DNA of 64,000 nt from Margaritifera margaritifera (Eukaryota; Mollusca; Bivalvia; Unionida; Margaritiferidae): contig JAQPZY010001686.1 in the NCBI GenBank assembly GCA_029931535.1, forward strand, positions 9,397,001 to 9,461,000. The letters are read 5' to 3'. This document shows, piece by piece, positions 1 through 64,000 of this stretch. The translations under genes and the position numbers were made by a program. Under the pieces are notes generated by a model. The model was not told the origin of the DNA and made no database searches. It saw nothing but the letters and a program-made list of their open reading frames with translations. How positions within the stretch are numbered: position 1 is the stretch's first letter; each line of letters begins with the position of its first letter.

Positions 1-1981
1 GCTAGATCTATATACATTCTAGCCTACTCAGAAGGTCCTTCCAGACCAATGCAGTTGGAAGTAGGAATAAATATGTTTGTTCAATGGTCAACTTTCCTTT
101 TAATGACTATACATTGTGTATTGTGATATATTACCTTCAACAGTGTTAACTGTGTAATGTACATGTGAACAATTATAGGAATTAGGTGAGTGGACTGCAT
201 GCAGCATGCTTTTCTTGTGAGGTCTCACCTGTAGTGGTTAATCAAGGTAATTATTGATACAGGAACTATGTACTGCTGGCTGTCACTCCAAGGTTACTCA
301 GAGCCTGTAACTTTCACCCAGTAATATCTGGCTTCTAGGGGTGGACAATGATAATAGCATTTCAAGGAGATTGTAAGAACAATGATTTCAAAAAATTAAT
401 ACAAAACATTAATCTGTTTCTTATCAACTTATTATCTCTACTTTGATATGATCGAACAGAACGTTTTATTTTTTATTCTTTTATGTCTTTTATGCCCTGT
501 CACAGTAGGTTGGTAGGTTGGTGGGTGGGTGGGTAGGTAGGTAGTTACACATCATTTCAGCACAATACTGGCTATATATGGCCAATTAGTAGTTTAAAAT
601 TAAAAATTGTAAATTGATTAAAAATCCAATTGTAAAGATAAATGATTGACAAAAATATATTTAGTTAAAAAATGTGCCAAGATCACATTAGTCTCAATTT
701 ATTTCCTGCATGATAATGTTTGCAATGGCTCCTGGAGACTACCGGTAGTGAAAGTAGAGATGAGCTATGTAGTCATTGTTTACACTGTGGTTCCACCTAT
801 AATTTGTCATTCAACTACAATACAAAAACTGATTTTTATGTCTAATCTACAGCATTTGTTTGTAATACTGTTCTTCCAAGTTTGAAAGCACATGCTAACT
901 TGAACATTTCTGATTGGCTACCTTTGATAGAAGCTATCAAGCTTCTTTTGGGAAATGATATGCAGTAGTGAGTGATTATAAATTAAGAAAACCCTCAACA
1001 CTTATTTTATTTTGCTATGTGTGATAAAATCTTTATGAAGTATTTTTGAAAAGAAATAAATTGTACCCCTCTGGTGTCAATAATCACAGATAAACACCAG
1101 TTTTATCAGATCAAGAGGTTTACAGAGCCCTCCTCGAGTTCAGATATCTTATACAAAACTGTGTTCAAAAAGTATATGACATTGTTAGCCATTTAAGACC
1201 TGCTATAATTTGGCCCTGCAGGCTTTCAGTATCTAAATTACAATGTTAGCTCAATAATTGTGTCATAGTGAAATATTTATTCACCAACATACATTTATCT
1301 CCATGTATCTGATAACAGGAATCTGTGATCTTTACCCTGTGCAGATTTGATGAACGTTTAAATATTCATCCAGCTGTTAAAGAGCTGCTGATATGCATTG
1401 TTTGCTATATTTTTCTGTGTAATGACTTTTACATCGGGATGGATATTTAACAAAATGTAGTACTTGAAAATACATATCAACCCATACAATTGTTTTTGGT
1501 TTTAACTTGTACCATTAACTATGTAAAACTATCCATTTTTCACAAAGTTAAATACTCACACATTTCACTGGTGATCATCCTTAAACTAACTGACAATAAA
1601 TTGTTTCCATGCATGATTTTATGAGAGCAATGTTAAATTAAATAGAAGTTGGATTAAGAGGATTACTGTATTTACAAATATGGATGACATGTAACCAACT
1701 GCAAACATTGTAGAACCCGGCCAAGAGATCATCAAACTCTGAGCTTAAAAATGAGATTGAGTTTCCATTATCAGCCAATCAGAAATGACCTTTCAAAAGT
1801 ATCATCATTCCTGATTGGTCAAAACAAAATTTGAACCTCAAACTAATTCTCAAGAGTTTTATGATTTCCAGGCCAATATCTGCCATCGCATAATGTGCCG
1901 GCAGTGGCACTGTTTAGTATGTCATCTAGAAAATGGTTTTTCTGCAGCTTTATGAATCTGTAAAATCAAAAGTATGTGTTC

Positions 1982-2071
1982 ATGTATAAGATACACCCAA
2001 CTGAACTGTATAGACCTATAATGTGCCGACAGATAATGTATAAGATACACCCAACTGAACTGTATAGATCT
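1982..2071. repeat. 54-bp direct duplication
   Basis: The segment atgtataagatacacccaac starts at 1982 and again at 2036, with near-identical following bases, giving a period of 54 bp and not quite two units. Confidence 0.7.
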
Positions 2072-2929
2072 ATATAGTTCAGACTGGTTGATTCTGGGGT
2101 CAGCCTCATTTTGAGTTGTCATTTGATTCGTTTTTGCGTTAAATTTTGATTAAAAAAAGATGATAAGTTAACAGTAACAGTGGATGATTTGCAATATTTA
2201 TATTTCCCCATTAGGTTTAGAAAATTTCTTAAAAAATGATGCAGAAACAAGAACAGGCATGTCTGCAAGAAAGTTGTAAATATCAGCTTGTGGTGGCAGT
2301 GACTTCTTGAAAGAATTTATAGTGCCACCTGTGAAGCAGTTTGGGCCATTGATTTCTAGGTTAGGGTTTGGGCCATAGAATTCTCTTCCTTCAGTTTCAT
2401 TTTCTTTAATGGTGGAATAGGGTAAAGTTTGGATTCAACGCAACCTTTACTAATGTACACCATACAATTCAGATATAAAGCTGCATCAGTATTCTGTTCA
2501 AAGCCATTGATGAAAACCACATATCTATTCATCTATCAAGTTTATTAGTCCAACTTTTGTGACACATAATTATGAGCTAGTTAGTAGCAAGGTGATTAAT
2601 TATAGACTTTTTCTGAAATTTTCAGAGCCTCATTTTATTGGATACCACATATGATGTAGGACAGACTTTTTTACTTAAAATTTTCCAAGAAAAAACAATG
2701 CACTCTACATTGTTTTTCACAATGCTGTATTTCAGCTGCAGACCAAGTTCAGCTAGAGCTAATTCTGTGACACATCATTACAAATCCTCGTGCCTTTTAT
2801 GCCTCCACTGCAACAGTAGAAGGGGGGAAATTGGTCTGCTACAGTCCATCCATATGTCCCAAATCCATTGTACTGTGACAGCACAAAACTATTTACTCAG
2901 AACACTTCATTACGGTCACAAGTAGATGA

Positions 2930-3430
2930 CCTAATTAGATTTGTGGGCCATTTAAACTATTTTTCAATTTTTTAAAATACTTTTACAACTTAGACCTTTT
3001 TGACAAGAACCTTGTTAGCATAATTAAAAAAGCAAAAGCCACTCAAGGTAGACAAATTAAAGTTGGAAAACATGTTTGTATTTATATGTAGATGATGAGT
3101 AAGATGTTCAGGCCAATACAGCAATTTGTTGGTCTTTTACACATTTTTTACTTTGACAAAACTTTGTTAGCATGGCAAAAATCACATGAGTTAGGCAAAT
3201 TAAATTTTAGAGGCATATTTGTGTTATATATAAATTACCTAGTTTGTTTTTTTCAGGACAATATGAAAATTTTTCTTTTCCTTTTTTTTATAATTTTTTT
3301 TAACTTTTTGGACTTTTTTCACAAACACCTGGTTAGCATGATTGAACAAAAACCACTTGAGGTAGACAAATAAAATTTGTTATGCATGTTATTATGCATC
3401 TACAGAAATGTTAAATGACCTAATTAGATT
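2930..3430. repeat. Diverged tandem repeat, about 165-bp unit
   Basis: Three diverged units share the order: agcatg or agcataat, an A-rich stretch, ccactcaaggtagacaaat or a variant, then a poly-T/atttttt tract. They lie near 3014, 3168 and 3336. No coding potential is evident. This appears to be a decayed host repeat. Confidence 0.5.
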
Positions 3431-3688
3431 TTCATGCCATTATAGGAATTTTTCAAATTTTTTACCTTTTTTTTTAAAACTTGACTATATGGTTTGCAAT
3501 AGGGGCATACATGTTTTACCAATACAAATATAGTTACTGCATATTTCTCCTTGTCTTCTCCTCTTCCATATGGTCCATCACCCAAGTGTCCAAATCAAAA
3601 GTTGTATTTTACGTCCTCCTGCTTTGATTGCAAGTATAAAGTTTGGTCAAAACATTCAGAATTGTCACTGGAATTTCAATTTTTGTGT

Positions 3689-3892
3689 ACCATATATACT
3701 CACATATAAGTCCAATTGCAAACTACATAGACCCTGATCTGCTGTCACACAGTGCACTAGCAGATCAGGGTCTATGTTGTTTGTTCTACTGATTACTCCT
3801 AACAAACTGCATAGACCCAGATGTGCCATTTCCTTTTTTTTGTGATAGCAGATCTGGGTCTGGACTTGACTTATAGGCCAGTATACATGGTA
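3689..3892. mobile_element. Double-hairpin MITE, copy 1
   Basis: The element is bounded by accatatatactcacatata on the left and a matching inverted tacatggtat end on the right. Inside are two hairpins: one with arms around gaccctgatctgct and agcagatcagggtc, the other around gacccagat and atctgggtct. The same architecture recurs at 16893, 18374, 60407 and 63381, and in a shortened form at 19655. No coding capacity. I infer a non-autonomous DNA transposon family; the superfamily is not determined. Confidence 0.7.
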
Positions 3893-4333
3893 TTTGACTT
3901 GTGACCCCCTCCAAAGGACCCCACCAAGTTTGGTTAATTTCCACCCTTCACTTTAGGAGATAGAGTTATGGACAGATGGAGGGTATCACAAGATCTTAAT
4001 GCTACAGCATGAAGATAATGACAAATTTAGCTTCATCTGCATCACAGTAGATTATTTTCTGTTTTAAAAATATAATGGAATCATGTCAACTCTCATAGTT
4101 GTAATCAGCTACTTAAAGGCAATTGTGTTCATGTCTTTCCGTTCTCATTCTCGTGACACACATTATCCCAAAATTGCTTCATTGTATCCTTAATTTGTCA
4201 TATCCTAATTATGATGTTATTTATTATGCTTTACTGAATATGCTAATTCCCTTTGTACAGACTGTAAATTTGTTGTATCGATGTGCATACTAAATGTGTT
4301 TTACTAGATATTTTACATTGTTATATTTCACAG

Positions 4334-4437
4334 CTTGAAGATGATGATGAGCTTCCATTCTGTTGCATATGCACAGAGGATGCTGTTCTACATTGCCATG
4401 ACTGTGACCTTGATCTTTATTGTGCTAAATGTTGGAA
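4334..4437 (+). CDS. ZFYVE19: ZFYVE19/ANCHR-like gene, penultimate coding exon
   Basis: This exon follows a tttcacag acceptor and ends at a perfect gtaagt donor (4438-4443). It encodes about 35 residues beginning [19 protein letters not shown] and continuing with closely spaced Cys and His pairs that form a B-box-like zinc-binding module. The pattern LPxCCICxEDAxLxCxxCDxDLxCxxC is the C-terminal signature of ZFYVE19 (ANCHR), the abscission/NoCut checkpoint regulator that holds VPS4 at the midbody through its MIT-interacting motif. The exon ends in phase 2, which matches the last exon at 5869. The FYVE finger and middle exons are not visible in the window and probably lie upstream. Recognition rests on the motif and the two-exon fit. 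Confidence 0.75.
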
Positions 4438-5868
4438 GTAAGTTTCAGTGCTTTTACTACATTTTTCATATATTCATGCTTTTAATTTTGATGATTTGCT
4501 ACAATGTAGTAAATATGGCCATAGCTTTATTGTGGCTGATGTTGGTGTAGTGTTCGACTCTTTTCATCCAAATTTTTTTTCAGACCAAAAAATGGTCATT
4601 ACAACACAAAGAATGGCAGAAAATAGAGATTATCTTTGACATACTATTTGGTTCTGTGCAGATGTCACCATATTGAAATATGCTGATGTAGCAGTCTAAT
4701 TTGAATGATGCTGGGATGCATTGGTGATGACTAGCCTCTAAGAAAAGTTTGAAATAATGCCACAAAATGTTTTGGAAAAGTATTTTTTTTTTCAAATTTC
4801 TTTTTTTTGTTGTTGTTGTTTTTATCAACTTTCAGATATTTCTTATTTTGTGTATTTGATTTGAATAATAAAAGAACCCTTTTAATGCAGACTTTAGGAA
4901 ACTAACTTTTTCAGTCATGGAGAGAGTGTTTCAAAATTAGTTTTGACACTGCACAGAACAAAAGCTGATCAATCTTCACATCAAAAAATCATTCTGTAAT
5001 TAAAATACAAATAAGACAAGAACTCATGTAAACTAGATTCTCACCATATATTTTTCTTTGTATCTATTTATTAGTGCTTCAGTTATCTTTCCACTTCTTC
5101 CTGAAAATTAAGAAATTTTCTCCAAACCAATGGGAGATAATTATTAATGAAATATTGGGTGTTCTACAGATAGTATGTGCTTCTGAGAGATTGACAGGTG
5201 TAAGATGAAGTTGTTTGCATTTGCAACATGCACAATGGAGATAATGTTCGCATACCAATATTCTACTTTCATGTACTGTGGCTGAAATTTCTTTACATAT
5301 TGTACTTGTGGAAATTGGACATGATCTAAGCACACAGCAGACAGAAATGGCTGCTCCAAAGTACTCGAAAAATCAGCCTGAATTAGTTAAAAGTACACTA
5401 TTTTCAGCAGTTATTAAAATAGGGAAATGAATTTTGCCAGAGTAGGCAATACCAGCCTCTGAAAGTACAATGAATGAATTACAAAATATATAATAAGTTT
5501 AAAAAAGTTATCTGCTCTTTTTTTTATATTATTTACCTTTGAAGTCCAGGAAGTGAAAATGACCAAGCAGAGCTAGCAGTTTTTTTGAGAGGTGCACATC
5601 TTAAGTAAGACCAAGCTGTAAACTCTATAACCCAAATTGCACCCATCAATCATACACCAAAATAAAGGGAATTAAAAGTTCTTTTAACAATACCCAAGAT
5701 ATACAAGGTCTTTTTTAAATAGCCAGGACAACCAGTGAGAAAAACCTGGGTAATTCTTTTTCTTTAAAAATCTAACCCTATGTAAAGGACGAGCGCCACC
5801 ATATACTGCACTGTAAGGGAGATAACCTTGTGTTTCTGATCAATTCTCTTGAATTTTTTCCATTTCAG
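4438..5868 (+). other. Intron of the ZFYVE19-like gene
   Basis: The segment starts with gtaagt and ends with a pyrimidine-rich tract and ttcag at 5868. It joins the two C-terminal exons in phase 2. No coding or mobile-element signal is evident inside; a T-rich tract with a short (TTG)n run lies near 4784-4825. Confidence 0.7.
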
Positions 5869-5941
5869 CGAGAGTCACACACAGCTGGGGATGGAAGACC
5901 ATAGGACATCAAAATACACACCACCAAAAGGAAAAACATAA
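5869..5941 (+). CDS. ZFYVE19: ZFYVE19/ANCHR-like gene, last coding exon
   Basis: The acceptor catttcag precedes 5869. Joined in phase 2 to the exon ending at 4437, this exon reads about 24 residues including ESHTQLGMEDHRTSKYTPP and stops at TAA 5939-5941. The human protein ends in a similar short tail (a hydrophilic ExHxT.xYSPP-type segment), supporting the identification. The exon encodes only the tail after the zinc-binding module. What follows would be 3' UTR. Confidence 0.72.
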
Positions 5942-8900
5942 GCTTGGATGCAAAGGGTGGAAAGATTTTTACTTTAAATTTATGAATGACAAAGAAAGAG
6001 ATGCATACAATTATCTTTAATCAAGCAGAAGAGGTTTGCACATGAAACAAGTACAGCTTTTAACTATTTCCAATCAGATGTCCTAATTTCACAAAGAGCT
6101 GAAAATCAACTGTTATATTTTACTCCGGATAGAACTGTTCATCTTTATTATGTAAGATATATGTGTCTATACTACAAGACAAGTAGAGAAATAATGGCAC
6201 AAAAGATAACTTCATGCATTTCTATTTTTATTTTTCATTTAATATAATAACTATGATGTGGCATTTAGTAGAAATATTCTTTTATCAGTTGTAGACATTT
6301 TGCTTAATATATTATTTTTAGGGGAAACGAGCAGTACTTTCTCAAATATGCTTTGTTTTTTGGCCTGCAGAAGCAAGTTTAGAAGTCTTTGGCCCAATTT
6401 TTCATTGTATTTTTATCACCATAATGTAAAGAGAAATACAACTTAATACTCTTTAAAAAATCAACGTATGTATGTATGTCCCAAAATTCTTGTGTACAAC
6501 TTCTCCCGCATCTTTCCATAGACTTTTGAAATTTTGCATATATTACTGACATGGGTCAACACGTGCATATCATTCTGTCCTCATGCTCGGATGCATATTT
6601 CCAGAGTTATGTTTCTTTTTGACGTTAAATGTATGTACTTTATATGATAAGCCCTGTGTGTGCAACTAGTCCCAGTTTTTGATGAATTACCCTGAAACTT
6701 TGCAGATATTATTGACATGAGGTCAACATGTGCATTTCATTCTGTCATCTTGTTCTGAAGTGTTTCCAGAGTTATGCCGCTTTTTATGCCAAAGCAAAAT
6801 CTGATTTGAGTGACCGCTTCTATGAGCAACCACCTGTGATTAACAGCCTAAATCATCATGCACTCTGGCATGAATGACCACCTGTTAAACACAACCAGCG
6901 ACCATGTATTTTTGGCAAAATGTTTCAACAATGCTATGAATGACTATCGTAAAACCAGATATAAACACTACAGGCCATTATTTAATCCTTAGTAACCATG
7001 ATTGCTGAGAATAATCTGCAAGCAGAGTGCATATTGTTCAGAACCATGATGCACAAAAAATGAGGGAAAAAGTCCAGTCTGGTTACCAGTTTTGTTAGAT
7101 TTATGAGGTAAAGTTGTACAACACAGACCATTCATCAGACTTATGTACATGTCATAAACCACCACTGTAGTGCCATAGTCATTAAAATTTATGAGGTCAA
7201 GTTGTATGACGCAGACAATTCATCAGACTTATGTACATGTCATAAACCACCACTGTAGTGCCATAGTCATTAAAATCCTTTTGTGGTTAACCATACCATG
7301 TTTAAAGGATTAGCAATCATGGATGCATATAGTTCAAAGGCTCATATTGTTTGTTTATCTGTTGTGAAAACCCACACAGTACCAATAAAAATGACAGGTC
7401 TTCTCACCCTGCTTTCATGATGGGGACTGCATTAAATAGTTTGTTGGTGGAGTTACAATATGTAATGATCATGGTGAATGAGGTCTTTGTCTTTTTCTCT
7501 TAATAAGTTATTTGCTTTTTTGAGACAAGTTAATTCTATACTTATTGTAAAGGTCTGCATTCTCTCTTGCTTTATAGATGTTACTGTGATTAAAATGCAC
7601 ACAAGAGGCCGAATGTGCCATCATCAGAGATCTCATCATCTGTTACATCTTTTTGTTTATTGAACTGATCCATTTATTATTTATGTTGTCAGTGATTTAG
7701 GTTTGGCTTTGGGCTGTAAAATAAATTTACTGAGCAAGTGTTATCACAGCTTACTTTACAATTTATCGACAGGATTAATGTTACCTTATTGTTAACTTTT
7801 CAGTTTATGTGCCATAATGCCAATAGACTACATGTGAACTTCAAATACAAATTATATTGTTTATAATTTATGTATTTTCAGTGCTATATAATTTTTTTTC
7901 TATATGAATGCATGTAATATTTTAACAAGAACTATGAATAAAGAACAAAATATTATGTACAGTAATCATCGTTATTTTTCCTTCTTAAACCCAGTTGAAT
8001 TTCAACCTTGAAAAGTAGGCCTCCTGCACAAACCTGTTATGAGAGATCACGTCTTGGGTGACCACTTTTTGTTGGCAGAAAGGGTGGTCTCTCAAGACAA
8101 GTTTTACTGTATATACTTCATATGATATTCGTTTGTGCACAACTAGTTCCATTGCTTTTGATTTCATTAATTGTTCTGAACCTTGGCAGATATTATTGAT
8201 GAGATCAACATGTGCATATTCCTCTGTCATGCTCTGATGCATTTTTCCAATTGTACGTCTTATTTTATCTCATAATTCTTGTCTTCAACTAGTCACACAG
8301 CTCAACTTTGGTATTAAAGGAATATAGTATATATGATAATTCTTGTTGTCCAGCCTGCCTTGGCAGAAGCTCAACATGATAATCACTCTGGCATCTATGT
8401 ACATGTCCATACTTTCTAGCTAAATAAAAGTTGGGCTCGACAACAAGGTGGTCTCTTTTATGCACGACTAGTCCAACAGTTTTTTTATGGATTGTGTTGA
8501 GACTTAGTAGACATTATCAACACGAGGTCAATATGCGAATTTCATTCTATATATGACTTGCACCACTTATATAAAAAGTGGGGCAGGGCATCCTTGTCCT
8601 TTGGATACATGTCTTGTTATAGTGAAACTTTCAAAAATGCAAAGCCATGTGACTCAAAAGGTTTTTCCAATCCAAACAAAAATTGTTGTCTTTGTGATCA
8701 ATCAAAAAGGTTTTCTGGCTTTTGCTACCAGGGATTTGTCTATCTTCACCTAGTCAGTCATTGGCTGCTTATAAAGTTCCTTCATCCATCAATCAATTAG
8801 TTGAGAAAGATCAGCCATCATTCAGACATCGACCCTCAGTCTGGTCATGTTGCTGATATACTACATTGTTTGAAAAGGCAACTTCAGGAACCATACATCA

Positions 8901-8968
8901 ACATGTCTTTCTTTTCACATCGACAACTCCCATCAAATTTCAACCTGGCTATTTACGCTGTATAGACC
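5942..8968 (+). other. 3' flank/UTR of the ZFYVE19-like gene and diverged host repeats
   Basis: A long non-coding stretch with a possible polyadenylation signal AATAAA at 7937-7942. From about 6465 to 8550 there are several diverged copies of a repeat containing phrases like catgaggtcaacatgtgcat and ttccagagttatg (near 6560, 6725, 8200 and 8525), a repeat type common in molluscan genomes. An 88-bp tandem duplication sits at 7104-7277. No gene is seen. Confidence 0.45.
7104..7277. repeat. 88-bp tandem duplication
   Basis: Two nearly identical adjacent copies of a segment starting at or near tttatgaggtaaagttgta (7101) and tttatgaggtcaagttgta (7189), each continuing to a shared ccactgtagtgccatagtca. 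Only a few substitutions separate them, so the duplication is fairly recent. Confidence 0.75.
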
Positions 8969-9003
8969 CAGCTTGAAGATGATGATGAGCTTCCATACTG
9001 TTC
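8969..9003 (+). pseudogene. Partial duplicate of the ZFYVE19-like exon start
   Basis: The 3' splice acceptor dinucleotide plus the first approximately 30 bases of the exon at 4334 recur here (cagcttgaagatgatgatga and onward) with one mismatch. Identity ends where DIRS-like sequence begins. It is too short to be functional and lacks a pyrimidine tract. It may be a small segmental copy associated with the adjacent retrotransposon. Confidence 0.6.
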
Positions 9004-9217
9004 CAGAGCCCAGCCCTCATTTCTGAGGAGTGATCAGAGAAACAGGAAGGACCCCCCAGGACATTCCAAGCATGGAAACCATACTCGAGTCCCTTTCCCA
9101 TCATGAAAACTCGGTTTCCAAGGGCCACAGATTACAAGACATGGGGAAACAAGGATTGCTTAAGATCCAGTTTCTATCCACGACAACCTCTATCTCACAG
9201 GAAATGATGTCACACCA

Positions 9218-9990
9218 ATGCCACCCTTTTTTGACATCCTGGTGGGTGGAAGACTCCAACACTTTGCCACAGAATGGGAGAGACTCTTCCCCAATAAACT
9301 GTGGATCTTACAATTTATCTCACCAGGTCTCCAGATCACATTCAGGACACATCACTCATTGTCAAGAGTTCCCTTCAATACAGACATCCCTAGAGACCAA
9401 TTCAAAGCTAAGGTTCTGCAGCAAGGAATAAGCACTCTTCTTACAAAAAGAGCAATAGATATTGTTCTCAATGCAAACTCACTGGGATTTTACTCCAGAC
9501 TTTTCTTAGTTCCCAAAGCCAATATCAAGCTTCATCCAGTCATAGATCTAAGCTCTCTCAACCAATTCATTTGGACACTATGGTTCAGACTGGAGACACC
9601 AATACTGGTTCTCAATGCCATTCAAGATGGAGACTTTGCAATCAGCCTAGACCTGCAAGATGCATAACTCCACATTCCCATCCACAAGTCTTCCCACAAA
9701 TTCCTGAGGTTCTAATTTAGTGATATGGTTTACAAGTTCAGGGCATTCCCTTTTGTTTTGAATATCAGTCCCCTGGGTCTTCACGAAAATCATGTTTGGA
9801 GTCCAAACTACCTCCATATCCATGACTTCAAAGTACCTGAACAACATTCAACAAAAGCACCAGGTGAGTTATCTATCATATCAAGACATGAAATCCCTTA
9901 TTTCACTTTTGCTTTGCCTTGGATTTCTTGTCAACAAGGACAAATACAATCTCATCCCATCCCAACATTTGACTTGAACTGCTCAGGCAA
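9218..9990 (+). pseudogene. DIRS-like reverse transcriptase fragment
   Basis: An open stretch of about 149 residues contains the RT fingers signature SRLFLVPKANIKLHPVIDLS and the palm start ISLDLQDA, matching the VPKKNGKLRPVIDLSSLN and SLDLKDAY motifs of DIRS and Gypsy-related RTs. The frame stops right after LDLQDA (TAA 9665-9667). Recognisable RT residues continue in the same frame past it (IHKSSHKFLRF; YKFRAFPF). The YxDD region is not recognisable. The upstream part (from about 9030) is in another frame. Clearly non-functional. Confidence 0.65.
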
Positions 9991-10571
9991 GAAGTGGTAC
10001 AAGTGGAAACATCTCTTCCTTAAAAGCGTCTGTATCATAGATAGCTAACTTCCTCCTTTGATTCTTCAAGGAGAAGTTAGTTCCCATCAAAATCAAGGAC
10101 TTACCGTTTCACGATTTCAGACGCATTTCAACATGATAAAAAGAAAGGCATAGGTCAGAACAAAGACCTTTCCAAACCTTCTTGCAAACTTGTACCTGTC
10201 TCTACTGAAGGCTTTCGCCCTTTGTGCAAAAATGGAAACTTCCATGGGTTCTGACATGGTTGAATAAGACACTCTTCATACAGCTGTCCAGAGCCTCCAT
10301 TCAAAACCTTATCCATTCTAGCTACAGCAGATAAAATTTGTGAGATACATGCCTTATTGGTCAATCTGAACAATCTGCTGTTCTGCCATGATGGTTCTAT
10401 TTCACTCATGATGACCCCTGCTTTCATTGCCAAGAACAGGCTCCTGCTCATGGGCAACTGGTCATTTGTCTTGAAACCATTGTCTTTCTTGGACCCATCA
10501 TCCCAGTGGCCCTGTAAGGGCTCTGAAATGGAACCTAAAGCAAACAGCTGATCAGAAGAGGGAGATCTCAC

Positions 10572-10916
10572 TTGTTCTTACCACTCAATGAAGGGAAGGG
10601 ACAATATTTCCCCACAGGCTCTGTCACCCTTGATGCAATCAAGATTGATGATTGCTCAGTCTACAAGAAACTGACCCGAGACCACATGAAGTTCTTGCAC
10701 ATATCATCTCGTCAGATTAGGGCTGTCATCACTAGCACAGCATCCGAGAGCAACTGCTCCATAACTGACATTATCCAGGCCATGGGATGGAGGTCAGAGA
10801 TGACATTCTCTAGCTTTTACCCCAGATACCTTTCATCCCAAAGGACTCGGTTTAACCTTGTGGGACCTATAGCAACAGCACAACAAGCTACCTTTCCAAG
10901 TCATTCAGCAGCCTAG
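10572..10916 (+). pseudogene. DIRS-like tyrosine recombinase C-terminal fragment
   Basis: About 114 residues contain SSRQIRAVITSTA followed by DIIQAMGWRSEMTFSSFY and YL. This fits the C-terminal catalytic box of DIRS recombinases (HDxRK..., then WRSxxTFxxFYLR with the nucleophilic Tyr). The histidine of the usual HD(I/V)RK motif is not seen in its expected place. It follows the RT fragment on the same strand, as expected for a DIRS element. Confidence 0.6.
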
Positions 10917-11734
10917 TAATGACATGGATTTGTGGGAGTGAACATTTTTTCTCTATAAAGTATCCATGCATGAACCATGTGCTAACCCCCATATCTTACC
11001 CAACTCGACTAGCCCATATCTTACACAACTCGAAGCTGCTTCACAGATGTTAGGAGACAAGGGCCAGCTTCAAGATCATGGATTGTAACTACCTCCCTCT
11101 TACCTGTTCTCCTAACATTATGACTGGGTGACATGTTTTTGAAGAAACTAATTTTTAAAATAAAAATGTTTCATAATACTTACCCGATCATAATTCTGAC
11201 ACACCCTCCCAAGCCCTCTCTGCAGTTACATCCCTGCAAGAGCAGGCACTCCTGCTCCAGTAGTAACCAATGTTTGACAGAATTTGTTACCAATCCCTCT
11301 ATCCATTGGGAGACCACAAAAGTCCGACTGCCACCTTGGCAAGCAGATGACATTTTAGCACTTCTGCTGCTAAAACAAGCCAAAAGACATGGTGAACATC
11401 TTTTGTGGTCTATAAGGGCTGGATTTGCAAGGAAGTGGATGTACTGCTAATGTATTATGAGGGGTAAGTAGTATCCAAAAAATATATTTTATTATAAAAA
11501 TTGGTTTCCATTGCATAGGAACTCAACTGCTAAAAGTTGCACTTTTAACTTAAATTGAAATTCATTTACTTGGTCAAAATAACTAAGCTCTCATGTTCCC
11601 AAGGTTTGTAGTTAGTGTTTTAACCCTGGTCCCTGACCGGTTTCATTATCTTTGTAACTCATCAGAGGGAATTGGTCTTGTTGATTCATTTTTTTTCAAC
11701 TGATCACCGCATCTTGTCGGTTTGGAGTTTATAT

Positions 11735-12060
11735 ACCCCTTGTCGCCAGTGCAGCCGCAAAGGTCACTGTACTACATGTGATGTTATTTATTTACTCACC
11801 TGCCATCTTTGTGGCAAACAATATGTAGGTGAAACCAAAATGGAATTCCAAGTGAGAATTAACGAACACTTAATGGACATCCGTGAAAAGAAATAGACCC
11901 CAGTGTTTAAACATTTTATCCAACCTGACCACAACATTAATTGTATTCAGTATCATATAATAGAAATCCAATCTGATCCAGAGCTCTCTAGTAGCAACAT
12001 TAATCAGAAAGATAGAAAACTTTATTGGATACACCAACTACTTTTGTGTACGTCATATAA
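11735..12060 (+). pseudogene. Penelope-like element GIY-YIG endonuclease remnant
   Basis: Two adjoining pieces in different reading frames (11672-11896 and 11903-12060) together resemble the C-terminal GIY-YIG domain of Penelope-like retroelements: paired cysteines, then VIYLLTCHLCGKQYVGET (the GIY...YVGET core) and RINEHLMDI, then KHFIQPDHNINCIQ. A TAG at 11894-11896 and a one-base offset separate the pieces. RT is not seen upstream, so this is a 5'-truncated dead copy. Confidence 0.65.
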
Positions 12061-12292
12061 ATTGTATTGTTGTGTATGTCATATTGATTGTGTACATCAG
12101 TTGTCCTATTATGTATGTAATATCGATTGTCCTATAATGTATGTCATATTGTTTGTCCTACAAGTTCTAACAATTTCTTTTGTGTAATCTTCATGGCAAG
12201 ACTTTTGATTTACAAGTTTTTTTAGTGAGAAAAACTGGATTTGTTTGCCTAAATGACATATCACATATGTGTTTTAGGATCAAAGTACAACA

Positions 12293-12327
<35 letters not shown>

Positions 12328-12720
12328 TGTAAAGTATCCTATGTTGATTGCATTATTTTTATCAGGGAACATATATATCTCAAACAATTGCCCCTTCCAC
12401 AGCATTCCCACCTAGTTTTGTTGTTGACCTACTTTCCAATTTATATTCAACATTGCTTAAAACTTTTATGGAGTCTCTTATTGCAGCACCCATTAACCTA
12501 CTGCCACCAAACTTGCAGTGATGGTGGATCTTGAGACTTGGAATAGAAGTAAAGAATGCATCAAAACTGGCTCACTGTCACCTACTTTCAAGAGTTCACT
12601 GAACAATAATTAAAAGATACTGAATCATACCACAAAAATGAGTGTATCCTGAAAGCTCTCTCTCACCACTCTATCTACAGAGGTGGGGCTATAAAATAAT
12701 CCTCATGTCAGTCTGTCTAT
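12061..12720. other. Non-coding host DNA
   Basis: No gene is evident. The stretch holds a (CT)n microsatellite at about 12293-12327. Confidence 0.5.
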
Positions 12721-13974
12721 CACAATCTCATTACCGCAACTATTCCCCCCTTTTTTGATGGAGAGCCATGAAACTTGGTAAATAGTATGGTCATCACCTG
12801 AAGGTCTGCATATCCACAAATCACTTTGCTCCTGCAATTTTGTTAGTTATTGCCCTTTCTGTCTTGGAGCTTAATGCAGTTTATGACACAATCTTATTGG
12901 CACTACTAGTCCTGCAGCTTTTGATGGATTGCCATGAAACGTGGTAAATATTGTGGTAATCACCTGAAGATCTGCATTTCAACAAATTACTTAGCTTCTG
13001 AAATTTTTGTTAGAGTTATTGCCCTTTTTTTAATGTAGCCTAATATAATGTATGATACAATCTTGTCAGCAACCAATCCCCCAGTTTTTGATGGATTGTC
13101 ATGAAACTTGCTAAATACATGTATTATGGTCATCATCAGAAGATACTTTTATCGATAAATCACTTTGCAACTGCACATTTTTTTTAGAGTTATTGCCCTT
13201 TTTGTCTTGTAGTGTAATGCAGTGTACGATGCAATCTCATTAGTGCAACCAGTCCTGCAGTTTTTGATGGATTGCCTTGAAACATGGTAAATATTATGGT
13301 CATCACCTAAAGATGTGCATGTTAACAAATCACTTTACTCCCACAATATTTTTAGAGTTATTGACCATTGTTTTGTATTTTAATGCAGTGTATGACGCAA
13401 TCTTCGTGGTTCATACAATCTTGAAAAATACTTCAATTTGACGTGTTGCCTTGAAAACTCCTTGAATTTTGAAAAGCTGATTTTATCTTTGAAACAACCT
13501 TGAATTCATTGAAGAAAAAAAACTCCTTGAATTTTTCCCAAAACTTCTTCAACTTATTGGATGAAATACAAAACCTGAATGAAACATATCACTTTTTAAA
13601 TTCAGAATTTTCCAGAAACAATAAATAATAAATAATTATAATGGGATAAAATTGGCAGGATCAAATGTCACACAAGATGGATAGTTACCAGATGGAGTAG
13701 TATCCCTTTGCTGTAGTGGCACACTAGTTAGTTACATGTTTTTTCTTCTACTTTTCAACCTTTTTATGCAGTGATAAACAAACATGTGAAAAAGTTAAGT
13801 TTTGCAAGAAAGCATATTCTCAAAACTTTTGAAAGTCCTTAAAAACTTGTTGAAAAGTCCTTGAAAATCAACTCTCTGGGACTACTCATTTGGTCTTATT
13901 ACCACAACTAGTCCTGCAGTTTGGTGGATTGCCATGAAATTTGGTAAATACTATGGTTATCACCCGAGGATATG
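12720..13974. repeat. Diverged satellite, about 170-bp unit (left block)
   Basis: Successive units carry gttattgcccttt, ttttgatggattgccatgaa, acttggtaaatatta and tggtcatcacctgaagat at spacings near 170 bp (gttattgccc-like cores near 12850, 13018, 13188 and 13358). Divergence between units is high, so the array is old. It stops at 13974 where the LTR begins and resumes at 15795. A unique stretch near 13420-13880 separates two units. Confidence 0.75.
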
Positions 13975-15789
13975 TGTAAGGGTGCAAATTTCTGTCGATC
14001 TATAAAGAGAACATTAACTTGGACAGAGAACAATTAATTAGATTTATGAGGACAGGGTGCGTATTGAATCGCTATGCTGCGGTCTGTGTTGTGAGAGGAA
14101 CCGATTTTTAATTAAGCATTCGTTTATTTAACAGTCCGAGAAACTGGAAGGGAAAAGGTTAACTCAATCTTTGTATCGAAAATGTCAGAGTTGAGATTGC
14201 CCAGAATCAGTTATTTGGAAATCTAGAGGGTCAGGATGACCGCAAATTTTGGCGCCTATTTATAAAAAGGGTGGTAGATATATTTAATCCTGATTGGCTA
14301 CGCTAAATAAGGGGCGTGTTTCCCACACGAAATTTCATAGTTTTAATATGCCACATCGCAAAATTTAGTCAGTCTAAACTCCTGCAAGAGGAAGATATTT
14401 TTGGCTCCGAGATTGAATTTGCAAGAAATTATCTCGTAAAACAATTATCCAAGGGACTGGATGTCTGGAAAGTTGACGGACACAATTCTGGCCGTAGAAG
14501 CGAGCAAGGCTTGAAAGCACAAGGTATTTGTGTTAATCTCATGTAATTCGTTGATACCAATATAATTATTTGCTTGAATTTATTTACTTATATTTGCATG
14601 AATTTATTTGTATAAATTCGTAGATCAATTTTCTTGATATGAGTATAACTGTGTTTGAGTTTATTATCTGAATTCGTTTAATGATCTTATATATAAGTTT
14701 GACAGATTGTTTGAATTTGTTGTCTTGAGTGTTATAGGAGTCATGTATTTTAAGAATTTCATGCATTACTTTAGTTGATATGAGTATGAGAATCCGTGTG
14801 AATTCACCGATCTTAGATGATTTCATGTATGATAAAAACTTAAGTGCGTATCGACTGAAATTAACGTTGTTAAGCCATGAAGTGAGATTTCATGGACGTT
14901 AAAGACTTGAATGTGTGTATTCGCTGAAATTAACGTAGTTAAGCCATGTAATGAATTTCATTCATTCATTTGTATAATCGAGAACGGAACTATTATGTCT
15001 CGTGTGATGTTAATGTGAGTCAGCGATGAAATAGCCGTTAGGAAATACATTAATCTTATGAAACTAGGTTTGTTTGTTTATGGCCTGCCGTGTTTGGCTT
15101 GACCAGATAGCCTTTGGTATCTGTTTGACTTCCGATAGGATGCTATCTGACATAACGAGAGTGGAGTAATGATCTATTCCCAGTAGGATATCTGACAGAA
15201 GACTTAGGTTGCTTCTCTGTTTATTTTGAAAGGGGAAATAGCTCCACTGACGTAATCCACTGACGTATCCACGTACCTACGTATCTACATACCTACGTAT
15301 CCACCTACCCACACAAAGTTTGAGGGCCGACAGAGGCGAAATAGTGAGAGTGAGAAGAAAACCGAAGGAACAAATTGAACAGCACGGTGAAACTGCAGTG
15401 AACAGGAGATAAGCAGGTTATGAAGTTGTACAAGGCAATGACTTCGATTGTTCACTCGATTCTATGATGAATTAATTCTATCATTTAAACAGATCGGCTA
15501 TTTATATAAGTATATTTGTGTTTAAAATTCGGTGAATGATTTATTTCAAAAAGAAGTGTATCTTCCTAATGTAATGCATTATCACAGTTGTTTATGTAAT
15601 TGATTAAATTGTTATATTTCACATACGGGGGCTCGTGTGATTCTGTTCTGTATATCTGCTCAGATCTCTCTTCATTCCATCTATAAGTTTCACAATTTAT
15701 ATTATTCTTTACTCGATCCGGGCAATAAAACCGAGGTCAATCATCCTCTAGATAACAATAACCACAACCACCACCACCCCCACGCCACA
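13975..15789 (+). mobile_element. Solo LTR (about 1.8 kb) with 5-bp target duplication
   Basis: The segment starts TGTAAGGG and ends CGCCACA, and is flanked on both sides by ATATG (13970-13974 and 15790-15794). It splits a unit of the surrounding satellite exactly at this point, so both borders are well defined. Features fit an LTR read on +: a TATA-like tataaaaa near 14263, an AATAAA near 15725, and no retroviral coding domains. A cgggggctcgtg string at about 15627 resembles primer-binding or leader sequence seen in Gypsy elements. Internal repeats include two copies of a segment containing ctgaaattaacgt (14855 and 14926) and an acgtatc-rich tract at 15250-15310. The superfamily is not proven. 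Confidence 0.7.
14316..14546 (+). other. Short ORF inside the solo LTR, probably not coding
   Basis: A 76-codon frame lies about 50 bp downstream of the putative LTR TATA box. It has no recognisable domain and no other support. It may be chance or a remnant leader ORF. Confidence 0.2.
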
Positions 15790-15794
15790 ATATG

Positions 15795-16690
15795 CATCTC
15801 AATAAATCACTTTGTTCCCAAACATTTTTTTTTATTGCCCTTTTTGTCTTGTAGTCTAATTCAGTGTATAACACAATCTTGTGCACAGGTACCGGTAGTC
15901 CCCCATTTTTTGATGGATTGCCAAGAAACTTGGTAAATATTATGGTCATCACCTGAAGATGCAAATATTGATAAAACACTATTCTTCTGCAACTTTTATA
16001 AGAGTGATTGCCCTTTTTGACTTGCAGCTGAATGCAGTGTATGACAGAATCATGTAAACGCAACTATCTTAAAGATTTAAATGGATTTCTTTTGAAACTT
16101 GATGAATGTTATGACGTTCATCTGAAGATGTGCATATTGACAAATCACTGTGCTCCTGTAATTGTTTTAAAAGTTACTATCCTTTTGATTTGGAGCCTCA
16201 TGTAGTGTATCACAAAAATCTTGTAAATACAACTGGTCCCAGTGGATCGCAATAAAATACGCTGCATGTTAAGGTCACCATTTCAAGATATGCATATCAA
16301 CAAATACTGTCCTAAAAAAAAAATTCAGAGTTATTGCCCTTTTCATCTGGCTGCTGAATGCAATACATTACAGAAACATGACAAAATCTTGAGAATGAAA
16401 CTCGTCTTGCAGTTTTTAATTGAATCACTGTTAAACTTGGTATATGTTATAGGCATTATCTAAAGATGCACATACTTGTGGAGCACAAAGAGTTATTGCC
16501 CTGTTGTACGAGTTATTGTCCTTTTTGACTAGCAACTGGATGCAGTGTGTAACAGAATTTTGTGAATGCAATTACTCTTGCAGTTTTTAGTGGATTGTTG
16601 TAAAACTTTGTACATTCTATGGTCATCATCAGAAGATATGCATGTTGACCAATCATTGTACTCTATTTTCAGAAGTGTTAAACCCTTATA
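15795..16690. repeat. Diverged satellite, about 170-bp unit (right block)
   Basis: Continuation of the array at 12720. Units have attgcccttttt at about 15834, 16009, 16333 and 16493, and gatggatt or a variant followed by gaaacttg. It begins mid-unit at 15795, directly after the LTR target duplication. Confidence 0.7.
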
Positions 16691-16892
16691 GGACTATAGA
16701 CTTATCACCATCATGGGGTAGGGGTGGGATGCGGAGAGGTGGGAGTATATTTACGTTAGTAAATTGTTCAGAATTCCTTTAGTTTTTAATACAGTGTATT
16801 ATGCTTGCTTTTGGGGATTTTTATGAGGGGATAAAATAGGTAGGATTGTATCTACTGAATGTAAATAATTAGAATGAATAGTAATGTTAGTA

Positions 16893-17111
16893 TCATCTAT
16901 ACTCACTTATAATTCAAGTTCAAATGCAAACTGCACAGACCCAGATCTACTGTCGCATAATGCACCAGCAGATCTGGGTCTATGCAGTTTGTTAGGAGTA
17001 ATCAGTAGAACGAACAATACAGACACTGATCTAAAGGCGCATTATGTGATAGCAGCTCTGGGTCAATGTTGTTTGCAGTTGGACTAGACTTTTAAGTGAG
17101 TATATACGGTA
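16893..17111. mobile_element. Double-hairpin MITE, copy 2
   Basis: The ends (atctatactcacttataa and tatatacggt) are inverted relatives of each other. The first hairpin has arms gacccagatctactg and cagcagatctgggtc; the second is around agacactgatct and agctctgggtc. Same family as 3689. Confidence 0.72.
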
Positions 17112-18151
17112 TGCATAAATCACTACAATAAATCACTACACATGGAGACTTTTAGAGTAACTTACATACACTTTAGAACACTATCAGAAAAAGATGCATC
17201 TCTTTGCATGCATGGATTTATACAAACATACATCCCTCTATTTAAATTATGCATGTTTGTAGCTCACCTACTTGAAACGAGATGCTTACATATGCTTCAT
17301 AATTTGTTGTTTTTTTTAAAAAGAGTGCACCAAATTTGCACCTGCTGTCATTGTACTTTCGTCTATAATTTGATTTGAACTCTCTTTTCTTCAGTTGAAT
17401 TAATACTTGTCTGAGTAAAGTTTGTTTGCATGTCTGTCCAGGCTTTTACATAACTGTGATCATTATGAATGAAAAAATCAGATTCTTTATACTGTGTAGA
17501 AGTACATGTACGTGCAACAGAAGAGTTTGCAACTTTCATACTGCAACTTGAAGTTGGGTACATTTTATCAGTTTCTTCACCTGTTGTCAAGCTGTATGGA
17601 ATAACTTCTTCATCATTTCGCCGTTGATCTGAATTTCTCAATTTTCAATTCTTATTTTGTTTAACCTCCACTTCGTACATCCGAAACTTGGGTCGACCGG
17701 GCGTTCCTTTTTTTTTCATATCCCATTTTCAGTTTAGGACACGGGTTTCGTTCAGTTGGCATACCGTCAGGGAAATGTTCAGAGCAAACATAAACCTTTT
17801 TCGGCAAAGCTTTTCTGTTTCTGGCTATTATCCATTGTACTTTTCTTGGACCCTCTTACGGCATTACATGGAATTTATACGGAATCAAACACGGACATTC
17901 GTTATGCAGTTGTCCGTGTATTTCACACTGAGCTTGTTTCCATAAATTTAATTTTCTTCGATTGTTCGAACATCCATTTACTGCACATGAAGCCCCGCCA
18001 CCTTTCATATACTTTCTATTAGTATCCATTCCCGCAAGATCAATAAATACAATTAAACAAAGATGTAAACAAAAGACCGATATTGTTTTGACTTACGCAC
18101 GTGTGTATTATTTCACTCCTGTAATCGCTGACGCACCACGTGACAGAGAAT
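17112..18151. other. Non-coding host DNA
   Basis: Several short ORFs on both strands carry no recognisable domain. From about 17640 CpG becomes more frequent and a CACGTG E-box sits at 18138-18143, which would fit a promoter or 5' UTR for the exon candidate at 18152, but this is weak. Confidence 0.4.
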
Positions 18152-18226
18152 GGCAGCTCCCATGAAAACTGGCTCAGTGCCAGATAAAAGTGTTTCTATA
18201 TGTGAATGTATCCCCTTACAATTGGT
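18152..18226 (+). CDS. Possible first coding exon, unidentified
   Basis: An ATG in good context (gagaatggcagctcccatg) opens a short frame starting MAAPMKTGSVPDKS, typical in composition of an invertebrate protein N-terminus, just downstream of a CACGTG-containing CpG-richer stretch. A possible donor ttggttagg follows at about 18226. There is no downstream exon in sight, and an in-frame stop follows if unspliced. Treat as a hypothesis. Confidence 0.25.
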
Positions 18227-18373
18227 TAGGTCTTGTTAAGTTAAACTTGCATTTTTTAAAAAATAGGGCACTCTGAAGAGTAGTTGTACTTGTCAGACCT
18301 GTGTATCCTTGATAACATTGCAACACTGATCACAGCACCATAAAAGGTGTTTCGCTCAAAGTTCTGGCTTACC

Positions 18374-18594
18374 TACCATCAGCACTCGCTTATAAGTTCA
18401 GTCCGACTGCAAACTGCACAGACCCAGATCTGCTGTCACATAATGCGCCAGCAGATCTGGGTCTATCCAGTTTGTTAGAAGTTATCTGTAGAACAAACAT
18501 CATAGACTCTGATCTGCTGGCACATTATGCAACAGCAGATCAGGGTCTTTGTTGTTTGAAGTTGGACTCGACTTACAAGTGGGAATAGATGGTA
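18374..18594. mobile_element. Double-hairpin MITE, copy 3
   Basis: Ends accatcagcactcgcttata and the inverted gggaatagatggta. The first hairpin arms are gacccagatctgct and agcagatctgggtc, the second gactctgatctgct and agcagatcagggtc, both highly complementary. This is one of the best-preserved copies. Confidence 0.78.
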
Positions 18595-19654
18595 CCAGTC
18601 TCAGTGACAGTTATGAAAATAAGAGGTGACTTAGTTCATACAGAGCAAGTGAAATCATATTATTACTACAAATTTAGTGTAGAAAATTTACACTAAAGCT
18701 TGTTCGATACACTAAATACATACATGCAGTTCAAAAGTTTGCATGCATATAAAGTACAAAACAATACAACGTAATACAGTATTGTATTGTACTATCTGTG
18801 CATTGTGAACTTTTAACATCTACATTTTTAGCTTCGTGTTAATCTATTTAATTGTTGTTAATGGTATCTCAGCAACAGTGCAAAAGAAAAGCTAGTAGAA
18901 TTTTAATTATCATTATGATTTACCACGTATTTGCTTATAAATTCGAATTAAACTAAAGATATCATGAGATTTCAACACATTATCCTGCTCATTTCTAATA
19001 GAATTAATAATGTGATTTCATCATTACAGTCTATGTTCTCATACATGATTCAGTAATCTTGTGCGCTAGGCATGAAAAATAGAAATACTTTATGCAAAGT
19101 TTTTGTAAATATTTTGGAAAACAAAAAATGGATCAGTTTCAAAGTATCACTACAATGATTTGGATAATCATTTGTCATTGCAATCTTTTATAGTCCTCAA
19201 GAAAATCATTAATATTGTTTCTGATTTTTCCTGGAGATTTGCGAATGAGTGAAGAATGTTACTGGCATTAAAGAGAAAGTAGCATTAAGGTCTACACAGA
19301 AAATAATATGTTTATTCATTTCAGCCCCGTAACTTTTGTGTAGAATGACAAAGCAAACATTTGTGATTCTGCCAGTTCAGAAAGTTCACTTTCACTAAAA
19401 TGTCCAGTCATTTCATTTAAATGCAACTATTATTATAAAATGCAAGATAACATGTGCTGATTTTTTGTGCTGTGTAAATTTTAGTGCCTAAGTAAGAGAG
19501 TCTTGGTGCATCTGAACTTGTAACTACTCTGTAATGCACTTGATTTAATCAAAAATATAGAAACATAATAGGAAATATATATAAGGAATTTAATTAGTGT
19601 AGTAATTGCTGGAATGCATGTACATGTAGTGTAAAGGGAAAAATCCATAGTGAC
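18595..19654. other. Non-coding host DNA
   Basis: AT-rich sequence without recognisable genes. Part of it (about 19190-19520) has a related, diverged copy near 21360-21700 (shared runs around aaagtagcattaa, gacaaagcaaac and aaatgcaac), indicating an old local duplication. Confidence 0.5.
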
Positions 19655-19785
19655 TACCGTCTATACTCGTGTACAAGTTGAGTCCAACTGCAAGCAACAT
19701 AAACTTTGATCTGTATTATGTAACAGCAGATGTGGGGCTATGCAGTTTGCAGTTAGCCTTGACTTATAAGCGAGTATGTACGGTG
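19655..19785. mobile_element. Double-hairpin MITE, copy 4 (internally deleted)
   Basis: The ends accgtctatactcgtgta and cgagtatgtacggtg are inverted repeats. The interior is only about 130 bp and keeps one arm of each hairpin (acataaactttgatctgt and agcagatgtggggctatgc). Confidence 0.65.
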
Positions 19786-20846
19786 CATCTTTTCTTTAAT
19801 AATTAAGCAGGATAAATTCATTCATAGATAAAAACATTTTATGCATTTTGTAAGTGAAATAACTAAATAAATCAATTATTTGGTGCATGTTTGGAGAATG
19901 CAATGCTGAAAATATAGCATTTTCCTTTTAAAAGATAGGAAGGATGATTTAGACACACAAAAAATTCTTATAAATACACCAAATACACACATTAATTTGT
20001 CACATGGTTGCATAGCTATGAATTTATTTAAAACTTCATTTAGATTCAAACAAAACTTGATTGCATAATTGTTAATGTAATGCGTTTTCTTCGCGCTTTG
20101 GGAACTGTTACAGTGTGAATACGATACATGCAGGTGTTTCAGTTATTCCATTTTGGTGGGACGATGGCACATTGTTCTGGCACTGGTACAGTAACTGAGT
20201 AATATTTAGTCACTTAGTCTGTCCTGGCAAATTTATAAACTCTGGTATTTCTTTACCATTTTCTGTGTAGAGAATTTGATTTTTTTTTTTTTTTCATTTA
20301 AGATGACGCAAAGAGCTATGATAAGGCGAACACTGAGGGTTTTGCTCTGATTAATTGTGAGGAATATACTACATTTTTGGCTCTGAAAGCATCAGAATCC
20401 TAAAATTCACCATCCTCAACAGTGTAAATATCTTCTGACAATTGGAAATCAAGATACAAATAAGCTTATGACACTCTTTTTTATTCTAAAGTGTGTATGG
20501 CAATGTTAAGACCTGTAATATCCATGCAGTTTTTTTATGTCTGGATATGACCATTAGATCTCAGAACCTCATATTTCACATTAGGTACACACAGGTGATA
20601 CACTTGCTTCAGAATTGTTTATTGAGAGATTAGAAGTACGGGTTTAAAATTGTTGGGGGCGTCTTACTTCCAAAGACACAAAATTAGGTGGAGATTTTTG
20701 TCACAAATGGTGACATTTGATCATTTTTCTAAATTTCAGTGTTAAAAAAATATACCAAAATTTAATAAAATTCATCTTTACAAATGAAATAATGATTTAT
20801 ATGTAAAAATGTATCATAACTAGCTCAAACGTATCAAAGAAACTTC
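19786..20846. other. Non-coding host DNA
   Basis: No gene, RNA or clear element seen. AT-rich with a poly-T run at 20280-20294. Confidence 0.5.
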
Positions 20847-21171
20847 ATTCTTTGATGAGTATGATAACTTAGTCCTTGTGTTTGGACCTCTCATTTGTAA
20901 CCTACGGCATGATTCTTTGATGAGTATGATAACTGTGTCTTTGTGTTTGGACCTCTCATTTGTAACCTATGGCATGATTCTTTGATGAGTATGATAATTG
21001 AGTCCTTGTGTTTGGACCTCTCATTTGTAACCTATGGCATGATTCTTTGATGAGTATGATAACTGAGTCCTTGTGTTTGAACCTCTCATTTGTAACCTAT
21101 GGCATGATTCTTTGATGAGTATGATAACTGAGTCCTTGTGTTTGGACCTCTCATTTGTAACCTTTGGCATG
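20847..21171. repeat. Minisatellite, 65-bp unit, 5 copies
   Basis: Units begin attctttgatgagtatgata and end cctatggcatg. Copies are nearly identical (one to three changes each), so the array is young. Confidence 0.9.
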
Positions 21172-22373
21172 ACGTGACCCTCCACTCAGACCACGTTCTT
21201 GTGAGATAAATTGGACTCTGGAGCAAATACAACCAAACATGGCAGTTATTCTTCAGTGTTGCTACAGATAAAGTAAATTTTATGAAATAGGTCCAACCTT
21301 TTTTAATCTTTATTAGGTATGACTACATTATTTGGGCCATTGAACTGTTATTATGTACTATTTATAGTTCCGAAGAAAATCTTTTTTTTTTTTTCTTTCT
21401 TCTTTTTATTTCCACTGTAGACTTGCTAACCATTTAAGGATATTACTTGCATTAAATAGAAAGCAACATTAATGTTTAAATAGAAAATAAAATGTTTATT
21501 GGGTTCAGCCTCTTGGATTTTGCACTGGATGACAAAGCAAACGGTTGATTCAGCCATTTCTAAAAATGTCACTTACACTACAATTTTCAGTTATTTCATT
21601 CAAATGCAACCATTTTTAGAAAATGCAACATAACCTGTGCTGATTTTTTATGTGCTGTGTCCATGTTAGTGCCTAACATAAGTAAAATAATCTTCCTGCA
21701 TTTTAATGTACAACTAAAGCACTGGATAATTTCATCACAAATTTAGAAAGACGAAGAAAATAGTGTGGTAATCACCTTCAAGAAATCATACAAGACTTTC
21801 CACTGATCTGGCATCTGGATGGTTTATTAATTTATTTGCAAACTGTAATTTTGAGTAAAGGTAATGGTTGCAGCAAGAGTAAGTAAATAACATCAGCGGT
21901 ATTAGTGATAGCAGTGGTGTGATTGTGATAGCAGTGGTGTGATAGTGATAGCAGTGGTGTGATAGTGATAGCAGTGGTGTGATTGTGATAGCAGTGGTGT
22001 GATTGTGATAGTAGTAGTAATGATTTATTCTTGTCTAATAAAACTCAAGGTAAAGTACCATTTAACAAGCATGTGTCAATTCCAGGTTAAAAATGATGGA
22101 TTATGTGGTGGACAATACAGGCTAAAATTACTTGTAATGTCCTAATTTAGCTAAAGTATGTCCACTGCAAACACTATCCAACATCAAGCTCCGACTATTG
22201 ACCGCGTTTCTTGTATCGGTTCATAAACTGTCATCAATGGAACCAGTCCAAGTGTAATTTTTGGGTCACCTTTAGTTCAAAACAATGTCTTCTGCTGGAG
22301 TAAACTGCCGCATTGAGGTGTACCATCTGGTGAATACCTTACAAAAATCAGATTCAGTTAACATGTTAACTAA

Positions 22374-22411
<38 letters not shown>

Positions 22412-22641
22412 AAAAATAACGTATACTCCCGGGAAATATTGAAGACGAGGTTCATTTCTTTTGTGAGAGTGTTGTTCTGTTCGAACATAAAATAAAATAA
22501 ATGTTCCTAACCGAAAATTTACTCACACCTTCCCTGACTTTGTGTCTCTTGTAACACTTTACAAATATTATTTTATGATACACCCTCTGGAGTTTATGAA
22601 CCCGCCTGAGACGTGAATTACACAAGTCTCAACCCACCTAA
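21172..22641. other. Non-coding host DNA with microsatellites
   Basis: Holds the diverged duplicate of 19190-19520, a 20-bp minisatellite (gatagcagtggtgtgattgt, about 21905-22010) and a (TG)n run at 22377-22408. No gene was recognised. Confidence 0.5.
21905..22010. repeat. Minisatellite, 20-bp unit, about 5 copies
   Basis: Tandem copies of gatagcagtggtgtgattgt or gtgatagtgatagcagtgg variants. Confidence 0.85.
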
Positions 22642-23492
22642 TTGGCCAGTTTTGCTACGAAATTATGGCCTTCCATGCTGATATTTAACAATACACACTT
22701 ACTGATGGACTTAATAGTACAAACGCCGACAAAGTTGTTGTTATATGTATTCTTGTACGTGACAACATTTATTATTAATTTTAATGAATTATGTAGCAAT
22801 TCTAGCATCTGTCATGTTTTGGACATGTCTATAGTGTTTATTTATTATTTTATATATGAATTTAGTAATGAATTGAATTGAAGTGTACGATCTAGGTCAA
22901 CTATATTCCGTTCGGTGTTACGGATTTGAGATTTTTCATCATGTTAGGGATAAGAGTTTGAAACACCATGAAAATTCGTAAAATTTATTTTCTTTTTTGT
23001 ATTAACACCAAACTGACAAACAAAGCACCGATAACCACTCTGTTATCCGCAAATCGTGGTCGTAAAGTAATTGCAACTATGCGTATCGTTCCGCTCCTGC
23101 CTAACCTATTGATCAGTAAAACACTCACAAGAAGAACAGTCCAGTCTTCTTCCTGTGGTAGAGATGTAATTATTATCAAGAAATTTTCATAAAATCTGCT
23201 CACACCTCAATCAAATTGCATTCACGTCACAGGCCACTCATACAAAATATTGCTGCTTGCAAGACAACCGCGTAATTTCTTCCTGCACATTGACACCATT
23301 AGGCACGTTGGTCTTCAAATTGAATACTGTATATGAAGAGACAGAGAGCACACAAAAATTACCGCCGCGGAGGCTCTAACCCATGAAGCCAGGTTGCGCG
23401 TTCTACCTTCAAACCAAACATGTAACCCATTCGGATATGATACTCACTTTCAGAGGGTGAACATTTTGGTACTGTTAACGTGACCACAGATG

Positions 23493-23524
<32 letters not shown>

Positions 23525-23668
23525 CTATTTGCTTTTATTCATTAGGAAATGTAGACTAAAATGAACAATACTGTGTTTTGCCGTTCTTAATATGACGTAT
23601 ACTAAAATATTTTCAATGCATATAATTCATTTTCCTGCATATATCCATTTTGAAGAAATTTCATTGGA
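22642..23668. other. Non-coding host DNA, possible promoter-side flank
   Basis: Short ORFs here have no recognisable domain. A (C)n(TC)n microsatellite lies at about 23494-23524. It lies upstream of the candidate exon at 23669. Confidence 0.4.
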
Positions 23669-24115
23669 ATGATCTCAACAATGTCGCTTTTCAGAACTCT
23701 GCAGAGCAGCCGCTTGCCCCTAACATTACGAATTTGCGGTTTTTCCAGCGTATATTCCAATCGAGCACACGAGTCACTTGAACACAAATTCACTGAAAAT
23801 GATGTTCCCAAATTTAAAAGAAAACAATTCCGACCTTTGACTGGTACCGGCACGATGAACCAGTGGCGTGGTCGGGGGGACAATTGCCCCAGGCGGCTCT
23901 AGGCAAGGTGAGGGCGCCCTTTTTTTTTTTTTTGCCCCCCCCCCCCCCCCCAAATCTAAGCCCCCGGTTTCAGGGCTTGGTTGGGGGTGGGGGCGATGGT
24001 TTTGAAGGTTGGCAACTGACATAAAACCTGTTCTCTGAGGCTAAGAAGGGGGCGCCACTACAGAACATTGCCCCGGGCGCCTCAAACCATCGCACCGCCA
24101 CTGCGATGAACGGAA
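23669..24115 (+). pseudogene. Candidate first exon with presequence-like start, disrupted by a MITE
   Basis: A frame starting at ATG 23669 (or 23681) gives about 64 residues beginning MISTMSLFRTLQSSRLPLTL, rich in Arg, Ser and Leu and poor in acidic residues at the N-terminus, like a mitochondrial presequence, followed by a hydrophilic segment ending FRPLTGTGTMN. At that point a 243-bp hAT-type MITE with a perfect 8-bp target duplication is inserted and brings a stop at 23900. After the MITE the frame continues a few codons to a good donor gtaaga at 24116. I do not recognise the protein. The clean precise insertion suggests a once-functional exon now disrupted, or an alternative allele. Confidence 0.4.
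23861..24103. mobile_element. hAT-type MITE with 8-bp target duplication CGATGAAC
   Basis: Ends CAGTGGCGTGGTC and (inverted) GGTGCGATG... / CGCCACTG form short terminal inverted repeats. The element is flanked by CGATGAAC at 23853-23860 and 24104-24111, a perfect 8-bp duplication typical of hAT transposition. The interior carries ggcgccc-type inverted segments and homopolymer runs of T and C. No coding capacity. Confidence 0.82.
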
Positions 24116-26039
24116 GTAAGATAATGATACGCATCCGTTTATTCTATAATATGTGAGCCACAGAATCGTGAACAAGTATCTATACGATAGTATGTTCAGC
24201 AATTTTATTCTTAATTTACAATGCACAACCCCCTACACCAACTATTGGTAATTAGACATGACAAACTCAATAACAGCATCAGCAGCTACAAATACTCTTG
24301 CCAAAATATAGGTTGGATAGTGACTAGACTGTTCCGCTGCCTTCTTTTTTAGGTACGTAAGTTTGTGGATGATAGATACATATAGGTTTAAAACTCACCG
24401 GGTTATCAACGGTAATTTCTAATATCTTAGAATTTATTTATTTGTTTACTTGTTTATTTATCTATTTATTTATTTATCTATTTATATTTTTCTGTCTTCT
24501 TTCATCTCTCCTTCTTTGTCTGCTACTTCTTTCTTTCTCTTCTGTTCATCCCCATCCTCCTCTCACACTCTCACAATAGAAGGGCTCCTTTCATCTGCAG
24601 TATAATACCACTCCATGCAAAATTCAATGATGTTACATTAATCTTGTCCAGATTGATGTATAGAATGAATATTCTTGTATTGAATTAGCCTCCAAATAGC
24701 CGTTTTCACGCATGGTCTCCGAAATGAGGAATTAACTCAGAATCAATTAAAAACAGCTACAGATGTCAGAAAACGAAAGTAAGACGATAGTCAGTGTTTA
24801 GAGTTCCCTGTATATGACAAGACAAGGCTTTATTTACTTCCATTAACCCAATTGGATTGTGAGGATACTAACTCGGTACGTAAGTAGCAGATAGTACATG
24901 AACATGGTAAAAATTATATATATTAAAAGTACAGACATCTGCAGAAGAAAAAAATAATAAATATAGCTGTATCAAAAGAGTGACAATCATAAAAAGCAAT
25001 ACTTTTATTCACGCAGACACTGTACCAAGAATAAAGCCACACCTTGCTATTATATCATGCTCTCCAAAATGCAATAAAAATATATTCTCACGTAATCAAC
25101 ACATTGTATTCCGTAGAATTTCACCATAAGTATTGTCTACATTGTATACCTAATATAACTAATTGATATCCATCTTATACCAAGACTTCATTCATGGTCA
25201 TCCCTCTACTGAACTAAACTCAACTTTTTAACTGAACAAACTTTAAATCCACTAAAAATCTAAACTGGCTGACTATAATTTGCAGAAGTAACTGACTGGC
25301 TAATTCTCTCATGACTTAGTTCTAACTTACTGGCTAATTCTCTCATGACTTAGTTCTAACTTACTGGCTAATTCTCTCATGACTTAGTTCTAACTTATAT
25401 TTAAAGTAAATGACTGGATAATTCTCTAATGACTTGCTTGGTTCTAACTTATATTTAAAGTTTCATATTCCCCTTTTTTGAATGACAGATAAAGACTTCT
25501 GACTATAATTTAAGTTTCTATTGGTCAACTTAACTTAGAAAAGGAGGAGTTATTATGCTTCCGAACTAAGAGATTGATATGTGTCCCCTACCATCCCTTC
25601 GCTCTATATGTAACCTGACCATTATTAAGGATTTTTATGTCCTGGTCACATACTTCTTCACTTGAAATGTCCATCTTTCTTCCAAACATAGACCCCCACA
25701 ATTACCACTGACCAGGCACTTCAACTAATATGGCATACTGTCATTTAACACAGTTTCTATAGTATTGCAGATACTTATACATACTTACCTACATACAAAG
25801 GATAGATTTATGTGCTTTGTAAGCCTTAACTATAAACTGTGATATTAACAACATTTAACATACCCACAATCATCATCTTTTAATTTGAGGGAAAATTTAA
25901 TAAATATTTAATAATCTAACATATTTTCCGAATTATCGTTGAACTATAAATTTACCTAAAATTCACTCTGTGATAAAAGTCCTAGACATACATGTAATTA
26001 TTTAGGGCAGTGATTGACATATGGACCCAACTGGTGACA
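24116..26039. other. Non-coding host DNA
   Basis: AT-rich. Contains (TTTA)n-like low complexity at 24430-24500 and a short tandem repeat of about 35 bp (ggctaattctctcatgactt) at 25285-25455. No gene seen. Confidence 0.5.
25285..25455. repeat. Short tandem repeat, about 35-bp unit
   Basis: Three close copies and one diverged copy of a unit containing ggctaattctctcatgactt and agttctaactta. Confidence 0.8.
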
Positions 26040-26061
26040 CAAATTAAACTTATTGGACACA

Positions 26062-26125
<64 letters not shown>

Positions 26126-26300
26126 AGGACTTAGTACAGCGCTTACTCTTTAGAAGCTCTTAGCACTTTACTATATTAGCTAACACATAAGGACGTATAC
26201 ATGAACACGATTACAAAAAGAAACACCATGAAATTACAAACAAACGACATGCTGAACAATAATTAATCTAAGGAAACATTGTTAAGTCCTAAAGGAGCAC
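26040..26300 (-). mobile_element. LINE 3' end, second copy
   Basis: An (AAT)n(AAC)n tract (26066-26122) is followed by sequence closely matching 26723-26890 (shared aatgaggacttagtaca, taacacataaggac, cacgattacaaaaa, accatgaaattacaaac). This is the 3' untranslated end plus trinucleotide tail, on -, of the same LINE family as the copy that follows. No ORF remains. Confidence 0.7.
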
Positions 26301-26685
26301 TACTGCATAAATTTTCAAATTTTTTATTTTGGGTTTGTTTTTTGCTGTTTGCTTCGAAATGTCGAAAAAGTTTGAAATTAATAAGTCTGACAATCGCTTT
26401 TAAAGACGGTCAAACTTTGACGTACGTAGGGCTTTCCTCGTCTAAAAATAGAGCTTCAGTACGCGTAATATGATCACGTGACAAATCAAAACGGCAATCT
26501 AAGGCGTAAACGGCGTGAGAGTGGATATTGATCCTTTCACACTAATTTATGTGATAATAAAAGACTAGGTACTGCTGTCGCCAATGGGATTAACGAGTTT
26601 TAACACATATTAATGTATTCTCCTTGAAGTAAAGCAGTTTTTATATGCAGTTTTAGAGGAGTGGATAAAACAAGTATTTTGTTGT

Positions 26686-26687
<2 letters not shown>
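26301..26687. other. Non-coding spacer between two LINE tails
   Basis: No gene seen. Unique AT-rich sequence. Confidence 0.45.
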
Positions 26688-26719
<32 letters not shown>

Positions 26720-28195
26720 TAATAATGAGGACTTAGTACAACGCTTAATCTTTATAAGCTCTAAGCGGTTTACAATATCAAGTAACACATAAGGACATAT
26801 ATACGGACACGATTACAAAAACAAACACCATGAAATTACAAACAAAAAACATGCTGAAAATAATTAAGCTAAGGAAACATTGCTAAGCCTTAAGTCTATA
26901 CTTGCAGTCAAAATATGTGAGTTTAAGAGTACTCTTGAATTAGATCACAGAGTCATTGTGTCTAAGTTCAACAGGCAATTCATTCCAGATAGCTGGGCCC
27001 TGGTACGCAAAAGAAAGTTGTCTGTATGACTTCGTTTTGACAATGGGAATAATGAGAATACGAGTGATGGAAGAGGAGCATAAGTATCTTGAAGGGTGTA
27101 CAGGTGGGTGAGGTCCGATAGGTATTTTGGACTGGAGACAGTCAACGAAATGTAGCATAGAGAACAGATTTTGTGTTTGATTCTGGAGTGAACAGGTAAC
27201 CAGTGGAGGGTACATAGCAGGGTGGAGGAGTGCTCGGTTCTTGGTACTCTAAGGATGATCCCAGCAGCTGTGTTTTGAACTTTTTCAAGTTTCTGTAGGA
27301 GATACTAAGACGAACCAGATAAAAGAGCATTACAATAGTTGAGTCTAGAGAGTACTAAGGAACTCATAAGTGTTTTAGTGGCATCAACTGAAAGAAAATT
27401 GCGAATGGAGCTGATACGTCTAAACTCCAGATATGCAGCCTTGCATATGTTCATGACATGTTGGTGTAATGAGAGAGTACTGTCGAGAGCGACACCTAGG
27501 TTTCGTACTGATTGTGCGAATTTAATGTTGGTACTGCTGATACTTATTGCTTGAGGTAAAGGATGGGAATGAGAAAGTCTTTGTGTCGTGATCAGAATGG
27601 CTTCAGTGTTATCATCATTCATCTGCAGCTTGTTACGTGTCATCCATGACTCTCTACGCCTTGGATGTTAGCATCAACTTCAGTTGGGTGGCAAGATTTG
27701 TATATTTTGGTGTCATCAGCATACAATTGGTGAGACAGAGACACCGGATGACGATCTATGACACTTGAGAGGGGCTGAGTGTATAAAATTAAGTGAACGG
27801 GTCCAAGAACAGACCCCTGTGGAACAACAAAACAGATATCAACAGGGCTGGAATGTTTTTAATTTACGGACACAGTTTGCGTCCAGTCGACTAAGTATGA
27901 CTTCAACAATAGTAAGGCTGTATCGCGAATACCAAATACATGCTAGAGACGGTGAAGTAATATATCATTGTCTATTGTGTCAAATGCTGCAGACGAGTCA
28001 ATGAGGGTGAGGACTGTAATCTTTCCACTATCCAAAGAAGAGAGAAGGTCGTTAACTACTTTCAGAAGGCAGTTTCGGTGCTGTGGCGAGAGCGATATGC
28101 AGACTGTAAATTGCAAAAAAAGACTTTTTAAGTTCAGACGAGATACCAGTTGGGACAGAACAACTTTTTCTAAGACTTTTGATATTTTTTTAAAT
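26688..28195 (-). pseudogene. LINE reverse transcriptase, C-terminal half and 3' tail
   Basis: Read on -, successive frames give RT motifs: VLTLIDSSAAFDTID (motif A region, near 28010), then SLSHQLYADDTKIYK (catalytic YADD, near 27710), then NKLQMNDDNTEAILI, NLGVALDSTLSLHQH and LVLSRLNYCNALLSG, and finally FAYQGPAIWNELPVELR near 26975. These are the ordered C-terminal motifs of CR1/Jockey-related non-LTR RTs. The tail ends in an (AAT)n microsatellite. Frames are interrupted repeatedly, so it is dead. The 5' half continues at 31777-32204 beyond a nested Gypsy insertion. Confidence 0.75.
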
Positions 28196-28670
28196 CGTTA
28201 GGGTCAAGCATTGGTTTTTTCAACAGAGGCTTTACAATGTCAGTTTCGAAAAATGGTGAAAATTCCCCAGATGATAGTGTTATGACTCTTGGTGCTGATT
28301 CCCTAACAGCAAACAACAACAAATGAACACCCTCATCCCAATCCTTTTCTGTATCAAAGCAATATGATCGAATCATATTCTTCAAAGTTTGATGAAATCT
28401 TTCCAAAGCACCTTGAGTTTCAGGGTGATAGGTAGAAGATTTAAACTGTTGGATGCCTAATTCATGCATAACTTGTTGGAAAATTCCAGACATAAAATTT
28501 GACCCTTGATCCGACTGGACAGATTTGGGAAGGCCAACAAGTGTAAAAAACTTCACCAAAGCTTTCACAATAGTTTTAGTTTTTATATTTCTCAGAGGAA
28601 TTGCCTCTGGAAATCTTGTAGATGCACACATGATGGTCAACAAGTAAATGACCAGCCAAAGGAGTTTCAT
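28170..28670 (-). pseudogene. Gypsy integrase core fragment (truncated)
   Basis: The reading frame contains LLTIMCASTRFPEAIPLRN, then SDQGSNFMS (second catalytic Asp), and STYHPETQGALERFHQTL (catalytic Glu). The first catalytic Asp and the linker from the zinc-binding part are missing: the preceding frame jumps from LAHETPLAGHL directly into this core, implying an internal deletion of a few hundred bases. The 3' end runs into LINE sequence near 28195, so the final residues are not from the integrase. Confidence 0.75.
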
Positions 28671-30213
28671 GGGCTAAATTAAGAATTTCCTGTCGATATG
28701 ACTTAGGAACAACAATTTGATAGCTCACTGACCACTCGTCACCAGCGGGTACATCAGGTGGTCTCCATTTCCTCATAAGGACCCCATTTTTCACAAAGTA
28801 ACACACTGGAACTTGTGTGGCTTCAGTTTCACTAATAGCCCTCTGAAACAAACAAGATATCTCGGGATCTTGCTCCTGTTCAACGACAAGGGATTGTCGT
28901 TTGTCATCCTGATTAGAACAAAGAGAATGAGTTGCCAAAAGAGGATCACTGTGATCAATACCATTTGATTGATCAATACCTGAGGAAAAAGTGACCTCAT
29001 CAAAATACTGACCAATACATGTGTCAGCTAAAGGAATAATATCCAGATCAACATCACTCTCAAGAGCTCTTTTTGCCATAGCTCTAGTAACTGCACAAGC
29101 AGGGTACAAATCAGGGATTTCAGTTTCGACAGGATCAACTTTCTGATCCAAACAAGGCTTGTCAGTTACAAGTGGATTAACCACAACCTTATCTCCAGCT
29201 AGGTCATTGCCTAGTAATAAATGAACACCCTCTATGGGTAAAGAAGTCACTGCCCCAACAGTCACAGGTCCAGAAACTAAGTCTGATGCCAAATTTACAC
29301 AATGGAGAGGAACATTTACAAAGCCGCACTCTACTCCCTGAACAAGAACACTTTCACTTGAAGAAGACTCCTCAGACAAAGGCAAAGTACCTGATAATAA
29401 AAGACTCTGAGAAGCTCCAGTGTCCCTTAATATTTTAATTGGGATAAGTTTGGCAGAATCACCAATAAGTGATATAGAACCTTCTGACATGAATGGTTCA
29501 TAAGCCTCCAAAATAGAATCAGACTGGGGTTTGTTTGACCCAACAAATGTATTGCTTTCAATACAAGACCGTGACCTTGACCTCGTAGAAATAAGAGCAT
29601 TTGGAAAAGCTCTGTCTTTTCTCTGTTGCTTATTTTTCAACTTGAAGCAATCAGAAATAACGTGCCCTTTCTTTTTACAATAAGTGCACGTAGGAAGAGA
29701 TAAGGATTTCTGATCAGTCTTATCAGATGTTTGATTCATAACAGTTGTGCTGTTGTGAAATTTGGAAGTACTTGAATGAGATTGAAATGGTTTTTTACCA
29801 GAAAACTGCTGAGAGGACGACTTATTGCCAAATGAAATTTTGTGAGTCAAGGAATAATCATCAGCCATACGAGCAGCATTTTCCAAAGTTTCCACATTCT
29901 GCTCGTCAAGATAGGTTTTAACATCACTATGGATGCACCTCTTGAACTCTTCAATTAATACGAGCTGTCGGAGGTTATCATAACCTTGATCAACTTTCTT
30001 GGCTGAGCACCACCTATCAAATAGTTGTTCTTTATCCCTTGCAAATTCGACATGAGTTTGTCCAGTTTCTTTTCTACAATTCCTAAACCTTTGTCGATAT
30101 GCCTCTGGTACCAACTCATAAGCTTTCAAGATGTACTCCTTAACCACATCATAATCAGAGTTTTGTTGTACTGACAGTGAAGTGTAAACTTCACGAGCTG
30201 CCAATAAGTACAC
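28576..30213 (-). pseudogene. Gypsy Gag-protease polyprotein (broken)
   Basis: A 545-codon frame. The N-terminal part (VPEAYRQRFRNCRKETGQTH..., FKRCIHSDVKTYLDE) resembles the SCAN-like C-terminal capsid segment of Gmr1-like Gag. Then comes one CCHC knuckle CTYCKKKGHVISDC, and a retropepsin with active-site DTGAS in KILRDTGASQSLL (near 29420). The C-terminus carries the integrase zinc-binding start (WSVSYQIVVPKSYRQEILNL, AHETPLAGH). The first codons are a continuation of the upstream Gag frame after a frameshift. Confidence 0.75.
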
Positions 30214-30840
30214 TTTGTAATAACAAAGTCCAATGCTCTCTGGGCCATTTCAAGTTTTCAGCTATTTTCTCGAAATGAAGAAAGTATTTATCTACTTCTT
30301 TTTCCTGAAAAGGGGGTACTAACCTAATATATCTAGTAACATCAAAACCTGGACTTGTGTTTAAAGGAGTGGAGTGTGCTCTGTTTGCCAGTTCTAATTC
30401 TCTTAATTTAAACTGCATTTCCCTTTCTTCTCTTTGCATCTGCATCTGCATTTGTATTTGTCTATCTTCTTTCTCTCTCTCTCTCTCTCCATCTGCCTCT
30501 CTTCTTTTTCTCTCTCCATCTGCCTCTCTTCTTTTTCTCTCTCTCTCTGAATCTGAAGCTTTGCCAATTCTAAATCCATCTGGTTCTTTAACTCTAATTC
30601 CCTTAATTTCCTGTCAGAACCAGATACAGGCTTTCTCTTCAAACTTAAAGCACTGCTATCAAAAATTCCCTTTCCTACTAAATACTGAATTAAAATAATC
30701 TTTATCTCCTGTTTTGTCAATGATAATTTTGCCTCAGATATACTGTATTTTCTGGCAAGCTCGAGCAACTCATCCTTTCTCATACACTCTAACCCCTCCT
30801 GGGTAGGTTTTGAAATGAAATTCTGAGCATTAGATGTCAT
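30191..30840 (-). pseudogene. Gypsy Gag N-terminal portion (frameshifted)
   Basis: Starts at ATG 30840 (MTSNAQNFISK). It includes a SAP/helical-like ECMRKDELLELARKYSI segment and a long coiled coil of Arg/Glu repeats (QREREKEERQMEREKEE) that coincides with a CT-rich tract on +. The frame is lost within the low-complexity repeat and resumes at 30191-30451 (ELELANRAHSTPLN, FEKIAENLKWPREHW). The shift may be real or a microsatellite length change. Confidence 0.65.
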
Positions 30841-31004
30841 TGTAAATGCTTGTTGGTTTCACACACAAAAATTTCTCTATTTAAAAATCTTTGCCAAAGA
30901 CAAAAAAAATTCAGAGACAAAATCAATATGAATTTCAAAGATAAATTTAATATCTCTAATATGCTTTAAAGATATTCAATCCCAGAAGACGAGCCCCCAA
31001 TTTC

Positions 31005-31776
31005 TGTTACGACTCTATGGTCTAAGAAAAATGTAACAGAAAGAAAGTGAAACCAACAAATCACGTAAAAATCAACAAGCAATTTATTACTAGATAATTA
31101 AAATGAAAAATCAAAAAGACACTTACAGTAATGTGTTTTGAAATCCTAATAATCCAATAAGAATGATTGTTCTAATCACAAGTCCTAAATATAGAATGTT
31201 CCGAATTCAAGACTGTGTCCAAGAATGTTATGATGTGCTAATGGTCTCCAAAGTCCTGATGTACTAGAAATCTTGATGTGCTGATGTCAAAATGAAGTAT
31301 TCCAAAATCTCTGAATAAGTTCAGTTAAATTCCAAAATCATTAATTAAAAATCCCAAATCCAAAAGTTTATGAGCACTGTTATACTCCAATGAATATTTA
31401 AAATAATTCCTCTCTTAGAATTTGGAATGATTTTTCACAAATGTAATAGCTCTTTACAAGACTGATGGTAATGTCAAAACTGAAAAAATGTCCACCAAAC
31501 ATGGTATATATAAAGATTGGTCACATGACAGAATGTTCTAGAATGTGTGTCATCTTAATGGAATTTTACTTGTAAACAAAAATTCAACCTTGACCTTCAA
31601 ATTGAGAAAACATATTGATCAAAACAACCTAATTCAAGGACACTAGTTAAACATGTTTTTCCTGATAAACATAAAGATTTAAGCAAATATTAAAGTGAAG
31701 AAACATTTATAATTTCCTAAAATATTTATAATATTATATAAACATCATACATAACAATAGAGAAGTATTAATAACA
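31005..31776 (-). repeat. 5' LTR of the Gypsy element
   Basis: On - the segment ends GTAACA followed by gaaa and TTGGGGGCTCGTC. The start is placed at TGTTATTAATAC (31776) or TGTTATGTATG (31756). A TATA-like run (tatatata, about 31505-31512) fits an LTR promoter read on -. The border is approximate because no second LTR is present. Confidence 0.5.
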
Positions 31777-32204
31777 TCGGTTAGTGAAGGCAATATTGAA
31801 TCTAAGCACTCAAGCAGCAGTGATGTCGGAATCTTAGTACTGAAGTAGGTTGATTTCGCTGCATGAACTATGTTTGGGACATTCTTCTAATCAGCTTCAT
31901 AGATTTGCTTATAAATAGTAGGACCGCATTAAAGCTAAAGCCTCTCAGCCTTACGGCGTTCTCTTTTAGCAGTGCGAAGCTGGTCCATAATACTACTATA
32001 CCATGGAGAACACTTCTATGTGGATACTCTGCACTTGGTTGCTTGGGCATGTTTGTCAAGCAATGAACGCAAGCAATTATCAAGTTGTTCTGCTGTAGGA
32101 GGTAACGAAGTTGCTAGGTTTGATTGGATGTCATGAATTAGTTGGGTTCTATTAATCATACGGATAAATATGACCCAAATGGAAAAACAAAACAAAAATA
32201 ACAA
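31777..32204 (-). pseudogene. LINE, fragment upstream of the RT (other side of the nested insertion)
   Basis: On - the frame from 32204 contains NRTQLIHDIQSNLATSLPPT and QLDNCLRSLLDKHAQATK, the linker between endonuclease and RT in CR1/Jockey-like elements, followed in another frame by LHGIVVLWTSFALLKENAV. It lies where the 5' continuation of the LINE at 26688-28195 is expected, with the Gypsy copy between them. Confidence 0.6.
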
Positions 32205-32609
32205 TATTTATTTATTGACCTATCTATTTGCTTGTTCTTTGATAATAAGTGGCTAAAACAGGTAAAATTATGTTACATGTAGGTAGGTTAAGCAGCTAGA
32301 AACAAAATTAAATTCAACGGTTTGAAGTATTTAGATAAAATCAGGAATAAAACAGTAATAAGGCAATAAAACAACAATTTTTTTTTTGTCCTGTAAATAT
32401 TTAATATTTTAGACAATTTGATGAATTTTTTTCCTGACAAAATATTTGGTATAGTATTTGCTTCAGAGTCTGTTGGGTTGCCAAATAATAAAGTTTCAAA
32501 TGGTAAGGATGAAAGGCCCCATTTGGATCAGTTTTATTCCCATTTGGATCTCCCTTTGTTTGCCGTAGATTCCTTTTGGGTCTCTATTTGGGTATCTTCT
32601 TGATTTTTA
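32205..32609. other. Non-coding, ccatttgg-rich low complexity
   Basis: No gene. From 32515 onward the + strand repeats cccatttggatc and tttgggt-type words; the same wording resumes at 33690-33880 on the other side of a LINE insertion. Confidence 0.5.
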
Positions 32610-33640
32610 GGTTTCCTGCGCCGCAACCTCCGAATCAACAACATGGAAGTAAAAAACTCAGCATATTTCTCGCTTGTGCGATCTGGCCTCGAGTACTGCT
32701 CAGCCGTGTGGAACCCACATAACAAAGACCCAATATACAAGATAGAGATGGTTCAGAGGAGGTCTGCTAGATATACCACAAACAAGATACAGAAATACTA
32801 GCAGCGTCAGTGCCATGCTGGATCATCTCCAGTGGGAATCGCTTGATTCCAGGCGAACCAAAGCCCAGCTGACCATGTTACACAAGATAGTAAACAACCT
32901 AGTGGACATACCCGAGGATAAATATTTGACCTAGCACAGGGCCGGCGCAAGGGTATTTGGCGCCCTAGGCGAACCTTTAGCCTTGCGCCCCACCCCCTCC
33001 CCCACAATTAACTTTCGAAAATGAATATTGTACATTAGTATGCATACAAATTCTGCATCTGTTTTTCTCTTTCTATTTTTAGACGCTTATTATCTTCTAT
33101 TTTACGCTATTTATCTTTCTTTTTTTATTCATTCAGTTTTATGCCGCTACCATCCAAGCCCCCCAATTGTTGCCGCGCTAGGCGACCGCCTGGTTTCCTA
33201 GTGGTTAAACTGGCCCTGCCTTAGCATCTAGCCGAACCAGGGCAAATCACACCGAGAAGTTCGTACAGAAGTCAGCAGCGACAAACTTCTTAAAGTTCAG
33301 CTTCTTTCCGTGCACCATTGAGATATGGAACAAATTACCGGCAACAGTTGCAGAAGCTCCTGACTTGATATCTCACCAGCAGGAGCTTCCCACCATCACC
33401 TTCTAATGCAATCGTTAGCTACAAGTAAGACCTAGTGATTTTCAGAGCTGTGCTGGTTGAGGTTCATTTATCTCTTCGCCGCCACGGTAGCCGGATTGGT
33501 CTGAGTATGAAGGGACGAAAACGTAGATTGACACTCTTTCACTTATTTCTACCTTTCCTATTATTACTCTTCTGTCTGTCCTACCGCTACCTTATTTCCT
33601 ATATTCTTGACCGAGCACCACCCGTTGTTTAATAGTCAAC
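32610..33640 (+). pseudogene. LINE RT C-terminal fragment interrupted by a MITE
   Basis: On + the sequence reads [20 protein letters not shown], then [19 protein letters not shown], then (after the MITE at 32937-33218) TEKFVQKSAATNFLKFSFF-type and IEIWNKLPATVAEAPDLIS residues. These are the thumb and C-terminal motifs of CR1/Jockey-like RTs. Stops and frameshifts are present. About 230 bp of 3' UTR-like sequence follows. Confidence 0.7.
32937..33218. mobile_element. hAT-type MITE (CAGGGCCGGC ends)
   Basis: Begins CAGGGCCGGCGC and ends (inverted) CTGGCCCTG, the CAGGG-type termini common in hAT MITEs. The flanking 8-mers acctagca and ccttagca are similar but not identical, consistent with a decayed 8-bp duplication. 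It interrupts the LINE frame. The interior has ggcgccctaggcg-like inverted segments resembling those in the MITE at 23861. Confidence 0.68.
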
Positions 33641-35761
33641 TATGACTTCATCAAGGTAGATATCGATAGAAAAATAGGGTCCGTTTACTTCCATATGGGA
33701 CTCCATTTGGGACTATTTGGGTCCGTTAATAATTCCATTTGGGTTTCCATTTAAATCTATTTGACTCCATTAGTCCTGATTTTTGTCCATTTTAGACGGA
33801 GTCATTTGGGTCCATTTGAATCTCCATTTTTGTCCGCTTTGGTCCATTTGAGTCTCCACTCGGATTCACTTGGGTATATGGACGTGTTGAATGATATCTG
33901 ACGGCAAGGTGCCTTCATCTGGGCCAAGTAACAGATAGGCCTTCTTTGGGCGATCTGTTTGGGATTGTCGCCCACACTCCAAGTACACGTTCTCAGATGT
34001 TCCTGAGTGCGCTCGCCCTAACAACTAGAGTTGATATCAAACTTCAAAAGTTCCGGTGTTTTTGAAACCTGATTCCATGGTCTTTGTTTTTGTCCTCTCC
34101 CGCTTCAGAGGTTGTGTTAGTGCTCAGCTCTAGAACAAGGTTCTTGGTGGTTCTCGAATAATGTTCTTGACGTTAGGGTGAGAAAAACCACAAGAACATT
34201 GTTCTCATTTCAAGCACGTTGTTCTCGTGTCTCCCCCAAGGACGCTCATATATAACAGATTTATGTTTTTGCCGTGTGGTATGGAAACCTAAACCGGTAT
34301 TGAAATCTGAAATGTCGGTGTTACGTTTCAGTATTGATTTTATCGTGTATTGTGTCTTATTAGTCTCGTCAACTTAATACTCTAATTGCAGGGGAAAGGA
34401 AAATATATTGGGAACAATATACTCTTTGAGAAAATAAGTGTACATATATAAACAACTATTGAATTGTGTTTAAAATCAGCGGGTCGAATTCCATACTAGC
34501 CAAAAATTTTACTATACCAATTACAAAAGTATAGTCTAAAAGGCATATACGAAGAAAAAGGCTTAGCCTTAACTGAAATCCACCAACACTTCATAAAAAA
34601 AAACAAAAAAACAACAACAACCAACAACATATTAAACCACCATTTCCTTCCATCACCACCGCCCTAAACAACAAATAATCCAATCTATTGGCATCTGTTA
34701 ACCACCCACCCCGATTTACCACCTGTTTCTTCGTCTTCTATAGGTATGTATATAGACATCCAAATATGCACACGTTAAACACCACATAGTTTTTATACCT
34801 CTTCTAGTTTTATAATTTTATTTTGGCACAATTAAAGAGACGTACTCTATAACAAATTCGTAACATTTTTCGTAAGACCCCCTTCTCGATTGTTTGATCG
34901 CACTCTCAGTGCTGAAATCACACGTGCAGGCCATTCGTTTAGGAAGGTCAAGGTTGGAAACGTACCAAAAACAAAAACATGCAATATGTGTGTGATGGTC
35001 ATTTTCTACCTTCATATCATACAAAAGTGTAGCTTATAACTCCCATATAATTAAACAGTTTGGGTAAACTCGAACAAAAACAAAAATATTAAGGTAAGAC
35101 GATTTAGTATGAACCTCTGCAGAGAAATAATGCATAAGAAAGCGTAGACAAGAAAGTTAGTTGATGGAAAACATTGTATTTACCTTGCAACCCCAAAATA
35201 TGGGATTACACTTAATGTGAAAAACAATTTTGCAAAATGTTGGTTTATTTGGTACATTATGTTAAATGACGTAGAATCTTCACCAATCTGAAATCACCCC
35301 TGCCTCTTTCTTTACTTCGTTGGCAACATGGGGCAATGTTACAGCTAGACCGATAACTCTGTCCCTACAACGACTTTCCATCAGAATTCTTTTTTAAACA
35401 ATCGTTATAACGACCATCAAATGTTTTAAAAAATCGTTATCAGGACTGATTTGTCGGTCTAGGTTACAGCAAGACAATATAGTACCCCCACCCCCACGTC
35501 ACCTTGAAGAGGATAATAAAGTAGGCAAGAAAGGTTTTTCATTCTGACTATTTTTCTCTGATATAATCAAATACAGGATCACTGCTCTATGATCCACGAA
35601 GGCGAACACGAGTGCCATTTTATTACAATGGGACATAGCCTGTACTTAGAAGGTACAACAACAACAGACGCAATAAATGTCCATTTCTGAACCGCAAGAG
35701 TAAGATAATTTATGGGAAAACAAGATATCCAGCGTAGTAGATCGGTAGTGTGACATATGCA

Positions 35762-35856
<95 letters not shown>

Positions 35857-35918
35857 AATACCGTGAAAAACAAAATGACCATTAGGGTATGCTGGATATT
35901 TCTTGTCCCAGAATCGAG
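33641..35918. other. Non-coding host DNA, low complexity at both ends
   Basis: 33690-33880 is made of tccatttggg-type words. 34130-34240 has repeated gttcttg/gttctcg words. A long (TC)n microsatellite occupies 35761-35853. No gene was recognised. Confidence 0.5.
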
Positions 35919-36087
35919 TTGGTTGGTTGTTGTTTAACGGCACATCAATACATGAAAGGTTATACTGTACAGAGGCAAAGAGAGGTAATTGCTTTGCACA
36001 GAGACATGCCACCACGGCCAAGGATTCGAACCAACAACCTTCTGGTCGCGAGTCCAGAGCGCTAATCACTGAGCCGCAGCAGTTCCC
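35919..36087 (-). mobile_element. tRNA-derived SINE
   Basis: On - the sequence shows an A-box-like ggctcagtgattagcgctc followed by a perfect B box ggttcgaatcc (plus coordinates 36022-36032), at tRNA spacing. The element ends in cgttaaacaacaaccaacc, a tail typical of molluscan SINEs. A real tRNA gene is excluded because the acceptor and anticodon stems do not form. Confidence 0.72.
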
Positions 36088-37798
36088 CTATGAACCAGGC
36101 TCTGAGATCATAAAAAATCTTACGCCAGAGTTTGAGCATGAAATTGTATGTTCAACCAATCGCAATGTACTTGTTTGCAGTGCAATTTTTGATTCGCTGA
36201 GAATGAAACTCAGGATGTCGCAATTTGTATGCTTTCCAACATTCAGATCACTTCGGCTATTTCTGCGAGGCAAAAAATATGCCTCAGATGTTTGTCGGCG
36301 CAGTAATTTACAGACAAATCATACATTTTGTTGAAAAAAGAAGAAAGAAGAAGAAAAAAAAAACGCAATCTATTCAGACTACCTCGGCTATTTCTACGAT
36401 TGGATTAAACGCAGGACTGACCTAGAATTTGCGAATGAAAAAATAGTTACATGCATTCGCAACTTCTCGGTCAATCCATCTTTCGTAAAAAGCCGAGATG
36501 GTCCGAATTACCATACATTCGAGGTATGATCCGTAGGATTTACCTCGAAGTTGCGAATGAGCTTCCACGTCAGAAATTGGTCACATTACGATATTCACAG
36601 AGGGTGAGAACGTTACACATGTACCCACTTGAATACAGTATTAAAGAGTAGCTACAAATAGTTGCTTTGCAGCATGGCATGCAATCCTGTGAAGAGAAAT
36701 CAACACCCCTATGTTTAAATGCAAGATAGCATCGAAACATGTCAAATTGTTGCAAAGTTACACCAATTTCATTGAACAGATAACAATTTGAAAATAGTGG
36801 TGGGGAGATTTCATTTTCATTGGAAAAAATCTTAATAAAAAGCTTCCACAGAACGCCATGTTTCATCTGCGAAATGTTGACTTTCCATGTATATAACTCT
36901 AAAATCCGCCATCGCCGCTATAAAAGTGATACAAATATCTCGCATATGTATAGCAGGAGATATAAATTCTTTGGATCTGTTACAATGTAATTGTAGCATG
37001 CGTGATAGCAGCTTTAAATATATTTTGGTACCATTCACAAGAGATCAAGAACCTGAGATTACTGCGGTCTGATTTTAAAGGAAATCAACAGTAAGTAATA
37101 TACAAATTGGAATCAGATTCTGTCGAATGGTTTCTATTTGATAATTTCAATGTTGCATTCAAGGACAGACGTACATACAGACATGGATACTACTTTGTGG
37201 CTCCTGCGCCGATATATTGACAATATAGATAGAAATCAGTCTCCACGTATCTGATTTTTTTGTCCAATTATACGAGAAGCTCGTTTGTACCTTCATCTTG
37301 CTGGACGGTCCAGTTGAAATTAGCATCTGTACTTAGGAGTAGTGAAATAAAATTAAAGGTTTGCTTATATGCTTAAAAGAGGACGTAGTGGATTTTCCCG
37401 CGTGGTTTGCGACAATTGTTTATACGAATATAAGGAATTGGCCATAAGTCAACATTTTATAGCGAGACAAGTACGAGGTTAACACCATTAAAGAACAATA
37501 AACAGTGTGATAAATTTCAGGGACAATGAAACAAATGGCTCGATTTTCAGACCCACGAACAAGACAAATACATTCCCGTTAACACTTATCGTTTTCATCT
37601 GCTCATTCAAAGTGTCGTGCAATCTACTTGAAGATCAAGCATTGTCATACACGTTTTTTTTTTATTCCTTTATTTTATTCATTACAGATTTTAACTGGTG
37701 CACGTTATTTTCCAACTGAAAATTTAGTTAATTTCTTTGACCTTAAGGATACGCTAAATGTTTTGTAGCGTTTTCTGTATAGTATATGATCTGTTATT
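36088..37798. other. Non-coding host DNA left of the Maverick
   Basis: Short frames only. No domain or element recognised. It abuts the left terminal inverted repeat at 37799. Confidence 0.5.
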
Positions 37799-37962
37799 AG
37801 TATAGGGTGGGTAAATAGCCTCAAGATTTGTGGGGTGGCACTATAGCCTCAATGGGATTTTAACATGTGGCCTCTACAGCCTCAAAAGGGAATGGAACAT
37901 TGTGGGGCCTCTACAGCCTCAAGGGAAATTTAACATGGCGGGGCCTCTACAGACTCAAACGG
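37799..37962. repeat. Left terminal inverted repeat of the Maverick
   Basis: Starts AGTATAGGGTGGGTAA. It consists of about four tandem units of 35-45 bp, each with a variant of ggaatttaacatggcgg plus ggcctctacagcctcaa. A 23-base core at 37924-37946 matches the reverse complement of 56732-56754. The repeat ends at aacgg, as does the right copy. Confidence 0.82.
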
Positions 37963-38030
37963 GGGGAAAAAATAGAGAGAGAGAGAAGTAGGGCAATCAT
38001 GGAAAATTAATAATTTTTTGTGAAATGGGT

Positions 38031-38046
38031 GGCCCTGAAAAGGGCC
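38031..38046 (-). terminator. Histone-type 3' stem-loop (site 1, - strand)
   Basis: On - it reads GGCCCTTTTCAGGGCC, followed by ACCCA and a cacaaaaaatta tract. A six-base-pair stem with a UUUC tetraloop fits the metazoan histone mRNA 3' consensus. It lies 50 bp after the stop codon of the small gene at 38099-38305. Confidence 0.82.
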
Positions 38047-38098
38047 GTTGTTTTTTTGGGGTTTTTTTGTTGGTTTAACATACACATCTCCTGGAGGG

Positions 38099-38305
38099 TC
38101 ATCTTTTTCGGAGACTTCTACGGACTTCCGGACCGTACATCAAGACACGCTTTAAACATCCTTGTCGTTCAATATAGATGCGACGTTTCCAGATGGCGGT
38201 CTCTGTGATCTTGGTGATCGCCCATGAAGCTCGAACATACATCGGGAATGCTGGGTCGAACAACATCCCCGAGACGATACTGGATGACTCGACGTTTGTC
38301 CACAT
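38099..38305 (-). CDS. Small unidentified protein with histone-type 3' end
   Basis: A 68-residue protein starting MWTNVESSSIVSGMLFDPAF. The second half is strongly basic (IWKRRIYIERQGCLKRVLM and a final RRSLRKR), suggesting nucleic-acid binding or nuclear targeting. I do not recognise it and see no histone-fold homology. The ATG at 38305 is chosen because a TATA box on - (38366-38373) would start transcription near 38340. An alternative frame starting at 38358 lies upstream of that start point. The gene is followed by histone-type stem-loop site 1 and is divergent from the gene at 38554. There are no breaks. Confidence 0.55.
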   Translation of the reverse strand: MWTNVESSSIVSGMLFDPAFPMYVRASWAITKITETAIWKRRIYIERQGCLKRVLMYGPEVRRSLRKR

Positions 38306-38365
38306 TTTTCTTCTTCTGGAGTGGTCTTGGAGAAAACCGGTGAAGCTCTACGAGACAAGCGATCG

Positions 38366-38373
38366 TATATATA
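38366..38373 (-). promoter_or_regulatory. TATA box of the leftmost - strand gene
   Basis: On - the sequence is tatatata within gggtatatatacgatcg, about 60 bp before the ATG at 38305. A CCAAT-like attggta motif and a cgcgcgc string lie upstream on the same strand. Confidence 0.55.
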
Positions 38374-38489
38374 CCCTACGAGTGGATTGAAATGAATCGA
38401 AATGAACTACCAATCCAAGCGCGCGTTACAAGTAGGTAGGTTTTTCTTCCAATGGGAAGAGAGCGGGGGGGGGGGGGGGTTGGGGTGGG

Positions 38490-38520
38490 TGACGTCATCT
38501 GGAGTATAAAGGCATCACAG
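38490..38520 (+). promoter_or_regulatory. CRE/ATF site plus TATA box
   Basis: A perfect TGACGTCA palindrome (38490-38497) lies 17 bp before TATAAA (38515-38520), and the ATG of the next gene follows at 38554. Together with the - strand TATA this forms a divergent promoter. TGACGTCA sites next to a TATA box are also known from adenovirus early promoters. Confidence 0.65.
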
Positions 38521-38553
38521 CGTTCGTAAGGATTTTACTTTTTGGACAGCCGA

Positions 38554-39159
38554 ATGGAGACCGCAAAGACCACTATGTATTGGGTTGAGCCTGCAAAGAC
38601 CACCAATGCCGTGTTGAACTTCCAACCGGAAGATTTTAATTTAGATTTCGGAGATTTTTTGTCTGAAGAAGTTATGCCTGAAACTACCACGACTGCTATA
38701 CCACTACCCTCTTTGCCTGTCATCGAGGATTTTAAAAAGAGACTGCAAGAAGAAATGGAAAAATTTATACAGCGACAGAGAAGCTGAAGAAGTGTTTCTT
38801 CAGCAAGAAGAGGAAAGGAGAAAACGAGAAGAAGAACTGAGAAAGTTAGAAGAGGAGAAGAGTGAAGAACCGAAAGAAGAGAGCGATGAAGATAAAACGG
38901 TGAGTCTACCACAAGACATTTTATCTGAGTTAAAGCATCTAAGAAAGTTTATGAGTATTCTTTAACTCAACCTAAGAGAAAAAGACCATCACGGGCGAAA
39001 CATTCGAAACCGATCACTACTAGTGAGATGCTACCACCACCACCACCATTTACTACTACTACCACCAAAGGCAGCAGCAGGAGGAGGAATAGGACTGGGT
39101 CGTGGAAAAGGATTGCGACAGTTGAAGTTAATCATTTCGAGCCCATAAGTTTGTTTTAA
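38554..39159 (+). pseudogene. Acidic coiled-coil protein gene, frameshifted and possibly spliced
   Basis: ATG 38554 opens 77 codons (METAKTTMYWVEPAKTTNAV..., with an acidic hydrophobic FQPEDFNLDFGDFL segment like an activation domain) that stop at 38787. A one-base shift near 38760, at an A5T3 run, restores a long Glu/Lys coiled coil (VFLQQEEERRKREEELRKL) to about 38899. There a strong donor gtgagt (38900) suggests an intron. Downstream frames encode a basic KRKRPSRAKHSKP segment and proline-rich or Gly-rich residues up to 39159. It could be a nuclear regulatory protein. The function is unknown. The unit ends in histone-type stem-loop site 2. Confidence 0.5.
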
Positions 39160-39181
39160 CAAAACAAACAAACACCCCAAC

Positions 39182-39197
39182 GGTCCTTTTCAGGGCC
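39182..39197 (+). terminator. Histone-type 3' stem-loop (site 2)
   Basis: GGTCCTTTTCAGGGCC: six-base-pair stem (one G-U) with a TTTC loop, preceded by ccaac, followed by ACCCA and purine-rich tagaaaagaaat. A cattgcc motif follows at 39223, as it does after the other copies. Confidence 0.85.
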
Positions 39198-39411
39198 ACC
39201 CAGATCTCTAGAAAAGAAATCACATTGCCAAATCAAGTAAAACTTTAAAATCCCATTCCTTGGTTTTGTGTAAGAGTGAGTGAGTGCGTGCGTGCGTGCG
39301 TCCACACTCTATAAACAAAAAACACAAAGACACTAACTTTGTTTCCATTCTGGTCTATTCTCTTTTTTTTTTACAATGAACATCACATTACACTCAAAAA
39401 AAGTTCATTGT

Positions 39412-40008
39412 TCACTGTCTGCTGTCTCTCTTGTTCTTCTTGAATTTCTTCATAGGAATCAAGGGTTGTTTTTCTTCTTCTTTCTCACTGTCTTCCAACC
39501 GTGTAGCTTTCTTACTTTTCTTGACGACGGGGATGAGTTCTTCTTCTTCTTCTGGGGCTGAAGATCCTTCGGCTTCCTCACTCTCTGGTAGGTTTTCTTG
39601 TTTCTGAGGACACTCCGAAGACCAATGTCCTTTTTCATGACAATGATAACAAGTATCTTTCCCTTTATCTCTGTTTTGGTTTTGACGTTGTGGACATTCT
39701 GGAGCCCAATGTCCTTTCTCTTGGCAGATATAACAAATATCTTGACTTTTATCTCTCTCTCTTTTTCTTTGAGGACATAATGAAACCCAATGTCCTATCT
39801 CTTGGCAGATATAGCAAGTATCTTGAGTTGTATCTCTCATTCCTTTTCTTTGAGGACATAATGAAGCCCAATGTCCTTTCTTGTGGCAGACATAGCAAGT
39901 ATCTTGACTTTTATCTCGAGCGCAAATATTTTGCATTATCCTATCGTCTATAGCCTGAGAGTATTTGGCAGAGTCATTAATTGGAAAACCTCTTCTTGAC
40001 TTTTGCAT
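39412..40008 (-). CDS. Tandem CCHC zinc-knuckle protein
   Basis: A 198-residue intact protein. Four CX2CX4HX4C knuckles sit at about residues 38-51, 65-78, 92-105 and 120-133, each in a repeated unit like CYICQEKGHWAPECPQR. They are followed by an acidic stretch (EEEEELIP) and a Lys-rich C-terminus (KKSKKATRLE, KKFKKNKRDSRQ). The knuckles suggest single-stranded nucleic-acid binding, as in Gag or CNBP-type proteins. The repeat units are recent intragenic duplications. The start is ATG 40008, because the upstream TTG at 40029 is not a eukaryotic start. It shares a short bidirectional TATA region with PolB. No histone-type stem-loop follows. Not recognised as a standard Maverick core gene. Confidence 0.72.
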   Translation of the reverse strand: MQKSRRGFPINDSAKYSQAIDDRIMQNICARDKSQDTCYVCHKKGHWASLCPQRKGMRDTTQDTCYICQEIGHWVSLCPQRKRERDKSQDICYICQEKGHWAPECPQRQNQNRDKGKDTCYHCHEKGHWSSECPQKQENLPESEEAEGSSAPEEEEELIPVVKKSKKATRLEDSEKEEEKQPLIPMKKFKKNKRDSRQ

Positions 40009-40065
40009 CTTCACAGTTTGAAAGTGCAATCACAAAGACTGATTCTGAGGGTAGGAAGGTCTCTC

Positions 40066-40073
40066 TATATATA
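40066..40073. promoter_or_regulatory. Shared bidirectional TATA box
   Basis: The palindromic ctatatatag lies 58 bp from the - strand ATG (40008) and 44 bp from the + strand ATG (40117), so one box could serve both genes. Confidence 0.5.
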
Positions 40074-40116
40074 GGTTCCTGTGTGAAACTGAATCAGATT
40101 CAAATCAAACTTCAAG

Positions 40117-40347
40117 ATGAAAAGATCACGCCAAATCTATGAGAAACCAGAAGAAGAAACAAAGAGGCCACGGCGACGAAGATTTTCTGTGCCGCCTGAA
40201 ATACCGCTCGCTGAACTGCTAGCTCAAGTCCATGCTAGCGATTTCGAAGAAGAGATGAGTGAGCCTGAAACCCAAGCTTCTAACCCACCCAAAGAATCCA
40301 CCACCACCACCATGCCTGACCAAGAAAGTCCTACCGTGGCTCCCTAG
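40117..40347 (+). CDS. Basic N-terminal ORF overlapping PolB
   Basis: A 76-residue frame, MKRSRQIYEKPEEETKRPRR..., containing a strong basic cluster (KRPRRRRF), then an acidic and Ser/Thr/Pro-rich tail, ending TAG at 40345-40347. It overlaps the PolB frame from 40259, whose own frame has no ATG near its start. Most likely this is the N-terminus of PolB, separated by a frameshift or joined by splicing. An independent small protein is possible. No homopolymer marks the break. Confidence 0.5.
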   Translation: MKRSRQIYEKPEEETKRPRRRRFSVPPEIPLAELLAQVHASDFEEEMSEPETQASNPPKESTTTTMPDQESPTVAP

Positions 40348-43300
40348 AGAGACACAAAAAATAACCTCTAGAAAATTTAGAACCACAGCATACACTCACA
40401 CGGTTCACTTCAAAGACTTCAAGTCCGAAGTGCCTCCCGAAAAAGCGGCAGGGTTCATTACCGATTTGTGGGGTTCTGTGTTACAGAACTTGAAACGACA
40501 ATGTGGAGCCAAAGAGGACGATCGATTGAGACTAGCCATCCATCACGACAGCGTGAAGTCACCTGTCTGGATCGAGTTCAGCACCCCGGCAGAATTAACA
40601 CCAACCAAAGTCATGACCAAAATAGAACACGTTCAACAATCCAACGAAAAGTTTACCATCACGGATGGAAAGGCTACACTTTACATGACTCACGTTGCTC
40701 CTCCTCGAAGGAGCGGACGAAGTAGGAAAGCGTTACTGCTGGACGACCTTCGCAGTACCAAACACAGTGTTGTCCAAATCGACAATACACAAGACCAGAT
40801 GTGCTTGGCTCGGGCCATCGTAGTGGGGCGAACGTATGCCGACAAGAACGAGAGCGCAGAATGGAAAAGAGTCTGGAAGAGCATTCGACAATCGGACAGA
40901 GCCAAACAACGAAAAGAAGCAGAACTCCTGTTACAACAAGCAGGCATCCCCAAAGAGACCGTGTGTGGTATTTCTCAAATGCAAAAACTTCAAGACGTCT
41001 TGGCTCCTGGCTACACTTTGAAAGTTCACCCTCAAGAAGTGCGCGGAGATATGCTGTTTCGAGGCCCCGATTTCCCCGAAGGAAAATATATTCACGTGAA
41101 TTACCACCAAGAACATTTCGATGCCATCACCAGTATCACAGGATTTCTGGGACACTCTTACTACTGCGAGAAATGCGACAAAGGATTTAACAATCGGGAG
41201 CGACACACTCATTGCGGAGAGAGATGTCGGGGGTGTTTAGCGGCCAAGTCATGCTTTCCTGAACAACACGTCCATTGTGAGACGTGTCGACGAACTTTTG
41301 TCAGTCCCTCTTGTTACGAACAGCATCGCAAGACACAAGGACACCAACAAAAATGTGCTTGCGACTTATTGAAATTGTGTTCCACGTGTGGAAACCTGAT
41401 TCGTACCCACGACCCCAAGAGACACACTTGTACCGGTAAGAAAAGATGCCGCATTTGTCAGCAGATGGTGGATTATGATCATCAATGTTTCATGCAAAAG
41501 TACGACAATACAGAGAAGAAAGAATTAAAGAGGGATCAAAACAAGACTCAAGTGGATTTCTTTGATTTTGAATGCATGCAAGAAACACGCATTCACATTC
41601 CCAATTTCTGCGTGGCTCATCGGGCTTGTGAGAAGTGGATCCAAGAATCTATCCATTTTCACTGTCCTCATTGTAGTCGGATTCCAGGAGGACGTGAAAA
41701 AATCTTTCGCGGTGCCAACACTTTGCCCCAGTTTGCTGAATGGATTTTAGACCCCACCGACGACACTTGGAGCGAAGAGGACATTCAACGCTACGGAGAC
41801 TGTCATCGCTATGCGACCGTCATGGCTCACAATTTCTCGGGATACGATGGACAGTTTTTGTTAAAATATTATTGGCAACAAGGTACCGAATGTCCCATGG
41901 TCACCATGAACGGAGCCAAACTCATTTACATGAAAGTAGGACAAGTGCAGTTCAAAGATTCCATGAGTTATTTGGCCATGCCTTTGAGTCGAATGCCTAA
42001 AACATTTGGTATGACAGAAATGGCCAAAAGATATTTTCCTCACTTCTTCCATACGGAAGCCAATCAACACGCTGTGCTACCGCATTTGCCTGACGTCGAC
42101 TGTTACGACCCCGACGGAATGAGCCCCGAACACCGAGAAGCCTTTCACTTTTGGTACCGCGCTCACCAGTCAGAACCGTTTGACTTCCAAGAAGAGATGC
42201 TCAAGTATTGTCGATCCTATGTGGACATTTTGCGCCGTTGCTGTGGAAAGTTTCGACAGTTATTTCTAGATCACGGAGACGTCGATCCTTTGAAAGAAGC
42301 GGCCACTCTACCCAAAGCCTGTACCTTAGTCTACACCAAAAACTTCATGCCTGAGAACGAACTAGCCATCATAGACTCCAACACGTCTCTCTTTGCCAGC
42401 CGTCAATACTCGGCCAAAGCCTTGGGTTGGTTCCATTACTTGTGCCAAAAGGAAGACAAATGGATACAACATGCTAGAAACGAAGGAGGAGAAAAGAAGA
42501 TTGGATCTTATTCAGTGGATGGATTTGATTTAGAAAACCCGCACACGGTGTACGAATTTCAGGGTTGCTTGTTTCACGGATGCCCTACCTGTTTTCCTGA
42601 ACGAGACCTGAAAAGTCCTTTTTCAAATTTCACCATGGAACAGTTGTACGAACGAACTTACCAACGACGACTCAAGTTAGAAAGTCAAGGATACCAAGTG
42701 GTAGAAATGTGGGAGCACGAGTACGATCGACGTTTGAAAACCGATCCTGAATTTAAGAGCATCAATGAAAGTTACGACGTGACCACCATCGAGCCTTTGG
42801 ATCCGCGCCACAGTTTATTTGGAGGACGAACCAATGCCACTCGCTTGCTGTACGACATAGACGAATCCAAAGGAGAAGAAATCAAGTACATCGACGTGTG
42901 TTCGTTATATCCTTGGGTGTGCAAATATGTTCGTTTTCCAACCGGCCACCCTAAAATCTTGACAGAACACATCGACGTGGAACACATTCGTCAATACGAA
43001 GGATTGATCAAATGTAAGGTCTTACCCCCGACCCACTTGTTCCATCCTATCTTACCTCATCATTGCCAAGGAAAACTGATGTTTCCTTTATGTCGTACGT
43101 GTGCCGAAACATGCAACCAAGATCACCCCTGTCACCACACGGAGGAAGAACGCTCTTTGACAGGAACGTGGGTCAGCGCCGAATTGTTTCGGGCACTGGA
43201 TCGAGGATACCGTTTGTTGAAAGTGTACGAAATCTGGCACTTTCCAACCACAGCACAATACCAAAAGGACGACGCCTCGAATCCAGGCATTTTCTCGGGG

Positions 43301-44247
43301 TACGTCAACCAATTTTTAAAACTGAAACAAGAAGCCAGCGGCTATCCCTCGTGGTGTCAGACTCCCGAAGACCAAGTTCGATTCAAAGAAGAGTACCGTG
43401 ACATCGAAGGGATCACTTTGGAAGACGTAGAAAAAACGAAGGAAAAAGATCGTTTGCCAAAGCCATGCTCAATTGCTTGTGGGGAAAAATGGCACAACGT
43501 ACGATCTTACCCAAGACGGATTACGTGACCGATCCTTATCGCTACTTTAAACTGGTGGACGACAAAAGTATACTGATGAAACACGTCGAAATCGTCCGTG
43601 ATGATTTGATCTTAGTCAATTTCGAAGAAGAACCCAAGTTTGTAAAACCTGACAAGTTTAGCAACGTGGTCATTGCAACCTACGTGACCGCTCATGCTCG
43701 CTTGAAATTGTACGACGAAGCTTTAGAAGTCTTGGGAGATCGTGTCCTGTACTTTGACACCGACAGTTGTATCTACATCCATCGACCCGGTTGCCCACAC
43801 CCTACCATCCAAGGAGATCGTTTAGGAGCCTGGACGGACGAGCACCCTCAAGACACCATCCTGAGTTTTGCCAGCGGTGGCCCTAAAAATTACGGCTACC
43901 GATACCGAGACCCGCAAGGACAATTTCACACTCAATGCAAAGTTAAAGGATTGACCCTAAACTATCGAACCAGCCGAGTGGTTAATTTTGAGGTTTTGAA
44001 AAATGCTTTGCTGTCTGGAAAAGTGGAAGACTTTCGAGTGCACACGTTAGAACCTCACAAGATCGTACGGTTACCTAATCACCAAATTGTCACTCGTCCT
44101 TTACAAAAAGTATACCGAATCGTGTACCAGAAACAAGTGAGACTTCCAGACCACACCACTTTGCCTTACGGACACGCCGATCTGCAGTATAAAAAAGGGA
44201 CCCCTTCCAAGACTAACCATTCATTGCAAATACAGACGTCTACCTAG
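40259..44247 (+). pseudogene. polB: Protein-primed DNA polymerase B (broken by a frameshift)
   Basis: Family B polymerase of the Maverick/adenovirus type that replicates linear DNA from a terminal protein. The first frame (40259-43528) has an N-terminal Maverick-type region, a Cys/His-rich zinc-binding array (about 41158-41500), Exo I (FFDFE, near 41570), Exo II (HNFSGYDGQF, near 41830), Exo III (YCRSYVDIL, near 42210), the inserted VDGFDL...FQGCLFHGCP segment, and motif A (DVCSLYP, near 42895). Motif B (KAMLNCLWGKMAQR) and motif C (YFDTDSC, near 43755) are in a second frame (43465-44247). The one-base shift lies at cgtttgcc (about 43450), a T-run just before motif B. All catalytic residues are present, so the lesion could be recent or an assembly indel. 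Confidence 0.88.
44188..44195 (+). promoter_or_regulatory. TATA box inside the PolB 3' end
   Basis: tataaaaaa lies within PolB coding sequence, 57-64 bp before the ATG of the BIR gene at 44252. Confidence 0.5.
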
Positions 44248-44251
44248 AAAG

Positions 44252-44842
44252 ATGAATTACACAGAGAGAAAAAAGACGAGTGAGAATTTCACCTCTACTG
44301 TGAACTCCAAGTGCCATCACGACTTGGAGTGCGATGCAGTGCCCCCTTGTCCAGTGCCATGCGAGGAGACGGATTCCGTACGCTTTGGCATCAGCGATTC
44401 AGAGTCACACGATGAGACGGATGTCGTACGCTTTGACATCAGCGATGCAGCACGACCTCACCGTCCCTCTAACGATGCAGGACGACCTTTATTCTTTATT
44501 AAACGTACCTGTGAATGTCATACCTACAGGAGTAAAGAATTGACGATACCTGTGGCTTTGCCTGGTTATTCAAAGTTTGAAAAGCGACTCCAGACGTTCA
44601 AAGACAAGTGGCCTAAATATTTATTACAAGCAACTACTCCCAATGCTTTAGCCAGATCTGGATTTATCTACTTGGGAGAAGGAGATAAAGTTCAGTGTTT
44701 CAGTTGCGGTGTGAAACTTCACCAATGGGAGCCTAGCGACTCGGCTTACTTGGAACATGCTAGATGGTCTCCTCACTGTCAGTTCTTGCCTTTAGTGGGT
44801 GAAGAGTACACCACGTACGATGAGACGGATGACAAGAAGTAA
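44252..44842 (+). CDS. BIR-domain (IAP-like) protein
   Basis: A 196-residue intact protein. Residues about 108-180 form one BIR domain: RLQTFKDKWP, LARSGFIYLGEGDKVQCFSC, then a W and the zinc ligands C149, C152, H169 and C176 (in EHARWSPHC). No RING follows, so it resembles single-BIR viral and survivin-like proteins rather than full IAP E3 ligases. The N-terminal half is unrelated, with a duplicated ETDxVRFxISD segment (about 39-65). Established: BIR proteins bind caspases or IAP antagonists, or act in mitosis. Inferred: it may restrain host cell death during element replication. IAP-like genes occur in other Mavericks and large DNA viruses. The promoter is probably the TATA at 44188. Confidence 0.85.
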   Translation: MNYTERKKTSENFTSTVNSKCHHDLECDAVPPCPVPCEETDSVRFGISDSESHDETDVVRFDISDAARPHRPSNDAGRPLFFIKRTCECHTYRSKELTIPVALPGYSKFEKRLQTFKDKWPKYLLQATTPNALARSGFIYLGEGDKVQCFSCGVKLHQWEPSDSAYLEHARWSPHCQFLPLVGEEYTTYDETDDKK

Positions 44843-44846
44843 CAAC

Positions 44847-45731
44847 ATGTCGGATGATACTTTACAATGGTACATTCGTGGTTTGCCTTTGGAGCTGCGA
44901 GAACGTATTTACTAAGAATGGGTTCAGACACAAGTGAAACGTAAAGAACAGTTACATCCTTTACGACACAAACAATTTAATCATTGGTATCTGAATGGTA
45001 TAAGAATACTGATTAGTGTCAAGTTGTTCAAATGGTCAGACATTGATAGAAATTAAAATTGGGCTTGTAAGGAATTGGATGGCACCACCTACAACGTGGG
45101 AGTGATCCATAGAATTCGATGGAACGAAGTAGAGGAAACAACCAACTTACAGGAATATCAAAAACGTTTACAAGAAGTGTCACCTCAAGACGAAACGCCT
45201 TTACGTCAACTGAGGTTGTGTAGTACGATCCTCACTGAAAATCTTGGATATCCTTTACCCACCGATTCCATTTGGCTAAAGTGTGAGTATTTTGTCACCA
45301 AGAACCCTAGCTTAGAAGAGCGCATTAGTGGCTTGCCTTTGAAGTTGCGAGAACGCATTTAAAAAGAGTTCGTCCAGATCCAAGTGAAACGCAAACTCAA
45401 AGTCATTCCTCGATTTTTAAACTATTGCTACTTCCACCGTATCAGAAGTCTGATTCTGTAGAGAAACTATCACAGCTATTGTGAAGAAAACAAAAGAGAG
45501 CTACTTCTTTCCAAGTCGAATACTTTACCAGAACATATTCGTGGTTTGCCTTTGGAGGTGCGAGAACGTATTTACAAAGAGTTTGTCCAGATCCAAGTGA
45601 AACGCAAACTCAAAGTCATTTCTCGATTTGTAAGCTATGCTTACTTCCAAACTGTCAGAAGAGTGATTCTGGGAAGAACCTTTCATAGTAGGATCCCGGG
45701 AATAGTCTATCACAAAAGAACCTGGATATAA
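44847..45731 (+). pseudogene. Degenerate array of F-box-like module repeats
   Basis: Three copies of a module containing GLPLxLRERIYKEF, then QIQVKRKLKVISRF, occur near 44870, 45330 and 45540. Each copy is interrupted by stops (for example after RERIY at 44915 and RERI at 45362). Only the first has an ATG (44847). Between copies 1 and 2 lies a different segment (45075-45362: HRIRWNEVEETTNLQEYQKR and onward) that resembles the start of the protein at 45741. LPLELRxxIY at the start of a helical module is reminiscent of F-box proteins, but this is only suggestive. The region looks like a decaying tandem-duplicated accessory gene family. Confidence 0.55.
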
Positions 45732-45740
45732 AAACCCACC

Positions 45741-46100
45741 ATGCCTGATCTGTGGTCTTCACTCGTGAAACGTATTCCGTGGAAGGATCGTGTTCAGACC
45801 TTAGAGGATTATAAACGCTTGATACAAGAACTGTTTCCATTGAATTTTGGACGCCATGTGGTGTGTGTCTTGGTGACTGCATTTCTTGGATTTCGTTTTC
45901 CAGGACATTGGTTGTGGACTATTTTTGAGGAACAGTGTTTGTCTTGGATTATTTTGGAGGACCCGTGGTTGTTTTGGACTATTTTGATGAACCATCAAAA
46001 AAAAATACATGACCATTCATGCTTTATCGGTACACGAAAGACAAATTGTGCTCAAAGTGTTGAGAGTGGTGATGAAGACGAGTGGGGTGCCTCCGTGTGA
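45741..46100 (+). CDS. Unidentified accessory protein, related to the upstream module
   Basis: A 119-residue frame starting MPDLWSSLVKRIPWKDRVQT. The segment KRIPWKDRVQTLEDYKRLIQ aligns by eye with HRIRWNEVEETTNLQEYQKR of the degenerate segment at 45075, so both derive from one family. A later part has an internal repeat (LSWIILEDPW and LFWTILMNHQ). A TATA (tataaaaac, 45727) is only 14 bp before the ATG, too close for this start if it is used as a promoter. The frame overlaps the ORF at 46009. Function unknown. Confidence 0.4.
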   Translation: MPDLWSSLVKRIPWKDRVQTLEDYKRLIQELFPLNFGRHVVCVLVTAFLGFRFPGHWLWTIFEEQCLSWIILEDPWLFWTILMNHQKKIHDHSCFIGTRKTNCAQSVESGDEDEWGASV

Positions 46101-46275
46101 AGAAGACATTAGTCAAACTTTATCTACCCTTCATACGTTTCAAGAAGTGTGTATTGCTAGTGAGTTACACCAACAACTTTACACTTGGAAAGATGTACGT
46201 GACTGGAAAAGTATTGGTTTCGATGCTTGGCTACAAGAAGTGGCCCAGTTTGCCAAAGATCTGGCACGTCACTAA
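46009..46275 (+). CDS. Unidentified small protein
   Basis: An 88-residue frame, MTIHALSVHERQIVLKVLRV..., helical and without recognisable motifs, ending DLARH. It overlaps the 3' end of the frame at 45741 and precedes the membrane protein at 46313 by 37 bp. It could be the main product of the TATA at 45727, since that promoter would start just inside the previous frame. Confidence 0.45.
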   Translation: MTIHALSVHERQIVLKVLRVVMKTSGVPPCEEDISQTLSTLHTFQEVCIASELHQQLYTWKDVRDWKSIGFDAWLQEVAQFAKDLARH

Positions 46276-46312
46276 GTTTCCTAAAGTGAACCACTTGAAA
46301 TCCAAGTCAAAA

Positions 46313-46612
46313 ATGACCTTAGAAACAATCCTGGAAGAACCTGACACAGAGAAAGACTACACCGTCGTCCAAATACAACCCTCTGAGGAACACACACCCT
46401 TTCTGTCAGAGACATTTCATTCTTCTACCACCACCAGAACAAAGACGACCAGAAGAATACCCCCAGTGCCTGTGCCTTCCATTCCTAGGACAGTGTTTTG
46501 TTCTTGTTGTACATTGACTTGTTTATACAGAACTTTAATTCTTTTAGTGGTAGCCTTATTCTTGTATCTGACCATTTTTGCGGTCTGCATTTTTGTCCTT
46601 CATGACTTGTAA
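46313..46612 (+). CDS. Small C-terminally anchored membrane protein
   Basis: A 99-residue protein, MTLETILEEPDTEKDYTVVQ.... An acidic then Ser/Thr/Pro-rich hydrophilic N-terminal 60 residues, a Cys cluster (FCSCCTLTCLY), then one hydrophobic helix at about 73-96 (LILLVVALFLYLTIFAVCIF). The topology would be tail-anchored or type II. I do not recognise a family. It lies directly upstream of the packaging ATPase. Confidence 0.55.
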   Translation: MTLETILEEPDTEKDYTVVQIQPSEEHTPFLSETFHSSTTTRTKTTRRIPPVPVPSIPRTVFCSCCTLTCLYRTLILLVVALFLYLTIFAVCIFVLHDL

Positions 46613-46721
46613 AATATGTTTTTGTTGTTTGTTTGTTTTTGAAAAAAAAATAAACGTGTATGAAACGTATAAAATGTCTTGGGTCTTTTGTCTTCTTCTC
46701 AAAAATCTTCCTACCTCAGTC

Positions 46722-47462
46722 ATGGCTACATCTTCTTCTGCCTCGTCTGCCTCTTCTACTTCCTTTGTGGTCAAAGTGATTGACGAAAAGTTAGATCGTC
46801 CCAGTTGGGACGCTTTGTATTTGCGCCATCCATTTAACATGTTGATTGCTGGACCGAGTGGTTCAGGCAAAACCGAATTTGTCAAACGTTTGATCGAACA
46901 CAAATCTCATCTGTTTGATCGTCCACCTCAACGCATCGTATGGTGTTACAAAGAGTGGCAATCGTCCTACACCTTACTTCGTGAAAGTCAAGGAGAAGCC
47001 ATTTCATTTGTAGAAGGCATCCCTCGCGAAGACGATGGGATCGTGTCTGACGTGAGTCAAACACATCTGGTCATCTTCGACGACATGTTATGAGAAGACG
47101 AAGAAGAAATTAAACTTTGGTTTACACGAAAAGGACACCATCGAAATACCAGCATCATTTACATTACTCAAAATTTATTTCAACAAAGTAAAGCCCATCG
47201 TACCATCAGTCTCAATGCTCATTACGTGGTCTTGTTTAAAAGTCCCAGAGACAAATCTCAAGTGCAAGTGTTAGCCAAACATTTAGGCACTCCTTGGCTG
47301 AATTATGCGTACGACGATGCCACTCAAACACCTCATGCGTATTTACTCATCGACTTAAAACCGACCACTCCCGACTATTTGAGATTTCGTACCCAACTGT
47401 TTCACCATTGGTGCCAAGAAGGAGGTCCTGTCATTTACACGTCCCCTTCAGCCACTCTCTAA
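46722..47462 (+). pseudogene. Packaging ATPase (FtsK/HerA-type) with in-frame stop
   Basis: Genome-packaging ATPase of the A32-like FtsK/HerA superfamily found in Mavericks. Walker A is AGPSGSGKT (residues 43-51) and Walker B is HLVIFDD (about 115-121). A TGA at 47091-47093 follows directly after IFDDML. The same frame then continues intact for about 122 codons (LWFTRKGHHRNTSIIYITQN with the sensor-like TQN, and LNAHYVVLFKSPRDK) to 47462. So one nonsense change truncates the protein after Walker B. The ATG 46722 is chosen as a TATA-like gtataaaa at 46667 precedes it by about 50 bp. Confidence 0.85.
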
Positions 47463-47467
47463 AAAAC

Positions 47468-47475
47468 TATAAAAA
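47468..47475 (+). promoter_or_regulatory. TATA box between ATPase and core-protein gene
   Basis: ctataaaaac begins 5 bp after the ATPase stop and 43 bp before ATG 47511. Confidence 0.5.
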
Positions 47476-47510
47476 CATCTTCCGCGTCATTTCTGTCTCA
47501 CAATCTTCGA

Positions 47511-48014
47511 GATGACTTCATTTCAAGCTCATCCTTCGTCCAAATTGATTCGTGCCTTGTATTGCATCAGTCGCGAAAAAATGTTCAAGTCCGTGCTCAT
47601 TTGTTAGAAGCTAGTCTCAAAGAAGTGTTACGATGGTTTACTTTGACGGCACGTCAATTATTGCAAGGCATCATTCACATCCCTCATCAAACTCAACGTT
47701 TTTTTCAAAAACATAAAGGGGCGTTGTCACAACTAGCTGATCCTAGAATCGATCCACGGACTAAAAAACAAATCATTTTAACCCCTGGAGGGAGCGGTTC
47801 TTTAGGAGGGGTCATGATTTGTTCCCTTTTGAAATGGGATCCTAATGCCCAAGCCAAAAAACCCAAAACACCAAAAAAGAAGAAAAGTCCTAAGAAGAAA
47901 GCCACAAAAAAGAAAAGCCCTAAAAAGAAAGCCCACAAGAAAAAGAAACGTTCTGCCAAGAAGAAAACACCCAAACGTACACCCGCAAGACACCACCACG
48001 ATAGACCGCAGTGA
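47511..48014 (+). pseudogene. Lys-rich core (H1-like) protein, frameshifted
   Basis: ATG 47511 opens MTSFQAHPSSKLIRALYCIS, which stops at 47607. The following frame (from about 47590) gives SLKEVLRWFTLTARQLLQGI and a Gly-rich LTPGGSGSLGGVMICSLLKW segment, and ends in a very basic tail of KKKSPKKKA-type repeats resembling a histone H1 tail or adenovirus core proteins. The likely role is condensing the element DNA inside particles. A one-base shift near 47580-47600 separates the parts; an AAAAAA run is adjacent. Confidence 0.6.
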
Positions 48015-48064
48015 CGAGGTCTCCTTCTCTTTCTGCGTCCACTTCTTCGTCTTCACCACCCTTC

Positions 48065-48376
48065 ATGATGATGCCTGCCAAACCAGACTTACGACAAGTG
48101 TTTCCTAATTTGATGCAAAAATGGAAACCCATTTCGAAAGTCACCACTTCGGGACCCTCGACTTCGGCTGATCTGGCCATGGCAGCGGCCGCTTACAAAG
48201 TACCGTCCCCTAAAACCAAAGTCCAAAAAAGAACCGGCGTGTTACAAAGTTTAGTGGATTTATCCAAAGAAGAATTGAGACGATTTAGTCCATTGAAAAC
48301 ACCTCAACGTCGAGTGAGGCCTGTCATGAAGATGGTACGTGGTGCGGACAATCAGTGGAGACGTGTTCCACTATAA
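48065..48376 (+). CDS. Small basic virion-associated protein, unidentified
   Basis: A 103-residue frame from ATG 48065 (MMMPAKPDLRQVFPNLMQKW), containing TGVLQSLVDLSKEELRRFSP and a basic C-terminus (QRRVRPVMKMVRGADNQWRR). Its position between core proteins suggests a structural role, but I do not recognise the family. Upstream codons in frame lack an ATG, so this start is preferred. A TATA (48373) overlaps its stop codon and probably serves the next gene. Confidence 0.5.
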   Translation: MMMPAKPDLRQVFPNLMQKWKPISKVTTSGPSTSADLAMAAAAYKVPSPKTKVQKRTGVLQSLVDLSKEELRRFSPLKTPQRRVRPVMKMVRGADNQWRRVPL

Positions 48377-48381
48377 AATAG
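48373..48381 (+). promoter_or_regulatory. TATA box overlapping a stop codon
   Basis: ctataaaata spans the TAA stop of the previous frame, 46-54 bp before ATG 48427. Confidence 0.5.
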
Positions 48382-48426
48382 AAGGGTGACCTGCCAAAGA
48401 CTTCAGACTTACTCCAAACCTCTAAG

Positions 48427-48820
48427 ATGGCTCCCAAACGTGCACACCACCACCACCAACAGAAGAAAACCAAAAAGGTCTTCCACTCGCCTGGCTAAAC
48501 ATTGGTACGTCTTGTCTGTCCTGACCAAATCCAATCCTCCCATGCGAAAACAACTCATTCAAACAGCCCCAAAAGAAATCATCGATACCCTGTGCGAATG
48601 TTGTTTGAACGTCTTGAAAGGAACGGTACCTTTGTCCAAGATACAGAAACAGAAATTAGGCAAACATCGGAACGTTCTTCGCCAAATGGTAAAAAAGAAA
48701 ATACCTCTTGAGCAAACGAAAAAAATGTTGGTGCAACGAGGAGGATTTCTACCTATGCCGATAGGACCGTTGTTAAAAATAGCGGCTCCTTTGTTAGGAA
48801 TGATTGCTGGACCTCTTTAA
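48427..48820 (+). pseudogene. Conserved Maverick core protein (adenovirus pX-like), frameshifted
   Basis: ATG 48427 gives MAPKRAHHHHQQKKTKKVFH and then stops. A one-base change near 48480-48495 enters the frame carrying the conserved core: QLIQTAPKEIIDTLCECCLN, VPLSKIQKQKLGKHRNVLRQ, then LVQRGGFLPMPIGPLLKIAA and a hydrophobic C-terminus. The ECCLNVLKG ... LVQRGGFLP pattern is widely shared by Maverick/adintovirus proteins proposed as DNA-associated minor virion proteins. About 117 residues, near normal length apart from the break. Confidence 0.65.
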
Positions 48821-48901
48821 GAGGTGTCATGCGATAAAAAAAGAAGATAAAAAGGACACCCTTCTCTGGAAAGACCACACATTTTTGTACCTTTGGATGA
48901 A

Positions 48902-49771
48902 ATGGAAGGACGAAAACTGACTTTAGTATCTTACAAACTATGGATGGAATTTCATCGTTGGAAAGAACAACGGATACCTCATTTACCTCCCAATCCCAAT
49001 CTCAACGAGATGTCACAGTTACAACAAGCATTACAAGCGCTGATGGAACGAAGCGATTTGTCCGAAACAGAAAAATCGCAACGGTACGGTCAAGCTTTTC
49101 AAAAAGAATTGAAACAAAGACAAATTCATTTTTTTACCACCGAAAATCCTGAAACCAAAGCCAGTATCGTGGAACGTTTTCAAAGAACTTTGAAAGAACG
49201 CATGTGGAAATATTTTACACATCAACATACTCTCAAGTACATCGACGTGTTACCCCGTTTGGTCAAAGCGTACAATCAATCGTACCATCGAAGCATCGGA
49301 TGTGCCCCCGAAGAGGTCAGCCCTGAAAACGAAGTGACCGTGTTTGATCGATTGTTTGGTACACCCCAGAGGAGACCACCTCAGAAGAAAACCTTGCTGG
49401 CATTGAAAACGGGAGATTGGGTTCGCATCGGAAAAACCAAACGCACTTTTGACAAAGGTTATTTACCCAACTGGATCACCGAATTGTTTCGTGTCACTAC
49501 ACCCGTGCGTGGACGCAATCCTCCCGTCTATAAATTGGAAGACATGCATGGTGAAGTGCTCAAAGGAACATTTTACTTGCCTGAGTTACAACGAGTGACC
49601 AAAAAAGAAGACGCCTTGTACGACATCGAAAGCATTCTCGAACAAAGAACACGCAAAGTAGGCAAACGTCGAGTAGAAGAAGTCAAAGTACGTTGGAAAG
49701 GATATCCTCCTAGTTTTGATTCTTGGATTGCTGCTTCTCAACTCGTCGACGATAAAAAGAAAAAGAAGTAA
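48902..49771 (+). pseudogene. Chimeric integrase: C-terminal half with chromodomain fused to another virion protein
   Basis: The first about 65 residues (MEGRKLTLVSYKLWMEFHRW, LMERSDLSETEKSQRYGQAF) look like a different conserved Maverick protein. From about residue 70 the protein is the C-terminal part of a retroviral-type integrase: IHFFTTENPETKASIVERFQ with the catalytic Glu (E91), RTLKERMWKYFTHQ, a DNA-binding region (TGDWVRIGKTKRTFDKGYLP) and a C-terminal chromodomain (LYDIESILEQ, VRWKGYPPSFDSW). The zinc-binding N-terminus and the first two catalytic Asp residues are absent. A deletion with its junction near 49094-49118 explains the fusion. The product cannot catalyse integration. Confidence 0.8.
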
Positions 49772-49777
49772 CCTAAC

Positions 49778-50200
49778 ATGCCATTCAACACAGCAGCCAC
49801 GACCTCGACTCCTTCGCAGAGTTCTTCTCTTCAAGAATTACAAAAACAACCGCTCTGGGTGTGTTGTGGAGAACGTGTGCCTAAAAATCAAATCGTATTT
49901 TTCTGCCAAATTTTTGTGGTGTATTGTGTCATCGGAGCCGCCATTGCCAATTTGAGTTTGCAACAAGGGGACAAACAATTGTGGACCATTTTACTCAGCA
50001 GTTGCATCGGTTATCTTTTACCCAGTCCCTCTTTGAAATTTACGACGGACAACAGTCACCACAACAACAGCAGCCAACACCTCGGTAGTACGACCAACGC
50101 CAGTCCACCTTCTTCCAGTCACCACAGTAGTCCTCTTTTGGAACCCTTTGAACATCCTTTGAACTCGAGACCAAAACCACTTTGGACCTACTATGAATGA
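49778..50200 (+). CDS. Conserved Maverick two-pass membrane protein
   Basis: An intact 140-residue protein. After a Ser/Thr-rich start come CCGERVPKNQIVFFCQIFVV (first membrane helix about 39-61), then LWTILLSSCIGYLLPSPSLK (second about 68-84), then a polar Ser/His/Asn/Pro-rich tail. The VPKxQIVFF ... LWTxLLSSCxGYLLPxP pattern is a recurrent small membrane protein in Mavericks; its role is not known. Its last codons overlap the penton start (ATGAATGA). Confidence 0.72.
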   Translation: MPFNTAATTSTPSQSSSLQELQKQPLWVCCGERVPKNQIVFFCQIFVVYCVIGAAIANLSLQQGDKQLWTILLSSCIGYLLPSPSLKFTTDNSHHNNSSQHLGSTTNASPPSSSHHSSPLLEPFEHPLNSRPKPLWTYYE

Positions 50201-51158
50201 CCAATTTTATTTAACTTTACCCAGTGACAGTTCCATGGATGTGTTTCCCAACAACACCTTATGTTGTTACACAGTCAAATTACCTCAGGCCATCCAATTG
50301 GATCACGAAGCTCATTGGGAAGTAGGTTTGGTAGAAATCATTCATCCTACGCAAATCATGAACATCGACCAAGGTCAAAACACTTTCGTCGTGGAAATCT
50401 TGAACGCAAAAATGCAAAATGAGTTGGAAAAAAATGATCCTATACTTTACGAGTCAAAAAAAGGGTAGTAGATCCTAAATCTCCTGTCTTGTCGCAGTAT
50501 ACCATGAAAATTCCTCCAGGGTATTATTTTACTGCTGAACATTTATTGGAGACGATTGCAACCATGTTCACAACCCAATTTGGCCCAGCCTTGACCAGTT
50601 CCAATAAATGGGTACGAATCGCTTACCATGCTGTGGCACGCCGTTTCATCTTGCAATTTTTCAAAGAGAAAAGGGAACTCATTGGCGAGAAAGACAAAGG
50701 CTTACCCGTGGAGGAGAAAACACCTTAACCATCACTTTTTCTCCTGGATTGTATGCTATTTTGGGTGGAAATAAATTGTATCCTATTCGAAAAATCAAAA
50801 GCAACGTAGAATTCGGAGATTGTTTTAAAACCCTATCGAATTGAACGAAGGTTTAAATTTAATGTTTGTGTACTCCGATGTGGTGGAATACAACGTGGTG
50901 GGACACACAGCTGCGCCCTTACTGAAAGTCCTTCCTTTCAAAGTGGATTCTGATGCTGGTGCGTACGAAGAAGGTGGAAACACGTTTCACGTTCACCGTG
51001 AATTTGTACACCCTCATTATCTTCCAGTCAGTAAATCGGATTTTGACACTGTCAACATTAGTATAAAAGTAGATTTGGGACAAAGTGTGCCATTCATTGA
51101 CAAAGGAAAAGTCACGGTGAAACTACATTTTCGGAAAAGGTTCTCTAATGCATTGTAA
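50193..51158 (+). pseudogene. Penton (minor capsid) protein with three frameshifts
   Basis: Starts MNDQFYLTLPSDSSMDVFPN, the conserved opening of the Maverick single-jelly-roll minor capsid (penton) protein. The frame breaks at an A7 run (about 50458), changes again between about 50650 and 50720, and again near 50825-50845 next to an AAAA run. The conserved pieces SQYTMKIPPGYYFTAEHLLE, LTITFSPGLYAILGG, NLMFVYSDVVEYNVVG and LPVSKSDFDTVNISIKVDLG follow in order to the stop at 51158. The length is close to normal, so little other than single bases seems to have changed. Confidence 0.75.
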
Positions 51159-51168
51159 CATCCAAAAA

Positions 51169-51525
51169 ATGTATCCAGTGTACCGAGGAGTGGCTCGACA
51201 ACGAGGACATGGTTTAGGAGATATGTTAAGATCGGCTTTTCGGACGGTAGCCCCTATTTTGAAACCCATGGTGACTCGAGGATTCCATGCCTTAAAAGAT
51301 GCCGCTTTGACGCAAGGAAAAGAATTTTTGCAAAATGTCCTCATTGACAAACAAAATCCCAAAGAAGCCTTTATGAGAGCAGGCAAAAATGTGTTGATGA
51401 ACACTGGCAAAGATCTTTTGGGTCTTCGAGAGAGTCCTATAAATTCACTTCACGCTTCTGGCCCTGGCATTACTTCTTCCTCCACTTCACAGCAAGGACA
51501 AGGTAGAAAGAGACGACGTCTTTGA
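51169..51525 (+). CDS. pVI-like minor virion protein
   Basis: About 118 residues from ATG 51169 (MYPVYRGVARQRGHGLGDML); an alternative in-frame ATG at 51148 overlaps the penton stop. An amphipathic, basic and Gly-containing N-terminal part (LRSAFRTVAPILKPMVTRGF) and a C-terminal nuclear-localisation-like GRKRRRL. Its position between penton and MCP and its composition fit the adenovirus protein VI-like protein of Mavericks (membrane-lytic cement protein). Intact. Its TGA overlaps the MCP ATG by one base (TGATG). Confidence 0.62.
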   Translation: MYPVYRGVARQRGHGLGDMLRSAFRTVAPILKPMVTRGFHALKDAALTQGKEFLQNVLIDKQNPKEAFMRAGKNVLMNTGKDLLGLRESPINSLHASGPGITSSSTSQQGQGRKRRRL

Positions 51526-52762
51526 TGGATTCATCTCCTATCGAATTTGAAATCAAAGGACAAACCGAAGATTACATCGATCTGAATAACAGTTACTTGT
51601 ACCTGAAACTCCAAGTGATCAAAACGGCGGTCAGCACCCTTCCTGGGGACGGTGACCGAGTTGCACCCGTCAATAATTTCATCCATTCTTTGTTCAGCGA
51701 AGTAGATTTGTACTTGAATAACAAACTGGTCAGCAGCAGTTTGGATACTTACCCTTACCGTGCTTATTTGGAAAATCTCTTGACGTACGGAAAAGAAGCC
51801 AAGAACACTCATCTGGATGCTTCGGTGGTCTGGAAACCTGACACCTCGGAAAAGTTCAACTAGACAGACTTGTCAGTAGCGGCGAAGTCTACTGAGGATG
51901 GTAATAATGGTAATAAAGATATAATTCCAGCAGTCCTACACAATGTGGGATTTAACGACCGTCGAATGAAAATCAGACGAAGTTTAGAAATGATGGATCG
52001 TTTGCATTTGGACATGTGGTTGCAAGACAAGTATTTGTTAAACGGAGTAGATGTACGCCTGAGACTGAATCGTAGTAGTGCCGCTTTCCATTTGATGGCT
52101 AATAGTAACGAGTGGAAAACCATCATCCAAGAAGCCAGACTTTACGTGCGCCGTGTAGAAGTCTTACCTAAAGTAGCCAACGACATCAGTCAAACGTTGA
52201 GCAGAACCACTGCCAAGTATCCTGTGCGACGAGTGGAAGTGAAAACCTTTACCATTGCCGCTGGACTCCGATCCAAACTCGAAGATCACGTTTTCCAAGG
52301 ACAGCTCCCCAAACGTTTGCTGATTGGCATCGTCAGTAATGCAGCCCTCAACGGACTCCACAATCAGAATCCGTTCGAGTTAAACACTACAACGTCTCCA
52401 AGATAGAAGTCAGTCGAGATGGCAAAACGTTGTGTACCAGACCTTTTGAACCTAAGTTTACCGAGAAAAATTACTTGCGATCTTACTTGAGCCTGTTTGA
52501 AGCCACAGGACAGTTAGGTACCAACACCAGCCACGGCATTTCGTAAGACGATTATGCAGGAGGATATGCGTTGTGGGGATTTGATTTCACTCCTGACCAA
52601 GGCAGCGACGAAGGACATTTCCACCCTATAAAATCAGGCCCACTTCGTGTGGAACTTCAGTTTAAAGATCCTCTACCCGAGACAGTGAACGTCGTCTTGT
52701 ATGCAGAATTTGATAATACTCTAGAAATCAACAGTTTGAGAGAAGTGATTCTAGACTATTAG
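51525..52762 (+). pseudogene. Double-jelly-roll major capsid protein, with two stops and a frameshift
   Basis: Maverick major capsid protein. The opening is SPIEFEIKGQTEDYIDLNNS, then VAPVNNFIHSLFSEVDLYLN and SLDTYPYRAYLENLLTYGKE. A TAG at 51861-51863 interrupts the frame, which continues with MKIRRSLEMMDRLHLDMWLQ, DKYLLNGVDVRLRLNRSSA and ARLYVRRVEVLPKVANDISQ. Near 52380-52400 a frameshift occurs, and the next frame carries FEPKFTEKNYLRSYLSLFEA and then a TAA at 52544-52546 before the conserved C-terminus (GYALWGFDFTPDQGSDEGHF and onward). The sum of lesions shows this gene no longer makes a capsid protein. Confidence 0.88.
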
Positions 52763-52773
52763 AAGAAAAAAAG

Positions 52774-53340
52774 ATGCAACACGTAGAAGAAGAAGAACCT
52801 ATGGAGATAGATAATGATGAGGGATTTTGTGAAGCACAACAGTCACAAACTACCGCGGATGATGATGACGAAGTGATTCATCGAGAACTTCCAAAAGAAG
52901 AAGAAAATAATACTGTTCCAAAGTTTGTTGGATTTATTTTTCGATGGCCTGAACAAGAAAAACATTTAGTCTCCTGTTATGCTAAGGAATTGACTGAAAG
53001 AATTAACAGCCTGACCCGAAAACATTGTCATGGATGTCAAATCGATCATCCCAGTCAGAAACAACACGACCAATGTTTGGTGATGACAGGCGAAGAAAAA
53101 TTGGACGAATATTTGGAAGAGGCCTGGTCTCAGATCTTGGAAGAAAAGGTGTTGAGACAATGGTATAAAGACTTGCAGGATTCTTCTTCACCTCCACTCA
53201 CTCCTCTGGAGATCCATCGCATCGAAGCTCTCATTCAACAGAGTACAGAAACTATCCGCCGTGAGAATTCGTGGAATTACTTGAGAAAACCATTCAAATT
53301 TAAAGTCAAGTGTGAATTGATGACTTATTATTTCCTGTGA
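52774..53340 (+). CDS. Conserved Maverick protein of unknown function (Cys/His motif)
   Basis: A 188-residue intact protein. An acidic N-terminus (MQHVEEEEPMEIDNDEGF), then a region with a Cys/His motif (HCHGCQIDHPSQKQHDQC) probably binding zinc, then helical segments (EEKLDEYLEEAWSQILEEKV). The CxGCxxxxPSQxxHxxC pattern recurs in proteins encoded next to the protease in Mavericks and related elements. Function unknown. It ends 4 bp before the protease gene. Confidence 0.62.
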   Translation: MQHVEEEEPMEIDNDEGFCEAQQSQTTADDDDEVIHRELPKEEENNTVPKFVGFIFRWPEQEKHLVSCYAKELTERINSLTRKHCHGCQIDHPSQKQHDQCLVMTGEEKLDEYLEEAWSQILEEKVLRQWYKDLQDSSSPPLTPLEIHRIEALIQQSTETIRRENSWNYLRKPFKFKVKCELMTYYFL

Positions 53341-53344
53341 AAAA

Positions 53345-53920
53345 ATGGATACCAGGGAACTTCATTACCTGTTGACTCGCAGTTCCTACACTTCTTCTTG
53401 GAATCCTGTGGTGTGTGCTAAAGATGAACTACCTCATCGCAAACCTAAAGACGTTCATGCCTATGTCATCAATACCGACGACAGTCATCGACCAGGAACC
53501 CATTGGGTAGCTGTGTATTTTCCCAATGATCACAATGGTGGTGTTGTGGAATATTTTGATTCTTATGGATTACCTCCTTTGGAAGACGACATCATCGAGT
53601 TTATGAGAAGAAATGCCATCTCTACTCGATTCAATAATGCCCGATTACAAGGATCGGATTCTATGGTGTGTGGACAATATTGTGTACATTTTCTTCATCA
53701 ACGCAGTCTCGGATATTCCTTAGAACATTTAGTGACTTGTTTTGATAGGGAATATGCTCGAAACGATGCTAAAGTAGAACGATGGTTTTGTGAACGTTAT
53801 GGTTATCTCTTGTCTTTAGCTCAGAAACGTAGCGTGCATCAGAATGATGTGGTTGTAGAAAAGTGGAAGTTTAGTTTACCTTCCCAACGTTGTCAACCCT
53901 GTAAATACGTTCCTGTTTAA
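53345..53920 (+). CDS. Adenain-like cysteine protease
   Basis: A 191-residue intact member of the adenovirus protease (C5/Ulp1-like) family, expected to process capsid and core precursors. Catalytic set in the usual order: H53 in THWVAVYF, D72 in YFDSYG, Q102 in RLQGSDSMVCGQYCVHF and C109, with the seven-residue Gln-to-Cys spacing seen in adenain. Length is near the family norm. ATG 53345 follows the preceding stop closely, suggesting coupled expression. A possible poly(A) signal attaaa lies at about 53978. Confidence 0.88.
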   Translation: MDTRELHYLLTRSSYTSSWNPVVCAKDELPHRKPKDVHAYVINTDDSHRPGTHWVAVYFPNDHNGGVVEYFDSYGLPPLEDDIIEFMRRNAISTRFNNARLQGSDSMVCGQYCVHFLHQRSLGYSLEHLVTCFDREYARNDAKVERWFCERYGYLLSLAQKRSVHQNDVVVEKWKFSLPSQRCQPCKYVPV

Positions 53921-54131
53921 TATCTTGTTGATTGTTAGTTTGAAATTTTTATGTTTAAAGAAGCTTCTTGTTGTTCATTAAAAATGTTGATTTTTTGAAG
54001 AAAAAAAAATGTTGTGTGGTTTATTGAAGTTGAAAAAAATTATTATGTTCTATCTATCTCTTTCTATCGATCTGAAGTCACCACCTCTATCCATTTTCTC
54101 ACTCTCGATCTGAACCCCATGTTTTCCATAT
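53921..54131. other. Short spacer with poly(A) signal candidate
   Basis: Contains attaaaaatg near 53978 and a poly-A run at 54000. It separates the virion genes from the histone-type-ended units. No ORF. Confidence 0.5.
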
Positions 54132-54155
54132 CGTCCGCGCTTCGAGCATATAAAG
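54132..54155 (+). promoter_or_regulatory. Promoter of right-end unit 1 (GC-box-like motif plus TATA)
   Basis: cgtccgcgcttcgagcata leads into tataaag (54149-54155). Nearly the same motif precedes the TATA of units 2 and 3 (55206 and 55931), so the three promoters derive from duplication or are under common control. Confidence 0.65.
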
Positions 54156-54219
54156 CGGTGCGTTGCCTAGTGTAGTCACTCTCGTTGACTCGTCAAGATC
54201 TCAACAACACTTCAAGAAG

Positions 54220-54612
54220 ATGGCAGGCAAGATTAGTAAACTGAACGAAGCTATGGTGAACATGCAGAGGGTGAATCATCATTTGATGGAGACCAACCCT
54301 GAGAGAAAGACAATGATCTTCCTACAAATGGCTCATGATCTGGTGGAAGAAGTCATGAGGGAAGAAATCATCAGGGACAGAACGGAATGGGAGGAGAGAC
54401 AAAGACTGCAGCAGCAACAACAGCAAAGACAACAACAACAACAACTCTTGCAGTCCATGAAACTACCCGACGGAGAAGTCAGCTGTAAGATAGATTGTGA
54501 TGAGTTTGCCTTCTCTTTTACCAGAAAGAGAGCTTGTCTTAAAGCCGTGAGACCCGTGGTCAAATGTGGCCGCCCTGCTGCAGCTGCCGCTGCTACCGCA
54601 ACTAGAAGTTAA
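54220..54612 (+). CDS. Right-end unit 1 protein: coiled coil with poly-Gln, histone-type 3' end
   Basis: A 130-residue intact protein from ATG 54220, 65 bp downstream of the TATA (the earlier GTG is unlikely). It reads MAGKISKLNEAMVNMQRVNH..., has an amphipathic helical region (FLQMAHDLVEEVMREEII), then a Gln/Arg tract (about residues 67-85), and ends in a basic Ala-rich tail (GRPAAAAAATATRS). Function unknown. The stop is followed after 24 bp by stem-loop site 3. It could be a regulatory or DNA-associated protein. Confidence 0.6.
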   Translation: MAGKISKLNEAMVNMQRVNHHLMETNPERKTMIFLQMAHDLVEEVMREEIIRDRTEWEERQRLQQQQQQRQQQQQLLQSMKLPDGEVSCKIDCDEFAFSFTRKRACLKAVRPVVKCGRPAAAAAATATRS

Positions 54613-54636
54613 ACAACAAAACTTCTTAACCCCAAC

Positions 54637-54652
54637 GGTCCTTTTCAGGGCC
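54637..54652 (+). terminator. Histone-type 3' stem-loop (site 3)
   Basis: GGTCCTTTTCAGGGCC preceded by cccaac and followed by ACAAA and atcaagaaaaaaat. Same stem and loop as site 2. A downstream cattgcc lies at 54686. Confidence 0.85.
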
Positions 54653-54688
54653 ACAAATTAATCAAGAAAAAAATAATTTTCATATCAT

Positions 54689-54693
<5 letters not shown>

Positions 54694-54770
<77 letters not shown>
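54694..54770. repeat. (TA)n microsatellite
   Basis: About 38 TA repeats followed by gtgtgtttgtgtgtttgtgt. The same TA/TGTG context occurs, shortened, at 55607-55640 in the next unit, supporting unit duplication. Confidence 0.9.
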
Positions 54771-54776
<6 letters not shown>

Positions 54777-55128
54777 TTGTGTGTTTGTGTCTTTGCCCAC
54801 CAAACAAAAATCCCTTTCCCAAAAAAAATAATGATTGTATAGATAGTGTGTGTTTGTGGTGTGTGTTTGATAAAAAAAATCAAAAAGGATAGTGTGGTGT
54901 GTTTGTGTGTTTGATAAAAAAAATAAAAAATAAAATAAAAAATATCATAAAGGATTGTGTGGTGTGTTTGTTTGTGTTTGATGAAAATCAAATCAAAAAT
55001 AAAAAAAGGGTGGTGTGTTTGTATGTTTGATAAAAAAAATTTAAAAAGTAGTTTCTTTTAGGTCTGCGCACTGGGTTTGTGTTTTTGGGGTTAGGGGTGA
55101 TGGAGTGCAAAATCCGCGAAGCCTAGAA
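54771..55128. other. Unit spacer, GT- and A-rich
   Basis: Repeats of gtgtgtttg with A-runs, and a ctgcgcactgggtttgtgttttt segment that is repeated at 55843 (ccgcgcactgggtctgtgttttt). No ORF of note. Confidence 0.5.
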
Positions 55129-55150
55129 TGACGTCATAGGGATGACGTCA
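55129..55150 (+). promoter_or_regulatory. Two TGACGTCA (CRE/ATF) sites
   Basis: Two perfect palindromes TGACGTCA at 55129-55136 and 55143-55150, spaced 14 bp centre to centre, about 70-90 bp upstream of the unit 2 TATA. The only other copy I noticed in the element is at 38490, in the left-end promoter. Confidence 0.7.
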
Positions 55151-55205
55151 GACGCGGGGTAGTGGGGTGATGTTTTTTTTTTGGAAAGGGATGTTTTCCT
55201 TCACG

Positions 55206-55228
55206 TCCGCGCTTCTAGTATATTAAAA
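55206..55228 (+). promoter_or_regulatory. Promoter of right-end unit 2
   Basis: cgtccgcgcttctag followed by tatattaaaa (55219-55228), 42 bp before ATG 55270. The same motif stands in units 1 and 3. Confidence 0.65.
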
Positions 55229-55269
55229 CAACACCTTCCCCGATAGAGCTACCCCACTTATTCATCAAG

Positions 55270-55533
55270 ATGAATACCGTCGAAATTATTAGACAGATTC
55301 GAGTTCATTTAGAGGTGGCGTGGCACCTTCTCCAAGAAGTGGAGAAGAGGGAGGAGGAGGAGAAGGAAAACAAGGATCCCATCAGACCGCATCCGATGAT
55401 GGAGGAGAAGGAGAATTGGGAGCCTGAAGCGACTCATCCTCCGTCGGCCTTTACAGCTCCATTTTGTAGTGTAAGCGAAAAAACATGGAGGGGAAGCTGT
55501 CGGGCCAGACCAGGGAGGTGCCCGCACCTCTAG
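55270..55533 (+). CDS. Right-end unit 2 protein, histone-type 3' end
   Basis: An 87-residue intact protein, MNTVEIIRQIRVHLEVAWHL..., with an N-terminal amphipathic helix, an acidic Glu-rich segment (EKREEEEKENKDP), and a Cys/Arg-containing C-terminus (GSCRARPGRCPHL). The opening resembles that of unit 3 (MNTIELLQEAWDVMVGVESL), so the two are probably paralogues. Function unknown. The stop is 19 bp before stem-loop site 4. Confidence 0.6.
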   Translation: MNTVEIIRQIRVHLEVAWHLLQEVEKREEEEKENKDPIRPHPMMEEKENWEPEATHPPSAFTAPFCSVSEKTWRGSCRARPGRCPHL

Positions 55534-55552
55534 ATGAACTTTAAAACCCAAC

Positions 55553-55568
55553 GGCCCTTTTCAGGGCC
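55553..55568 (+). terminator. Histone-type 3' stem-loop (site 4)
   Basis: GGCCCTTTTCAGGGCC with perfect six-base-pair stem, preceded by cccaac, followed by ACCCA and purine-rich acaagaaaagatt, the closest match in the window to a complete histone 3' signal with downstream element. cattgcc follows at 55602. Confidence 0.9.
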
Positions 55569-55930
55569 ACCCATTTCACAAGAAAAGATTAATTTTCATA
55601 TCATTGCCATATATATATGTGTTTGTATGTTTGTGTGTTTTGTCTTTTCCCCACTCCCAAAGCAAATCCCATTCCCTGGTATGTGTTTGTAGAGTGTGTT
55701 TGTATAGAGTGTGTTTTATAAAAAAAAATTAAAAAGGATGGTGTGGTGTGTGTTTGATAAAAAAAAAAAAAAAAATTTAAAAAAGGATTGTGTGTGTGTG
55801 TGTGTGTATGTATAAAAAGTTTATCAAAAATACTTTCTTTTAGGTCCGCGCACTGGGTCTGTGTTTTTTTTTTTTTTTTTTTTGTGTTTGATAAAAAATT
55901 ATGTTTTGGAAAAAGGGATGTTTTCCTTCA
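55569..55930. other. Unit spacer (duplicate of the 54653-55205 type)
   Basis: GT- and A-rich, with poly-A and poly-T runs, and the shared cgcgcactgggtctgtg segment. No CRE sites here, unlike the preceding spacer. Confidence 0.5.
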
Positions 55931-55954
55931 CGTCCGCGCTTCTAGCATATAAAG
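55931..55954 (+). promoter_or_regulatory. Promoter of right-end unit 3
   Basis: cgtccgcgcttctagca leads into tataaag (55948-55954), 43 bp before ATG 55997. Confidence 0.65.
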
Positions 55955-55996
55955 CGGCGCCTTCCGCAGTCGCGCCATTCACACTTCAACTGAAGA

Positions 55997-56170
55997 ATGA
56001 ATACGATAGAATTATTGCAGGAAGCCTGGGATGTAATGGTGGGTGTGGAGTCCTTGATGGAAAGGATTGAGTGTTGGTGGAGATATCCTGCCACCAAGCC
56101 ATACGTCACCAGCCAACTAGACACTCTCAATTCAGCGAGGAGGCTGGTGAACGATGTCTTGGTGGAGTAA
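55997..56170 (+). CDS. Right-end unit 3, first small ORF
   Basis: A 57-residue protein, MNTIELLQEAWDVMVGVESL and onward, amphipathic, ending RLVNDVLVE. It is a probable paralogue of the unit 2 protein by its start and promoter. It overlaps the next ORF (56154) by 17 bp. Intact. Function unknown. Confidence 0.55.
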   Translation: MNTIELLQEAWDVMVGVESLMERIECWWRYPATKPYVTSQLDTLNSARRLVNDVLVE

Positions 56171-56300
56171 ACCCAAAAGACTTCTTCGGCTCCTTGTCGA
56201 GTGGGGTTCTTTAAAACGAGCCTCGACTTACTGGATGGAGTGGAATACTTCCTACATCAAGTTCAACACGATGTATACACCACCACCCCACCCCCAGTAG
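56154..56300 (+). CDS. Right-end unit 3, second small ORF
   Basis: A 48-residue basic, Trp-rich peptide: MSWWSKPKRLLRLLVEWGSL and onward, ending YTPPPHPQ. It overlaps the preceding ORF in another frame. Whether it is translated (leaky scanning or a spliced mRNA) is unknown. Confidence 0.35.
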   Translation: MSWWSKPKRLLRLLVEWGSLKRASTYWMEWNTSYIKFNTMYTPPPHPQ

Positions 56301-56316
56301 CGCCAGGCGAGAAGAG

Positions 56317-56550
56317 GTGAACCTTAACATCGTCAAATTATTATTAAAACAAGTTTTGGAGAATAAGGAACAGGCCAGGAAAGAGAAGGAACTTCAACGC
56401 CTGAATTTAAACTGGATGAAAATCCAGGATAAGTTCAGACGTATGGAACATCCCGACTGGCTACCCAATCCACCACCACCACTCCAGAAGAAAAAAAAAT
56501 CTCGCACCACCTTCCTAGGCTTCTTTACTCAGTGTTGGAGAAAAAAGTAA
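56317..56550 (+). CDS. Right-end unit 3, third open frame, no ATG start
   Basis: Open frame reading VNLNIVKLLLKQVLENKEQA, RKEKELQRLNLNWMKIQDKF, then a Pro-rich and Lys-rich tail (PPPPLQKKKKSRTTFLGFFT). The helical, charged composition looks coding, but no ATG exists between the previous in-frame stop (near 56212) and the Asn codon at 56320, so it would need splicing from one of the preceding ORFs. The stop is 12 bp before stem-loop site 5. Confidence 0.4.
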   Translation: MNLNIVKLLLKQVLENKEQARKEKELQRLNLNWMKIQDKFRRMEHPDWLPNPPPPLQKKKKSRTTFLGFFTQCWRKK

Positions 56551-56562
56551 TCCTCCTCCAAC

Positions 56563-56578
56563 TGCCCTTTTCAGGGCC
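56563..56578 (+). terminator. Histone-type 3' stem-loop (site 5)
   Basis: TGCCCTTTTCAGGGCC: the outermost pair is lost (T opposite C) but five pairs and the TTTC loop remain, with ACCCA and caagaaaagatt downstream and cattgcc at 56611. It serves the three small frames upstream together. Confidence 0.78.
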
Positions 56579-56641
56579 ACCCATTTTTCAAGAAAAGATT
56601 AATTTTCCATCATTGCCTATATACCCTCTGTTTTTCTTTTT

Positions 56642-56807
56642 CCGTTTGGTACCCCAAGTACCCCCAATGCTAAATTTCCGTTGGTACCCAGAGTGCCCCC
56701 CGCTATGTTAAATTCCCGTTGGTACCCCGATAGGCCCCGCCATGTTAAATTTCCGTTGGTACCCAGATTGCCCCCACAGTACCCAGTTACCCCCCCCCCA
56801 TATTACT
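56642..56807. repeat. Right terminal inverted repeat of the Maverick
   Basis: Inverted relative of the left repeat. It is built of about four units of 45-47 bp containing gttaaatttccgttggtacc. Segment 56732-56754 is the exact reverse complement of 37924-37946. The outer end tattact is the inverse of the left agtata-like start. Confidence 0.8.
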
Positions 56808-59019
56808 GACGGACTGATGAAGTTAATTAGTATATGACTCAAAATTTGCAAAGCGAAGTCGTAATAAGAAATGTGCACACAGGTTAGAGAGTGAGACAAG
56901 ACAATATAAATATTTTGTAAGGTCAGATATAGCTCTTTGTCGAAATAGTGTGAACAATCAATGCTTGATTCTGTCATAAGCAGGCAAGCACTTGACATCC
57001 ATTCACCAGGTGTGCAGACGGGTATAGGACAAACATGTTACCGGCCCACTCTGCACCATCGCGACTAAGTCCGCTATCTGGCGATTTACTATCCAATTTT
57101 GGATATTATCCCTACGCTGACCAGCTTTGCGGACGCGTGTGTATGTTAAGAGTCTAACAAAATAGTTCCAAACACTTATTTTTTTAAAGTATTTCATTGT
57201 GATGAGTTGCTAAAGTCAGTCTAATATATGTCTTGATTGTAATTTAAACTAATTAAACTTCTTCGTAAAAATGTGTTAACATGTGTTTTTGCAAAACGTA
57301 AAATTACCCATGATCATCGGAGTACTTCCGTTGTCAAACCTTCAGCTTCGGAGGGTTTTAGCTTGTGGACATTGTCCAGCTATTACAATTCAGAGGTCAG
57401 TAAATCTTGCATGTAGATTAGTCCGCAATCCAATAATGCCCACATAGAAGTGATCGGTTTCGAAAAATAAAAACCCCACAAACACCGGAACTTATAAGGT
57501 TTGGGTACCGGCCTAACGCTGAGTATAATCCATATGAACGAATGTCTGTCGGTTGCCAGTGTTGTGATATTATGGCTACGTCGAGACATTGCTTGTTCGT
57601 GGTAAATCTCCACTGCCTGTAGAATCTGCAAAGTTTGCAGTTATGGAATACATGATGAACTATATTTCCAAACTGTTTTTCTAAAATAGGAAGAAAAAAA
57701 TCTACTTTACGATAAAGATTTTCATACTCTAAATAATCTAGTTTACTCGGCACGCACGATGTAAAGAGGACAGTGTACTCGAGAAGAATATATCTTTATC
57801 AATGATATTATGTCCCTTTTCCGGATTCATTATACAGTTACTTTACCTATATATTCCCTGCATTTGTTATTCAGTACTGAACTTTCCAGTGTGTACAAAT
57901 CGTAATCAATCATATGTTAATCAAAAGAATCGTCGAAAATGAATTTACAGTGAAATTCTTGTCATAGGTTATCCTGCATTTTTTGAGAGGCTGAACAAAC
58001 AAAAAAAGGTGCTATGGGTCACGGATTTCACTTCCGGGCCAGCATCAGTGTATGTTTACTCACTGTGCGCTTTAGCCAAAATACACACGGATAAAAACAC
58101 CTTAACGCTCATATTCTAAAGAATAAACGATTTCCTTTAAATCAATACCAAGAATGCCTAATGTAAGGGGGTAGGGGTGATCAACAGAATTGTACGAAAC
58201 GGCAGTTTTAAAACAAAATACGTATTCGAAATTGAAACCCCCAAAAATTGCTTCAAATAATTCATCTTATCTGCTCCTTGGCCTTCTCAAGTCAGATACG
58301 GAATGTATAGAGCATGCGCACATTCATCCCACAAAGTATCGGTTTGATTGGAAAATAGGGGTTCAAAAGTTTTTGTGGACTTTTTAACTTTTAATGTTAA
58401 CCCTAAATTTAATGGCGATAAGCGTGCAAAACAGTTTAAAAATATGCTGTAGTTAGATTTATCCATTGACCATAATTACTTTAGCAAAGTATGCAATAAA
58501 CTCTATTTGCGCATATACAACAATACAATACAATACAATACAATACAATACAATACAATACAATACAATACAATAAATTACAATACAATGTTTTTCCGCT
58601 CAAGTCACGAATGTGACAAATGAGGAGTACAAAGTAAATCAAAAGTAGATAAACATGAGTATAATATTTTTACAGGGGACTAAGGATGTAGTTACAATCA
58701 TAGTAAGTTAAATAAGGTGTTCTATACAACAGAGTTAGATCGCTGTTACGACATTATTCATCTGTTAAGAAAAAGCTTTAAACACCATGCCAATTTTGTC
58801 TAAAGTTCGCATATTACTCAGGTCATTCTTGTTTTAGATTTGAGCTGTTATATAAAAGAAGATATACGCATATCAAAACATATGATATGACGTACCACTG
58901 TTATGTATATAAAACAAGATATAAGCATATCGAGACATGTGATATTACATACATGATGATTACAATGATTTAATTTAATTTAATATTTTTGAATTTCATG
59001 AATTATTAATCATACAAAT
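56808..59019. other. Non-coding host DNA right of the Maverick
   Basis: No gene recognised. Contains an (AATAC)n microsatellite at about 58521-58590. Short frames on - near 57003-57753 show no domain. Confidence 0.5.
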
Positions 59020-59700
59020 GTAATTCAGCCTACACAAAAATATAAATTCCATGTTTACTGAACTTCGACATGATAACTCTTATAAATGTACATAACTTTA
59101 TGGGCTCAATACTTTTTTGGGTAAACAAATCGCTAAAAAGTAATATATTTCGCCTTCTATGGTATTTATTTTGTAGGTATAGTTTTCTTTCAGTTCTGAA
59201 ATAAGGACAATTGAATATGTAATGAAATTCATCACCTAAATCATTTTCGTTGCATAATGTACACAATCTTTCGTTCCTTGGAATATTTGACCATCTGCCA
59301 GTTTCAATTGGTAAACGGTGGTTTGAGGTTCTAAATTTAAAGTAAATAATTCCAAAGTTTTGCTCTAAGTAAATTAAATAACCCTCCAACTGGAGGTTTG
59401 TTTAAAAGAGTCCATATACGTTCCATTGCTGAAGATATATGTCCGTTAGTCTGTTCTTCGTACTGTTGATGAGCCATTGTTTATCAGAAAAATATTGCGA
59501 ATACCAAATGTATCCGAATCCACATTAAACCATCGATAAGTATTATTATGTGTTTTGATATCATTCAATATAATATTATATATGACTTTCGCGTATTTTT
59601 CCTGTTTTGCCTCAATTAATGTACACCAATATTTGATGGCGTTCAATTTCACTCTAAGTGTAAGTAGTTGTCTTCCAGTTTCTCCATATAGCATGCATAA
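59020..59700 (-). pseudogene. LINE C-terminal fragment with zf-RVT-like motif
   Basis: On - the frame ending at 59030 contains IIYFKFRTSNHRLPIETGRW, RNERLCTLCNENDLGDEFHY and IFNCPYFRTERKLYL: the CxxC...H...C zinc-binding motif found at the C-terminus of many invertebrate non-LTR RTs. The upstream frame 59446-59694 (LKVKLNAIKYW-type residues, IEAKQEKYAKVIYNIILND) belongs to the same element. Frames are broken and the RT proper is missing. Confidence 0.65.
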
Positions 59701-60406
59701 AGGGGTACTCTTTTACATTTTAAAACCCTGTATGCTGTCCTTGTACTAACTAATCAGCAAAAGCAGGTGACATGGACCGCAGAACTTTTTTCATAATCAG
59801 TCATGAAATTTAATGGGTGTGTTCACATTTTAAATCACCACTTGTAGAAGGTACATGTAAGTAAAAGTGGCATACTTGTAATTTTCTAGCTAAAAGTTTC
59901 CTCTAACCTTTCCCATCCCGTTTTATTGATAAGTACATATCGATTATAATCAGAATGGGATCATACGATGGCTTTTTCAAGAGACGAAATATGTTTTAAT
60001 TGTTATGAGTGAGAAGAAAACTATTCTACTTATTGATATCACGTAGGTCGGATTCAATACAATGTCGTTTAATTTGGACAGCCTCTTTTTAAAGCGACTA
60101 CCCTATGCCGCTACCTCGTAGTTTTGGCGAATTCCGTATTTTCGATAGGGAATGTACTTTGACCTCCCACCACATCACAACTATCCAAATATCTGAAATA
60201 TTGATTTTATTTAGATGTAGCACATTTTCGTAGACACTGTTGCATGTATGGTCCTGAAACTTGATGTGTACTTTGTCACTTACGTTAGCACCCATTAAAA
60301 GTAAAGTATGGTAGCAATGACCTACCTTTCTTGCTAAAGTAGCTGTGCTAAGTTTTTGGACCATCTACCAACAAAGCTGGCGAGACATAGCATTACTTTT
60401 CTAAAG
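59701..60406. other. Non-coding host DNA
   Basis: No gene, RNA or element recognised. Confidence 0.5.
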
Positions 60407-60628
60407 TACAGTATGTACTCGCTTATAAGTTGAGAACAACTGCAAACAACTTAGACCTTACTCTGCCGTCGCATAATGCACTAGCAGATCAGGGTCTATA
60501 TTGTTTGTTCTACTGATTAGTCGTAACAAACTGCACAGACCCAGATCTGACGGTGCATTATGCGACTGCAGATCTGGGTCGGTGCAGTTTGCAGTTGGAC
60601 TCCACTTACAAGCGAATATAAACGGTAC
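60407..60628. mobile_element. Double-hairpin MITE, copy 5
   Basis: Ends acagtatgtactcgcttata and the inverted aatataaacggta. Two hairpins as in the other copies, with the agcagatcagggtc hairpin first, so the orientation is opposite to copies 2 and 3. Confidence 0.78.
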
Positions 60629-60639
60629 CAATATAGTAT

Positions 60640-61660
60640 CTCCATGGGGATTACTACTTTGTTTCGTGAAAAATTAAAAAACTTTCATTGCGATTTCATA
60701 TTTTTCATGAAGATTATACCTTATTCACGAAAAACGCTTGTTTCGTTACAAGTTTGTAACGGCACTTTTTCGTGAAAAGTTACATTCTTTATGAAGACTC
60801 ATTCTTTTTCACGGAAATTACACGTTGTTGTTGGAAAAGGTGCATCGACGCGTAGTGGTAATTTTCCTAGTGAAAAAAAGTTATAGCCTTTATGAAAATT
60901 GCACCTTTTTTTTATAAAAAAAAACTACTTTATTTTTTCATTAAAATTATGTAATGATCATAAAGAATGTTTCTTTCTTCGCGAAAAAGTGCCTGCAGAC
61001 GATGATGTAAACTTTTCACAAAAAATGTCTTTTTTTCACAAATAAAAATAATTTTCTCATAAAAAAATGCAATTTTCATAAAGAATGCAACTTTTTAACG
61101 AAGAAGTGACCGTACTCGGTAATCATGAATAATGTCACTTTCTTCACAAAAAAGGGTCTCATAAAAAATATGAAGTGTCACGAAACAAGAGTGTCCATCC
61201 AAATCGATGCAAATGTTTCATGAAAAATGGGTAGCTTTTTGTGAAAAAGGCGCCATTTTCATGAAGAATGTAACATTTTTCTCGAAAAAGTGGCTTGACA
61301 CGCGAATGCAAATCTTCGTTAAAAAAAAAAAAAAAAAAAAAAAAAACGTGTAATGTGCAGTCTTCATAAAAAATATTCATATTTCAACAAAAACGTGACC
61401 ATTTTTATGAAGATTTGTTCGTGAAGAAAGCGAACTCGTCAGAATTAGTTTCTTCATGAAATCAAATCTATTCATTTTTTACATGTTGGTCCAGAGTGCA
61501 CACTTTTTACATAAAAAAGTTTAAACTTTTTCATGAAGATTTTGAAAGTATTGGATCGACAACTCTTCCTGAAAGAAAGATTCTTCACGAAGAAATTTAC
61601 TTGATAGTGACAAAAATACTTTCTTTTTTTCGTGAAAAAGTCAGCTTTTGTGAAGACCAC
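60640..61660. repeat. AT-rich tract of degenerate TTTTCRTGAAAA words
   Basis: Throughout this kilobase the strings ttttcatgaa, tttcgtgaaaa, ttcacgaaa and cataaagaatg recur on both strands at irregular spacing, producing many short imperfect palindromes. It also contains a run of about 26 A at 61320. No ORF with recognisable content. Probably cryptic low complexity of transposon or satellite origin. Confidence 0.5.
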
Positions 61661-61794
61661 ATCAATTAGTACAACCGATAATTTCACGTTTAGCATATTA
61701 GCAAAATACACTGTACATATATTTCTGCAGTTGAGTGTAAAATTCATCCCAGTACCTGTCGTCGATCAGCTTCTTTCCATAATGTCGACCCCTG

Positions 61795-62440
61795 TAGGCA
61801 ACATATACACCAAGTTAAGGATACTATGTAGACAACATATACACCAAGTTAAGGATACTAAGTAGACAACATATACACCAAGTTAAGGATACCATGTAGA
61901 CAATATATACACCAAGTGAAGGATACTATGTAGACAATATATACACGAAGTGAAGGATACTATGTAGACAATATATACACCAAGTGAAGGATACTATGTA
62001 GACAATATATACACCAAGTGAAGGATACTATGTAGACAATATATACACCAAGTGAAGGATACTATGTAGACAATATATACACCAAGTGAAGGATACTATG
62101 TAGACAATATATACACCAAGTGAAGGATACTATGTAGACAATATATACACCAAGTGAAGGATACTATGTAGACAATATATACACCAAGTGAAGGATACTA
62201 TGTAGACAATATATACACCAAGTGAAGGATACCATGTAGACAATATATACACCAAGTGAAGGATACTATGTAGACAATATATACACCAAGTGAAGGATAC
62301 TATGTAGACAATATATACACCAAGTGAAGGATACTATGTAGACAATATATACACCAAGTGAAGGATACTATGTAGACAATATATACACCAAGTGAAGGAT
62401 ACTATGTAGACAATATATACACCAAGTGAAGGATACTATG
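61795..62440. repeat. Minisatellite, 34-bp unit, about 19 copies
   Basis: Unit: atgtagacaatatatacacc followed by aagtgaaggatact. Copies at the left end are older variants (acaacatatacaccaagtta); the central copies are nearly identical. Confidence 0.92.
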
Positions 62441-62631
62441 CTCTTTTGTGCCTCTTGTCATGTGACTTCGGTAAACAAATTCAAGTTGTGTCCGAAATGT
62501 AATCACGGTAAAGTGCACACCAACTTCTCTGACATTGTTGATACTGTTGGACCCTCATTTGCATCTTCGTTATTTTTTTGTTATATTCACGATGTAGATC
62601 TAATTATTCTTAATTTTTACCATACTCCCCC

Positions 62632-62689
<58 letters not shown>

Positions 62690-63380
62690 ATAAATTGCAT
62701 TGCTATTTTAGGTTAACATGCACCAAAAGTCCACTACTAAATAATATACTGGTGCATGCACTTAATGACACAAGTAAATGTGGATTAGAACAAAATTACG
62801 ACCTTAGTACCAATTTTGGTAATTGCACCATATATCTGGGCCATATGACTTCCAAATGAGCACAGCAGAAACTATATATTGTACTTAATTCTAACTGATA
62901 ACAGTCATATTTTAGAGTATGGTAATTGCCAATAGTTGCTACTAATTAATACACTGCCACTGGAAGCTTGTCGGACATTCATGTGTAATGTCCGTCACCT
63001 AGCCGTTTGCCATAATATATTGTAAACAAAATTAAAATCTTCATAATTTCGACATTTTTCAACCATTTTTCATGAAATGTTCAGTGTACACTAAAACATT
63101 AGCACTAATTCACGTGGGGTAAGTGACTCAACATAAAATGCTATGATTTTATATGATTTAATATGCAAATGAGTAGACGTGGTTATTCTGCTCTGGCGAG
63201 ATGTCAATAGACCTTTCCTTAATTTGATCTAAGCCCCGCCAACACTCACTTACATACGAAAATACTTTCTAATGTATCGAAATTTATGAAATTGTACAGA
63301 CTGATTACGCTCAGTAAAAGTGAGATGTCAAAGGAATGGTTTATGAGTTAATGCGACTGCAACTTACTATATATTTCATA
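62441..63380. other. Non-coding host DNA with (CT)n microsatellite
   Basis: A pure (CT)n run at about 62639-62685. The ORF that spans the minisatellite end and this microsatellite has no domain. No gene recognised. Confidence 0.5.
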
Positions 63381-63560
63381 TACCGTATAATCAGTCTGAT
63401 ACCAACTGCAAACTGCATAGACCCAGATCTGCCGTCGCATAATGCGCCTGCAGATATGGGTCTATGCAATTTGTAAGGACTAATCAGTAGAACAAACAAC
63501 ATAGACCTAGGGTCTATGTTGTTTGCATTTGGATCCAGATTATCGTCAGTATATACAGTA
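63381..63560. mobile_element. Double-hairpin MITE, copy 6
   Basis: Ends accgtataatcagtctgata and the inverted cagtatatacagta. The first hairpin is intact (gacccagatctgccg and gcagatatgggtc); the second has lost its loop part (gacctagggtc). Confidence 0.72.
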
Positions 63561-64000
63561 GTTTTGTTCCACTTGTGGAAGTCGTTCCCACTTATCATCC
63601 TACATTAAGTAACATTATGTAACTACTCACATCTGGCTTCAGTTGTAGGTAGTGAGATAAGGAACTGTTAAGTAAGGTTGATTGACAGGTCTGAATGTTC
63701 ATTTTGGCCACAAATACGAGATGTCAAATCCCCATCAGTCAATATCTCATCTCTGATCTAACTTGAAAGGTTTGGGGCTCAAGTAGGGGCAATAAAATGT
63801 GTTTACACATACCTTAGCTTTAACTGTTGTAAAGCCAGTTACTTTTACTTCTTAATCGAGAATCAAGATATCATTCAAAACAAAATTAGATTTAAATTAA
63901 TAATTGCTACAGGGTGATAATTATTAAATTGTATACGGATACCTGATAAAGCGTTAATATTAGTTCACACCCTGGGTACTTTGTCTTCTCTCTGTTTCCT
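63561..64000. other. Non-coding host DNA to the window end
   Basis: Nothing recognisable. Confidence 0.5.

Follow-up and report, generated by a model that had tools for sequence, protein, structure and literature searches.

At their 3' ends, metazoan replication-dependent histone genes carry a TTTC or TTTA loop, an AAC-type 5' flank, an ACCCA and a purine-rich downstream element. Among animal DNA viruses, a link to histones comes from the adomaviruses, whose 'Histoid' is described, in the portion of PMC11071296 drawn on here, as a protein that distantly resembles histones. Maverick/Polinton/adintovirus elements combine a viral-type family B polymerase, an adenain-like protease, a chromodomain protein, a P-loop ATPase and inverted terminal repeats, and no report of histone-type 3' ends was found for them among the titles and abstracts surveyed. 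Matches to all of these, weak for the protease and under the Pfam cut-off for the P-loop fragment of the ATPase, are present in a degraded Maverick with stem-loops at its ends, which occupies about 37.8-56.8 kb of the window, the whole stretch of 64,000 nt from Margaritifera margaritifera analysed here (GCA_029931535.1, contig JAQPZY010001686.1, positions 9,397,001-9,461,000, forward strand; Table 1). A further piece of the polymerase lies in another frame 3' of the open part, and neither single nor alignment queries with the polymerase found a relative in IMG/VR. The chromodomain protein is probably the C-terminal part of a retrovirus-like integrase; the frames tried gave no match to an integrase catalytic core. 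For capsid genes, frames at 51.1-52.4 kb were compared with Pfam and matched nothing. By eye, no 6-bp target-site duplication was seen at the element ends. The adenain-like protease was scored in 150 copies in the host genome. Judging from the sequence, we consider it quite likely that five genes at the ends of this element, A-E, are expression cassettes of the histone type built around coding regions that are not those of histones, and that their mRNAs are probably S-phase-coupled and non-polyadenylated.

Table 1. Features of the Maverick and its end cassettes (positions in the window)
Feature	Position	Strand	Remarks
Left end of element	37795..38050	.	outer inverted-repeat arms 37920-37963 and 37968-38050; exact end putative
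Cassette A histone-type 3' end	37992..38051	-	stem-loop 38031-38046; degenerate purine-rich element; TTGCC 37992-37996 (ggcaa on +); RF00032 40.4 bits
Gene A	38099..38305	-	68 codons in this copy, where many others have 76-77; Pfam gave no match
Cassette A promoter	38366..38394	-	TATA and CATTTCAATCC, like host H2A
Cassette B TATA box	38505..38510	+	no promoter module of histone type detected
Gene B, 5' part	38554..38787	+	interrupted in this copy; several others have about 190-205 codons
Cassette B histone-type 3' end	39177..39229	+	stem-loop 39182-39197; CTAGAAAAGA 39208-39217; TTGCC 39225-39229; RF00032 31.1 bits; most like host H2B
CCHC zinc-knuckle protein gene	39412..40008	-	Pfam PF00098
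Viral-type family B DNA polymerase, open part	40613..43528	+	PF03175, 97.5 bits; 68 relatives
BIR (inhibitor-of-apoptosis) domain gene	44252..44842	+	PF00653
Packaging-ATPase-like P-loop fragment	46602..47093	+	under Pfam cut-off
Chromodomain-containing protein	48902..49771	+	PF00385
Adenain-like cysteine protease	53345..53920	+	weak matches to viral proteases, best E 0.0002
Cassette C promoter	54119..54154	+	H2B/H1-type module and TATA 54149
Gene C	54220..54612	+	130 codons
Cassette C histone-type 3' end	54632..54692	+	stem-loop 54637-54652; A-rich element (not AGAAAAGA); TTGCC 54688-54692; RF00032 34.9 bits
H4-type promoter module (TTTCTTTTAGGTCTGCGC), upstream of D	55052..55069	+	
Cassette D promoter	55191..55225	+	H2B/H1-type module and TATA-like box
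Gene D	55270..55533	+	87 codons
Cassette D histone-type 3' end	55548..55608	+	stem-loop 55553-55568; CAAGAAAAGA 55579-55588; TTGCC 55604-55608; RF00032 42.2 bits; most like host H2B
H4-type promoter module (TTTCTTTTAGGTCCGCGCA), upstream of E	55834..55852	+	in 1/45 E sites, window copy alone
Cassette E promoter	55918..55953	+	H2B/H1-type module and TATA 55948
Gene E	55997..56550	+	broken, with 55997-56170 and 56317-56550 open; several other copies have about 180-200 codons
Cassette E histone-type 3' end	56558..56617	+	stem-loop 56563-56578 (one weakened pair); CAAGAAAAGA 56589-56598; TTGCC 56613-56617; RF00032 32.6 bits
Right end of element	56559..56811	.	inverted-repeat arms 56559-56641 and 56715-56758; exact end putative

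The five stem-loops of the preliminary description stand at the positions and on the strands that it had assigned to them. A search of the 64 kb with GGYCCTTTTCAGGGCC, allowing at most three mismatches, found six places, namely the five stem-loops and one three-mismatch site at 10519; in dinucleotide shuffles the same search gave a mean of 0.26 and a maximum of 2, and none of 100 shuffles reached 6. An origin of the stem-loops by chance or as a simple repeat was ruled out by these shuffles, by the cassette comparison and by the linkage to genes. In the scan with RF00032, the Rfam model of the histone 3' stem-loop, which had been proposed as a check, all five sites matched with E-values no higher than 6e-5. 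Three exceed the curated cut-off of 34 bits (55548-55593(+), 38006-38051(-) and 54632-54677(+)), and two fall just short of it (56558-56603(+), E 1.5e-5, and 39177-39221(+), E 5.9e-5). ACCCA, earlier said to follow the stem-loops, does so at four of the five, and ACAAA stands in its place at 54637; the purine-rich element reported downstream is present, but in the window copy it differs from AGAAAAGA in cassettes A and C.

The stem-loops are indeed confined to the end regions, on the strand of the gene upstream; the window holds no further RF00032 match at E up to 1, and thus none lies in the centre of the element. Because the two outermost stem-loops sit within an inverted repeat of about 80% identity, and cassettes C, D and E have repeated promoter and 3' sequence in common, the five do not represent five independent origins. 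The location of all five in the end regions, two of them within the inverted repeat, would also fit palindromes that act at the DNA level in replication, packaging or integration at the element ends and resemble histone signals as a by-product. We regard this as highly improbable, since the strand of each stem-loop is that of the gene upstream, and since the asymmetric loop, the flank, the purine-rich element and TTGCC, and the promoter modules too, are common to host histone genes.

When the proteins of A-E were compared with Pfam at E up to 1, using seven frames of the window and seven longer frames from other copies, no histone family was matched, which rules out, for the frames scanned, host histone pseudogenes within the element. 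Gene A has a relative of metagenome source that is 67% identical (P0069), which itself found no relative in IMG/VR, and the protein search with gene D returned no relative at all.

Against the objection that the motif might be a mere duplicated repeat, it recurs in many other copies of the element in the host genome (2.45 Gb), linked to genes and in sense. The 75 RF00032 matches listed, which represent those of 508,685 candidates that received a score and exclude the five sites of the window and the histone unit of locus L074, fall into 73 loci, 71 of them with a recognised Maverick end gene (A-E); being only that scored part, they carry no information on how many histone genes match. For these 71 loci an identity of the matches as host histone genes is ruled out by the A-E gene; the two others, L042 and L060, could be placed in no gene class. 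From 166 raw stem-loop matches, 28 were left unclassed (one AGCTCT match; three sense sites, in L038, L042 and L060, at which no gene was recognised; and 23 GGCTCTTAAAAGAGCC together with one GGCCCTTTAAAGGGCC, all near-palindromes read in antisense), so that 138 sense sites with an A-E gene remained, the window's five included. An ATG-initiated open reading frame of at least 60 codons ends 0-45 nt upstream of 83 of the 138, the 45-nt limit being our own choice, compared with 159 of 2760 positions drawn at random and 3 of 138 in the antisense control. The predicted position close behind stop codons and in sense is thus borne out; the distance from stop to stem-loop is 10-41 nt across the 83 sites with a qualifying frame, and the 52 nt reported earlier for cassette A is atypical because gene A is shorter here than in other copies.

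Gene copies besides the one that drew the locus were followed by a stem-loop with at most three mismatches in 46 of 47 cases (A 16/16, B 7/7, C 4/5, D 12/12, E 7/7), against 5 of 47 in the antisense control. In 20 copies chosen by the protease gene alone, the stem-loop stands after 16/16 of the detected C genes, 12/13 of D and 7/7 of E, the D match of L095 being left out of the count. All 36 RF00032 matches in these copies are in sense; three of the 20 loci have no such match, and gene C was not detected in four. Because these are related copies whose ends duplicate one another, none of these counts stands for independent events. The stem-loop patterns had 0 matches in IMG/VR.

Between copies, the stem-loop, ACCCA and the purine-rich element are more alike than the sequence beyond +56 in all five classes, 3 of 45 E sites having been removed from this comparison as near-duplicates; the end of the coding region is likewise well conserved in classes B, D and E. 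The stems, of 6 bp around a 4-nt loop, are fully paired in 118 of the 138 sites, with a C-A mismatch at pair 4 in 11, and at pairs 3 and 4 both sides have changed in some copies. Covariation was above shuffles when measured by cells and by score (4 and 3 of 500 as high) but not by pair count or pair types (327 and 330 of 500 as high). The bodies of cassettes A and B do not align with the other cassettes, except for 21 nt common to A and E. AATAAA occurs near 1 of 29 exact stem-loops, compared with 40 of 360 background tiles.

The proposal that the stem-loops form a histone-type 3' signal gains support from the RF00032 matches and from two further elements, AGAAAAGA and a TTGCC near +50, that are common to the host histone genes. 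AGAAAAGA is present at 123/138 Maverick sites and 8/20 host histone ends versus 32/5000 random stretches, and TTGCC at 130/138 and 12/20 versus 149/5000, with a median position of +50 in both sets; to our knowledge, no description of the histone 3' signal includes a TTGCC box near +50. A search for U7 snRNA with RF00066 gave no match in the host genome and was likewise blank in every control genome. The host histone quintet matches RF00032 in all five genes, at 36-38 bits, and the Maverick sites reach 45.8 bits. These higher scores, together with the many copies of the element, could point to a decoy, in which the stem-loop RNAs, through their abundance, would chiefly titrate SLBP or U7 and disturb the host histone supply while the proteins are secondary. 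Such a role seems very unlikely to us, given that the signals closely follow open reading frames in sense and that a majority of the cassettes carry their own promoter modules, as would be expected of expressed genes.

The histone-type promoters that we recognise by sequence in four of the five cassettes are new here, going beyond the 3' ends of the preliminary description. Those of C, D and E have the host H2B/H1 module, which may be similar to the vertebrate H4 site II sequence, and that of A resembles H2A. When the host histone flanks, H3 included, were aligned to the 64-kb window, the top scores went to the promoters of E, D and C and to the 3' ends of all five cassettes, and the A promoter was absent from the best 30 windows. 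Using a flank set without the H3 promoter, none of 300 shuffles reached the likeness of A, C, D or E; the cassette B promoter showed no histone likeness, 228 of 300 shuffles being as good. An H4-like module was found at 13/19 D sites and 1/45 E sites, in no case closer than 60 nt to TATA. Host H2B is the histone gene that the promoters of C-E and each of the five 3' ends resemble most. Together with the repeated flanks common to C-E and the inverted repeat common to A and E, this might suggest that the element once took up a host histone gene, H2B-like at both ends, whose coding region was then replaced while the flanks persisted by copying within the element, now without function. We hold this to be very unlikely: across five classes the stem-loop and the elements downstream of it have remained alike even though the bodies of A and B are largely unalignable, in all five these signals are more alike than the sequence beyond +56, some of the stem changes are compensatory, and the A promoter matches H2A, not H2B.

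From the expression-cassette reading, we infer how A-E would be processed and timed and what the element may gain. Each cassette runs from a histone-type promoter module (in four of five) through a non-histone coding region to a 3' signal ordered as stem-loop, cleavage-site flank, purine-rich downstream element and TTGCC box near +50. Host histone factors would transcribe the genes in S phase, and SLBP and U7 snRNP would cut the pre-mRNA just past the stem-loop; the resulting mRNAs, presumably without a poly(A) tail and restricted to S phase, would be translated and later destroyed together with histone mRNA, so that the accessory proteins of the element would be made while the host cell replicates its DNA. 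In a broader reading, which we favour with somewhat less assurance, a DNA virus lineage appropriated the control program of host histone genes, both at the promoter and at the 3' end, for non-histone accessory genes.

If this is correct, A-E are metazoan non-histone protein-coding genes that give SLBP-bound, non-polyadenylated mRNAs, part of a virus program is placed under S-phase and histone-locus-body machinery, and the histone pathway is open to hijacking as a unit, which would offer a Maverick a simple way to time gene expression to host replication. The many divergent promoter and 3'-end copies in one genome would then form a natural test set from which the requirements of SLBP, U7 and the histone promoter factors could be learned. 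The cassettes resemble metazoan replication-dependent histone genes in the 3' elements named at the outset, in the short distance from stop to stem-loop, and in a TATA with H2B/H1-, H4- and H2A-type promoter modules (not in B); they differ in that the A-E frames scanned matched no histone family in Pfam and that the genes belong to a virus-like element, where processing is predicted from the signals. With the adomavirus Histoid genes, as presented in that portion of PMC11071296, they have in common an animal DNA virus and a link to histones; unlike Histoid, where the likeness is in the protein, we found it not in the proteins but in regulatory DNA.

The element at ~37.8–56.8 kb is a degraded Maverick bounded by inverted repeats, with no target-site duplication seen by eye at its ends. 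It encodes a viral-type family B polymerase, with bivalves and a sea cucumber among the named relatives, a chromodomain protein, a P-loop ATPase fragment scoring below the Pfam cut-off and an adenain-like protease recognized by weak matches, while none of the reading frames tried gave a Pfam match to capsid genes. Of the small end genes, A (-) and B (+) are divergent at the left, and C, D and E are consecutive at the right. In the window copy, interruptions break B and E, and A is short; open versions of greater length occur in other copies. Seven window frames and seven longer ones from other copies gave no histone family among their Pfam matches at E up to 1; the matches that the A–E frames do give are weak and below cut-off. 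The bodies of A and B align neither to each other nor to C–E, except for a 21-nt match between A and E. No relative of the element was found in IMG/VR, and gene A has a single metagenomic relative, P0069, represented by its protein sequence. The N-terminal part of P0069 (VTRAWIG) recurs in the would-be read-through of the promoter region upstream of gene A at one host locus (L013), a likeness that hints at conservation of this region there as well.

Features of the element and of the surrounding window
Feature	Position	Strand	Remark
Hammerhead ribozyme match (RF02275)	11614-11679	(-)	outside the element; weak match, 26.7 bits, below the cut-off of 52; E 0.02
Stem-loop	38031-38046	(-)	
Stem-loop	39182-39197	(+)	
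Zinc-knuckle protein gene	39412-40008	(-)	four CCHC matches; 81-nt unit in four tandem copies, probably one knuckle each
BIR (inhibitor-of-apoptosis) domain gene	44252-44842	(+)	within the element
BTG-family match	52774-53340		weak
Protease gene	53345-53920	(+)	adenain-like
Stem-loop	54637-54652	(+)	
Stem-loop	55553-55568	(+)	
Stem-loop	56563-56578	(+)	

The preliminary description had placed five histone-type stem-loops behind the end genes and had seen none behind the central virion genes. The five positions proved correct, and a scan with RF00032, the Rfam model of the histone 3' stem-loop, matched all of them (E <= 6e-5, three above the curated cut-off). No other match appeared in the 64-kb window at E up to 1, the centre of the element included, and a 4-kb centre piece of another copy, chosen by its protease gene, gave none at E up to 0.1. 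The stem-loop word with up to three mismatches occurs six times in the window, against a shuffle mean of 0.26. Among the five window cassettes (promoter, gene and histone-type 3' end), identity climbs to ~0.9 over the stem-loop and drops on either side.

We then scanned the 2.45-Gb host genome with RF00032. From 508,685 first-look candidates, 75 matches were listed, all above the cut-off and spread over 73 loci, every one of which was fetched. At 71 of these an A–E gene adjoins a stem-loop, the exceptions being L042 and L060. A scripted scan of the fetched loci counted 138 sense stem-loops with an upstream A–E gene, the window's five included, 28 of the 166 raw matches, placed in no gene class, having been left out beforehand. 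In 83/138 cases a frame of 60 or more codons starting with ATG ends 0–45 nt upstream, compared with 159/2760 random positions and 3/138 in antisense. Because these loci had been drawn by the stem-loop itself, two less biased tests were added. Among gene copies other than those that had drawn their locus, the stem-loop (up to three mismatches) follows 46 of 47, against 5/47 in the antisense control.

Copies were also picked through the protease gene. Of 12,425 candidates 150 were scored, the window's own and 149 others; the latter are 94–99% identical and many of them have open frames, suggesting a large and rather young family. Twenty of the 150 listed copies were sampled across the list, blind to the motif, and 3 kb downstream was read. 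RF00032 (E up to 0.01) matched in 17/20 loci, giving 36 matches, all in sense and 25 above the cut-off. Gene C was recognized at 16 of the 20 loci, each time with a stem-loop (up to two mismatches) behind it; gene D, detected with room in 13, is followed by one in 12, the exception (L108) carrying another palindrome in its place; and for the 3' part of gene E the count is 7/7. That palindrome, AGTCCTTCTAAGGGCT or similar, occurs at L091, L098, L099, L107 and L108, loci in which C or D is absent or shifted downstream of the protease, perhaps through an insertion. In some other copies (e.g. L007, L009 and L043) an E-type gene is additionally found beyond A at that end of the element and on A's strand, so the end-cassette set differs from copy to copy.

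Within each gene class, identity is 0.88–0.97 over the stem-loop versus 0.18–0.71 at +70 to +100, a comparison influenced by how the loci were picked; the coding ends are also conserved in B, D and E. Stem pair 3 varies among C-G, T-G and T-A, and pair 4 among C-G, T-A and T-G, plus C-A mismatches. Across 51 distinct stem-loop sequences 95.4% of cells are paired; two-sided-change cells and the covariation score beat nearly all shuffles, and the covariation counts of pairs and of pair types do not exceed them. AATAAA was present between -60 and +100 at 1/29 exact stem-loops versus 40/360 background tiles.

The host carries tandem histone gene clusters, and in one 8.1-kb stretch H3, H4, H2B, H2A and H1 each have an RF00032 match of 36–38 bits. 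Fifteen more histone 3' ends, from the better-scoring part of 150 listed, brought the host set to 20, all with the stem-loop by sequence pattern. Past the stem-loop, AGAAAAGA was found at 8/20 host ends (several of the 20 being near-identical copies), 123/138 Maverick ends and 32/5000 at random; a looser pattern of this element gave 13/20, 123/138 and 48/5000, and TTGCC 12/20, 130/138 and 149/5000, with a median position of +50 for host and Maverick alike. The TTGCC box at ~+50 lies beyond the purine-rich element. The host H2B 3' end is closest to the Maverick, its CTCTAGAAAAGA being identical to that of cassette B.

In four of the five cassettes the promoters, too, resemble those of histone genes. 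With flanks set side by side, C, D and E share a TGTTTTCCNTCACGTCCGCGCTT-like stretch upstream of TATA with host H2B and H1. In the window copy, D and E have in addition TTTCTTTTAGGTCYGCGC, which differs from host H4 by one or two changes, and A has CATTTCAATCC...GGTATA, resembling host H2A. In local alignment to the H1, H2A, H2B and H4 flanks, A, C, D and E outscored 300/300 shuffles, and B failed to outscore all 300. When the window was slid against all five histone flanks, the E, D and C promoters were the best promoter-like windows, with A outside the best 30; among 3'-like windows the five stem-loop sites came out best, H2B being the best partner of these promoters and 3' ends. Over the copies as a whole, C (4/6), D (16/19) and E (29/45) have the H2B/H1 module, A (34/44) has the H2A-like one, and D (13/19) and E (1/45) have the H4-like one; at least one H2B/H1 module occurs in all 20 protease-picked loci. 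No such module turned up in the 43.5 kb of window sequence flanking the element, nor in its centre (39.3–54.0 kb).

The evidence comes from one host genome, with copies related by descent. Among the titles and abstracts listed from a library with few subscription papers, none reports a 3' end of histone type for Mavericks, adintoviruses or transposons. It is established for histone genes that SLBP and U7 process intronless, S-phase mRNAs that lack a poly(A) tail (PMC5706932, PMC6303110). The simplest reading is that A–E are transcribed and processed in the same way, the processing being what we infer for the Maverick: the end genes would be read as histone genes and their pre-mRNA processed by SLBP and U7. 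The gain could be that accessory proteins are made while nucleotides and replication factors are available.
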